This document shows, piece by piece, positions 1 to 64,000 of a stretch of 64,000 bases of DNA. The stretch's first letter is position 1. Each line of letters begins with the position of its first letter. The DNA is from Panorpa germanica. Lineage: Eukaryota > Arthropoda > Insecta > Mecoptera > Panorpidae. The position numbers were made by a program, and so were the translations under genes. The notes under the pieces were generated by a model. The model was not told the DNA's origin, searched no databases, and saw nothing but the letters and a program-made list of their open reading frames with translations. The DNA is taken from positions 1 to 64,000 of the forward strand of contig CAVMBN010000124.1 of NCBI GenBank assembly GCA_963678705.1. The letters run 5' to 3'.

Positions 1-925
1 CCAAGTGACCTTCAAAGAATTAGACCGGCAAAAACCTATAGGTACGTCTACTGCGCTATGGAGAACTATTTTCATTGTCGAACATTATTTTACAAACCGA
101 TTACCGTTCCATGAAAAGGCAACTATCTAAAGGTTGTCCTCAGCGATCTGTAATGGGGCCTGAGCTCTGGAACATGGTATTCGACGAGAACTGTGTTTCT
201 CACTCGAAAGGTTGTGTAGGCATATGTTTTGCCAACGATAATGTGATCCTTATCGGTGCAAATAGTACAGAAACCCTAGAAAGCCGTTCTCGACCTTATG
301 TATATAAAATCTGTAGTTTCTTGAAGCTACAAAGCTACGAGACAAATACAGTAACAACGAATGATAAACTTGTAACACACCTTGCGCGTGTCACAAGGAC
401 GGAATGAAGCTTAAACTCGGCAACTATGCCGACACTATACTAGGGGGCATTTATGCTAATAGTTGTGTATTGTGCTTCGGCATGGTATTACAGGATCAAT
501 CTTCCAGATCTTCCATGCAAAGAACTATGTTATTGACGATGACGCGTTGTTGCAGAACTGTATCTACAGAAGTGGTGCAAGTGATTTTGGGGACAATTCC
601 TTTAGATTTAAAAATCACTCATGCACTTACTCAAGTACAAATTACGCTAGAACTGAAAAAATCAAATTTTGATGATTTAAAATTAATGCGACAAATTTCG
701 AGGATTTAAAGTTAATGCGGCTGTAGGATAAAAGTCTGGAGACGATACCAAATATATTGCCAAAGAGATGAATGCATATATGCATAAGCTCTGGCAAGAC
801 AGATGGGACTTAATACAAAAAGAAAGACCTACGTATTGGTTTACAAGGACGTTAATATTGCTTTGCAACACAAGTGGTTCCTATCTACTATGTGTGTGAT
901 CGGCTCCTGCTACTTTAGGTGAAAA
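1..925 (+). pseudogene. R1-clade LINE ORF2 relic inside the satellite monomer
   Basis: Pieces of an R1-type reverse transcriptase can be read in order across several frames. Around 37-108 is a stretch like the segment before RT motif 4. At 111-407 comes KGCPQRSVMGPELWNMVF (family form GCPQGSVxGPxLWN), followed by CFANDNVILI where the family has FADD. Around 445-495 another frame reads MLIVVYCASAWYYR. At 515-640 comes QRTMLLTMTRCCRTVSTEVV, the usual R1 segment after the RT. A short frame at 768-899 contains WQDRWDLIQKERPTYWF, matching the R1 C-terminal WQxRWD and GRxTY motifs. The catalytic Asp pair is altered to Asn-Asp and at least three frame changes are needed, so it cannot encode an active RT. 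The same relic recurs in every full-length monomer. Clade assignment is from motif memory, not a search. Confidence 0.8.
772..785. repeat. Perfect 14-bp palindrome ATGCATATATGCAT
   Basis: ATGCATATATGCAT is identical to its own reverse complement. It lies inside the LINE relic and is kept in nearly all monomers; the copy at about 7120 has one change. A protein-binding role is possible but not shown. Confidence 0.75.
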
Positions 926-978
926 AAGTGATTAAAAGTGAGAAATTAATTATGGAAAAAAATTAAATAAATTATATG

Positions 979-1003
979 AATACTTTTTCAAACGAAAAGT
1001 ATT
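979..1003. repeat. Inverted repeat, 9-bp perfect stem with 7-nt loop
   Basis: AATACTTTT and AAAAGTATT flank a TCAAACG loop. The stem is perfect in most monomers. It has changed (AACACTTTT / AAAAGTTTT) in the subfamily associated with the short monomers. The two LINEs of the window join the satellite only 5 bp upstream of this hairpin (offset 974/975). Confidence 0.75.
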
Positions 1004-1100
1004 TAAGTTTGATTTAAATTTGTGTTAATTTACCCTAAACAAAGTGTTTTTACAAAAGTTTGACAGTTGAAAACCAGTGTTAAAAACGAATTTTTCATTA

Positions 1101-1112
1101 CGCGTACACGCG
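1101..1112. repeat. Inverted repeat CGCGT-AC-ACGCG
   Basis: A GC-rich 5-bp stem with a 2-base centre stands out in an otherwise AT-rich monomer half. It is kept in most copies. The copies at about 21132, 23877 and 35660 carry CGCGTACTCGCG, which breaks one pair. Confidence 0.6.
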
Positions 1113-1202
1113 GTCTTATAACCATAACCTCAAATTTGTAACTTTGATGTTTGATATAAGACTTTAATAAGTGCGATAGACAAAAAAAGTGATAATAATT
1201 AA

Positions 1203-1400
1203 GTTAGTGTTAGTGCTAAAACATCAAGTGGTTTAAAATTCAAGAAATCTGTAGAGATATTTAAGGAAGACCTCATAAAAACACTACAAATATACGGAAG
1301 ACAAAAGGTTGCCGCCCACTATCAAGTAAGTCGAATAACATTAACTATAAATAATATTAAAACACAAGAATTAGTTTATATAAATGCGTGTTTTAAATAA
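1203..1400 (+). pseudogene. Short helix-turn-helix-like relic frame in monomer 1
   Basis: An open frame of 65 codons without an ATG lies between TAA at 1200 and TAA at 1398. It contains KKSVEIFKEDLIKTLQIYG followed by RQKVAAHYQVSRITL. The second part has the spacing and residue pattern of a helix-turn-helix (AA, then VSRxTL) as in psq-type or transposase N-terminal domains. It is open in monomers 1 and 3, while most other copies carry TATATAA-type changes that give an in-frame TAA after EDLI. It may be a captured exon or transposase fragment. The family is not identified and the resemblance could be chance. Confidence 0.35.
1326..1331 (+). other. 5' splice-donor-like site CAA|GTAAGT
   Basis: GTAAGT follows the helix-turn-helix-like frame, in the context TATCAAGTAAGTCG. 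It matches the eukaryotic donor consensus and is kept in nearly all monomers. The frame also continues through it, so it may be coincidental. Confidence 0.3.
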
Positions 1401-1475
1401 TAATGAGAGTGTATTAATTGTTATAAGTAATTAAGTGAACAATATATGCGGTTTTCTTGGAAATAGTGATTGATC

Positions 1476-1485
1476 GTTCATGAAC
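1476..1485. repeat. Palindrome GTTCATGAAC
   Basis: A perfect 10-bp palindrome present in most monomers. In the short-monomer subfamily it is changed to GTTCATGATC, which creates an ATGATCAT palindrome instead. Confidence 0.6.
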
Positions 1486-1507
1486 ATTCAATAGTAACAA
1501 ACAAATG

Positions 1508-1513
1508 GTAAGT
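1508..1513 (+). other. Second 5' splice-donor-like site ATG|GTAAGT
   Basis: AAATGGTAAGTAAGTAGG contains two overlapping GTAAGT-type donors about 75 bp before the monomer boundary. No matching acceptor or transcript can be shown from sequence alone. Confidence 0.25.
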
Positions 1514-1586
1514 AAGTAGGCATAAGTACAAGTATGTATATGAGATATTTATAGAAATTCAGTGTGCCTTTGTTGATGTCAAGTGG

Positions 1587-3172
1587 CCAAGTGACCTTCA
1601 AAGAATTAGACCGGCAAAAACCTATAGGTACGTCTACTGCGCTATGGAGAACTATTTTCATTGTCGAACATTATTTTACAAACCGATTACCGTTCCATGA
1701 AAAGGCAACTATCTAAAGGTTGTCCTCAGCGATCTGTAATGGGGCCTGAGCTCTGGAACATGGTATTCGACGAGAACTGTGTTTCTCACTCGAAAGGTTG
1801 TGTAGGCATATGTTTTGCCAACGATAATGTGATCCTTATCGGTGCAAATAGTACAGAAACCCTAGAAAGCCGTTCACGACCTTATGTATATAAAATCTGT
1901 AGTTTCTTGAAGCTACAAAGCTACGAGACAAATACAGTAACAACGAATGATAAACTTGTAACACACCTTGCGCGTGTCACAAGGACGGAATGAAGCTTAA
2001 ACTCGGCAACTATGCCGACACTATACAAGGGGGCATTTATGCTAATAGTTGTGTATTGTGCTTCGGCATGGTATTACAGGATCAATCTTCCAGATCTTCC
2101 ATGCAAAGAACTATGTTATTGACGATGACGCGTTGTTGCAGAACTGTATCTACAGAAGTGGTGCAAGTGATATTGGGGACAATTCCTTTAGATTTAAAAA
2201 TCACTCATGCACTTACTCAAGTACAAATTACGCTAGAACTGAAAAAATTAAATTTTGATGATTTAAAATTAATGCGACAAATTTCGAGGATTTAAAGTTA
2301 ATGCGGCTGTAGGATAAAAGTCTGGAGACGATACCAAATATATTGCCAAAGAGATGAATGCATATATGCATAAGCTCTGGCAAGACAGATGGGACTTAAT
2401 ACAAAAAGGAAGACCTACGTAATAGTTTACAAGAACGTTAATATTGCTGTGCAACACAAGTTGTTCCTATCTACTATGTGTGTGATCGGCTCCTGCTACT
2501 TTAGGTGAAAAAAGTGATTAAAAGTAGGAAATTAATTATGGAAAAAAATTAAATAAATTATATGAATACTTTTTCAAACGAAAAGTATTTAAGTTTGTTT
2601 TAAATTTGTGTTAATTTACCCTAAACAAAGTGTTTTTACAAAAGTTTGACAGTTGGAAACCAGTGTTAAAAACGAATTTTTCATTACGCGTACACGCGGT
2701 CTTATAAACATAACATCAAATTTGTAACTTTGATGTTTGATATAAGACATAAATAAGTGCGATAGACAAAAAAAGTGATAATAATTAGGTTAGTGTTAGT
2801 GCTAAAACATCAAGTGGTTTAAAATTCAAGAAATCTGTAGAGATATATAAGGAAGACCTCATATAAACACTACAAATATACGGAAGACAAAAGGTTGCCG
2901 CCCACTATCAAGTAAGTCGAATAACATTAACTATAAATAATATTAAAACACAAGAATTAGTTTATATAAATGCGTGTTTTAAATAATAATGAAAGTGTAT
3001 TAATTGTTATAAGTGAATAAGTGAACAATATATGCGGTTTTCTTTGAAATAGTGATTGATCGTTCATGAACATTCAATGGTAACAAACAAATGGTAAGTA
3101 AGTAGGCATAAGTACAAGTATGTATATGAGATATTTATAGAAATTCAGTGTGCCTTTGTTGATGTCCGGTGG
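1587..3172 (+). repeat. Satellite monomer 2 (1586 bp)
   Basis: This is the partner of monomer 1 in an alternating dimer: it ends GATGTCCGGTGG and has CAATGGTAAC where monomers 1 and 3 have CAATAGTAAC. Its helix-turn-helix-like frame is closed by TAA. It shares the GTAGGCATATG variant with monomers 1, 3 and 4. Confidence 0.95.
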
Positions 3173-4758
3173 CCAAGTGACCTTCAAAGAATTAGACCGG
3201 CAAAAACCTATAGGTACGTCTACTGCGCTATAAAGAACTATTTTCATTGTCGAACATTATTTTACAAACCGATTACCGTTCCATGAAAAGGCAACTATCT
3301 AAAGGTTGTCCTCAGCGATCTGTAATGGGGCCTGAGCTCTGGAACATGGTATTCGACGAGAACTGTGTTTCTCACTCGAAAGGTTGTGTAGGCATATGTT
3401 TTGCCAACAATAATGTGATTCTTATCGGTGCAAATAGTACAGAAACCCTAGAAAGCCGTTCTCGACCTTCTGTATATAAAATCTGTAGTTTCTTGAAGCT
3501 ACAAAGCTACGAGACAAATACAGTTACAACGAATGATAAACTTGTAACACACCTTGCGCGTGTCACAAGGACGGAATGAAGCTTAAACTCGGCAACTATG
3601 CCGACACTATACAAGGGGGCATTTATGCTAATAGTTGTGTATTGTGCTTCGGCATGGTATTACAGGATCAATCTTCCAGATCTTCCATGCAAAGAACTAT
3701 GTTATTAACGATGACGCGTTGTTGCAGAACTGTATCTACAGAAGTGGTGCAAGTGATATTGGGGACAATTCCTTTAGATTTAAAAATCACTCATGCACTT
3801 ACTCAAGTACAAATTACGCTAGAACTGAAAAAATCAAATTTTGATGATTTAAAATTAATGCGACAAATTTCGAGGATTTAAAGTTAATGCGGCTGTAGGA
3901 TAAAAGTCTGGAGACGATACCAAATATATTGCCAAAGAGATGAATGCATATATGCATAAGCTCTTGCAAGACAGAGGGGACTTAATACAAAAAGAAAGAC
4001 CTACGTATTGGTTTACAAGGACGGTAATATTGCTTTGCAACACAAGTGGTTCCTATCTACTATGTGTGTGATCGGCTCCTGCTACTTTAGGTGAAAAAAG
4101 TGATTAAAAGTGAGAAATTTATTATGGAAAAAAATTAAATAAATTATATGAATACTTTTTCAAACGAAAAGTATTTAAGTTTGTTTTAAATTTGTGTTAA
4201 TTTACCCTAAACAAAGTGTTTTTACAAAAGTTTGACAGTTGAAAACCAGTGTTAAAAACGAATTTTTCATTACGCGTACACGCGGTCTTATAACAATAAC
4301 CTCAAATTTGTAACTTTGATGTTTGATATAAGACTTTAATAAGTGCGATAGACAAAAAAAGTGATAATAATTAGGTTAGTGTTAGTGCTAAAACATCAAG
4401 TGGTTTAAAATTCAAGAAATCTGTAGAGATATTTAAGGAAGACCTCATAAAAACACTACAAATATACGGAAGACAAAAGGTTGCCGCCCACTATCAAGTA
4501 AGTCGAATAACATTAACTATAAATAATATTAAAACACAAGAATTAGTTTATATAAATGCGTGTTTTAAATAATAATGAGAGTGTATTAATTGTTATAAGT
4601 GATTAAGTGAACAATATATGCGGTTTTCTTGGAAATAGTGATTGATCGTTCATGAACATTCAATAGTAACAAACAAATGGTAAGTAAGTAGGCATAAGTA
4701 CAAGTATGTATATGAGATATTTATAGAAAATCAGTGTGCCTTTATTGATGTCAAGTGG
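3173..4758 (+). repeat. Satellite monomer 3 (1586 bp)
   Basis: This is closest by eye to monomer 1: it shares the AAGTGG end, the CATAAAAACAC variant and the CAATAGTAAC variant. Private changes include CAACAATAATG in the RT half, which makes the altered catalytic box read FANN. Confidence 0.95.
4375..4572 (+). pseudogene. Helix-turn-helix-like relic frame in monomer 3
   Basis: This is the second copy of the 65-codon ATG-less frame that is still open; the preceding stop is TAG at 4372. It has the same RQKVAAHYQVSRITL core. It supports monomers 1 and 3 sharing an ancestor that kept the frame, but does not by itself show selection. Confidence 0.35.
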
Positions 4759-6345
4759 CCAAGTGACCTTCAAAGAATTAGACCGGCAAAAACCTATAGG
4801 TACGTCTACTGCGCTATGGAGAACTATTTTCATTGTCGAACATTATTTTACAAACCGATTACCGTTCCATGAAAAGGCAACTATCTAAAGGTTGTCCTCA
4901 GCGATCTGTAATGGGGCCTGAGCTCTGGAACATGGTATTCGACGAGAACTGTGTTTCTCACTCGAAAGGTTGTGTAGGCATATGTTTTGCCAACGATAAT
5001 GTGATCCTTATCGGTGCAAATAGTACAGAAACCCTAGAAAGCCGTTCTCGACCTTATGTATATAAAATCTGTAGTTTCTTGAAGCTACAAAGCTACGAGA
5101 CAAATACAGTAACAACGAATGATAAACTTGTAACACACCTTGCGCGTGTCACAAGGACGGAATGAAGCTTAAACTCGGCAACTATGCCGACACTATACAA
5201 GGGGGCATTTATGCTAATAGTTGTGTATTGTGCTTCGGCATGGTATTACAGGATCAATCTTCCAGATCTTCCATGCAAAGAACTATGTTATTGACGATGA
5301 CGCGTTGTTGCAGAACTGTATCTACAGAAGTGGTGCAAGTGATTTTGGGGACAATTCCTTTAGATTTAAAAATCACTCATGCACTTACTCAAGTACAAAT
5401 TACGCTAGAACTGAAAAAATCAAATTTTGATGATTTAAAATTAATGCGACAAATTTCGAGGATTTAAAGTTAATGCGGCTGTAGGATAAAAGTCTGGAGA
5501 CGATACCAAATATATTGCCAAAGAGATGAATGCATATATGCATAAGCTCTTGCAAGACAGATGGGACTTAATACAAAAAGAAAGACCTACGTATTGGTTA
5601 ACAAGGACGTCAATATTGCTTTGCAACACAAGTGGTTCCTATCTACTATGTGTGTGATCGGCTCCTGCTACTTTAGGTGAAAAAAGTGATTAAAAGTGAG
5701 AAATTAATTATGGAAAAAAATTAAATAAATTATATGAATACTTTTTCAAACGAAAAGTATTTAAGTTTGTTTTAAATTTGTGTTAATTTACCCTAAACAA
5801 AGTGTTTTTACAAAAGTTTGACAGTTGAAAACCAGTGTTAAAAACGAATTTTTCATTACGCGTACACGCGGTCTTATAACAATAACCTCAAATTTGTAAC
5901 TTTGATGTTTGATATAAGACTTTAATAAGTGCGATAGACAAAAAAAAGTGATAATAATTAGGTTAGTGTTAGTGCTAAAACATCAAGTGGTTTAAAATTC
6001 AAGAAATCTGTAGAGATATATAAGGAAGACCTCATATAAACACTACAAATATACGGAAGACAAAAGGTTGCCGCCCACTATCAAGTAAGTCGAATAACAT
6101 TAACTATAAATAATATTAAAACACAAGAATTAGTTTATATAAATGCGTGTTTTAAATAATAATGAGAGTGTATTAATTGTTATAAGTGATTAAGTGAACA
6201 ATATATGCGGTTTTCTTGGAAATAGTGATTGATCGTTCATGAACATTCAATGGTAACAAACAAATGGTAAGTAAGTAAGCATAAGTACAAGTATGTATAT
6301 GAGATATTTATAGAAATTCAGTGTGCCTTTGTTGATGTCCGGTGG
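4759..6345 (+). repeat. Satellite monomer 4 (1587 bp)
   Basis: It has one extra A in the GACAAAAAAAGTG run at about 5938. Like monomer 2, it has the closed helix-turn-helix-like frame and the CCGGTGG end. It is the last monomer with the GTAGGCATATG variant. Confidence 0.95.
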
Positions 6346-7931
6346 CCAAGTGACCTTCAAAGAATTAGACCGGCAAAAACCTATAGGTACGTCTACTGCG
6401 CTATGGAGAACTATTTTTATTGTAGAACATTATTTTACAAACCGATTACCGTTCCATGAAAAGGCAACTATCTAAAGGTTGTCCTCAGCGATCTGTAATG
6501 GGGCCTGAGCTCTGGAACATGGTATTCGACGAGAACTGTGTTTCTCACTCGAAAGGTTGTGTAGACATATGTTTTGCCAACGATAATGTGATCCTTATCG
6601 GTGCAAATAGTACAGAAACCTTAGAAAGCCGTTCTCGACCTGCTATATATAAAATCTGTAGTTTCTTGAAGCTACAAAGCTACGAAACAAATACAGTAAC
6701 AACGAATGATAAATTTGTAACACACCTTGCGCGTGTCACAAGGACGGAATGAAGCTTAAACTCGGCAACTATGCCGACACTATACAAGGATGCATTTATG
6801 CTAATAGTTGTGTATTGTGCTTCGGCATGGTATTACAGGATCAATCTTCCATATCTTCCATGCAAAGAACTATGTTATTGACGATGACGCGTTGTTGCAG
6901 AACTGTATCTACAGAAGTGGTGCAAGTGATATTGGGGACAATTCCTTTAGATTTAAAAATCACTCATGCACTTACTCAAGCACAAATTACGCTAGAACTG
7001 AAAAAATCAAATTTTGATGATTTAAAATTAATGCGACAAATTTCGAGGATTTAAAGTTAATGCGGCTGTAGGATAAATGTCTGGAGACGATACCAAATAT
7101 ATTGCCAAAGAGATGAATGCATAGATGCATAAGCTCTGGCAAGACAGATAGGACTTAATACAAAAAGGAAGACCTACGTATTGGTTTACAAGGACGTTAA
7201 TATTGCTTTGCAACACAAGTGGTTCCTATCTACTATGTGTGTGATCGGCTCCTGCTACTTTAGGTGAAAAAAGTGATTAAAAGTGAGAAATTAATTTTGG
7301 AAAAAAATTAAATAAATTATATGAATACTTTTTCAAACGAAAAGTATTTAAGTTTGTTTTAAATTTGTGGTAATTTACCCTAAACAAAGTGTTTTTACAA
7401 AAGTTTTACAGTTGGAAACCAGTGTTAAAAACGAATTTTTTATTACGCGTACACGCGGTCTTATAAACATAACCTCAAATTTGTAACTTTGATGTTTGAT
7501 ATAAGACATTAATAAGTGCGATAGACAAAATAAGTGATAATAATTAGGTTAGTGTTAGTGCTAAAACATCAAGTGGTTTAAAATTCAAGAAATCTGTAGA
7601 GATATATAAGGAAGACCTCATATAAACACTACAAATATACGGAAGGCAAAAAGTTGCCGCCCACTATCAAGTAAGTCGAATAACATTAACTATAAATAAT
7701 ATTAAAACACAAGAATTAGTTAATATAAATGCGTGTTTTAAATAATAATGAGAGTGTATTAATTGTTATAAATGATTAAGTGAACAATATATGCGGTTTT
7801 CTTGGAAATAGTGATTGATCGTTCATGAACATTCAATGGTAACAAACAAATGGTAAGTAAGTAGGCATAAGTACAAGTATGTATATGAGATATTTATAGA
7901 AATTTAGTGTGCCTTTGTTGATGTCCGGTGG
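6346..7931 (+). repeat. Satellite monomer 5 (1586 bp)
   Basis: The first copy with GTAGACATATG and CCTGCTATATAT in the RT relic, the variant used by the rest of the array. The 14-bp palindrome is mutated here (ATGCATAGATGCAT). Confidence 0.95.
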
Positions 7932-9515
7932 CCAAGTGACCTTCAAAGAATTAGACCGGCAAAAACCTATAGGTACGTCTACTGCGCTATGGAGAACTAT
8001 TTACATTGTCGAACATTATTTTACAAACCGATTATTGTTCCATGAAAAGGCAACTATCTAAAGGTTGTCCTCAGCGATCTGTAATGGGGCCTGAGCTCTG
8101 GAACATGGTATTCGACGAGAACTGTGTTTCTCACTCGAAAGGTTGTGTAGACATATGTTTTGCCAACGATAATGTGATCCTTATCGGTGCAAATAGTACA
8201 GAAACCCTAGAAAGCCGTTCTCGACCTGCTATATATAAAATCTGTAGTTTCTTGAAGCTACAAAGCTACGAAACAAATACAGTAACAACGAATGATAAAC
8301 TTGTAACACACCTTGCGCGTGTCACAAGGACGGAATGAAGCTTAAACTCGGCAACTATGCCGACACTATACAAGGGGGCATTTATGCTAATAGTTGTGTA
8401 TTGTGCTTCGGCATGGTATTAGGATCAATCTTCCAGATCTTCCATGCAAAGAACCATGTTATTGACGATGACGCGTTGTTGCAGAACTGTATCTACAGAA
8501 GTGGTGCAAGTGATATTGGGGACAATTCCTTTAGATTTAAAAATCACTCATGCACTTACTCAAGTACAAATTACGCTAGAACTAAAAAAATCAAATTTTA
8601 ATTATTTAAAATTAATGCGACAAATTTCGAGGATTTAAAGTTAATGCGGCTGTAGGATAAAAGTCTGGAGACGATACCAAATATATTGCCAAAGAGATGA
8701 ATGCATATATGCATAAGCTCTGACAAGACAGATGGGACTTAATACAAAAAGGAAGACCTACGTATTGGTTTACAAGGACGTTAATATTGCTTTGCAACAC
8801 AAGTGGTTCCTATCTACTATGTGTGTGATCGGCTCCTGCTACTTTAGGTGAAAAAAGTGATTAAAAGTGAGAAATTAATTATGGAAAAAAAATAAATAAA
8901 TTATATGAATACTTTTTCAAACGAAAAGTATTTAAGTATGTTTTAAATTTGTGTTAATTTACCCTAAACAAAGTGTTTTTACAAAAGTTTGACAGTTGGA
9001 AACCAGTGTTAAAAACGAATTTTTCATTACGCGTACACGCGGTCTTATAAACATACCCTCAAATTTGTAACTTTGATGTTTGATATAAGACATTAATAAG
9101 TGCGATAGACAAAAAAAGTGATAATAATTAGGTTAGTGTTAGTGCTAAAACATCAAGTGGTTTAAAATTCAAGAAATCTGTAGAGATATATAAGGAAGAC
9201 CTCATATAAACACTTCAAATATACGGAAGACAAAAGGTTGCCGCCCACTATCAAGTAAGTCGAATAACATTAACTATAAATAATATTAAAACACAAGAAT
9301 TAGTTTATATAAATGCGTGTTTTAAATAATAATGAGAGTGTATTAATTGTTATAAGTGATTAAGTGAACAATATATGCGGTTTTCTTGGAAATAGTGATT
9401 GATCGTTCATGAACATTCAATGGTAACAAACAAATGGTAAGTAAGTAGGCATAAGTACAAGTATGTATATGAGATATTTATAGAAATTCAGTGTGCCTTT
9501 GTTGATGTCCGGTGG
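7932..9515 (+). repeat. Satellite monomer 6 (1584 bp)
   Basis: Net length is 2 bp short of standard. ATTACAGG is reduced to ATTAGG near 8430, which shifts the reading frames of the LINE relic relative to its neighbours. Confidence 0.95.
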
Positions 9516-10883
9516 CCAAGTGACCTTCAAAGAATTAGACCGGCAAAAACCTATAGGTACGTCTACTGCGCTATGGAGAACTATTTTCATTGTCGAACAT
9601 TATTTTACAAACCGATTACCGTTCCATGAAAAGGCAACTATCTAAAGGTTGTCCTCAGCGATCTGTAATGGGGCCTGAGCTCTGGAACATGGTATTCGAC
9701 GAGAACTGTGTTTCTCACTCGAAAGGTTGTGTAGACATATGTTTTGCCAACGATAATGTAATCCTTATCGGTGCAAATAGTACAGAAACCCTAGAAAGCC
9801 GTTCTCGACCTGCTATATATAAAATCTGTAGTTTCTTGAAGCTACAAAGCTACGAGACAAATACAGTAACAACGAATGATAAACTTGTAACACACCTTGC
9901 GCGTGTCACAAGGACGGAATGAAGCTTAAACTCGGCAACTATGCCGACACTATACAAGGGGGCATTTATGCTAATAGTTGTGCATTGTGCTTCGGCATGG
10001 TATTACAGGATTAATCTTCCAGATCTTCCATGCAAAGAACTATGCTATTGACGATGACGCGTTGTTGCAGAACTGTATCTACAGAAGTGGTGCAAGTGAT
10101 ATTGGGGACAATTCCTTTAGATTTAAAAATCACTCATGCACTTACTCAAGTACAAATTACGCTAGAACTGAAAAAATCAAATTTTGATGATTTAAAATTA
10201 ATGCGACAAATTTCGAGGATTTAAAGTTAATGCGGCTGTAGGATAAAAGTCTGGAGACGATACCAAATATATTGCCAAAGAGATGAATGCATATATGCAT
10301 AAGCTCTGGCAAGACAGATGGGACTTAATACAAAAAGGAAGACCTACGTATTGGTTTACAAGGACGTTAATATTGCTTTGCAACACAAGTGGTTCCTATC
10401 TACTATGTGTGTGATCGGCTCCTGCTACTTTAGGTGAAAAAAGTGATTAAAAGTGAGAAATTAATTATGGAAAAAAATTAAATAAATTATATGAATACTT
10501 TTTCAAACGAAAAGTATTTAAGTTTGTTTTAAATTTGTGTTAATTTACCCTAAACAAAGTGTTTTTACAAAAGATTGACTGTTGGAAACCAGTGTTAAAA
10601 ACGAATTTTTCATTACGCGTACACGCAGTCTTATAAACATAACCTCAAATTTGTAACTTTGATGTTTGATATAAGACATTAATAAGTGCGATAGACAAAA
10701 AAAGTGATAATAATTAGGTTAGTGTTAGTGCTATAACATCAAGTGGTTTAAAATTCAAGAAATCTGTAGAGATATATAAGGAAGACCTCATATAAACACT
10801 ACAAATGTACGGAAGACAAAAGGTTGCCGCCCACTTTCAAGTAAGTCGAATAACATTAACAATAAATAACTAGCTTTTACCCC

Positions 10884-10897
10884 CGTCGCAAGCGACG
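10884..10897. other. Helitron 3' subterminal hairpin (outermost copy)
   Basis: CGTCGC-AA-GCGACG forms a 6-bp stem, 14 nt from the CTAG end on the minus strand. Such hairpins are considered the Helitron termination signal. Identical copies are at 12363-12376 and 13843-13856. Confidence 0.8.
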
Positions 10898-11557
10898 TCT
10901 GTCTTTTGTGTATGGCTTTAATTTTATGTTAAATTTAAGTTCCATTTTAAAATTCAAATATTTAACTTGTTCTATATAAATTTTACATACAAAAATAAAT
11001 AATTTTTCATATAAACTGACAAAGAAAATATATTTTTTTTAACAAAATAAAAAATATTTTCAATTTATGCGTTAATTGACCAACTTTTTTTCAAAATTTG
11101 GGAATTTTTTTTTCGATTCGTAAATTAGGTACCAAAGTTAGCATACATAAAAAATTTCAACTTTGTAGCACAATTTTTACTCTCGGCAAATACTGCCCCC
11201 GTGCCCCCAAATAAAATTTTGAAATTTTGAATTTTCTTTTATTAATAATATACTTAATTATTCTAGAACCCAGAATATGAACTTTCTCCAACGTTCCTTA
11301 CCGGGCCCCCGAATTTCTTCAACCCCCCACTTTTCAATTTTTGAATTTCTAATTTTTGAGATATGTCAGCATTGAATACCTTAATACACATGCAAAATTT
11401 CAACTTTCTATCTTTTACGAATTAAAAGTAATACAACAGAAAAGGCCCACTTTTTTTCCAGTTTTTCCAAAATTACGGGTTTCCAGGAAATTCAAGGAAA
11501 AATCCGGGGACGCCAAAAGTCTTAGAATTTTTTTCTCTTTAAAGTCTCTTTTAAAGT

Positions 11558-11595
11558 CTAGAGGTTACCCCCGTCGCGACGCGACGTCTTTTTGG
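11558..11595 (-). other. Internal variant Helitron 3' end (CTAG plus hairpin)
   Basis: CTAGAGGTTACCCCCGTCGC begins an internal end that parallels CTAGCTTTTACCCCCGTCGC at the outer end, followed by a GTCGC-GAC-GCGAC inverted repeat. The same arrangement recurs at 13037 in unit 2. A second Helitron subfamily is therefore embedded in each 1480-bp unit. Confidence 0.6.
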
Positions 11596-12348
11596 CGTGT
11601 ATGATTTGAATCCAATAAAATAATTCGTAATTACATTTCATATTTAATTCTATTTTTAAATTGAAATAATAAATAAACTCGCGCACATATACATTAACAC
11701 TTATAAGTTGACTAAAAAAATATATTTTTTTATCAAAATAAAAAATATTTTCAATTTATGCGTTATTTGACCAACTTTTTTTCAAAATTTGGGATTTTTT
11801 TTTTCGATTCGTAAATAAGTTTCCAAGGTTAGCCTATATGCAAAATTTCAACTTTCTAGTACAATTTTTACTCTCCGCAAATACTGCCCCCGTGCCCCCA
11901 AGTAAAATTTTGAAATTTTGAATTTTTTTTTATTAATAATATACTTAATTATTGTAGAATCCAGAATATGAACTTTCTCCAAAGTTCCCTACCGGGCCCC
12001 CGAATTTCTTCAACACCCCCTTTTTCAATTTTTGAATTTCTAATTTTTGAGAAATGTCAGCATTGAATACCCTAATACAGATGCAAAATTTCAACTTTCT
12101 ATCTCTTACTAACTCAAAGTAATACAGCAAAAAAGGGCTCACTTTTTTTCCAGTTTTTCCAACATTACGGGTTTCCAGGAAATTCAGGGAAAAATCCGGG
12201 GACGCCAAAGGTCTTAGAATTTTTTTCTTTACGAAATAGGCAATTTTCAAAAACTTCCCTGAAGCCGTTTTCAAGATGCCATACAAAATTTGAACCAAAC
12301 ATATAAACATATAAGAATATAAATATACACCTGGGACATTATAATATA

Positions 12349-13828
12349 CTAGCTTTTACCCCCGTCGCAAGCGACGTCTGTCTTTTGTGTATGGCTTTAA
12401 TTTTATGTTAAATTTAAGTTCCATTTTAAAATTCAAATATTTAACTTGTTCTATATAAATTTTACATACAAAAATAAATAATTTTTCATATAAACTGACA
12501 AAGAAAATATATTTTTTTTAACAAAATAAAAAATATTTTCAATTTATGCGTTAATTGACCAACTTTTTTGCAAAATTTGGGAATTTTTTTTTCGATTCGT
12601 AAATTAGGTACCAAAGTTAGCCTACATAAAAAATTTCAACTTTGTAGCACAATTTTTACTCTCGGCAAATACTGCCCCCGTGCCCCCAAATAAAATTTTG
12701 AAATTTTGAATTTTCTTTTATTAATAATATACTTAATTATTCTAGAACCCAGAATATGAACTTTCTCCAACGTTCCTTACCGGGCCCCCGAATTTCTTCA
12801 ACCCCCCACTTTTCAATTTTTGAATTTCTAATTTTTGAGATATGTCAGCATTGAATACCTTAATACACATGCAAAATTTCAACTTTCTATCTTTTACGAA
12901 TTAAAAGTAATACAACAGAAAAGGCTCACTTTTTTTCCAGTTTTTCCAAAATTACGGGTTTCCAGGAAATTCAAGGAAAAATCCGGGGACGCCAAAAGTC
13001 TTAGAATTTTTTTCTCTTTAAAGTCTCTTTTAAAGTCTAGAGGTTACCCCCGTCGCGACGCGACGTCTTTTTGGCGTGTATGATTTGAATCCAATAAAAT
13101 AATTCGTAATTACATTTCATATTTAATTCTATTTTTAAATTGAAATAATAAATAAACTCGCGCACATATACATTAACACTTATAAGTTGACTAAAAAAAT
13201 ATATTTTTTTATCAAAATAAAAAATATTTTCAATTTATGCGTTATTTGACCAACTTTTTTTCAAAATTTGGGATTTTTTTTTGATTCGTAAATAAGTTTC
13301 CAAGGTTAGCCTATATGCAAAATTTCAACTTTCTAGTACAATTTTTACTCTCCGCAAATACTGCCCCCGTGCCCCCAAGTAAAATTTTGAAATTTTGAAT
13401 TTTTTTTTATTAATAATATACTTAATTATTCTAGAATCCAGAATATGAACTTTCTCCAAAGTTCCCTACCGGGCCCCCGAATTTCTTCAACACCCCCTTT
13501 TTCAATTTTTGAATTTCTAATTTTTGAGAAATGTCAGCATTGAATACCTTAATACAGATGCAAAATTTCAACTTTCTATCTCTTACCAACTCAAAGTAAT
13601 ACAGCAAAAAAGGGCTCACTTTTTTTCCAGTTTTTCCAAAATTACGGGTTTCCAGGAAATTCAGGGAAAAATCCGGGGACGCCAAAGGTCTTAGAATTTT
13701 TTTCTCTACGAAATAGGCAATTTTCAAAAACTTCCCTGAAGCCGTTTTCGAGATGCCATACAAAATTTGAACCAAACATATAAACATATAAGAATATAAA
13801 TATACACCTGGGACATTATAATATATGA
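12349..13828 (-). mobile_element. Helitron unit 2 (1480 bp)
   Basis: By eye this is nearly identical to unit 1, with only a few substitutions and small indels (for example TTTTGCAAAA against TTTTTCAAAA). It keeps both termini: CTAG at 12349 and, at 13828, TATATGA, which gives a minus-strand TCATATATT start. Its TC end abuts the CTAG end of unit 3 with no spacer. Confidence 0.8.
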
Positions 13829-14699
13829 CTAGCTTTTACCCCCGTCGCAAGCGACGTCTGTCTTTTGTGTGTAACTTGAACTTCATGTAAAAATTTAAAT
13901 TCCACCACAGTTTGCCCTCGTCACAAAGGTTCTTTTTGGCGTGTATCATTTGAATCCAATAAAATAATTTGTAATTACATATTATATTTAACTCTATTTT
14001 TAAATTGAAATAATAAACTCGCACACATATACATTAACACATATAAATTGACTAAGAAAATATATTTTTTTCAACAAAATATAAAATATTTTCAATTTAT
14101 TCGTTATTGGACCAACTTTTTTTCAAAATTTGGGATTTTTTTTTTCGATTCGTAAATAAGTTACCAAGGTTAGCTTATAAACAAAATTTCAAATTTCTAG
14201 CACAATTTTTACTCTCGGAAAATACTGCCCCCGTGCCCCCAAATAAAATTTTGAAATTTTGAATTTTTTTTTATTAATACTATACTTAATTATTCTAAAA
14301 TCCGGAATATAAACTTTCTCCAAAGTTCCGTACCGGGCCCTCGAATTTCTTCAAACCCCCCTTTGTCAATTTTTGAATTTTTAATTTTTTGAGAAATGTC
14401 AGTTTTGAATACCTTAATACACATGCAAAATTGCAACTTTCTATCTTTTACGAATTAAAAGTGATACAGCAAAAAAAGGCTCAATTTTTTTCCAGTTTTT
14501 CCAAAATTACGGGTTTCCAAGAAATTCAGGGAAAAATCTGGGGACGCCAAAAGTCTTAGAATTTTTTTCTCTACGAAATAGGAAATTTTCAAAAACATTG
14601 ATGGAGCTGTTTTCGCGCTGCCATACAAAATTCAGTACCAAACATATAAACATATAAGAATATAAGAATAGATTCAAACAGTTGGAACATTATAATATA
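13829..14699 (-). mobile_element. Helitron unit 3 (diverged, ~871 bp)
   Basis: It starts with the same CTAG end and hairpin as units 1 and 2, then switches at about 13910 to a diverged version of the second-half core (TTGCCCTCGTCACAAAGG). It ends at the ACATTATAATATA motif at 14699 and lacks the terminal TGA. Confidence 0.6.
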
Positions 14700-15478
14700 G
14701 GATATTTTTTAAACTATAGCCCTATCTCTATATATTTCATATTTCTGGTCTTTGGCCCCCAGCGCCCGCCGCCTCTGGAAAGTTGCAATTTTCTATAGTG
14801 TGTCTTTAATGACACTCTATATAGGGCCCACGTTCCAAATATCAACGTTCTAGCTCTGTTGCGACATTGCACCCAAAAAATCACGCCGCTACTGAATTAA
14901 AATTTTCGTAATCCAATTATTGGCAAACATGCGCAATTAGTGTCTTAATACATACCCTAAGTTATAATACTACATTTTCAATATTTTTGGCTTTTACTGT
15001 CTCAACTCTCGCCGCCACTGGAAATTTGGGGCTGTTTATTTTTTTTCATTAATTACTGTCTACAGCGAGCCTACACATTAAATTTGAACGTCCTAACTCT
15101 ATTCTAACATTGCCCCCAAAAATTCGCGCCGCTACTGAACTCAAATTTCAAATTTCCAACTATTGGAAAATGTGCACAATTATAATCTCAATACACATAC
15201 CAAATTTCAGTTTTCTATCTTTTCTAGTTCGTCAGATATTTGCAAAAGTATTTTTTCGAATTTTCCAGTTTTTCCAAAATTACGGGTTTCCAGGAAATTC
15301 AGGGAAAAATCCGGGGACGCCAAAAGTCTTAGAATTTTTTTCTCTACGAAATAGGAAATTTTTAAAAAGATCGCCGGAGCCGTTTTCGCGCTGCCATACA
15401 AAATTCAGTACCAAACATATAAGAATATAAGAATATAAGAATATAAACAAACACCTGGGACATTATAATATATGATGA
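14700..15478 (-). mobile_element. Helitron unit 4 / 5' terminal portion with ~243-bp internal repeat
   Basis: This part has no CTAG end of its own. It contains two diverged direct copies of a ~243-bp segment; the marker GCCGCTACTGAA occurs at 14885 and 15128. From about 15240 it returns to the shared core and ends at ATATATGATGA, supplying the outer TC terminus on the minus strand. It is probably the 5' end of the ancestral element or a related, longer Helitron. Confidence 0.5.
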
Positions 15479-15710
15479 TATTAAAACACAAGAATTAGTT
15501 TATATAAATGCGTGTTTTAAATAATAATGAGAGTGTATTAATTGTTATAAGTGATTAAGTAAACAATATATGCGGTTTTCTTGAAAATAGTGATTGATCG
15601 TTCATGAACATTCAATGGTAACAAACAAATGGTAAGTAAGTAGGCATAAGTACAAGTATGTATATGAGATATTTATAGAAATTCAGTGTGCCTTTGTTGA
15701 TGTCCGGTGG

Positions 15711-17286
15711 CCAAGTGACCTTCAAAGAATTAGACCGGCAAAAACCTATAGGTACGTCTACTGCGCTATGGAGAACTATTTTTATTGTCGAACATTATTT
15801 TACAAACCGATTACCGTTCCATGAAAAGGCAACTATCTAAAGGTTGTCCTCAGCGATCTGTAATGGGGCCTGAGCTCTGGAACATGGTATTCGACGAGAA
15901 CTGTGTTTCTCACTCGAAAGGTTGTGTAGACATATGTTTTGCCAACGATAATGTAAACCTTATCGGTGCAAATAGTACAGAAACCCTAGAAAGCCGTTCT
16001 CGACCTGCTATATATAAAATCTGTAGTTTCTTAAAGCTACAAAGCTACGAAACAAATACAGTAACAACAAATGATAAACATGTAACACACCTTGCGCGTG
16101 TCACAAGGACGGAATGAAGCTTAAACTCGGCAACTATGCCGACACTATACAAGGGGGCATTTATGCTAATAGTTGTGTATTGTGCTTCAGCATGGTATTA
16201 CAGGATCAATCTTCCAGATCTTCTATGCAAAGAACTATGTTATTGACGATGACGCGTTGTTGCAGAACTGTATCTACAGAAGTAGTGCAAGTGATATTGG
16301 GGACAATTCCTTTAGATTTCAAAATCACTCATGCACTTACTCAAGTACAAATTACGCTAGAACTGAAAAAATCAAATTTTGATGATTTAAAATTAATGCG
16401 ACAAATTTCTAGGATTTAAAGTTAATGCGGCTGTAGGATAAAAGTCTGGAGACGATACCAAATATATTGCCAAAGAGATGAATGCATATATGCATAAGCT
16501 CTGGCAAAACAGATGGGACTTAATACAAAAAGGAAGACCTACGTATTGGTTTACAAGGACGTTAATATTGCTTTGCAACACAAGTGGTTCCTATCTACTA
16601 TGTGTGTGATCGGCTCCTGCTACTTTAGGTGAAAAAAGTGAGAAATTAACTATGGAAAAAAATTAAATAAATTATATGAATACTTTTTCAAACGAAAAGT
16701 ATTTAAGTTTGTTTTAAATTTGTGTTAATTTACCCTAAACAAAGTGTTTTTACAAAAGTTTGACAGTTGGAAACCAGTGTTAAAAACGAATTTTTCATTA
16801 CGCGTACACGCGGTCTTATAAACATAACCTCAAATTTGTAACTTTGATGTTTGATATAAGACATTAATAAGTGCGATAGACAAAAAAAGTGATAATAATT
16901 AGGTTAGTGTTAGTGCTAAAACATCAAGTGGTTTAAAATTCAAGAAATCTGTAGAGATATATAAGGAAGACCTCATATAAACACTACAAATATACGGAAG
17001 ACAAAAGGTTGCCGCCCACTATCAAGTAAGTCGAATAACATTAACTATAAATAATATTAAAACACAAGAATTAGTTTATATAAATGCGTGTTTTAAATAA
17101 TAATGAGAGTGTATTAATTGTTATAAGTGATTAAGTGAACAATATATGCGGTTTTCTTGGAAATAGTGATTGATCGTTCATGAACATTCAATGGTAACAA
17201 ACAAATGGTAAGTAAGTAGGCATAAGTACAAGTATGTATATGAGATATTTATAGAAATGCAGTGTGCCTTTGTTGATGTCCGGTGG
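15711..17286 (+). repeat. Satellite monomer 8 (1576 bp)
   Basis: A 10-bp deletion near 16637 joins GAAAAAAGTGA directly to GAAATTAAC; other copies have a second TTAAAAGTGA here. Otherwise it is standard. Confidence 0.94.
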
Positions 17287-18871
17287 CCAAGTGACCTTCA
17301 AAGAATTAGACCGGCAAAGACCTATAGGTACGTCTACTGCGCTATGGAGAACTATTTTCATTGTCGAACATTATTTTACAAACCGATTACCGTTCCATGA
17401 AAAGCAACTATCTAAAGGTTGTCCTCAGCGATCTGTAATGGGGCCTGAGCTCTGGATTATGGTATTCGACGAGATCTGTGTTTCTCACTCAAAAGGTTGT
17501 GTAGACATATGTTTTGCCAACGATAAGGTGATCCTTATCGGTGCAAATAGTACAGAAACCCTAGAAAGCCGTTCTCGACCTGCTATATATAAAATCTGTA
17601 GTTTCTTGAAGCTACAAAGCTACGAAACAAATACAGTAACAACGAATGATAAACTTGTAACACACCTTGCGCGTGTCACAGGGACGGAATGAAGCCTAAA
17701 CTCGGCAACTATGCCGACACTATACAAGGGGGCATTTATGCTAATAGTTGTGTATTGTGCTTCGGCATGGTATTACAGGATCAATCTTCCAGATCTTCCA
17801 TGCAAAGAACTATGTTATTGACGATAACGCGTTGTTGCAGAACTGTATCTACAGAAGTGGTGCAAGTGATATTGGGGACAAATCCTTTAGATTTAAAAAT
17901 CACTCATGCACTTACTCAAGTACAAATTACGCTAGAACTGAAAAAATCAAATTTTGATGATTTAAAATTAATGCAACAAATTTCGAGGATTTAAAGTTAA
18001 TGCGGCTGTAGGATAAAAGTCTGGAGACAATACCAAATATATTGCCAAAGAGATGAATGCATATATGCATAAGCTCTGGCAAGACAGATGGGACTTAATA
18101 CAAAAAGGAAGACCTACGTATTAGTTTACAAGGACGTTAATATTGCTTTGCAACACAAGTGGTTCCTATCTACTATGTGTGTGATCGGCTCCTGCTACTT
18201 TAGGTGAAAAAAGTGATTAAAAGTGAGAAATAAATTATGGAAAAAAATTAAATAAATTATATGAATACTTTTTTAAACGAAAAGTATTTAAGTTTGTTTT
18301 AAATTTGTGTTAATTTACCCTAAACAAAGTGTTTTTACAAAAGTTTGACAGTTGGAAACCAGTGTTAAAAACGAATTTTTCAATACGCGTACACGCGGTC
18401 TTATAAACATAACCTCAAATTTGTAACTTTGATGTTTGATATAAGACATTAATAAGTGCGATAGACAAAAAAAGTGATAATAATTAGGTTAGTGTTAGTG
18501 CTAAAACATCAAGTGGTTTAAAATTCAAGAAATCTGTAGAGATATATAAGGAAGACCTCATATAAACACTACAAATATACGGAAGACAAAAGGTTGCCGC
18601 CCACTATCAAGTAAGTCGAATAACATTAACTATAAATAATATTAAAACACAAGAATTAGTTTATATAAATGCGTGTTTTAAATAATAATGAGAGTGTATT
18701 AATTGTTATAAGTGATTAAGTGAACAATATATGCGGTTTTCTTGGAAATAGTGATTGATCGTTCATGAACATTCAATGGTAACAAACAAATGGTAAGTAA
18801 GTAGGCATAAGTACAAGTATGTATATGAGATATTTATAGAAATTCAGTGTGCCTTTGTTGATGTCCGGTGG
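17287..18871 (+). repeat. Satellite monomer 9 (1585 bp)
   Basis: One base is lost at GAAAAGCAAC (other copies GAAAAGGCAAC). This keeps the frame open from about 17264 into the RT relic and gives the longest RT-relic frame in the array (17264-17692), a chance effect. It is the first copy with AAGCCTAAACTCGG and GACGATAACGCG. Confidence 0.94.
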
Positions 18872-20436
18872 CCAAGTGATTTTCAAAGAATTAGACCGGC
18901 AAAAACCTATAGGTACGTCTACTGCGCTATGGAGAACTATTTTCATTGTCGAACATTATTTTACAAACCGATTACCGTTCCATGAAAAGGCAACTATCTA
19001 AAGGTTGTCCTCAGCGATCTGTAATGAGGCCTGAGCTCTGGAACATGGTATTCGACGAGAACTGTGTTTCTCACTCGAAAGGTTGTGTAGACATATGTTT
19101 TGCCAACGATAATGTGATCCTTATCGGTGCAAATAGTACAGAAACCCTAGAAAGCCGTTCTCGACCTGCTATATATAAAATATGTAGTTTCTTGAAGCTA
19201 CAAAGCTACGAAACAAATACAGTAACAACGAATGATAAACTTGTAACACACCTTGCGCGTGTCACAAGGACGGAATGAAGCCTAAACTCGGCAACTATGC
19301 CGACACTATACAAGGGGGCATTTATGCTAATAGTTGTGTATTGTGCTTCGGCATGGTATTACAGGATCAATCTTCCAGATCTTCCATGCAAAGAACTATG
19401 TTATTGACGATAACGCGTTGTTGCAGAACTGTATCTACAGAAGTGGTGCAAGTGATATTGGGGACAATTCCTTTAGATTTAAAAATCACTCATGCACTTA
19501 CTCAAGTACAAATTACGCTAGAACTGAAAAAATCAAATTTTAATGATTTAAAATTAATGCGACAAATTTCGAGGATTTAAAGTTAATGCGGCTGTAGGAT
19601 AAAAGTCTGGAGACGATACCAAATATATTGCCAAAGAGATGAATGCATATATGCATAAGCTCTGGCAAGACAGATAGGACTTAATACAAAAAGGAAGACC
19701 TACGTATTGGTTTACAAGGACGTTAATATTGCTTTGCAACACAAGTGGTTCCTATCTACTATGTGTGTGATCGGCTCCTGCTACTTTAGGTGAAAAAAGT
19801 GATTAAAAGTGAGAAATTAGCTATGGTAAAAAATTAAATAAATTATATGAACACTTTTTCAAACGAAAAGTTTTTAAGTTTGTTTTAAATTTGTGTTAAT
19901 TTACCCTAAACAAAGTGTTTTTACAAAAGTTTGACAGTTGGAAACCAGTGTTAAAAACGAATTTTTCAATACGCGTACACGCGGTCTTATAAACATAACC
20001 TCAAATTTGTAACTTTGATGTTTGATATAAGACATCAATAAGTGCGATAGACAAAAAAAGTGATAATAATTAGATTAGTGTTAGTACTAAAACATCAAGT
20101 GGTTTAAAATTCAAGAAATCTGTAGAGATATATAAGGAAGACCTCATATAAACACTACAAATATACGGAAGACAAAAGGTTGCCGCCCACTATCAAGTAA
20201 GTCGAATAACATTAACTATAAATAATATTAAAACACAAGATTTAGTTTATACAAATGCGTGTTTTAAATAATAATGAGAGTGTATTAATTGTTATAAGTG
20301 ATTAAGTGAACAATATATGCGGTTTTCTTGGAAATAGTGATTGATCGTTCATGATCATTCAATGGTAACAAACAAGTGGTAAGTAAGTAGGCATAAGTAC
20401 AAGTATGTATATGAGATATTTTTAGAAATTCAGTGT
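18872..20436 (+). repeat. Satellite monomer 10, ending at the 426-bp deletion junction
   Basis: Its final part has the GACATCAATAAG, AATTAGATTAG and GTTCATGATC variants that accompany the short subfamily. It stops at TTCAGTGT, where the next monomer is entered 426 bp late. Confidence 0.92.
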
Positions 20437-21617
20437 TTAGCCTAAACTCGGCAACTATGCCGACACTATACAAGGGGGCATTTATGCTAATAGTTGTGTA
20501 TTGTGCTTCGGCATGGTATTACAGGATCAATCTTTGAGATCTTCCATGCAAAGAACTATGTTATTGACGATAACGCGTTGTTGCAGAACTGTATCTACAG
20601 AAGTGGTGCAAGTGATATTGGGGACAATTCCTTTAGATTTAAAAATCACTCATGCACTTACTCAAGTACAAATTACGCTAGAACTGAAAAAATCAAATTT
20701 TGATGATTTAAAATTAATGCGACAAATTTCGAGGATTTAAAGTTAATGCGGCTGTAGGATAAAAGTCTGGAGACGATACCAAATATATTGCCAAAGAGAT
20801 GAATGCATATATGCATAAGCTCTGGCAAGATAGATGGGACTTAATACAAAAAGGAAGACCTACGTAGTGGTTAACAAGGACGTTAATATTGCTTTGCAAT
20901 ACAAGTGGTTCCTATCTACTATGTGTGTGATCGGCTCCTGCTACTTTAGGTGAAAAAAGTGATTAAAAGTGAGAAATTAATTATGGAAAAAAATTAAATA
21001 AATAATATGAATACTTTTTCAAACGAAAAGTTTTTAAGTTTGTTTTAAATTTGTGTTAATTTACCCTAAACAAAGTGTTTTTACAAAAGTTTGACAGTTG
21101 GAAACCAGTGTTAAAAACGAATTTTTCAATACGCGTACTCGCGGTCTTATAAACATAACCTCAAATTTGTAACTTTGATGTTTGATATAAGACATTAATA
21201 AGTGCGATAGACAAAAAAAGTGATAATAATTAGGTTAGTGTTAGTGCTAAAACATCAAGTGGTTTAAAATTCAAGAAATCTGTAGAGATATATAAGGAAG
21301 ACCTCATATAAACACTACAAATATACGGAAGACAAAAGGTTGCCGCCCACTATCAAGTAAGTCGAATAACATTAACTATAAATAATATTAAAACACAAGA
21401 ATTAGTTTATATAAATGCGTGTTTTAAATAATAATGAGAGTGTATTAATTGTTATAAGTGATTAAGTGAACAATATATGCGGTTTTCTTGGAAATAGTGA
21501 TTGATCGTTCATGAACATTCAATGGTAACAAACAAATGGTAAGTAAGTAGGCATAAGTACAAGTATGTATATGAGATATTTATAGAAATTCAGTGTGCCT
21601 TTGTTGATGTCCGGTGG
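20437..21617 (+). repeat. Short satellite monomer 11 (1160-bp type)
   Basis: CAGTGT joins directly to TTAGCCTAAACTCGG, removing the RT-motif part of the LINE relic. Spacing to the equivalent point in the previous monomer is 1160 bp. The same junction bases recur at 23182. Confidence 0.92.
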
Positions 21618-23182
21618 CCAAGTGACCTTCAAAGAAATAGACCGGCAAAAACCTATAGGTACGTCTACTGCGCTATGGAGAACTATTATCATTGTCGAAC
21701 AGTATTTTACAAACCGATTACCGTTCCATGAAAAGGCAACTATCTAAAGGTTGTCCTTAGCGATCTGTAATGGGGCCTGAGCTCTGCAACATGGTATTCG
21801 ACGAGAACTGTGTTTCTCATTTGAAAGGTTGTGTAGACATATGTTTTGCCAACGATAATGTGATGTTTATCGGTGCAAATAGTACAGAAACCCTAAAAAG
21901 CCGTTCTCGACCTGCTATATATAAAATATGTAGTTTCTTGAAGCCACAAAGCTACGAAACAAATACAGTAACAACGAATGATAAACTTGTAACACACCTT
22001 GCGCGTGTCACAAGGACGGAATGAAGCCTAAACTCGGCAACTATGCCGACACTATACAAGGGGGCATTTATGCTAATAGTTGTGTATTGTGCTTCGGCAT
22101 GGTATTACAGGATCAATCTTCCAAATCTTCCATGCAAAGAACTATGTTATTGACGATAACGCGTTGTTGCAGAACTGTATCTACAGAAGTGGTGCAAGTG
22201 ATATTGGGGACAATTCCTTTAGATTTAAAAATCACTCATGCACTTACTCAAGTACAAATTACGCTAGAACTGAAAAAATCTAATTTTGATGATTTAAAAT
22301 TAATGCGACAAATTTCGAGGATTTAAAGTTAATGCGGCTGTAGGATAAAAGTCTGGAGACGATACCAAATATATTGCCAAAGAGATGAATGCATATATGC
22401 ATAAGCTCTGGCAAGACAGATAGGACTAAATACAAAAAGGAAGACCTACGTATTGGTTTACAAGGACGTTAATATTGCTTTGCAACACAAGTGGTTCCTA
22501 TCTACTATGTGTGTGATCGGCTCCTGCTACTTTAGGTGAAAAAAGTGATTAAAAGTGAGAAATTAGCTATGGTAAAAAATTAAATAAATTATATGAACAC
22601 TTTTTCAAACGAAAAGTTTTTAAGTTTGTTTTAAATTTGTGTTAATTTACCCTAAACAAAGTGTTTTTACAAAAGTTTGACAGTTGGAAACCAGTGTTAA
22701 AAACGAATTTTTCAATACGCGTACACGCGGTCTTATAAACATAACCTCAAATTTGTAACTTTGATGTTTGATATAAGACATCAATAAGTGCGATAGACAA
22801 AAAAAGTGATAATAATTAGATTAGTGTTAGTACTAAAACATCAAGTGGTTTAAAATTCAAGAAATCTGTAGAGATATATAAGAAAGACCTCATATAAACA
22901 CTACAAATATGCGGAAGACAAAAGGTTGCCGCCCACTATCAAGTAAGTCGAATAACATTAACTATAAATAATATTAAAACACAAGATTTAGTTTATACAA
23001 ATGCGTGTTTTAAATAATAATGAGAGTGTATTAATTGTTATAAGTGATTAAGTGAACAATATATGCGGTTTTCTTGGAAATAGTGATTGATCGTTCATGA
23101 TCATTCAATGGTAACAAACAAGTGGTAAGTAAGTAGGCATAAGTACAAGTATGTATATGAGATATTTATAGAAATTCAGTGT
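21618..23182 (+). repeat. Satellite monomer 12
   Basis: Full-length copy heading the second long+short pair. It carries GAGCTCTGCAAC and GTGATGTTTATC in the RT relic, as do monomers 17 and 19, and an in-frame stop after the CCTTAGCG change. Confidence 0.92.
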
Positions 23183-24363
23183 TTAGCCTAAACTCGGCAA
23201 CTATGCCGACACTATACAAGGGGGCATTTATGCTAATAGTTGTGTATTGTGCTTCGGCATGGTATAACAGGATCAATCTTCCAGATCTTCCATGCAAAGA
23301 ACTATGTTATTGACGATAACGCGTTGTTGCAGAACTGTATCTACAGAAGTGGTGCAAGTGATATTGGGGACAATTCCTTTAGATTTAAAAATCACTCATG
23401 CACTTACTCAAGTACAAATTACGCTAGAACTGAAAAAATCAAATTTTGATGATTTAAAATTAATGCGACAAATTTCGAGGATTTAAAGTTAATGCGGCTG
23501 TAGGATAAAAGTCTGGAGACGATACCAAATATATTGCCAAAGAGATGAATGCATATATGCATAAGCTCTGGCAAGATAGATGGGACTTAATACAAAAAGG
23601 AAGACCTACGTAGTGGTTAACAAGGACGTTAATATTGCTTTGCAATACAAGTGGTTCCTATCTACTATGTGTGTGATCGGCTCCTGCTACTTTAGGTGAA
23701 AAAAGTGATTAAAAGTGAGAAATTAATTATGGAAAAAAATTAAATAAATAATATGAATACTTTTTCAAACGAAAAGTTTTTAAGTTTGTTTTAAATTTGT
23801 GTTAATTTACCCTAAACAAAGTGTTTTTACAAAAGTTTGACAGTTGGAAACCAGTGTTAAAAACGAATTTTTCAATACGCGTACTCGCGGTCTTATAAAC
23901 ATAACCTCAAATTTGTAACTTTGATGTTTGATATAAGACATTAATAAGTGCGATAGACAAAAAAAGTGATAATAATTAGGTTAGTGTTAGTGCTAAAACA
24001 TCAAGTGGTTTAAAATTCAAGAATTCTGTAGAGATATATAAGGAAGACCTCATATAAACACTACAAATATACGGAAGACAAAAGGTTGCCGCCCACTATC
24101 AAGTAAGTCGAATAACATTAACTATAAATAATATTAAAACACAAGAATTAGTTTATATAAATGCGTGTTTTAAATAATAATGAGAGTGTATTAATTGTTA
24201 TAAGTGATTAAGTGAACAATATATGCGGTTTTCTTGGAAATAGTGATTGATCGTTCATGAACATTCAATGGTAACAAACAAATGGTAAGTAAGTAGGCAT
24301 AAGAACAAGTATGTAAATGAGATATTTATAGAAATTCAGTGTGCCTTTGTTGATGTCCGGTGG
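23183..24363 (+). repeat. Short satellite monomer 13 (1160-bp type)
   Basis: Its TTAGCC junction is identical to that of monomer 11. Together with monomer 12 it repeats the 2746-bp long+short pair of 18872-21617, including the rare CGCGTACTCGCG variant. Confidence 0.92.
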
Positions 24364-25898
24364 CCAAGTGACCTTCAAAGAATTAGACCGGCAAAAACCT
24401 ATAGGTACGTCTACTGCGCTATGGAGAACTATTTTCATTGTCGAACAGTATTTTACAAACCGATTACCGTTCCATGAAAAGGCAACTATCTAAAGGTTGT
24501 CCTCAGCGATCTGTAATGGGGCCTGAGCTCTGGAACATGGTATTCAACAATAACTGTGTTTCTCACTCGAAAGGTTGTGTAGACATATGTTTTGCCAACG
24601 ATAATGTGATCTTTATCGGTGCAAATAGTACAGAAACCCTAAAAAGCCGTTCTCGACCTGCTATATATAAAATATGTAGTTTCTTGAAGCTACAAAGCTA
24701 CAAAACAAATACAGTAACAACGAATGATAAACTTGTAACACACCTTGCGCGTGTCACAAGGACGGAATGAAGCCTAAACTCGGCAACTGTGCCGACACTA
24801 TACAAGAGGGCATTTATGCTAATAGTTGTGTATTGTGCTTCGGCATGGTATTACAGGATCAATCTTCCAGATCTTCCATGCAAAGAACTATGTTATTGAC
24901 GATAACGCGTTGTTGCAGAACTGTATCTACAGAAGTGGTGCAAGTGATATTAAGGACAATTCCTTTAGATTTAAAAATCACTCATGCACTTACTCAAGTA
25001 CAAATTACGCTAGAACTGAAAAAATCAAATTTTGATGATTTAAAATTAATGCGACAAATTTCGAGGATTTAAAGTTAATGCGGCTGTAGGATAAAAGTCT
25101 GGAGACGATACCAAATATATTGCCAAAGAGATGAATGCATATATGCATAAGCTCTGGCAAGACAGATAGGACTTAATACAAAAAGAAAGACCTACGTATT
25201 GGTTTACAAGGACGTTAATATTGCTTTGCAACACAAGTGGTTCCTATCTACTATGTGTGTGATCGGCTCCTGCTACTTTAGGTGAAAAAAGTGATTAAAA
25301 GTAAAAAATTAATTATGGTAAAAAATTAAATAAATTATATGAATACTTTTTCAAACGAAAAGTTTTTAAGTTTGTTTTAAATTTGTGTTAATTTATTCTA
25401 AACAAAGTGTTTTTACAAAAGTTTGACAGTTGGAAACCAGTGTTAAAAACGAATTTTTCAATACGCGTACACGCGGTCTTATAAACATAACCTCAAATTT
25501 GTAACTTTGATGTTTGATATAAGACATTAATAAGTGCGATAGACAAAAAAAGTGATAATAATTAGGTTAGTGTTAGTGCTAAAACATCAAGTGGTTTAAA
25601 ATTCAAGAAATCTGTAGAGATATATAAGCACTATCAAGTAAGTCGAATAACATTAACTATAAATAATATTAAAACACAAGAATTAGTTTATATAAATGCG
25701 TGTTTTAAATAATAATGAGAGTGTATTAATTGTTATAAGTGATTAAGTGAACAATATATGCGGTTTTCTTGGAAATAGTGATTGATCGTTTATGAACATT
25801 CAATGGTAACAAACAAATGGTAAGTAAGTAGGCATAAGTACAAGTATGTAAATGAGATATTTATAGAAATTCAGTGTGCCTTTGTTGATGTCCGGTGG
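24364..25898 (+). repeat. Satellite monomer 14 (1535 bp, 51-bp deletion)
   Basis: Near 25628 GATATATAAG joins directly to CACTATCAAG, deleting 51 bp across the helix-turn-helix-like frame. Monomer 22 has exactly the same deletion. Confidence 0.93.
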
Positions 25899-27483
25899 CC
25901 AAGTGACCTTCAAAGAATTAGACCGGCAAAAACCTATAGGTACGTCTACTGCGCTATGGAGAACTATTTTCAATGTCGAACATTATTTTACAAACCAATT
26001 ACCGTTCCATGAAAAGGCAACTATCTAAAGTTGTCCTCAGCGATCTGTAATGGGGCCTGAGCTCTGGAACATGGTATTCGACGAGAACTGTGTTTATCAC
26101 TCAAAAGGTTGTGTAGACATATGTTTTGCCAACGATAATGTGATCCTTATCGGTGCAAATAGTACAGAAACCCTAGAAAGCCGTTCTCGACCTGCTATAT
26201 ATAAAATCTGTAGTTTCTTGAAGCTACAAAGCTACGAATCAAATACAGTAACAACGAATGATAAACTTGTAACACACCTTGCGCGTGTCACAAGGACGGA
26301 ATAAACCTTAAACTCGGCAACTATGCCGACACTATACAAGGGGGCATTTATGCTAATAGTTGTGTATTGTGCTTCGGCATGGTATTACAAGATCAATCTT
26401 CCAGATCTTTCATGCAAAGAACTATGTTATTGACGATAACGCGTTGTTGCAGAACTGTATCTACAGAAGTGGTGCAAGTGATATTGGGGACAAATCCTTT
26501 AGATTTAAAAATTACTCATGCACTTACTCAAGTACAAATTACGCTAGAACTGAAAAAATCAAATTTTGATGATTTAAAATTAATGCAACAAATTTCGAGG
26601 ATTTAAAGTTAATGCGGCTGTAGGATAAAAGTCTGGAGACGATACCAAATATATTGCCAAAGAGATGAATGCATATATGCATAAGCTCTGGCAAGACAGA
26701 TGGGACTTAATACAAAAAGGAAGACCTACGTATTGGTTTACAAGGACGTTAATATTGCTTTGCAACACAAGTGGTTCCTATCTACTATGTGTGTGATCGG
26801 CTCCTGCTACTTTAGGTGAAAAAAGTGATTAAAAGTGAGAAATAAAATATGGAAAAAAATTAAATAAATTATATGAATACTTTTTTAAACGAAAAGTATT
26901 TAAGTTTGTTTTAAATTTGTGTTAATTTACCCTAAACAAAGTGTTTTTACAAAAGTTTGACAGTTGGAAACCAGTGTTAAAAACGAATTTTTCAATACGC
27001 GTACACGCGGTCTTATAAACATAACCTCAAATTTGTAACTTTGATGTTTGATATAAGACATTAATAAGTGCGATAGACAAAAAAAGTGATAATAATTAGG
27101 TTAGTGTTAGTGCTAAAACATCAAGTGGTTTAAAATTCAAGAAATCTGTAGAGATATATAAGGAAGACCTCATATAAACACTACAAATATACGGAAGACA
27201 AAAGGTTGCCGCCCACTATCAAGTAAGTCGAATAACATTAACTATAAATAATATTAAAACACAAGAATTAGTTTATATAAATGCGTGTTTTAAATAATAA
27301 TGAGAGTGTATTAATTGTTATAAGTGATTAAGTGAACAATATATGCGGTTTTCTTGGAAATAGTGATTGATCGTTCATGAACATTCAATGGTAACAAACA
27401 AATGGTAAGTAAGTAGGCATAAGTACAAGTATGTATATGAGATAATTATAGAAATTCAGTGTGCCTTTGTTGATGTCCGGTGT
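25899..27483 (+). repeat. Satellite monomer 15 (1585 bp)
   Basis: One G is lost at CTAAAGTTGTCC. The RT-relic frame ends in GGAATAAACC instead of GGAATGAAGC, a marker shared with monomers 16, 18 and 23. Confidence 0.93.
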
Positions 27484-29069
27484 CCAAGTGACCCTCAAAG
27501 AATTAGACCGGCAAAAACCTATAGGTACGTCTACTGCGCTATGGAGAACTATTTTCATTGTCGAACATTATTTTACAAACCGATTACCGTTCCATGAAAA
27601 GGCAACTATCTAAAGGTTGTCCTCAGCGATCTGTAATGGGGCCTGAGCTCTGGAACATGGTATTCGACGAGAACTGTGTTTCTCACTCGAAAGGTTGTGT
27701 AGACATATGTTTTGCCAACGATAATGTGATCCTTATCGGTGCAAATAGTACAGAAACCCTAGAAAGCCGTTCTCGACCTGCTATATATAAAATATGTAGT
27801 TTCTTGAAGCTACAAAGCTACGAAACAAATACAGTAACAACGAATGATAAACTTGTAACACACCTTGCGCGTGTCACAAGGACGGAATAAACCTTAAACT
27901 CGGCAACTATGCCGACACTATACAAGGGGGCATTTATGCTAATAGTTGTGTATTGTGCTTCGGCATGGTATTACAAGATCAATCTTCCAGATCTTTCATG
28001 CAAAGAACTATGTTATTGACGATGACGCGTTGTTGCAGAACTGTATCTACAGAAGTGGTGCAAGTGATATTGGAGACAATTCCTTTAGATTTAAAAATCA
28101 CTCATGCACTTACTCAATTACAAATTACGCTAGAACTGAAAAAATCAAATTTTGATGATTTAAAATTAATGCGACAAATTTCGAGGATTTAAAGTTAATG
28201 CGGCTGTAGGATAAAAGTCTGGAGACGATACCAAATATATTGCCAAAGAGATGAATGCATATATGCATAAGCTCTGGCAAGACAGATAGGACTTAATACA
28301 AAAAGGAAGACCTACGTATTGGTTTACAAGGACGTTAATATTGCTTTGCAACACAAGTGGTTCCTATCTACTATGTGTGTGATCGGCTCCTGCTACTATA
28401 GGTGAAAAAAGTGATTAAAAGTGAGAAATTAATTATGGAAAAAAATTAAATAAATTATATGAATACTTTTTCAAACGAAAAGTATTTAAGTTTGTTTTAA
28501 ATTTGTGTTAATTTACCCTAAACAAAGTGTTTTTACAAAAGTTTTACAGTTGGAAACCAGTGTTAAAAACGAATTTTTCATTACGCGTACACGCGATCTT
28601 ATAAACATAACCTCAAATTTGTAACTTTGATGTTTGATATAAGTCATTATTAAGTGCGATAGACAAAAAAAGTGATAATAATTAGGTTAGTGTTAGTGCT
28701 AAAACATCAAGTGGTTTAAAATTCAAGAAATCTGTAGAGATATATAAGGAAGACCTCATATAAACACTACAAATATACGGAAGACAAAAGGTTGCCGCCC
28801 ACTATGAAGTAAGTCGAATAACATTAACTATAAATAATATTAAAACACAAGATTTAGTTTATATAAATGCGTGTTTTAAATAATAATGAGAGTGTATTAA
28901 TTGTTATAAGTGATTAAGTGAACAATATATGCGGTTTTCTTGGAAATAGTGATTGATCGTTCATGAACATTCAATGGTAACAAACAAATGGTAAGTAAGT
29001 AGGCATAAGAACAAGTATGTATATGAGATATTGATAGAAATTCAGTGTGCCTTTGTTGATGTCCGGTGG
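27484..29069 (+). repeat. Satellite monomer 16 (1586 bp)
   Basis: Marked by GGTGTCCAAGTGACCC at its start, CTACTATAGGTG, and GTCATTATTAAG in the spacer. Monomer 18 shows the same private variants. Confidence 0.94.
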
Positions 29070-30655
29070 CCAAGTGACCTTCAAAGAATTAGACCGGCAA
29101 AAACCTATAGGTACGTCTACTGCGCTATGGAGAACTATTTTCATTGTCGAACAGTATTTTACAAACCGATTACCGTTCCATGAAAAGGCAACTATCTAAA
29201 GGTTGTCCTCAGCGATCTGTAATGGGGCCTGAGCTCTGCAACATGGTATTCGACGAGAACTGTGTTTCTCATTTGAAAGGTTGTGTAGACATATGTTTTG
29301 CCAACGATAATGTGATGTTTATCGGTGCAAATAGTACAGAAACCCTAAAAAGCCGTTCTCGACCTGCTATATATAAAATATGTAGTTTCTTGAAGCAACA
29401 AAGCTACGAAACAAATACAGTAACAACGAATGATAAACTTGTAACACACCTTGCGCGTGTCACAAGGACGGAATGAAGCCTAAACTCGGCAACTATGCCG
29501 ACACTATACAAGGGGGCATTTATGCTAATAGTTGTGTATTGTGCTTCGGCATGGTATTACAGGATCAATCTTCCAGATCTTCCATGCAAAGAACTATGTT
29601 ATTGACGATAACGCGTTGTTGCAGAACTGTATCTACAGAGGTGGTGCAAGTGATATTGGGGACAATTCCTTTAGATTTAAAAATCACTCATGCACTTACT
29701 CAAGTACAAATTACGCTAGAACTGAAAAAATCAAATTTTGATGATTTAAAATTAATGCGACAAATTTCGAGGATTTAAAGTTAATGCGGCTGTAGGATAA
29801 AAGTCTGGAGACGATACCAAATATATTGCCAAAGAGATGAATGCATATATGCATAAGCTCTGGCAAGACAGATAGGACTTAATACAAAAAGGAAGACCTA
29901 CGTATTGGTTTACAAGGACGTTAATATTGCTTTGCAACACAAGTGGTTCCTATCTACTATGTGTGTGATCGGCTCCTGCTACTTTAGGTGAAAAAAGTGA
30001 TTAAAAGTGAGAAATTAGCTATGGTAAAAAATTAAATAAATTAAATGAACACTTTTTCAAACGAAAAGTTTTTAAGTTTGTTTTAAATTTGTGTTAATTT
30101 ACCCTAAACAAAGTGTTTTTACAAAAGTTTGACAGTTAGAAACCAGTGTTAAAAACGAATTTTTCAATACGCGTACACGCGGTCTTATAAACATAACCTC
30201 AAATTTGTAACTTTGATGTTTGATATAAGACATTAATAAGTGCGATAGACAAAAAAAGTGATAATAATTAGGTTAGTGTTAGTGCTAAAACATCAAGTGG
30301 TTTAAAATTCAAGAAATCTGTAGAGATATATAAGGAAGACCTCATATAAACACTACAAATATACGGAAGACAAAAGGTTGCCGCCCACTATCAAGTAAGT
30401 CGAATAACATTAACTATAAATAATATTAAAACACAAGAATTAGTTTATATAAATGCGTGTTTTAAATAATAATGAGAGTGTATTAATTGTTATAAGTGAT
30501 TAAGTGAACAATATATGCGGTTTTCTTGGAAATAGTGATTGATCGTTCATGAACATTCAATGGTAACAAACAAATGGTAAGTAAGTAGGCATAAGTACAA
30601 GTATGTATATGAGATAATTATAGAAATTCAGTGTGCCTTTGTTGATGTCCGGTGT
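29070..30655 (+). repeat. Satellite monomer 17 (1586 bp)
   Basis: It has the GAACAGTATT, GCTCTGCAAC and CTTGAAGCAACAA variants in the RT relic and GACAGTTAGAAACC in the spacer. It is duplicated as monomer 19. Confidence 0.94.
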
Positions 30656-32241
30656 CCAAGTGACCCTCAAAGAATTAGACCGGCAAAAACCTATAGGTAC
30701 GTCTACTGCGCTATGGAGAACTATTTTCATTGTCGAACATTATTTTACAAACCGATTACCGTTCCATGAAAAGGCAACTATCTAAAGGTTGTCCTCAGCG
30801 ATCTGTAATGGGGCCTGAGCTCTGGAACATGGTATTCGACGAGAACTGTGTTTCTCACTCGAAAGGTTGTGTAGACATATGTTTTGCCAACGATAATGTG
30901 ATCCTTATCGGTGCAAATAGTACAGAAACCCTAGAAAGCCGTTCTCGACCTGCTATATATAAAATATGTAGTTTCTTGAAGCTACAAAGCTACGAAACAA
31001 ATACAGTAACAACGAATGATAAACTTGTAACACACCTTGCGCGTGTCACAAGGACGGAATAAACCTTAAACTCGGCAACTATGCCGACACTATACAAGGG
31101 GGCATTTATGCTAATAGTTGTGTATTGTGCTTCGGCATGGTATTACAAGATCAATCTTCCAGATCTTTCATGCAAAGAACTATGTTATTGACGATGACGC
31201 GTTGTTGCAGAACTGTATCTACAGAAGTGGTGCAAGTGATATTGGAGACAATTCCTTTAGATTTAAAAATCACTCATGCACTTACTCAATTACAAATTAC
31301 GCTAGAACTGAAAAAATCAAATTTTGATGATTTAAAATTAATGCGACAAATTTCGAGGATTTAAAGTTAATGCGGCTGTAGGATAAAAGTCTGGAGACGA
31401 TACCAAATATATTGCCAAAGAGATGAATGCATATATGCATAAGCTCTGGCAAGACAGATAGGACTTAATACAAAAAGGAAGACCTACGTATTGGTTTACA
31501 AGGACGTTAATATTGCTTTGCAACACAAGTGGTTCCTATCTACTATGTGTGTGATCGGCTCCTGCTACTATAGGTGAAAAAAGTGATTAAAAGTGAGAAA
31601 TTAATTATGGAAAAAAATTAAATAAATTATATGAATACTTTTTCAAACGAAAAGTATTTAAGTTTGTTTTAAATTTGTGTTAATTTACCCTAAACAAAGT
31701 GTTTTTACAAAAGTTTTACAGTTGGAAACCAGTGTTAAAAACGAATTTTTCATTACGCGTACACGCGATCTTATAAACATAACCTCAAATTTGTAACTTT
31801 GATGTTTGATATAAGTCATTATTAAGTGCGATAGACAAAAAAAGTGATAATAATTAGGTTAGTGTTAGTGCTAAAACATCAAGTGGTTTAAAATTCAAGA
31901 AATCTGTAGAGATATATAAGGAAGACCTCATATAAACACTACAAATATACGGAAGACAAAAGGTTGCCGCCCACTATGAAGTAAGTCGAATAACATTAAC
32001 TATAAATAATATTAAAACACAAGATTTAGTTTATATAAATGCGTGTTTTAAATAATAATGAGAGTGTATTAATTGTTATAAGTGATTAAGTGAACAATAT
32101 ATGCGGTTTTCTTGGAAATAGTGATTGATCGTTCATGAACATTCAATGGTAACAAACAAATGGTAAGTAAGTAGGCATAAGAACAAGTATGTATATGAGA
32201 TATTGATAGAAATTCAGTGTGCCTTTGTTGATGTCCGGTGG
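30656..32241 (+). repeat. Satellite monomer 18 (1586 bp)
   Basis: Copy of monomer 16 with no difference that I noticed by eye at the marker positions. Confidence 0.94.
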
Positions 32242-33806
32242 CCAAGTGACCTTCAAAGAATTAGACCGGCAAAAACCTATAGGTACGTCTACTGCGCTAT
32301 GGAGAACTATTTTCATTGTCGAACAGTATTTTACAAACCGATTACCGTTCCATGAAAAGGCAACTATCTAAAGGTTGTCCTCAGCGATCTGTAATGGGGC
32401 CTGAGCTCTGCAACATGGTATTCGACGAGAACTGTGTTTCTCATTTGAAAGGTTGTGTAGACATATGTTTTGCCAACGATAATGTGATGTTTATCGGTGC
32501 AAATAGTACAGAAACCCTAAAAAGCCGTTCTCGACCTGCTATATATAAAATATGTAGTTTCTTGAAGCAACAAAGCTACGAAACAAATACAGTAACAACG
32601 AATGATAAACTTGTAACACACCTTGCGCGTGTCACAAGGACGGAATGAAGCCTAAACTCGGCAACTATGCCGACACTATACAAGGGGGCATTTATGCTAA
32701 TAGTTGTGTATTGTGCTTCGGCATGGTATTACAGGATCAATCTTCCAGATCTTCCATGCAAAGAACTATGTTATTGACGATAACGCGTTGTTGCAGAACT
32801 GTATCTACAGAGGTGGTGCAAGTGATATTGGGGACAATTCCTTTAGATTTAAAAATCACTCATGCACTTACTCAAGTACAAATTACGCTAGAACTGAAAA
32901 AATCAAATTTTGATGATTTAAAATTAATGCGACAAATTTCGAGGATTTAAAGTTAATGCGGCTGTAGGATAAAAGTCTGGAGACGATACCAAATATATTG
33001 CCAAAGAGATGAATGCATATATGCATAAGCTCTGGCAAGACAGATAGGACTTAATACAAAAAGGAAGACCTACGTATTGGTTTACAAGGACGTTAATATT
33101 GCTTTGCAACACAAGTGGTTCCTATCTACTATGTGTGTGATCGGCTCCTGCTACTTTAGGTGAAAAAAGTGATTAAAAGTGAGAAATTAGCTATGGTAAA
33201 AAATTAAATAAATTAAATGAACACTTTTTCAAACGAAAAGTTTTTAAGTTTGTTTTAAATTTGTGTTAATTTACCCTAAACAAAGTGTTTTTACAAAAGT
33301 TTGACAGTTAGAAACCAGTGTTAAAAACGAATTTTTCAATACGCGTACACGCGGTCTTATAAACATAACCTCAAATTTGTAACTTTGATGTTTGATATAA
33401 GACATCAATAAGTGCGATAGACAAAAAAAGTGATAATAATTAGATTAGTGTTAGTACTAAAACATCAAGTGGTTTAAAATTCAAGAAATCTGTAGAGATA
33501 TATAAGAAAGACCTCATATAAACACTACAAATATACGGAAGACAAAAGGTTGCCGCCCACTATCAAGTAAGTCGAATAACATTAACTATAAATAATATTA
33601 AAACACAAGATTTAGTTTATATAAATGCGTGTTTTAAATAATAATGAGAGTGTATTAATTGTTATAAGTGATTAAGTGAACAATATATGCGGTTTTCTTG
33701 GAAATAGTGATTGATCGTTCATGATCATTCAATGGTAACAAACAAGTGGTAAGTAAGTAGGCATAAGTACAAGTATGTATATGAGATATTTATAGAAATT
33801 CAGTGT
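32242..33806 (+). repeat. Satellite monomer 19, ending at a 426-bp deletion junction
   Basis: Copy of monomer 17 up to about 33402, then the short-subfamily variants (GACATCAATAAG, TTAGTACTAAAAC, GTTCATGATC). This is a clear recombination switch inside one monomer. Confidence 0.92.
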
Positions 33807-34966
33807 TCAGCCTAAACTCGGCAACTATGCCGACACTATACAAGGGGGCATTTATGCTAATAGTTGTGTATTGTGCTTCGGCATGGTATTACAGGATCAA
33901 TCTTCCAGATCTTCCATGCAAAGAACTATGTTATTGACGATAACGCGTTGTTGCAGAACTGTATCTACAGAAGTGGTGCAAGTGATATTGGGGACAATTC
34001 CTTTAGATTTAAAAATCACTCATGCACTTACTCAAGTACAAATTACGCTAGAACTGAAAAAATCAAATTTTGATGATTTAAAATTAATGCGACAAATTTC
34101 GAGGATTTAAAGTTAATGCGGCTGTAGGATAAAAGTCTGGAGACGATACCAAATATATTGCCAAAGAGATGAATGCATATATGCATAAGCTCTGGCAAGA
34201 CAGATAGGACTTAATACATAAAGGAAGACCTACGTATTGGTTTACAAGGACGTTAATATTGCTTTGCAACACAAGTGGTTGCTATCTACTATGTGTGTGA
34301 TCGGCTCCTGCTACTTTAGGTGAAAAAAGTGATTAAAAGTGAGAAATTAGCTATGGTAAAAAATTAAATAAATTATATGAACACTTTTTCAAACGAAAAG
34401 TTTTTAAGTTTGTTTTAAATTTGTGTTAATTTACCCTAAACAAAGTGTTTTTACAAAAGTTTGACAGTTGGAAACCAGTGTTAAAAACGAATTTTTCAAT
34501 ACGCGTACACGCGGTCTTATAAACATAACCTCAAATTTGTAACTTTGATGTTTGATATAAGACATCAATAAGTGCGATAGACAAAAAAAGTGATAATAAT
34601 TAGATTAGTGTTAGTACTAAAACATCAAGTGGTTTAAAATTCAAGAAATCTGTAGAGATATATAAGGAAGACCTCATATAAACACTACAAATATACGGAA
34701 GACAAAAGGTTGCCGCCCACTATCAAGTAAGTCGAATAACATTAACTATAAATAATATTAAAACACAAGATTTAGTTTATATAAATGCGTGTTTTAAATA
34801 ATAATGAGAGTGTATTAATTGTTATAAGTGATTAAGTGAACAATATATGCGGTTTTCTTGGAAATAGTGATTGATCGTTCATGATCATTCAATGGTAACA
34901 AACAAGTGGTAAGTAAGTAGGCATAAGTACAAGTATGTATATGAGATATTTATAGAAATTCAGTGT
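33807..34966 (+). repeat. Short satellite monomer 20 (1160 bp)
   Basis: The junction reads CAGTGTTCAGCC, the second flavour of the 426-bp deletion (TCAGCC against TTAGCC in monomers 11 and 13). It begins a long+short+short trimer with monomer 19. Confidence 0.93.
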
Positions 34967-36147
34967 TCAGCCTAAACTCGGCAACTATGCCGACACTATA
35001 CAAGGGGGCATTTATGCTAATAGTTGTGTATTGTACTTCGGCATGGTATTACAGGATCAATCTTCCAGATCTTCCATGCAAAGAACTATGTTATTGACGA
35101 TAACGCGTTGTTGCAGAACTGTATCTACAGAAGTGGTGCAAGTGATATTGGGGACAATTCCTTTAGATTTAAAAATCACTCATTCACTTACTCAAGTACA
35201 AATTACGCTAGAACTGAAAAAATCAAATTTTGATGATTTAAAATTATTGCGACAAATTTTGAGAATTTAAAGGTAATGCGGCTGTAGGATAAAAGTCTGG
35301 AGACGATACCAAATATATTGCCAAAGAGATGAATGCATATATGCATAAGCTCTGGCAAGATAGATGGGACTTAATACAAAAAGGAAGACCTACGTAGTGG
35401 TTAACAAGGACGTTAATATTGCTTTGCAACACAAGTGGTTCCTATCTACTATGTGTGTGATCGGCTCCTGCTACTTTAGGTGAAAAAAGTGATTAAAAGT
35501 GAGAAATTAATTATGGTAAAAAATTAAATAAATAATATGAATACTTTTTCAAACGAAAAGTTTTTAAGTTTGTTTTAAATTTGTGTTAATTTACCCTAAA
35601 CAAAGTGTTTTTACAAAAGTTTGACAGTTGGAAACCAGTGTTAAAAACGAATTTTTCAATACGCGTACTCGCGGTCTTATAAACATAACCTCAAATTTGT
35701 AACTTTGATGTTTGATATAAGACATTAATAAGTGCGATAGACAAAAAAAGTGATAATAATTAGGTTAGTGTTAGTGCTAAAACATCAAGTGGTTTAAAAT
35801 TCAAGAATTCTGTAGAGATATATAAGGAAGACCTCATATAAACACTACAAATATACGGAAGACAAAAGGTTGCCGCCCACTATCAAGTAAGTCGAATAAC
35901 ATTAACTATAAATAATTTTAAAACACAAGAATTAGTTTATATAAATGCGTGTTTTAAATAATAATGAGAGTGTATTAATTGTTATAAGTGATTAAGTGAA
36001 CAATATATGCGGTTTTCTTGGAAATAGTGATTGATCGTTCATGAACATTCAATGGTAACAAACAAATGGTAAGTAAGTAGGCATAAGAACAAGTATGTAA
36101 ATGAGATATTTATAGAAATTCAGTGTGCCTTTGTTGATGTCCGGTGG
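34967..36147 (+). repeat. Short satellite monomer 21 (1160-bp type)
   Basis: It has the TCAGCC junction. Private variants are TTGTACTTCGGC, CACTCATTCACTT and AAATTTTGAGAATTTAAAGG. Monomer 26 shares the first two. Confidence 0.93.
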
Positions 36148-37682
36148 CCAAGTGACCTTCAAAGAATTAGACCGGCAAAAACCTATAGGTACGTCTACTG
36201 CGCTATGGAGAACTATTTTTAATGTCGAACAGTATTTTACAAACCGATTACCGTTCCATGAAAAGGCAACTATCTAAAGGTTGTCCTCAGCGATCTGTAA
36301 TGGGGCCTGAGCTCTGGAACATGGTATTCAACGAGAACTGTGTTTCTCACTCGAAAGGTTGTGTAGACATATGTTTTTCCAACGATAATGTGATCTTTAT
36401 CGGTGCAAATAGTACAGAAACCCTAAAAAGCCGTTCTCGACCTGCTATATATAAAATATGTAGTTTCTTGAAGCTACAAAGCTACAAAACAAATACAGTA
36501 ACAACGAATGATAAACTTGTAACACACCTTGCGCGTTTCACAAGGACGGAATGAAGCCTAAACTCGGCAACTGTGCCGACACTATACAAGGGGGCATTTA
36601 TGCTAATAGTTGTGTATTGTGCTTCGGCATGGTATTACAGGATCAATCTTCCAGATCTTCCATGCAAAGAACTATGTTATTGACGATAACGCGTTGTTGC
36701 AGAACTGTATCTACAGAAGTGGTGCAAGTGATATTAAGGACAATTCCTTTAGATTTAAAAATCACTCATGCACTTACTCAAGTACAAATTACGCTAGAAC
36801 TGAAAAAATCAAATTTTGATGATTTAAAATTAATGCGACAAATTTCGAGGATTTAAAGTTAATGCGGCTGTAGGATAAAAGTCTGGAGACGATACCAAAT
36901 ATATTGCCAAAGAGATAAATGCATATATGCATAAGCTCTGGCAAGACAGATAGGACTTAATACAAAAAGGAAGACCTACGTATTGGTTTACAAGGACGTT
37001 AATATTGCTTTGCAACACAAGTGGTTCCTATCTACTATGTGTGTGATCGGCTCCTGCTACTTTAGGTGAAAAAAGTGATTAAAAGTGAGAAATTAATTAT
37101 GGTAAAAAATTAAATAAATTATATGAATACTTTTTCAAACGAAAAGTTTTTAAGTTTGTTTTAAATTTGTGTTAATTTTAACTAAACAAAGTGTTTTTAC
37201 AAAAGTTTGACAGTTGGAAACCAGTGTTAAAAACAAATTTTTCAATACGCGTACACGCGGTCTTATAAACATAACCTCAAATTTGTAACTTTGATGTTTG
37301 ATATAAGACATTAATAAGTGCGATAGACAAAAAAAGTGATAATAATTAGGTTAGTGTTAGTGCTAAAACATCAAGTGGTTTAAAATTCAAGAAATCTGTA
37401 GAGATATATAAGCACTATCAAGTAAGTCGAATAACATTAACTATAAATAATATTAAAACACAAGAATTAGTTTATATAAATGCGTGTTTTAAATAATAAT
37501 GAGAGTGTATTAATTGTTATAAGTGATTAAGTGAACAATATATGCGGTTTTCTTGGAAATAGTGATTGATCGTTCATGAACATTCAATGGTAACAAACAA
37601 ATAATAAGTAAGTAGGCATAAGTACAAGTATGTAAATGAGATATTTATAGAAATTCAGTGTGCCTTTGTTGATGTCCGGTGG
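36148..37682 (+). repeat. Satellite monomer 22 (1535 bp, 51-bp deletion)
   Basis: Counterpart of monomer 14 at an offset of 11784 bp, with the same 51-bp deletion and shared GTATTCAAC, CAACTGTGCC and GATATTAAGG variants. Confidence 0.93.
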
Positions 37683-39268
37683 CCAAGTGACCTTCAAAGA
37701 ATTAGACCGGCAAAAACCTATAGGTACGTCTACTGCGCTATGGAGAACTATTTTCATTGTCGAACATTATTTTACAAACCGATTACCGTTCCATGAAAAG
37801 GCAACTATCTAAAAGTTGTCCTTAGCGATCTGTAATGGGGCCTGAGCTCTGGAACATGGTATTCGACGAGAACTGTGTTTATCACTCAAAAGGTTGTGTA
37901 GACATATGTTTTGCCAACGATAATGTGATCCTTATCGGTGCAAATAGTACAGAAACCCTAGAAAGCCGTTCTCGACCTGCTATATATAAAATCTGTAGTT
38001 TCTTGAAGCTACAAAGCTACGAATCAAATACAGTAACAACGAATGATAAACGTGTAACACACCTTGCGCGTGTCACAGGGACGGAATAAACCTTAAACTC
38101 GGCAACTATGCCGACACTATACAAGGGGGCATTTATGCTAATAGTTGTGTATTGTGCTTCGGCATGGTATTACAAGATCAATCTTCCAGATCTTTCATGC
38201 AAAGATTTATGTTATTGACGATGACGCGTTGTTGCAGAACTGTATCTACAAAAGTGGTGCAAGTGATATTGGAGACAATTCCTTTAGATTTAAAAATCAC
38301 TCATGCACTTACTCAATTACAAATTACGCTAGAACTGAAAAAATCAAATTTTGATGATTTAAAATTAATGCGACAAACTTCGAGGATTTAAAGTTAATGC
38401 GGCTGTAGGATAAAAGTCTGGAGACGATACCAAATATATTGCCAAAGAGATAAATGCATATATGCATAAGCTCTGGCAAGACAGATGGGACCTAATACAA
38501 AAAGGAAGACCTACGTATTGGTTTACAAGGACGTTAATATTGCTTTGCAACACAAGTGGTTCCTATCTACTATGTGTGTGATCGGCTCCTGCTACTTTAG
38601 GTGAAAAAAGTGATTAAAAGTGAGAAATTAATTATGGAAAAAAATTAAATAAATTATATGAATACTTTTTCAAACGAAAAGTATTTAAGTTTGTTTTAAA
38701 TTTGTGTTAATTTACCCTAAACAAAGTGTTTTTACAAAAGTTTTACAGTTGGAAACCAGTGTTAAAAACGAATTTTTTATTACGCGTACACGCGGTCTTA
38801 TAAACATAACCTCAAATTTGTAACTTTGTTGTTTGATATAAGACATTAATAAGTGCGATAGACAAAAAAAGTGATAATAATTAGGTTAGTGTTAGTGCTA
38901 AAACATCAAAAGGTTTAAAATTCAAGAAATCTGTAGAGATATATAAGGAAGACCTCATATAAACACTACAAATATACGGAAGACAAAAGGTTGCCGCCCA
39001 CTATCGAATAAGTCGAATAACATTAACTATAAATAATATTAAAACACAAGAATTAGTTTATATAAATGCGTGTTTTAAATAATAATGAGAGTGTATTAAT
39101 TGTTATAAGTGATTAAGTGAACAATATATGCGGTTTTCTTGGAAATAGTGATTGATCGTTCATGAACATTCAATGGTAACAAACAAATGGTAAGTAAGTA
39201 GGCATAAGTACAAGTATGTATATGAGATATTTATAGAAATTCAGTGTGCCTTTGTTGATGTCCGGTGG
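37683..39268 (+). repeat. Satellite monomer 23 (1586 bp)
   Basis: Counterpart of monomer 15 (shared GTTTATCACTCAAAAGG and GGAATAAACC). Private changes include CAAAGATTTATG, also seen in monomer 27. Confidence 0.93.
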
Positions 39269-40833
39269 CCAAGTGACCTTCAAAGAATTAGACCGGCAAA
39301 AACCTATAGGTACGTCTACTGCGCTATGGAGAACTATTTTCATTGTCGAACATTATTTTACAAACCGATTACCGTTCCATGAAAAGGCAACTATCTAAAG
39401 GTTGTCCTCAGCGATCTGTAATGGGGCCTGAGCTCTGGAACATGGTATTCGACGAGAACTGTGTTTCTCACTCGAAAGGTTGTGTAGACATATGTTTTGC
39501 TAACGATAATGTAATCCTTATCGGTGCAAATAGTACAGAAACCCTAGAAAGCCGTTCTCGACCTGCTATATATAAAATATGTAGTTTCTTGAAGCTACAA
39601 AGCTACGAAACAAATACAGTAACAACGAATGATAAACTTGTAACACACCTTGCGCGTGTCACAAGAACGGAATGAAGCCTAAACTCGGCAAATATGCCGA
39701 CACTATACAAGTGGGCATTTATGCTAATAGTTGTGTATTGTGCTTCGGCATGGTATTACAGGATCAATCTTCCAGATCTTCTATGCAAAGAACTATGTTA
39801 TTGACGATAACGCGTTGTTGCAGAACTTTATCTACAGAAGTGGTGCAAGTGATATTGGGGACAATTCCTTTAGATTTAAAAATCACTCATGCACTTACTC
39901 AAGTACAAATTACGCTAGAACTGAAAAAATCAAATTTTGATGATTAAAAATTAATGCGACAAATTTCGAGGATTTAAAGTTAATGCGGCTGTAGGATAAA
40001 AGTCTGGAGACGATACCAAATATATTGCCAAAGAGATGAATGCATATATGCATAAGCTCTGGCAAGACAGATAGGACTTAATACAAAAAGGAAGACCTAC
40101 GTATTGGTTTACAAGGACGTTAATATTGCTTTGCAACACAAGTGGTTCCTATCTACTATGTGTGTGATCGGCTCCTGCTACTTTAGGTGAAAAAAGTGAT
40201 TAAAAGTGAGAAATTAGCTATGGTAAAAAATTAAATAAATTAAATGAACACTTTTTCAAACGAAAAGTTTTTAAGTTTGTTTTAAATTTGTGTTAATTTA
40301 CCCTAAACAAAGTGTTTTTACAAAAGTTTGACAGTTGGAAACCAGTGTTAAAAACGAATTTTTCAATACGCGTACACGCGGTCTTATAAACATAACCTCA
40401 AATTTGTAACTTTGATGTTTGATATAAGACATCAATAAGTGCGATAGACAAAAAAAGTGATAATAATTAGATTAGTGTTAGTACTAAAACATCAAGTGGT
40501 TTAAAATTCAAGAAATCTGTAGAGATATATAAGGAAGACCTCATATAAACACTACAAATATACGGAAGACAAAAGGTTGCCGCCCACTATCAAGTAAGTC
40601 GAATAACATTAACTATAAATAATATTAAAACACAAGATTTAGTTTATATAAATGCGTGTTTTAAATAATAATGAGAGTGTATTAATTGTTATAAGTGATT
40701 AAGTGAACAATATATGCGGTTTTCTTGGAAATAGTGATTGATCGTTCATGATCATTCAATGGTAACAAACAAGTGGTAAGTAAGTAGGCATAAGTACAAG
40801 TATGTATATGAGATATTTATAGAAATTCAGTGT
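39269..40833 (+). repeat. Satellite monomer 24, ending at a 426-bp deletion junction
   Basis: A standard first half followed by the short-subfamily spacer variants. Its later part matches monomer 19 at an offset of 7027 bp. Confidence 0.92.
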
Positions 40834-41993
40834 TCAGCCTAAACTCGGCAACTATGCCGACACTATACAAGGGGGCATTTATGCTAATAGTTGTGTATTG
40901 TGCTTCGGCATGGTATTACAGGATCAATCTTCCAGATCTTCCATGCAAAGAACTATGTTATTGACGATAACGCGTTGTTGCAGAACTGTATCTACAGAAG
41001 TGGTGCAAGTGATATTGGGGACAATTCCTTTAGATTTAAAAATCACTCATGCACTTACTCAAGTACAAATTACGCTAGAACTGAAAAAATCAAATTTTGA
41101 TGATTTAAAATTAATGCGACAAATTTCGAGGATTTAAAGTTAATGCGGCTGTAGGATAAAAGTCTGGAGACGATACCAAATATATTGCCAAAGAGATGAA
41201 TGCATATATGCATAAGCTCTGGCAAGACAGATAGGACTTAATACAAAAAGGAAGACCTACGTATTGGTTTACAAGGACGTTAATATTGCTTTGCAACACA
41301 AGTGGTTGCTATCTACTATGTGTGTGATCGGCTCCTGCTACTTTAGGTGAAAAAAGTGATTAAAAGTGAGAAATTAGCTATGGTAAAAAATTAAATAAAT
41401 TATATGAACACTTTTTCAAACGAAAAGTTTTTAAGTTTGTTTTAAATTTGTGTTAATTTACCCTAAACAAAGTGTTTTTACAAAAGTTTGACAGTTGGAA
41501 ACCAGTGTTAAAAACGAATTTTTCAATACGCGTACACGCGGTCTTATAAACATAACCTCAAATTTGTAACTTTGATGTTTGATATAAGACATCAATAAGT
41601 GCGATAGACAAAAAAAGTGATAATAATTAGATTAGTGTTAGTACTAAAACATCAAGTGGTTTAAAATTCAAGAAATCTGTAGAGATATATAAGGAAGACC
41701 TCATATAAACACTACAAATATACGGAAGACAAAAGGTTACCGCCCACTATCAAGTAAGTCGAATAACATTAACTATAAATAATATTAAAACACAAGATTT
41801 AGTTTATATAAATGCGTGTTTTAAATAATAATGAGAGTGTATTAATTGTTATAAGTGATTAAGTGAACAATATATGCGGTTTTCTTGGAAATAGTGATTG
41901 ATCGTTCATGATCATTCAATGGTAACAAACAAGTGGTAAGTAAGTAGGCATAAGTACAAGTATGTATATGAGATATTTATAGAAATTCAGTGT
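40834..41993 (+). repeat. Short satellite monomer 25 (1160 bp)
   Basis: Matches monomer 20 at an offset of 7027 bp, including GTGGTTGCTATC near 41305 (34278 in monomer 20). Confidence 0.93.
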
Positions 41994-42323
41994 TCAGCCT
42001 AAACTCGGCAACTATGCCGACACTATACAAGGGGGCATTTATGCTAATAGTTGTGTATTGTACTTCGGCATGGTATTACAGGATCAATCTTCCAGATCTT
42101 CCATGCAAAGAACTATGTTATTGACGATAACGCGTTGTTGCAGAACTGTATCTACAGAAGTGGTGCAAGTGATATTGGGGACAATTCCTTTAGATTTAAA
42201 AATCACTCATTCACTTACTCAAGTACAAATTACGCTAGAACTGAAAAAATCAAATTTTGATGATTTAAAATTAATGCGACAAATTTTGAGGATTTAAAGT
42301 TAATGCGGCTGTAGGATAAAAGT
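41994..42323 (+). repeat. Truncated short satellite monomer 26
   Basis: It starts like monomer 21 (TTGTACTTCGGC, CACTCATTCACTT) but stops at GGATAAAAGT, where the array jumps to ACAAACTGATTACCG. That deletes 942 bp relative to two standard neighbours and leaves a spacing of 644 bp. Confidence 0.9.
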
Positions 42324-43818
42324 ACAAACTGATTACCGTTCCATAAAAAGGCAACTATCTAAAGGTTGTCCTCAGCGATCTGTAATGGGGCCTGAGCTCT
42401 GGAACATGGTATTCGACGAGAACTGTGTTTCTCACTCGAAAGGTTGTGTAGACATATGTTTTGATAACGATAATGTGATCCTTATTGGTGCAAATAGTAC
42501 AGAAACCCTAGAAAGCCGTTCTTGACCTGCTATATATATAATATGTAGTTTCTTGAAGCTACAAAGCTACGAAACAAATACAGTAACAACGAATGATAAA
42601 CTTGTAACACACCTTGCGCGTGTCACAAGGACGGAATGAAGCTTAAACTCGGCAACTATGCCGACACTATACAAGGGGGCATTTATGCTAATAGTTGTGT
42701 ATTGTGCTTCGGCATGGTATTACAGGATCAATCTTCCAGATCTTCCATGCAAAGATTTATGTTATTGACGATGACGCGTTGTTGCAGAACTGTATCTACA
42801 GAAGTGGTGCAAGTGATATTATGTACAATTCCTTTAGATTTAAAAATCACTAATGCACTTACTCAAGTACAAATTACGCTAGAACTGAAAAAATCAAATT
42901 TTGATGATTTAAAATTAATGCGACAAATTTCGAGGATTTAAAGGTAATGCGGATGTAGGATAAAAGTCAGGAGACGATACCAAATATATTGCCAAAGAGA
43001 TGAATGCATATATGCATAAGCTCTGGCAAGACAGATGGGACTTAATACAAAAAGGAAGACCTACGTATTGGTTTACAAGGACGTTAATATTGCTTTGCAA
43101 CACAAGTGGTTCCTATCTACTATGTGTGTGATCGGCTCCTGCTACTTTAGGTAAAAAAAGTGATTAAAAGTGAGAAATTAATTATGGAAAAAAATTAAAT
43201 AAATTATATAAATACTTTTTCAAACGAAAAGTATTTAAGCTTGTTTTAAATTTGTGTTAATTTACCCTAAACAAAGTGTTTTTACAAAAGTTTGACAGTT
43301 GGAAACCAGTGTTAAAAACGAACTTTTCATTACGCGTACACGCGGTCTTATAAACATAACCTCAAATTTGTAACTTTGATGTTTGATATAAGACATTAAT
43401 AAGTGCGATAGACAAAAAAAGTGATAATAATTAGGTTAGTGTTAGTGCTAAAACATCAAGTGGTTTAAAATTCAATAAAACTGTAGAGATATATAAGGAA
43501 GACCTCATATAAACACTACAAATATACGGAAGACAAAAGGTTGCCGCCCACTATCAAGTAAGTCGAATAACATTAACTATAAATAATATTAAAACACAAA
43601 AATTAGTTTATATAAATGCGTGTTTTAAATAATAATGAGAGTGTATTAATTGTTATAAGTGATTAAGTGAACAATATATGCGGTTTTCTTGGAAATAGTG
43701 ATTGATCGTTCATGAACATTCAATAATAACAAACAAATGGTAAGTAAGTAGGCATAAGTACAAGTATGTATATAAGATATTTATAGAAATTCAGTGTGCC
43801 TTTGTTGATCTCCGGTGG
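42324..43818 (+). repeat. Satellite monomer 27 (start truncated)
   Basis: It begins at monomer offset ~95 after the deletion junction. It carries TTCTTGACC (stop) in the RT relic and GCGGATGTAGG / GTCAGGAGACG in the thumb part; the last two recur in monomer 31. Confidence 0.9.
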
Positions 43819-44436
43819 CCAATTGACCTTCAAAGAATTAGACCGGCAAAAACCTATAGGTACGTCTACTGCGCTATGGAGAACTATTTTCATTGTCGAA
43901 AATTATTTTACAGACCGATTACCGTTCCATGAAAAGGCAACTATCTAAAGGTTGTCCTCAGCGATCTGTAATGGGGCCTGAGCTCTGGAACATGGTATTT
44001 GACGAGAACTGTGTTTCTCACTCGAAAGGTTGTGTAGACATATGTTTTGCCAACGATAATGTGATCCTTATCGGTGCAAATAGTACAGAAACCCTAGAAA
44101 GCCGTTCTCGACCTGCTATATATAAAATCTGTAGTTTCTTGAAGCTACAAAGCTACGAAACAAATACAGTAACAACGAATGATAAACTTGTAACACACCT
44201 TGCGCGTGTCACAAGGACGGAATGAAGCTTAAACTCGGCAACTATGCCGACACTATACAAGGGGGCATTTATGCTAATAGTTGTGAATTGTGCTTCGGCA
44301 TGGTATTACAGGATCAATCTTCCAGATCTTCCATGCAAAGAACTATGTTATTGACGATGACGCGTTGTTGCAGAACTGTATCTACAGAAGTGGTGCAAGT
44401 GATATTGGGGACAATTTTTTTAGATTTAAAAATCAC

Positions 44437-44439
44437 TCA
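44437..44439. repeat. Target-site duplication TCA (left)
   Basis: TCA precedes TAGACCAAGG at the left end and is repeated at 47962-47964 after GGTCTA. Uninterrupted copies read AATCACTCATGCAC with a single TCA at this point. Confidence 0.75.
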
Positions 44440-45155
44440 TAGACCAAGGTAGATAATTTTAGAAACATAAAAAAATTAAAGTAGAATGAAACCTATTGGA
44501 AATGGAAGGAAATACTACTAAAATGAAAGGAAAAATAAATTACAGTCGATCTGAGGTTGGGAAGGGGTAGGGGGTGAGGTTTTAAGGGTAAAAATCGGTA
44601 AATCTCGATTTCCGGCAAAACTACAAGTCCTATCGAAAAAAGTTAAATGGCAAAGTTGTGGATAATAAAAAGATCTACAACTTTTGTATCTACACTTTTA
44701 CTCCATAACCTCAAAATTCATGTAAAAAATCCAAAAAACCACATTTTTGATTTTTTATTTATATCTTTTACAAAAAATTTTTTTTTTTCATGATATTTGG
44801 TGAAAACTTACCTCTTTATGTCCCAAACACACTGGAATTTTGAAGATTTAAAATATTAATTTTTTCACCCTATTTTGACTCGATATCGAAAATTCTCACG
44901 TCAAAATATCTGATTTTTCAAAAAAGTCGGTGGGCTTTTTGTTCGTTGAAATCTCTATTTTCTGATGGTGTAAAAAAAAATATACATTACTATGGAAAAA
45001 TTTTTCAGAAAATGCAAAAAAACGAAAAATACTAAAATTCGAAATTTTTTTTTTAATCTTTATGTACAATTTTGAGGTATTCATTAAAATTTTTGCTTTA
45101 ATTACTCGAAAAACGTTAGGTTCCATGTTAGATTAATAAACAAAAAAATTACAAA
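44440..45155 (+). repeat. Left terminal inverted repeat (~716 bp)
   Basis: Its reverse complement matches 47218-47961. A 76-residue frame (44896-45126, minus strand) has a near-identical counterpart in the right repeat (47245-47475, plus strand), which shows the long symmetry. These frames are not regarded as genes. Confidence 0.88.
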
Positions 45156-45441
45156 CCAATTAAACATAAATATCGCAAAAAACATAGTTGTTGTAAATAT
45201 TAAAAATACGATTTAAAGGGGATTTTATTAAAAAAATGTGACTACTGCTATTTTTTTCAGTAATAAAAGTTGATTTATTAAATTTTCATTACATTTATGT
45301 ATTAGAAAATCTCATTAGATAGAAATATACACGTAAATCGTACTATTGAGTAGAGATTTTTTTTAATGATTACACTATACATTCTATTATTTCTAAAAGC
45401 ATTAATCTTTGTATTTATCAAAACATAGTATTCAATTCGAA
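45156..45441. other. Transposon 3' non-coding segment
   Basis: AT-rich sequence between the left inverted repeat and the stop codon of the nuclease gene. I see no gene or clear motif in it. Confidence 0.6.
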
Positions 45442-47103
45442 TCACTTATTCATCAGTTTCTGTCTTTTTGATGGTATTTCTTGATCGTTAGATTCGACAG
45501 GCCTTTCTGATTCTAGTAGATCTTCGACATCTTCAAGACCATCACCGTCTTCGTCTCTAACATTATTTTCGGTCTGCATTGGTTCTTCATCCGCAATTTC
45601 ATCTGAATCATTAACTTCCTCGTAGATTTTTTTCTCCACATTGGCGCATTGTTCAGAACCATCACAATTTGAGCATAAATTTGTGCATTTTAAACCATGT
45701 TTTCGGCAGCCACATTTTATACTATTACATCCAGTTTCACAGCTGCAGCAAATAGTTTTCAGCAATTTTTCCGGAATTAATTCCATTTCTGTAAATTTGG
45801 GCATAATTCCATGTTGATGTTGCTTCCAGCCCCAATCTGTTGCTGTCAATTCATTACCCAGCCACGTTTGAAGCTGATAATATGCCCTGTAACAATGTTG
45901 TTCTGCTGCACCTTCTGTGGGTGGGAGATTTGCCAATATGAAAGATGATTTAATTTTTGCCAATTGAAATTTTTGAAATCTTAATTGATTCAGTGATATA
46001 TTATCCTTTTTACATTTATAAATAGATTTAATTAATTTCAATCCATTTTTTTTTATATCTTCTTTGTTTACATCTTTTTTAAAAAAAGTATTAGCCAAAT
46101 TTGACAAATTTTGATTGTCTAATAATGAATTTACGATAGTTTTCTTTCCTTTTCCGGCAAATCCAGATGTTGTGTCGCAACCAGAAAAACAATGCAGAAA
46201 TGCAACGATGTTTTTGACGGATTCACACTTGAAACTATTAGACGTGAAAAAAAGATCTTTTATATTTCCAGAACCGGGCTTGAGGAAATAAATTTTATGA
46301 TTATTAGAATTTAATTGATTCAAAAGGACCAAAAGATCAATATCTTGTCCTACAACAATGACAGTTTTATTAGTATCTTTGGCAATTTCTATCGAGGTCT
46401 TAATAATGTCAGCATCAGCATCTTCTTTAGCTTGTTTACAGGAAAATCCTTTTGACTGTAATACTTGCATTAACGATTTTATTATTTTGTCTTTGTTTTT
46501 CTCATTAGATAAAAATTTTTCTTGCAAAAATGATATTCTTGTATGGTTTTGATAATTGAACTCTGGAATATTGTCTGACGTCTTTCTACGACTACGTTCT
46601 CCTTTTTTAGTTGAATGAACTGCTGGTACTGTTGACACAGTAATTGATTTTTCAATTTCAGGGTACCCATCAAAAACTATACAGCTGTCTGCTGCGTAAT
46701 GTTTTTCTACATAGCGTAAATATATATTCATGATCTCTTCCAAAGTTTCATTTTTTTGCCAAATTACTTTGTGTAGTAAAAATCCACCGTCGACGACATG
46801 CACAATGCCGTCAAAATGCGTTGGTCTATTCGTACTCACAAATTATTCGTAGAGCTGAGATTTAACGTTTTTTCTGTAGCCATTTTCGGTAAAAAGAGAT
46901 AATGGAAAAGGTGCAAGCTCGTATTGTAAATAAGTTTCCATATCTTTTTTACTGTCGATCGTTAGAGATATTCTTTGAAATATCAATAACGGATCAATTG
47001 CTATAATATCTCCGTTTACTTTAACAGAAGATTGGACCGTTTTTAGAGACAAGACTTCTCTCAGGTATATAGGTATAATTTTAAAATAGCAATAAATAGG
47101 CAT
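45442..47103 (-). pseudogene. XPG/FEN-like nuclease with CXC-like Cys cluster, one in-frame stop
   Basis: The frame opens at ATG 47103 and runs 86 codons to a TAA at 46843-46845. It then continues in the same frame for more than 460 codons to 45442. In the long part, numbered from the GTG at 46839, the nuclease acidic residues can be followed: D17 in VVDGGFLLHK, D57 in VFDGY, the KEDADAD cluster at 138-144, QDIDLL at 165-170, and FSGCDTTSGFAGKGKK at 218-233. The last parallels the GCD...GIG helix-hairpin region of FEN1. Residues 364-398 hold ten Cys in a CxC-x3-C-x4-CxC-x6-C-x3-C-x2-C pattern like Tesmin/TSO1 CXC domains, and the C-terminus is acidic. A structure-specific DNA nuclease role in transposition is inferred. 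The stop makes this copy probably inactive. No intron signal is needed to explain the break. Confidence 0.72.
46843..46845 (-). other. In-frame TAA interrupting the nuclease gene
   Basis: Read on the minus strand the codons are TAC GAA TAA TTT GTG, with open frame on both sides. A single substitution would explain it. An alternative is that translation restarts downstream, but no ATG lies close to the break in this frame. Confidence 0.85.
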
Positions 47104-47217
47104 CTACGCATATAATTTAAAGAAAATTCGACAATTTTCTCAAAATTTTGTAGATGTCATATTAAATATTAACTTTATTAACTTATTTAGTTGTTAATTA
47201 TAGTAGTACATTTCGAC
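47104..47217. other. Transposon 5' leader
   Basis: AT-rich segment between the start codon of the nuclease gene and the right inverted repeat. Any promoter would have to lie here or in the inverted repeat; none is recognisable. Confidence 0.5.
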
Positions 47218-47961
47218 TTGCAATTTTTTGGTTAATAATCTAACATGGTCCCTAACGTTTTTCGAGTAATTAAAGTAAAAATTTTAATGAATACCTCAAA
47301 ATTGTACATAAAGATTAAAAAAATAATTTCGAATTTTAGTATTTTTCGTTTTTTTGCATTTTCTGAAAATTTTTTCCATAGTAATGTATATTTTTTTTTA
47401 CACCATCAGAAAATAGAGATTTCAACGAACAAAAAGCCCACCGACTTTTTTGAAAACTCAGATATTTTAACGTGAGAATTTTCGATTGAAAATTAGGGTT
47501 TTTTTTTCGATATCGAGTCAAAATAGGGTGAAAAAATTAATATTTTAAATCTTCAAAATTCCAGTGTGTTTGGGACATAAAGAGGTAAGTTTTCACCAAA
47601 TATCATGAAAAAAAAAATTTTTTTGTAAAAGATATAAATAAAAAATCAAAAATGTGGTTTTTTGGATTTTTTACATGAATTTTGAGGTTATGGAGTAAAA
47701 GTGTAGATACAAAAGTTGTAGATCTTTTTATTATCTACAACTTTGCCATTTAACTTTTTTCGATAGGACTTGTAGTTTTGCCGGAAATCGAGATTTACCG
47801 ATTTTTACCCTTAAAACCTCACCCCCTACCCCTTCCCAACCTCAGATCGACTGTAATTTATTTTTCCTTTCATTTTAGTAGTATTCCCTTTCCAATAGGT
47901 TTCATTCTACTTTAATTTTTTTATGTTTTTAATTATTTTTGACGGCTTCTACCCTGGTCTA
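47218..47961 (-). repeat. Right terminal inverted repeat (~744 bp)
   Basis: Inverse copy of 44440-45155. It has about 32 extra bp around 47484-47515 (TTGAAAATTAGGGTTTTTTT) that the left copy lacks, so the two arms have begun to diverge. Confidence 0.85.
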
Positions 47962-47964
47962 TCA
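47962..47964. repeat. Target-site duplication TCA (right)
   Basis: Second copy of the 3-bp target, directly followed by TGCACTTACTC of the satellite. Confidence 0.75.
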
Positions 47965-48929
47965 TGCACTTACTCAAGTACAAATTACGCTAGAACTAAA
48001 AAAATCAATATTTAATGATTTAAAAATAATGCGACAAATTTCGAGGATTTAAAGTTAATGCGGCTGTAGGATAAAAGTCTGGAGACGATACCAAATATAT
48101 TGCCAAAGAGATGAATGCATATATGCATAAGCTCTGGCAAGACAGATGGGACTTAATACAAAAAGGAAGACCTACGTATTGGTTTACAAGGACGTTAATA
48201 TTGCTTTGCAACACAAGTGGTTCCTATCTACTATGTGTGTGATCGGCTCCTGCTACTTTAGGTGAAAAAAGTGATTAAAAGTGAGAAATTAATTATTGAA
48301 AAAAATTAAATAAAATATATGAATACTTTTTCAAACGAAAAGTATTTAAGTTTGTTTTAAATTTGTGTTAATTTACCCTAAACAAAGTGTTTTTACAAAA
48401 GTTTGACAGTTGAAAACCAGTGTTAAAAACGAATTTTTCATTACGCGTACACGCGGTCTTATAAACATAACCTCAAATTTGTAACTTTGATGTTTGATAT
48501 AAGACATTAATAAGTGCGATAGACAAAAAAAGTGATAATAATTAGGTTAGTGTTAGTGCTAAAACATCAAGTGGTTTAAAATTCAAGAAATCTGTAGAGA
48601 TATATAAGGAAGACCTCATTTAAACACTACAAATATACGGAAGACAAAAGGTTGCCGCCCACTATCAAGTAAGTCGAATAACATTAACTATAAATAATAT
48701 TAAAACACAAGAATTAGTTTATATAAATGCGTGTTTTTAATAATAATGAGACTGTATTAATTGTTATAAGTGATTAAGTGAACAATATATGCGGTTTTCT
48801 TGGAAATAGTGATTGATCGTTCATGAACATTCAATGGTAACAAACAAATGGTAAGTAAGTAGGCATAAGTACAAGTATGTATATGAGATATTTATAGAAA
48901 TTCAGTGTGCCTTTGTTGATGTCCGGTGG

Positions 48930-50515
48930 CCAAGTGACCTTCAAAGAATTAGACCGGCAAAAACTTATAGGTACGTCTACTGCGCTATGGAGAACTATTT
49001 TCATTGTCAAACATTATTTTACAAACCGATTACCGTTCCATGAAAAGGCAACTATCTAAAGGTTGTCCTCAGCGATCTGTAATGGGGCCTGAGCTCTGGA
49101 ACATGGTATTTGACGAGAACTGTGTTTCTCACTCGAAAGGTTGTGTAGACATATGTTTTGCCAACGATAATGTGATCCTTATCGGTGCAAATAGTACAGA
49201 AACCCTAGAAAGCCGTTCTCGACCTGCTATATATAAAATCTGTAGTTTCTTGAAGCTACAAAGCTACGAAACAAATACAGTTACAACGAATGATAAACTT
49301 GTAACACACCTTGCGCGTGTCACAAGGACGGAATGAAGCTTAAACTCGGCAACTATGCCGACACTATACAAGGGGGCATTTATGCTAATAGTTGTGTATT
49401 GTGCTTCGGCATGGTATTACAGGATCAATCTTTCAGATCTTCCATGCAAAGAACTATGTTATTGACGATGACGCGTTGTTGCAGAACTGAATCTACTGAA
49501 GTGGTGCAAGTGATATTGGGGACAATTCCTTTAGATTTAAAAATCACTCATGCACTTACTCAAGTACAAATTACGCTAGAACTGAAAAAATCAAATTTTG
49601 ATGATTTAAAATTAATGCGACAAATTTCGAGGATTTAAAGTTAATGCGGCTGTAGGATAAAAGTCTGGAGACGATACCAAATATATTGCAAAAGAGATGA
49701 ATGCATATATCCATAAGCTCTGGCAAGACAGATGGGACTTAATACAAAAAGGAAGACCTACGTATTGGTTTACAAGGACGTTAATATTGCTTTGCAACAC
49801 AAGTGGTTCCTATCTACTATGTGTGTGATCGGCTCCTGCTACTTTAGGTGAAAAAAGTGATTAAAAGTGAGAAAATAATTATGGAAAAAAATTAAATAAA
49901 TTATATGAATACTTTTTCAAACGAAAAGTATTTAAGTTTGTTTTAAATTTGTGTTAATTTACCCTAAACAAAGTGTTTTTACAAAAGTTTGACAGTTGGA
50001 AACCAGTGTTAAAAACGAATTTTTCATTACGCGTACACGCGGTCTTATAAACATAACCTCAAATTTGTAAATTTGATGTTTGATATAAGACATTAATAAA
50101 TGCGATAGACAAAAAAAGTGATAATAATTAGGTTAGTGTTAGTGCTAAAACATCAAGTGGTTTAAAATTGAAGAAATCTGTAGAGATATATAAGGAAGAC
50201 CTCATATAAACACTACAAATATACGGAAGACAAAAGGTTGCCGCCCACTATCAAGTAAGTCGAATAACATTAACTATAAATAATATTAAAACACAAGAAT
50301 TAGTTTATATAAATGCGTGTTTTAAATAATAATGAGAGTGTATTATTTGTTATAAGTGATTAAGTGAACAATATATGCGGTTTTCTTGGAAATAGTGATT
50401 GATCGTTCATGAACATTCAATGGTAACAAACAAATGGTAAGTAAGTAGGCATAAGTACAAGTATGTATATGATATATTTATAGAAATTTAGTGTGCCTTT
50501 GTTGATGTCCGGTGG
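48930..50515 (+). repeat. Satellite monomer 29 (1586 bp)
   Basis: Standard copy of the GAAGCTT/GATGACG type. Its private ATATCCATAAG breaks the 14-bp palindrome. Confidence 0.95.
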
Positions 50516-51489
50516 CCAAGTGACCTTCAAAGAATTATACCGGCAAAAACCTATAGGTACTTCTATTGCGCTATGGAGAACTATTTTCATTGTCGAACAT
50601 TATTTTACAAACCGATTACCGTTCCATGAAAAGGCAACTATCTAAAGGTTGTCCTCAGCGATCTGTAATGGGGCCTGAGCTCTTGAACATGGTATTCGAC
50701 GAGAACTGTGTTTCTCACTCGAAAGGTTGTGTAGACATATGTTTTGACAACGATAATGTGATCCTTATCGGTGCAAATAGTACAGAAACCCTAGAAAGCC
50801 GTTCTCGACCTGCTATATATAAAATCTGTAGTTTCTTGAAGCAACAAAGCAACGAAACAAATACAGTAACAACGAATGATAAACTTGTAACACACTTTGC
50901 GCGTGTCACAAGGACGGAATGAAGCTTAAACTCGGCAACTATGCCGACACTATACAAGGGATCATTTATGCTAATAGTTGTGTATTGTGCTTCGGCATGG
51001 TATTACAGGATCAATCTTCCAGATCTTCCATGCAAAGAACTATGTTATTGACGATGACGCGTTGTTGCAGAACTGTATCTACAGAAGTGGTGCAAGTGAT
51101 ATTGGGGACAATTCCTTTAGATTTAAAAATCACTCATGCACTTACTCAAGTACAAATTACGCTAGAACTGAAAAAATTAAATTTTGATGATTTAAAATTA
51201 ATGCGACAAATTTCGAGGATTTAAAGTTAATGCGGCTGTAGGATAAAAGTCTGGAGACGATACCAAATATATTGCCAAAGAGATGAATGCATATATGCAT
51301 AAGCTCTGGCAAGACAGATGGGACTTAATACAAAAAGGAAGACCTACGTATTGGTTTACAAGGACGTTAATATTGCTTTGCAACACAAGTGGTTCCTATC
51401 TACTATGTGTGTGATCGGCCCCTGCTACTTTAGGTGAAAAAAGTGATTAAAAGTGAGAAATTAATTATGGAAAAAAATTAAATAAATTA
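50516..51489 (+). repeat. Satellite monomer 30, cut at offset 974 by LINE 1
   Basis: It follows the standard sequence to AAATAAATTA and then changes to AAAAAACAAAATAATATG. The rest of this monomer (612 bp) and the first 220 bp of the next are absent. Confidence 0.92.
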
Positions 51490-51503
51490 AAAAACAAAAT
51501 AAT

Positions 51504-51809
51504 ATGAATGATAATAAAATTGAAAATAAACAGAATGAGAAAGAACAAAGCTTCATTAATTATATTACAAATTCTACACCTAGAACTTATAATACAAGGA
51601 ACAATTACAGAAAAAATGAAAAAGATAATAAAGAAGAACAAACAGAAAACAATTCTCAGAGGTCCATAAAAGTACCAAAAATTCAACACAACACTGAATT
51701 ATTGGTAAACCAAAATTTTAATGAAAATAAAAATGATGACAGGAATAAATTCATGACGGATTCAAATAAATTTTCTATATTTGAAGATAAAGAAAGAAGA
51801 AAAACATAG
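51504..51809 (+). pseudogene. Probable C-terminal fragment of LINE 1 ORF1
   Basis: A 101-residue frame, very rich in Asn, Lys, Glu and Gln, without a recognisable domain. It lies just before ORF2, where the low-complexity C-terminal tail of ORF1 is expected; the ORF1 tail of LINE 2 has similar composition. The CCHC zinc knuckles that would precede it are missing, in line with 5' truncation. It could also be a chance opening in AT-rich sequence. Confidence 0.4.
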
Positions 51810-51896
51810 CGAAATTATAAATATAAAATAATACAGCAGCATACATATTAGAGGATCAGATAAAAATATAATTTCTAAGTAGCGTTTATTTGTTAA

Positions 51897-54800
51897 AAAG
51901 TTCTTGTAGAAATTGATATTTTCCACAACAAAATTAAAGAAGTAAATATTATACAGTGGAACGGACAGAGCATTAGACACAAAAAAGACGATCTACAAAA
52001 TTTATTAAAAACGCAAAATATTCATATAGCTTTGATTTCAGAAACATTTTTGGGAGAAAATATAAATTTTAATATAAGAGGATATAATTTAGAAAGGGAT
52101 GATAGAATACAAATTGGAAGAACAAATCCTCATGGATGTACAGCCATTATTATACATAAAAGTATAAGATATAAAAGATTACATATTACTAAACCAGTAA
52201 ACAATATGGAACTCACTGCAATTAGTACAAAATTAAATAATATTGAAATATGTATTACATCAATATACGTTCCTCCAGGACACAAAATTGACAGTATAAA
52301 ATGGAAACAAATGTACAGACAAATTAAATTACCAGTGATACTAACGGGAGATTTTAATTCACTTCATCCATCATGGAATATAAACAACTTAATAAATTAC
52401 GAAGGACAAGAATTGAATAAATTTATTGATGAAGAATTTCTTCATATAGCTAACAATGATTGTCCTACAAGAGTACACCATCCTTATAGAAGAGATAGTA
52501 TCTTGGATTTAACCCTTATTAATCCTAGAATAATGCACATGTTAATAGACTGGAAGGTATTAAATGACAGCATGGGGAGTGATCATTATCCCATACTTTT
52601 TAATTTAACAAATTCAAATAATGTTGACATAGGTAGAACAAGGAATTATATCACTAGAAGAAATTTCAAAAAAGCTGACTGGAATGAATATCAAAATATT
52701 ATATCCAATAAACTCGATAATGGTTCAAATTTATATATCAGCTATGAGCATTTAATTAATACCATGAATGAGTCAGCGGAGGAAAGTATTCCATGCACTA
52801 AAATTTATAATAAGGACCCAAAACATGAAAAACCCCTATGGTGGGACAGCAATTGTAATAAAATGGTTGCTAAAAGAAGATTAGCTTTAACTAAATTTAA
52901 TAGAAATTCTAATATGGAAAATTATCTAAATTTTAAAAAGGAACAAGCAAACACACAAAAGTATTTTAGGATAAGAAGGAAGGAGGAATACAAGAAATTT
53001 TGTGAAAATATTAAGCCAAAAACTCCAGCTAAATTAATTTGGGGAGTAGTGCATAAATTATCAAGACCGAATATAAATCAGAACACCAGAAGTATGAATA
53101 ATGATTGGATTGAAGAGTTTGCTAGAAATTATTGTGGTAACTACAATATCATTTCAAGGCCGTATATTCAAAATTTTAAAGTAGTAGAATTTTTAGATAA
53201 ATCAATAGAGTTAGAAGAATTAAATTACAGTTTAAATCATAACAAGAAAACAAGTACTGGTATTGACAGAATCTCATATGAAATGATCCAAAACTTACCT
53301 AAAAGCGCCAAAATTGCCCTAATTAACAATTTTAATAATATATTTAATACCAGAATAATTCCTAGTGATTGGAAAAATCATATTATTGTCCCTATTTTAA
53401 AATCTGGAAAGAATCCTGAAGTAGCATCATCATATCGACCAATTACTTTAATATCATGCGTAGCCAAAACAATGGAAAATATTTTGAAAAACAGATTAGA
53501 ATGGTATTTAGAACACAACAATAAATTACCAGATTCGCAATTTGGATTTAGAAAAAATCGAAGTGTGCATGACAGCTTAAATATATTCAATCTGGACATT
53601 CAAAAAACGTACAGCTCTAATAAATACATGCTAGCTGTGTTCTTAGATATTAAGGGAGCTTATGATGCAGTTACATATCCTAACCTACAACTGAAATTAA
53701 GAGAAATTGGAATAACCAGCAAAATTACAAATTGGTTAATGTCATATTTTGAATTGAGATCCATTTATGTAAGAAATGAAGAAAATTTAATAGGACCATT
53801 TACCTGCAATAAAGGCCTACCTCAAGGATCTATTCTTAGTCCACTTTTATACACAATATATTCTAAAGACATTTCTAAATTAAAAGACGATCACACATTT
53901 ATTTTAGCATTTGCAGATGATATTGTTTTATATAGTATTGGCCCATCCATAGAATGTTTAAGGAAGAGAATTAACAAGAAATTATGCAAATTAAGAGATA
54001 TATTAGACAAAATTGAATTAGAAATCTCAGTAGAAAAATCTCAAGCTGTCATTTTTACTAGACACAAAATTATATCAAGTCCGAGGATAATATATAATAA
54101 CAAAAATATTATTATATCAAATAGAGCAAAATTTTTAGGTATTTGGTTTGATTGTAAATCTACTTGGAGCTTCGAAATTGATAAAATTATACTTACATGC
54201 AACAGAGGAATAAATGTTTTAAGAAGTCTAGCAGGAAGTAAATGGGGAGCTCATCCTATTTCTTTACTACAAATTTATCAAGCAATTATAAGTTCACATT
54301 TAGACTATTCAAGTATATTAATTAGTACAGCTTCCAAATCAAGATTATTAAAATTGGATAGAATACAATACAGAAGCTTAAGAATCGCTTTAGGTTGCAT
54401 GACTTCAACTCCAACTCATATACTTCAAGCTGAATCTAATATAGCTCCATTACAATTTAGAAACCAACTGCTTAGTGATAAATTTTATGTTAAATGTGAA
54501 ACATTATCGAAATTCCAAATTATTGATAAAATTAAATTATTAACTACATATATTCAAAACTCTTCTTACTGGATCAAAAAGAATAAACCTATTTTAATAA
54601 ATAGTTACATGAAATTAAAGGATCTAAATCTACAAAGAAATTCGAAATCGCCTATATACTCTATTCCTTTTGAATCATTAATTAAACCTATGGATATATT
54701 ATATATTATATTAACACAAAATTATTGTCAATATCTTTTAATAATGCGATAAATAATGAAAATTTTTTAAATATAATGCATCAATTTAATATAAATTTTA

Positions 54801-55660
54801 CAAAAATAATATATACAGATGCATCCATTGATTAAGAAAGAAATAAAGCAGGATTTGCTATATATGAACAGATAAATTTAAGATATTATAAATATAAATT
54901 AAATAACAAAGTTTGCTCTTACACTGGAGAAAAATTAGCATTATTAAAAGCATTGGAAATTAATGAAAATATCAACAATAATAAAATTATAATAATAACG
55001 GATTCTTTAAGTGTTTTAAAAAATTTAAATTCAAATGATAACAAATCAAATAATAATATTTTAACATGCAAAATTAAGAAGATGTATTTCAATATAATAA
55101 ATAGGAATAATACCATAAAATTTATGTGGATACCAGGACACTGTGGAATAAGAGGAAACGAAATTGCGGATAAATTAGCAAAGGAATCAATAAATTTGGA
55201 AATTGAGATGAGAGTGAAATTACCTTCATATGAAATTTTTAATATAATCAAAAAATTTTACTTCAATTTAAGAAACACAGATTTCATTAACAAAAGTCAG
55301 TTAAAAGGAAGAGATTATTATATGTTGCATCCAAATTTAAGTAAGAAGAGATGGTTTAGAAATGAGTCCCGCAAAATTATATCAACTATAATCAGAATCA
55401 AAAGTAATCATTGCAAAACTCCAGCTCATCTGTACAAAATTAATATTAAATCTGACGATAGATGTCAATGTGGTGAAGAAGGATATTTGGATCATATTAT
55501 ATTTGAATGCATAAATTATAGTTTAGAAAGATCAAAATTGAATAGTGGTATATTAGATGTGATTAAAACTTTTCCTGTTAATACTAAATTTTTGTTAAGT
55601 GATACAAAATTAATTAGTGAATTATTGAAATATTTAGAAATGTATAAAATTGAATTATAA
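51897..55660 (+). pseudogene. LINE 1 ORF2: endonuclease, RT, RNase H (frameshift and stop)
   Basis: The coding frame is open from just after TAA 51894-51896 to 54752. It has no ATG where LINE 2 begins (IIQWNGQS here, MINFIQWNC there). From a TTG at 52032, the APE-type endonuclease shows the catalytic Glu in ISETF, GDFN at about 106-109, DSILDL at 155-160 and SDH at 183-185. The RT shows SYRPITLIS, FLDIKGAYD, GLPQGSILSPLL and FADD at about 627. After the stop at 54750-54752 the homology continues in another frame. RNase H follows there (TDAS, an in-frame TAA at 54833-54835, ITDSLS, WIPGHCGIRGNEIADKLAKE), then a CQCGEEGYLDHIIFEC zinc-knuckle-like tail. RNase H plus endonuclease fits the I superfamily rather than Jockey or R1. 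It is inactive. Confidence 0.87.
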
Positions 55661-55736
55661 ATTATAAAAGATGTTAAAAAATTATTTGATGGTGGCTATG
55701 ACTAAAGAAAGTCAAGACAAAGAAGAAAATAAATAT

Positions 55737-55748
55737 AAAAAAAAAAAA
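55737..55748 (+). other. Poly-A tail of LINE 1
   Basis: A run of 12 A follows AAATAT and is joined directly to the satellite at CATATG (monomer offset 221). It marks the 3' end of the retrotransposon. Confidence 0.8.
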
Positions 55749-57114
55749 CATATGTTTTGCCAACGATAATGTGATCCTTATCGGTGCAAATAGTACAGAA
55801 ACCCTAGAAAGCCGTTCTCGACCTGCTATTTATAAAATCTGTAGTTTCTTGAAGCTACAAAGCTACGAAACAAATACAGTAACAACGAATGATAAACTTG
55901 TAACACACCTTGCGCGTGTCACAAGGACGGAATGAAGCTTAAACTCGGCAACTACGCCGACACTATACAAGGGGGCATTTATGCTAATAGTTGTGTATTG
56001 TGCTTCGGCATGGTATTACAGGATCAATCTTCCAGATCTTCCATGCAAAGAACTATGTTATTGACGATGACGCGTTGTTGCAGAACTGTATCTACAGAAG
56101 TGGTGCAAGTGATATTGGGTACAATTCCTTTAGATTTAAAAATCACTCATGCACTTACTCAAGTACAAATTACGCTAGAACTGAAAAAATCAAATTTTGA
56201 TGATTTAAAATTAATGCGACAAATTTCGAGGATTTAAAGGTAATGCGGATGTAGGATAAAAGTCAGGAGACGATACCAAATATATTGCCAAAGAGATGAA
56301 TGCATATATGCATAAGCTCTGGCAAGACAGATGGGACTTAATACAAAAAGGAAGACCTACGTATTGGTTTACAAGGACGTTAATATTGCTTTGCAACACA
56401 AGTGGTTCCTATCTACTATGTGTGTGATCGGCTCCTGCTACTTTAGGTGAAAAAAGTGATTAAAAGTGAGAAATTAATTATGGAAAAAAATTAAATAAAT
56501 TTTATAAATACTTTTTCAAACGAAAAGTATTTAAGTTTGTTTTAAATTTGTGTTAATTTACCCTAAACAAAATGTTTTTACAAAAGTTTGACAGTTGGAA
56601 ACCAGTGTTAAAAACGAATTTTTCATTACGCGTACACGCGGTCTTATAAACATAACCTCAAATTTGTAACTTTGATGTTTGATATAATACATTAATAAGT
56701 GCGATAGACAAAAAAAGTGATAATAATTAGGTTAGTGTTAGTGCTAAAACATCAAGTGGTTTAAAATTCAAGAAATCTGTAGAGATATATAAGGAAGACC
56801 TCATATAAACACTACAAATATACGGAAGACAAAAGGTTGCCGCCCACTATCAAGTAAGTCGAATAACATTAACTATAAATAATATTAAAACACAAGAATT
56901 AGTTTATATAAATGCGTGTTTTAAATAATAATGAGAGTGTATTAATTGTTATAAGTGATTAAGTGAACAATATATGCGGTTTTCTTGGAAATAGTGATTG
57001 ATCGTTCATGAACATTCAATGGTAACAAACAAATGGTAAGTAAGTAGGCATAAGTACAGGTATGTATATAAGATATTTATAGAAATTCAGTGTGCCTTTG
57101 TTGATCTCCGGTGG
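55749..57114 (+). repeat. Satellite monomer 31 (first 220 bp missing)
   Basis: It resumes at offset 221 directly after the poly-A of LINE 1. It matches 42453-43818 at a constant offset of 13296 bp, with shared GCGGATGTAGG and GTCAGGAGACG. Confidence 0.93.
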
Positions 57115-58088
57115 CCAATTGACCTTCAAAGAATTAGACCGGCAAAAACCTATAGGTACGTCTACTGCGCTATGGAGAACTATTTTCATTGTCGAACATT
57201 ATTTTACAGACCGATTACCGTTTCATGAAAAGGCAACTATCTAAAGGTTGTCCTTAGCGATCTGTAATGGGGCCTGAGCTCTGGAACATGGTATTTGACG
57301 AGAACTGTGTTTCTCACTCGAAAGGTTGTGTAGACATATGTTTTGCCAACGATAATGTGATCCTTATCGGTGCAAATAGTACAGAAACCCTAGAAAGCCG
57401 TTCTCGACCTGCTATATATAAAATCTGTAGTTTCTTGAAGCTACAAAGCTACGAAACAAATACAGTAACAACGAATGATAAACTTGTAACACACTTTGCG
57501 CGTGTCACAAGGACGGAATGAAGCTTAAACTCGGCAACTATGCCGACACTATACAAGGGGGCATTTATGCTAATAGTTGTGAATTGTGCTTCGGCATGGT
57601 ATTACAGGATCAATCTTTCAGATCTTTCATGCAAAGAACTATGTTATTGACGATGACGCGTTGTTGCAGAACTGTATCTACAGAAGTGGTGCAAGTGATA
57701 TTGGGGACAATTTTTTTAGATTTAAAAATCACTCATGCACTTACTCAAGTACAAATTACTCTAGAACTAAAAAAATCAATATTTGATGATTTAAAATTAA
57801 TGCGACAAATTTCGAGGATTTAAAGTTAATGCGGCTGTAGGATAAAAGTCTGGAGACGATACCAAATATATTGCCAAAGAGATGAATGCATATATGCATA
57901 AGCTCTGGCAAGACAGATAGGACTTAATACAAAAGGGAAGACCTACGTATTGGTTTACAAGGACGTTAATATTGCTTTGCAACACAAGTGGTTCCTATCT
58001 ACTATGTGTGTGATCGGCTCCTGCTACTTTAGGTGAAAAAAGTGATTAAAAGTGAGAAATTAATTATTGAAAAAAATTAAATAAATTA
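57115..58088 (+). repeat. Satellite monomer 32, cut at offset 974 by LINE 2
   Basis: Paralogue of monomer 28 without the DNA transposon: at about 57730 it reads AATCACTCATGCACTTACTC uninterrupted. It resumes at 63845 beyond LINE 2. Confidence 0.93.
58078..58088. repeat. Target-site duplication TAAATAAATTA (left)
   Basis: An 11-bp copy next to the poly-T of LINE 2; the second copy is at 63845-63855. Uninterrupted monomers hold one copy, in AAATTAAATAAATTATATG. Confidence 0.88.
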
Positions 58089-58106
58089 TTTTTTTTTTTT
58101 TTTTTT
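58089..58106 (-). other. Poly-A tail of LINE 2 (poly-T on plus strand)
   Basis: 18 consecutive T sit immediately inside the left target duplication. Just inside, read on the minus strand, is AAGGCTGAATAAGCC, which can form a small hairpin near the 3' end and may be part of the 3' recognition signal. Confidence 0.85.
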
Positions 58107-58278
58107 ATTTATTTAGGCTTTGGCTTATTCAGCCTTCTTGCCATTGCTTTTATTTGTAAAATTATATAAAAATTTACATATAAATTATAATTGTTCTAAT
58201 AAATACAAAAAAAAATGATTCTTTTAAAAAATTAAACTTAAAATTAAATACATACTAAATAAAATATTTTAACTTAAA
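58107..58278 (-). other. LINE 2 3' untranslated region
   Basis: AT-rich sequence between the ORF2 stop and the poly-A tail. Apart from the GGCTGAATAAGCC inverted repeat near its end I see no feature. Confidence 0.6.
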
Positions 58279-61200
58279 TTACACTTCTATATTATTTTCT
58301 ATCACAAAGTTTGTTAATATTTCCGCCGTTGCTTCACTTGTCATTAAACAGGACATATTGACTGGGAACTGTGTTACATTACATAAATCATTTAAAAGTC
58401 TATCAATTTTTGATGTTAAAAGATGACACCCTAGAATTATATGGTCCAAAGACCCTTCTTCTCCACATCTACAATTTGGTGTGTCTTTTATATTTATTTT
58501 GTATAGATGAGCTGGACATCTAGAATGCCCAGATTTCATTCGACAATTTGTTGAAATATATCTCCGTGAATGATTTTTATTAAACCATGTGGTTGTTGGA
58601 ATTTTTTGATTCGCTGCAAAAAAATTTTTTCCAGTACTTTGACTTTTCTCATTATATATATTCTGCCATTCTGCCATACAATTTTCTTTAATTATTTTTT
58701 TGGAATCATTTATTGACCAATCTATTTCAATTATTTCCCCATCTACACAAGCTTCTTTGGCCAGTTTGTCAGCCATTTCGTTTCCTTTTATGCCTACATG
58801 TCCAGGAATCCAAATAAGTTTAACATTGATATCATTTTTTTCCATTTTTAAAAGATATTCTTTAATTGAACATATTTTGTTATTATTATTGATTTTGAAT
58901 TTATTGTTATTTAAAGATACACAAACACTACGAGAATCTGTGAAGATTAATATATTTTTATTGTCAGTTTTTTGTATTATTTCTAGTAATTTCATAATTG
59001 CTGTTATTTCTGTATTATAAGAATTTGTGATGTTGTTAAGTTTGTATTTGTACTGCTGATCTGTATTATAATTGAAAATGCCAATTCCTCCAGTTTTAGA
59101 GTTTTTTTCGAATGAACCATCGGTAAACCATATACTCCAGTTTATATCATCTTTTGTTATATATTCCATATATTTTTGATAAGTTATTTCCTTACTGTCA
59201 TTCTTCTTGAACAAATTTATTTCTGTATGTATTGTTGTCATGCTTATTTCTAATGGAAATTTGAAAAAAGGTATAATGTTGTGTACCTCTAAGTTCAAGT
59301 TATTATATCTATCAAAACTAGTTAAAAGTGCCGGTTTTTTATGAGTTGTCCAATATGGTTTATTATAAAGAACATATAGTTTAGATAATCTTGTATTTAA
59401 GGGGCCACATGAGTTATGTCTGTTTTTACAAAAGAAACTGTCTGATATTTGTTGTATTCTGATATTTACCGGAGGAATATTAGTTTGATAGTTGAGGATT
59501 TGGATTGGTGTTGAAACCATTGCACCTAATATTATTCTTAAACATTTGTTTTGTATAATTTCAATTTTTTTTAATCTTGAGTTATTTGCGGTGCAGATCA
59601 TAGTACTAGAATAGTCAATATGCGGTCTAACAATAGCTTTATATATTTTTATTAAGGTTGTTGGGTGTGCGCCCCATTTGTATCCTGCTATACATCGCAT
59701 CAAATTTAAGCCTTTTTGACATTTGTTAATAATATGTGCAATTTCTTTCGCCCAAGTGCTTTTCGTATCAAAGAATATACCCAGAAATTTGGTATTTGAA
59801 GTAACAGTTATATTTTTATTTCTGATGGTTATTTTTGGACTGCAGTTTATTCTATGCCTTGTAAATATAACTATTTTACTTTTTTCTGATGATATATTTA
59901 ATTTGATTTCCTTTAATAAAATATCTAGTTTTCTTAATTTCGATTGTAATCTGTTTTGAGCTATATCTTGTGTATGACCCATACTATAAATAACCATGTC
60001 ATCTGCATACATCAGTACTGTTGTGTTGTTATCTGATAATGTTGTTAACTTTTCTGTGTATATGTTGAATAATAAGGGAGATAATATTGAGCCTTGTGGA
60101 ATTCCGTGATTACATAGTATAGGACCAGTTAACTTATTATTGTATCTAACTGTTATTTCTCTATTTTAGAAGTAGTTTATAATCCAGTTGGATATTTTGG
60201 AAGATATACCTATGTTTTCTACTTTTTTTTTTAATATTTTTAGATTAACATTGTCATAAGCAGCTTCAATGTCAATGAAAGCAGCTATCATATAATGATT
60301 TTTACTGTATGTTCTTTGAATATCGATATTCAATATGTTTAAGTTATGCTGTGTACTTCTTGTTTTTCTAAACGCAAATTGTAACTCAGGTAATCTTTTA
60401 TGATGTTCGAGATACCACTCCAGTCTGTTTTTGATGATGGATTCCATAGTTTTGCCCATACATGATAGTAAAGTAATTGGTCTGAATGATTCTTCTTTGT
60501 TTGGATCTTTTCCTGTTTTTAATATAGGAACAACGATATGTTTTTTCCAGTCTAATGGTATATCAGCAGTGTTTAATGACAGATTGTATATTTGTGTAAG
60601 ATGATTTATTGCATTGTCAGGTAAGTTTTGTATCATTTTGTAATTTATTCTATCAAATCCTGTGCTACTGTTTTTATTATGATTTAACGCGAATTTTACT
60701 TCATTTTTATTTATGTTATTATCTAGAAAATTATCTTTTACGATGGTGGTGGTAGTAATATTTAAATTGTTGTTCTGTGGAAATTTTTTTTTAATGAATT
60801 CTTCTATTAAATTTTCATTATCACTTATCCTTTTAGTACTATAGCTTTTATTGTTAATTTTTCTTATATTATTCCAGACAATGTTGGTTGTTGTGTTTGG
60901 GTTTAAATTCTCGCAGAAATTTTGCCATTCTATTTTTTTTCTGGCTCTAAAATATCGTCTGGTTTTAGCTTGATGTTTTTTATAATTTAAATAATTCGCC
61001 ATTGTCATGTTTTTATTAAAAATAGTTAGTGCTAATTTTCTTTGAGCTATCATTTTATTGCACTCAGTGTCCCACCAAGACGGTTTTATTTTATTAGGAG
61101 TTATATTATACAATCTGGTAGATGGGATATGTATGTCTGCCGAATTATTAATAACATCTCTAAATTGGTTGTATTTGTTTTCAACATCTTGGGGATTACT

Positions 61201-62007
61201 TGTGATTCCATTTGTGCTAAGGTTTGAAATTCTGCTTTCTATTTCAAGGCTATATTTCTCCCAATCTGCTTTTCGGAAATTTCTCCTCGTTAAATATTCA
61301 GATGTACGGTAACGGTCTTTATTATAGTCATTCAAACAGAAAAAAATTGGGTAGTGATCACTACCTAAGCTATCTGCAAGAACTTGCCACGAAGTAATTT
61401 GTTGTGTTAACGTCATTGATACCAATGTGAGATCCAATATACTGTCCCTTGTACTGAGATTGCTTACTCTAGTTGGTTTATTATCGTTGATAATATTTAG
61501 ATTTTCGTTTTCTATGAAATCTAACAATTCGTTACCTTCATACTGACTACCTGGACAATTTATATCCCAAGCAAGATTAGTCGCGTTAAAATCTCCAGCA
61601 AGTATAACAGGAACATCTATTTGTTGTTTTATCTGTGACCAATTAGAATTAGATAGTTTATGATTCGGTTTAGCATAGATTGATAAAATACATATTACAT
61701 CAGTTTCGTTATGTGTTAAAATTATTCCAACTATTTCGACCGAATTAAATGGGTTATTTAGCATTACTCGTTTATATTTTATAGATTTATGAATCAAGAT
61801 AGCAACACCCCCGTGGGGATTATAGTTTGTATTCTGTATCCTATCTTCTCTTTCAATAAAATAACCTTTGATGTTGAAATTGATATTTTTTGTTAAAAAC
61901 GTTTCTGATAGTATGCATATATGTATGTTATGCTTCTGTAACATATGTTGTAGTTCCTCTTTAATATATCTGACTCCTCTGCAATTCCATTGAATAAAAT
62001 TTATCAT
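58279..62007 (-). pseudogene. LINE 2 ORF2: endonuclease, RT, RNase H; single in-frame TAA
   Basis: It starts at ATG 62007 (MINFIQWNCRG). The first 613 residues hold the APE-type endonuclease (N8, E35, Y111, D139/N141, D188, S216-D217-H218) and the N-terminal part of the RT (PILKTGKDP 494-502, FRPITLLS 508-515, D579 in FIDIEAAYD). A TAA at 60166-60168 follows NYF. The same frame then continues with GIPQGSILSPLLF and MYADDMVIYS, where YADD is the RT catalytic box. RNase H comes next (FTDGS, E in YNTEIT, TDSRS, WIPGHVGIKGNEMADKLAKE), then a CRCGEEGSLDHIILGC tail, ending at 58279. The sister LINE has Glu (GAA) where this copy has TAA, so one G-to-T change explains the break. ORF2 would nick the target and reverse-transcribe the element RNA; this copy cannot make the full protein. 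Confidence 0.9.
60166..60168 (-). other. In-frame TAA in the RT domain of LINE 2
   Basis: The minus-strand codons are TAC TTC TAA AAT AGA with open frame on both sides. It separates the endonuclease and half of the RT from the catalytic YADD and RNase H. Confidence 0.9.
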
Positions 62008-62213
62008 TTTAACTGTTTTAATTAATTATTGATTTTTATATCTGTCCTTGGTCTTGTTGTTAGATTTATTTATATATTTTATTTTATTTTATTTTCTCTC
62101 CGTTTATATAATTATTGTTGATTTAATATTTTAGTAAATTTATTAAACGATTAGGTTTAGTGATGTGAATAGATTTTTTTAAAAATAAACTTAATTTATA
62201 TATCGATGTTTTC
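62008..62213 (-). other. LINE 2 ORF1-ORF2 gap
   Basis: 206 bp of very AT-rich sequence with a TAAAA-type run (AAAATAAAATAAAATA). ORF2 has its own ATG and does not overlap ORF1, so it is probably translated by reinitiation or a similar mechanism, as inferred for other two-ORF LINEs. Confidence 0.55.
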
Positions 62214-63641
62214 TTACGAGTTTGGCCATTGTACACTAGATATTTGTTTCTTGTAGCTTCTAAGGGATTGGGATGTAATATTTGGGTCTTTGTTTGTATT
62301 TTTAATTTTGTCATCATTATTTTTATTATATATTGATGTATAGCAGGTATCATTATCATTGTTTTCCATTGTAATATCAGGTGTCTCTTGGTTGATTTGC
62401 TTTCTGTTTTTTCCTTGATTAGTTATCTTAAGGTATGTGTCGCTTTCTTCATTGTTAGGTTTCTTTTCTTCTCTTCTTCTTTTTGGAATTGGTTCTTTAG
62501 TGGATGTCGTAGGTTGTGGTTGACTGTAAGATCTTTGTAACGAGTTACCTGTATTTGATTTATTCACTCTGGTATTAGTTCTTCTGGTTAAAGGGTTTGG
62601 TTTGTATGTTGGAATTATGTTGATACTATTGTATTTATTAGTGATATTGGGAAAAGTCTCATTGTAGTTTAGAGCTTCAAAAGAGTTTTGAGTTCTTACT
62701 GAGTATAAATAGTCTGTATTTTTTTCTGTTAATTCTAATTTTGCTTCATAAAAACTGAGATTGTGTTGGGCCATGAGATCTTTTATCTTGATTTGTCTTT
62801 TTTTTTCAGGACATTCATTGTCTGTAGCCTCGTGGTTAAGTTTACAATTTATGCATGTCGGATTAGGAGATGTGCATGCAGTACGTAAATGATCTTCACT
62901 TCCGCAGAATTTACATTTTGCTACTTTTGCTCTACATTTTGTGGCTGCATGTCCAAATTTAAAACAATTATAACATTGTATCGTCTGTTGTACAAATGGT
63001 TCACATGCTCGTCTCACTCTCCACATGTAAACATAAGCAGGAATAGCAAGTCCTTCAAAGAATAATTTCACTGTTGTACTGGGTTCATATTTAATAGCTC
63101 CGTCAACTCTTAGTTTTCGATTTAACCTTTGCACTCTCGTTACTTTAAAAGGTGGACACTCTATATTATTTAAAATTGTATCTTCCGAATATTCAATATC
63201 AACACCTTTTATAATAGCAACTTTTGTGCACCAGTAAAATGGGATAAACGCTTCATACCCATTGTTTTTCAGCAATGTTGATTTGGTAATTTCGTTAGCT
63301 AGTACTGCATTAGCACATTGAACGATTACTCTATTTCTTCCCACTTTTTTAATTTCTATTATATTAGATTTATTGCTAATTTTACATATTATTTCTGCTA
63401 ATTTAAGAGAACTAAAAAATGTATTTCCATCACTATTATTTTTAACTATCATTACTTTATACGAGTCATATTTTGTTTCTGTGTTGTATAAATTATTAAA
63501 TATTTTTTTAACATTGTCACTATTGTTATTTAAGTTTTCTGTTATATCACTGGATGTTTTATCTGTAGGAATTGATTTGTTAGTCACAGAGTTGTTTTTA
63601 TTGATCGGATTTTTATCGGGAGGTTCAACCTCCATATCCAT
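62214..63641 (-). CDS. LINE 2 ORF1, gag-like nucleic-acid-binding protein with three CCHC knuckles
   Basis: An intact 475-codon frame from ATG 63641. Residues 1-58 are polar and Asn-rich. Residues ~60-210 look like the RRM-like fold common in I- and Jockey-type ORF1 (YKVMIVKN, GRNRVIVQC). Three zinc knuckles follow: C223-C226-H231-C236, C243-C246-H251-C256 and C263-C266-H270-C277. The tail from ~335 is basic and low in complexity (PKRRREEKK). In relatives ORF1 coats the element RNA and accompanies it to the DNA as chaperone. It is the only undamaged protein-coding frame of appreciable length in the window. The ATG is the first in frame after the leader. I am confident of the class; the clade (I superfamily) is inferred together with ORF2. 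Confidence 0.88.
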   Translation of the reverse strand: MDMEVEPPDKNPINKNNSVTNKSIPTDKTSSDITENLNNNSDNVKKIFNNLYNTETKYDSYKVMIVKNNSDGNTFFSSLKLAEIICKISNKSNIIEIKKVGRNRVIVQCANAVLANEITKSTLLKNNGYEAFIPFYWCTKVAIIKGVDIEYSEDTILNNIECPPFKVTRVQRLNRKLRVDGAIKYEPSTTVKLFFEGLAIPAYVYMWRVRRACEPFVQQTIQCYNCFKFGHAATKCRAKVAKCKFCGSEDHLRTACTSPNPTCINCKLNHEATDNECPEKKRQIKIKDLMAQHNLSFYEAKLELTEKNTDYLYSVRTQNSFEALNYNETFPNITNKYNSINIIPTYKPNPLTRRTNTRVNKSNTGNSLQRSYSQPQPTTSTKEPIPKRRREEKKPNNEESDTYLKITNQGKNRKQINQETPDITMENNDNDTCYTSIYNKNNDDKIKNTNKDPNITSQSLRSYKKQISSVQWPNS

Positions 63642-63844
63642 ATTGTTAATTAACCAGTGATAATTAAATAGAAGTTACTTCACTTCTAATTAATAACACT
63701 TAATAATAATATAAATTATAATTTAAAAAAATTAAATCACGAAAAAAAAATATTATAATTTGCAAAAAAAAAAGATAACTATTTATTTTATTGTTTTGTT
63801 TATTGTAAATACGTGCGCTCACCAAGAAGACTCGATGTAAACTG
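63642..63844 (-). promoter_or_regulatory. LINE 2 5' leader, presumed internal promoter
   Basis: A 203-bp region from the element start to the ORF1 ATG. The first bases on the minus strand, CAGTTTACATCGAGTC, resemble the CAGT-type initiator at +1 of several insect LINEs. Promoter activity is inferred from position only. Confidence 0.45.
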
Positions 63845-63855
63845 TAAATAAATTA
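63845..63855. repeat. Target-site duplication TAAATAAATTA (right)
   Basis: Second copy of the 11-bp target, in register with the satellite, which continues with TATGAATACTTTTTC. Confidence 0.88.
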
Positions 63856-64000
63856 TATGAATACTTTTTCAAACGAAAAGTATTTAAGTTTGTTTTAAAT
63901 TTGTGTTAATTTACCCTAAACAAAGTGTTTTTACAAAAGTTTGACAGTTGAAAACCAGTGTTAAAAACGAATTTTTCATTACGCGTACACGCGGTCTTAT
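63845..64000 (+). repeat. Satellite monomer 32 resumed (incomplete at window edge)
   Basis: Standard spacer half from offset 964 onward, including the 9-bp stem hairpin and CGCGTACACGCG. It shows that the array continues beyond the window. Confidence 0.94.

Follow-up and report, generated by a model that had tools for sequence, protein, structure and literature searches.

A high-copy 1.6-kb satellite of Panorpa germanica derived in part from the ORF2 of an R1 retrotransposon

The window analyzed here, a stretch of 64,000 nucleotides of Panorpa germanica DNA, is dominated by a head-to-tail array on the forward strand (Table 1). The best autocorrelation shift is 1586 (0.532; all shifts from 20 to 11,999 scored), and a BLAST search of the window with monomer 1 returns 37 pieces, + strand throughout, at 96.3-100% identity, in agreement with the 1586-bp tandem monomer proposed in a first-pass annotation. 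That annotation extended the satellite over 1-64000, which is right as to what dominates the window but generous, as the satellite makes up about 45.9 kb (about 45,875 bp) and the remainder consists of four insertions. Further satellite copies lie beyond the window on the same 75-kb contig, at 67.7-72.3 kb. As the annotation had also observed, no rDNA is visible, with 0 Rfam rRNA matches at gathering score in the 64-kb window.

Table 1. Positions of the satellite segments in the window and of the parts of example units
Feature	Position	Strand	Basis
Array segment with six head-to-tail monomers (1584-1587 bp) followed by an incomplete seventh	1..10869	+	BLAST map
29-bp tandem duplication in the R1-derived part	663..719	+	TRF, alignment
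Non-R1 part of one unit, example (~600-657 bp, AT-rich)	901..1511	+	no R1 similarity above shuffles; none in Pfam, none significant in PDB
R1-derived part of one unit, example (consensus 1512-1586, then 1-~897)	1512..2483	+	tblastx, DNA alignment against L060/L067
Array segment: full monomers, ~1160-bp units and 1535-bp units	15479..44440	+	BLAST map; start read by eye, first BLAST piece begins at 15460
Array segment	47962..51489	+	BLAST map
Array segment	55749..58089	+	BLAST map
Satellite restart	63845..64000	+	BLAST map

Seventeen near-full monomers, picked by hand from the BLAST map of monomer 1, show a mean pairwise identity of 97.7% (range 96.5-100%). The diversity among them is nearly equal in the two halves of the monomer (2.4% and 2.1%), indicating that the two halves have been homogenised as one unit. 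Two kinds of shorter unit occur in the second segment: the ~1160-bp units lack consensus ~1566-407, and the 1535-bp units lack 51 bp (consensus 1266-1316). The junctions of the three short units that were read are near-identical, and sequences 11,784 bp apart around 23-26 kb of the window are ~99% identical, both of which show duplication within the array.

Over about 930-985 bp, the monomer is collinear with the ORF2 of an R1 element found at another locus of this genome. The tblastx comparison of the monomer with this element (locus L060) gives E = 4.9e-90, with five pieces in order and 47-69% amino acid identity per piece, while the best of 20 mononucleotide-shuffled monomers reaches E = 0.021, showing that the match is not due to chance. 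The R1 similarity extends over 929 bp in the translated comparison and over 986 bp in the DNA alignment, the latter with 710 identities in 928 aligned bases (76.5%) and 267 gap positions. The monomer had been described as half R1-type LINE joined to ~660 bp of other sequence; the R1 origin holds and the second figure fits the 600-657 bp found here, but the R1 share was underestimated, the actual value being 59-62% of 1586 bp.

The R1-derived part runs from the motif A region of the reverse-transcriptase palm in ORF2 through KGCPQRS, FAND, a ~160-bp deletion and CRTVSTEVVQV to WQDRWDL...HKWF. All of the R1 motifs named in the first-pass annotation were located in the consensus, in the order given there. 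They had been called "all frameshifted", which is nearly the case: KGCPQRSVMGPELWN, CFANDN and YCASAWYYR share one frame, with a stop between CFANDN and YCASAWYYR, CRTVSTEVVQV lies in another frame, and WQDRWDL/GRPTY returns to the first frame beyond additional stops, the exact state being two frames plus stops. FAND stands where the relatives have FADD, and ~160 bp is absent after it. With this changed FADD, the ~160-bp loss, the stops and the frameshift, the R1 fragment in the monomer is dead. The 29-bp tandem duplication consists of extra bases relative to L060 and R1 in the alignments, and is repeated in most units (29 period-29 TRF rows against 32 R1-half markers in the window).

The fragment is internal to ORF2, lacking the 5' part as well as the 3' end, and is therefore not an ordinary 5'-truncated insertion; the monomer itself carries neither the endonuclease ORFs nor the 3' UTR with poly(A) of an R1 element, and no rRNA match accompanies it in the window. 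Pfam searches with seven monomer translations found no family above the cut-off. The first stretch matches RVT_1 at E = 0.13, below the cut-off (profile positions 110-164), and the unrelated PAN_3 slightly better, at E = 0.092, so that profile searches by themselves do not decide on the R1 origin either way. In many units the R1 part retains an open stretch of 121 codons (19 of the 29 window ORFs of at least 120 aa), and for this reason we infer, rather than observe, that the satellite is non-coding; it is presumably not mobile and makes no reverse transcriptase.

Among the matches listed, genome searches with satellite letters recognisably returned satellite places throughout, owing to the copy number. 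Relatives were therefore located with an R1 motif pattern that is absent from the typical satellite unit, which gave 79 matches (reversed control, 0), and the first 30 of these in contig order were taken as loci. In a tree of 20 rows, the satellite groups with L060 and L067 with a support of 99/100, apart from the two other LINEs of the window. The tree holds 17 of the 26 non-satellite loci (L046, L049, L058, L059, L062, L064, L069, L071 and L072 were left out before building), its references are LINEs of the same genome, and its root serves for drawing only. With a length of 0.59 the satellite branch is long, a case for which the tree program warns that the placement is unsure. Of the LINEs from this genome that were compared, the L060/L067 family is the nearest to the satellite, which supports an R1-type reverse transcriptase against the alternative of another family; a closer relative could still be present in the remaining 49 motif matches.

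R1 normally targets the 28S gene, and the L060/L067 family behaves as R1. At the L074/L060 junction, a poly(A) is followed by TGTCCCTATCTACT, the 14-bp 28S target sequence, and then by the 5' end of a second R1; the 28S sequence read there is the 14 bp. L067, on contig C6, shows no 14-bp target sequence in the 7.7 kb examined, so not every copy of the family sits at the 28S site. The endonuclease encoded upstream of L067 matches TRAS1 (1wdu, 2.1e-17) and R1Bm (2ei9, 4.6e-9) in a phmmer search against PDB, and all five PDB matches at E up to 0.1 are named TRAS1 or R1; the clade placement uses LINEs of the same genome and PDB endonucleases. In addition, 11 of 40 scored 28S matches in this genome (63 candidates) end at base 87-90 of the query, and the R1 target duplication ends at base 88. 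Target-site duplications and tandem R1 arrays like those at L074/L060 are described for R1 in PMC2718515.

The presence of such a tandem R1 pair, and the internally deleted R2 and R2/R1 hybrid elements that are the subject of PMC3414825, could suggest that the array is no passive satellite but a tandem series of an internally deleted, non-autonomous R1 derivative that R1 still mobilises in trans. We consider this extremely improbable. The monomer has neither the 5' end nor the 3' UTR of R1, the missing 3' end being what disfavors such a derivative; moreover, the consensus holds 12 bases of the target site but not the full 14 bp, and the window contains no rRNA match.

The other part of the monomer, ~0.6 kb, is matched by no gene or repeat that would explain it among the R1 UTRs and ORFs, Pfam and PDB. 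It is AT-rich and adjoins the R1 fragment on both sides, as a diverged R1 UTR or spacer would if the entire monomer were one R1-derived element, and lenient BLAST gives two weak matches of it to the L067 region (E = 7e-4). However, in all 10 local alignment comparisons (two strands of five targets, namely the parent 3' UTR, the 5' end of the next element, the upstream ORF, the L067 5' region and the whole L067 region) it stays under the highest score reached by 50 mononucleotide shuffles. The weak DNA matches were rejected as lying within the shuffles, and a single R1-derived element is unlikely. A helix-turn-helix-like stretch in this part (LKFKKSVEIFKEDLIKTLQIYGRQKVAAHYQVSR) was also rejected, as Pfam gave no match up to E = 10 and the PDB matches reached only E ~1. 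The same stretch contains a splice-donor-like GTAAGT within its last codons.

The 12 bases mentioned above are CCTATCTACTAT, at consensus 880-891, which is identical to part of the R1 target region in the 28S query and lies where the R1 similarity fades. It could be a 28S remnant of a monomer born inside rDNA, and a rough estimate of ~0.01 for a chance 12-mer match to a ~40-base site makes coincidence possible rather than comfortable. Nevertheless, the R1 ORF2 alignment crosses the string without a gap (GGTT before it, TGTGTGTGA/TGTATGTGA after it), and no further 28S bases were seen beside it. We set aside the reading of the string as a relic of rDNA and regard an origin inside rDNA as very unlikely. 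The variant L053 (~96% identity) has the same bases and does not decide the matter.

Marker 31-mers were counted genome-wide with up to two mismatches: 6,846 for the R1 half and 6,782 for the other half, with 0 for the reversed controls. The ~0.6-kb half shows no excess that would indicate independent copies at this tolerance, which misses more diverged ones. By extrapolation, the satellite amounts to about 9.8 Mb, or 2.1% of the 464-Mb genome. Long head-to-tail arrays, homogenised to 97.7% identity at this copy number, identify the repeat as satellite DNA. It is unusual for R1, a 28S-targeting element, to end up as this share of a genome, with its blocks spread over many contigs.

At least seven contigs longer than 17 Mb carry satellite places. 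Among the matches listed, these cluster inside large contigs (C1, 11.8-14.7 of 30.6 Mb; C3, 17.7-18.0 of 27.8 Mb), are also found on many small contigs, and include further copies at 8.81 Mb of C1 and 5.02 Mb of C2. The satellite is probably (peri)centromeric, a role suggested by contig position. The clusters within large contigs together with the many small contigs would fit a functional centromeric repeat of the species, a possibility that we doubt, as the copies at 8.81 and 5.02 Mb show that the satellite lies elsewhere too. That the R1 piece, fused with host DNA, has come to serve as centromeric satellite on most chromosomes of the species is rather unlikely; if true, a parasite of rDNA would have turned into the DNA of the centromere.

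Very probably, the satellite is a decayed internal R1 ORF2 fragment and unrelated DNA amplified together at the DNA level. In this reading, one copy of a non-LTR retrotransposon of R1 type, with 28S as its target, would have left ~0.95 kb of internal ORF2 beside ~0.6 kb of unrelated DNA, and the ORF2 fragment would have decayed by frameshift, stops, loss of ~160 bp and change of the catalytic motif. The chimeric 1.6-kb segment may then have multiplied into head-to-tail copies through unequal exchange, conversion or rolling-circle re-insertion, to yield ~6,800 units on several chromosomes. The first-pass proposal of a truncated LINE amplified with other DNA agrees with the marker counts, but its truncation is internal.

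That satellites arise from transposon pieces is an established principle, and the Panorpa satellite is a further case of a known route from retrotransposon pieces, including LINE ORF2, to satellite. The proposal of a retrotransposon turned major satellite is supported in this sense, as such satellites are already published: PMC9659126 describes PROsat (Phodopus) and Pvc20 (harbour seal) from L1 ORF2, HinfI (chicken) from CR1 with part of ORF2, and the common cetacean satellite from the L1 3' end. Here, too, the tandem unit is related to a piece of a LINE, which in several of those satellites belongs to ORF2, but the source is the 28S-targeting R1 and the LINE share is only about 60%. The 18HT satellite of the Drosophila melanogaster Y centromere (PMC9659126) is likewise an insect satellite from non-LTR retrotransposons; it is centromeric and derives from the telomeric HeT-A and TART, whereas the satellite here derives from R1 and is located by contig position. 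Among the papers listed by title and abstract searches of an open-access literature subset, no earlier description of an R1-derived satellite was recognised.

In D. simulans, an R1-containing chimera is also amplified in tandem outside rDNA (PMC2718515), but that array joins an R1 5' end to an R2 3' end, whereas the Panorpa unit combines an internal piece of R1 ORF2 with unmatched DNA and reaches about 2% of the genome. The in-place R1 arrays of rDNA in the same source resemble L074/L060, with R1 pairs separated by the 14-bp 28S sequence; they form by repeated insertion at the 28S site, while the satellite consensus lacks the full 14 bp. The fungus gnat Bradysia coprophila has arrays of retrotransposon-related units that are also kilobases long (1.7-3.3 kb), but these lie at scaffold termini as telomere candidates, and the available text of PMC12051294 names no R1 source. 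In Panorpa, the satellite and its probable source family both survive in one genome, which makes it possible to date and map where it came from, how it decayed before being amplified and how it spread.

The satellite carries a fragment related to R1-type elements. All of the ORF2 motifs that the first-pass annotation had listed in the monomer are present in the consensus, in the order stated there. Because the typical satellite unit reads KGCPQRS and has lost the R1-style motif KGCPQGS, we searched the Panorpa germanica genome with the latter, so that the source would not be swamped by satellite copies, and obtained 79 matches (reversed control, 0). The first 30 in contig order were compared with the satellite. 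Four of these loci (L053-L056) are satellite variants that retain the G of KGCPQGS, and L060 and L067 are the closest to the satellite among the other 26. In translated comparisons, the satellite matches L060 (E = 4.9e-90) and L067 (E = 1.4e-82), in each case as five pieces in collinear order, which for L060 are individually 47-69% identical; the remaining families, e.g. L043 and L051, are weaker (best E 6.7e-49), and 20 shuffled monomers reach 0.021 at best. Aligned as DNA, the satellite and L060 agree at 710 of 928 paired bases, with 267 gap positions; ~160 bases are absent from the satellite 3' of the FAND motif, and the satellite is longer than L060 at its 29-bp tandem duplication. In a tree whose 20 rows comprise the satellite, 17 of these 26 loci and both other LINEs found in the window, the satellite groups with L060 and L067 (support 99/100) on a long branch (0.59), and the program flags the placement of such a row as unsure. 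Pfam searches of the monomer translations would not identify the fragment (RVT_1, E = 0.13; PAN_3, 0.092).

The parent family itself has features of R1. Upstream of L067 lies an endonuclease domain with matches to TRAS1 (1wdu, 2.1e-17) and R1Bm (2ei9, 4.6e-9), and its only other matches are three chains likewise named R1. A 28S query, in which the R1 target duplication ends at base 88, gave 40 scored matches in the genome (63 candidates), and 11 of the 40 break off at query base 87-90, as expected if R1 had inserted at its usual site. The 28S fragments among these matches, some ending at the R1 site, lie on contigs C1, C2, C5 and C8 and are scattered over Mb-scale distances, far wider than a compact rDNA array. 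Downstream of L060 come a poly(A), then TGTCCCTATCTACT, then immediately the 5' end of a second element with ORF1-like frames. L060 and L074 form a tandem pair with the 14-bp 28S target sequence between them, the same arrangement as the tandem R1 copies of Drosophila, where 14-bp target duplications and 14-bp 28S sequence between copies are described (PMC2718515). The 28S target sequence was not found around L067 (contig C6) within the 7.7 kb examined; therefore, parent-family copies also sit away from the site.

The non-R1 half (consensus 901-1512) does not resemble the parent 3' UTR, the next 5' end, the upstream ORF, the L067 5' region or the whole L067 region, every score in 10 comparisons being under the best of its 50 shuffles, and Pfam and PDB searches of this half gave nothing significant. 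Genome-wide counts of 31-mer markers (at most 2 mismatches) are 6,782 for the non-R1 half and 6,846 for the R1 half, with reversed controls of 0 for both; the halves therefore travel together. Diversity among 17 monomers is also about equal (2.1% and 2.4%, respectively).

Within the window (C140 bases 1-64000; assembly of 464 Mb in 249 contigs), the top self-match lies at a shift of 1586 bases (autocorrelation, shifts 20-11,999). The units run head-to-tail, with 37/37 BLAST pieces of a one-monomer query on the + strand; they fill ~45.9 of the 64 kb and are interrupted four times. Among 17 near-full monomers picked by hand on the BLAST map, pairwise identity averages 97.7%. Beside full units there is a short class of ~1160 bp, which lacks consensus ~1566-407 and has near-identical junctions with short filler (three read), and a second class of 1535 bp, in which 51 bp are missing. 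Around 23-26 kb, identity at an 11,784-bp shift is ~99%, compared to ~97.7% for typical unit pairs, which suggests a recent block duplication.

Decay is present in the consensus, and both halves are homogenised equally. FADD is catalytic in reverse transcriptase. The consensus cannot encode a working enzyme, because it carries stops and a frameshift and has FAND where its relatives have FADD. The R1 3' end is missing from the unit. A 121-codon stretch without stops persists in many units and supplies 19 of the 29 window ORFs that reach 120 aa; nothing in this analysis suggests its use. The R1 fragment and flanking DNA likely decayed first, and the 1.6-kb segment would then have been amplified and homogenised through recombination between tandem copies, an amplification process that we infer from the unit variants and the block duplication.

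LINE-derived satellites, several out of ORF2, are catalogued in a review (PMC9659126), and an R1/R2 fusion of D. simulans forms a tandem array outside rDNA (PMC2718515). This kind of satellite is therefore known, with R1 as an uncommon source; among the matches listed from the open-access literature, mostly titles and abstracts, we found no R1-derived satellite of the same type.

Among the interruptions, the Helitron-like insertion has 5' TC, a hairpin (GTCGCTTGCGAC) and 3' CTAG, sits between target A and T with no duplication, and contains long internal direct repeats. The DNA-transposon-like insertion has an apparent 3-bp target duplication (TCA), and a Pfam search with its 466-aa ORF found nothing at E ≤ 0.01. 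The minus-strand LINE has a poly(T) end on the + strand, an apparent 12-bp duplication (TAAATAAATTAT) of satellite sequence and one in-frame stop that breaks its second ORF. The flanks of the other LINE map by BLAST to different monomer positions (974 and 221), i.e. a target deletion or later rearrangement.

Positions of insertions, related elements and satellite copies (satellite places are among those listed)
Feature	Sequence	Position	Strand	Remark
~4.6-kb insertion, Helitron-like ends	window	10870-15478	minus	ends and repeats read by eye
~3.5-kb DNA-transposon-like insertion	window	44440-47962		near-matching ends TAGACCAAGGTAGA / TAGACCAGGGTAGA
466-aa ORF of the preceding	window	45442-46842	minus	
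LINE	window	58089-63845	minus	zinc-knuckle-like first ORF, endonuclease, RT, RNase H
Second LINE	window	51489-55749	+	RNase H-bearing
Tandem R1 pair L074/L060	C5	8244300-8249166		
Satellite	C1	8.81 and 11.8-14.7 Mb of 30.6		
Satellite	C2	5.02 Mb of 29.1		
Satellite	C3	17.67-17.98 Mb of 27.8		
Satellite	C6	18.49 Mb of 24.5		
Satellite	C7	5.86 Mb of 22.1		
Satellite	C10	0.40 Mb of 17.8		
Satellite	C11	0.66-0.71 Mb of 17.1		
Satellite	C15 and many small contigs			
Diverged variants L053, L054	C1	~11.87 and ~11.95 Mb		
Diverged variant L076	C10	~0.40 Mb		

The 6,846 R1-half markers correspond to ~9.8 Mb of satellite, or 2.1% of the assembly. This figure is extrapolated from a single window, where each of the 32 markers stands for 1,434 bp of satellite, and it misses copies with more than 2 mismatches. 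Among the copies listed on C1, orientation switches between 11.95 and 12.00 Mb. The satellite may plausibly be centromeric or pericentromeric. The loci L053, L054 and L076 are more diverged variants, mostly ~95-96% identical to the consensus; L053 and L054 each have one unit without consensus ~198-265, and all three hold units that retain the G of KGCPQGS, as in the R1 relatives.
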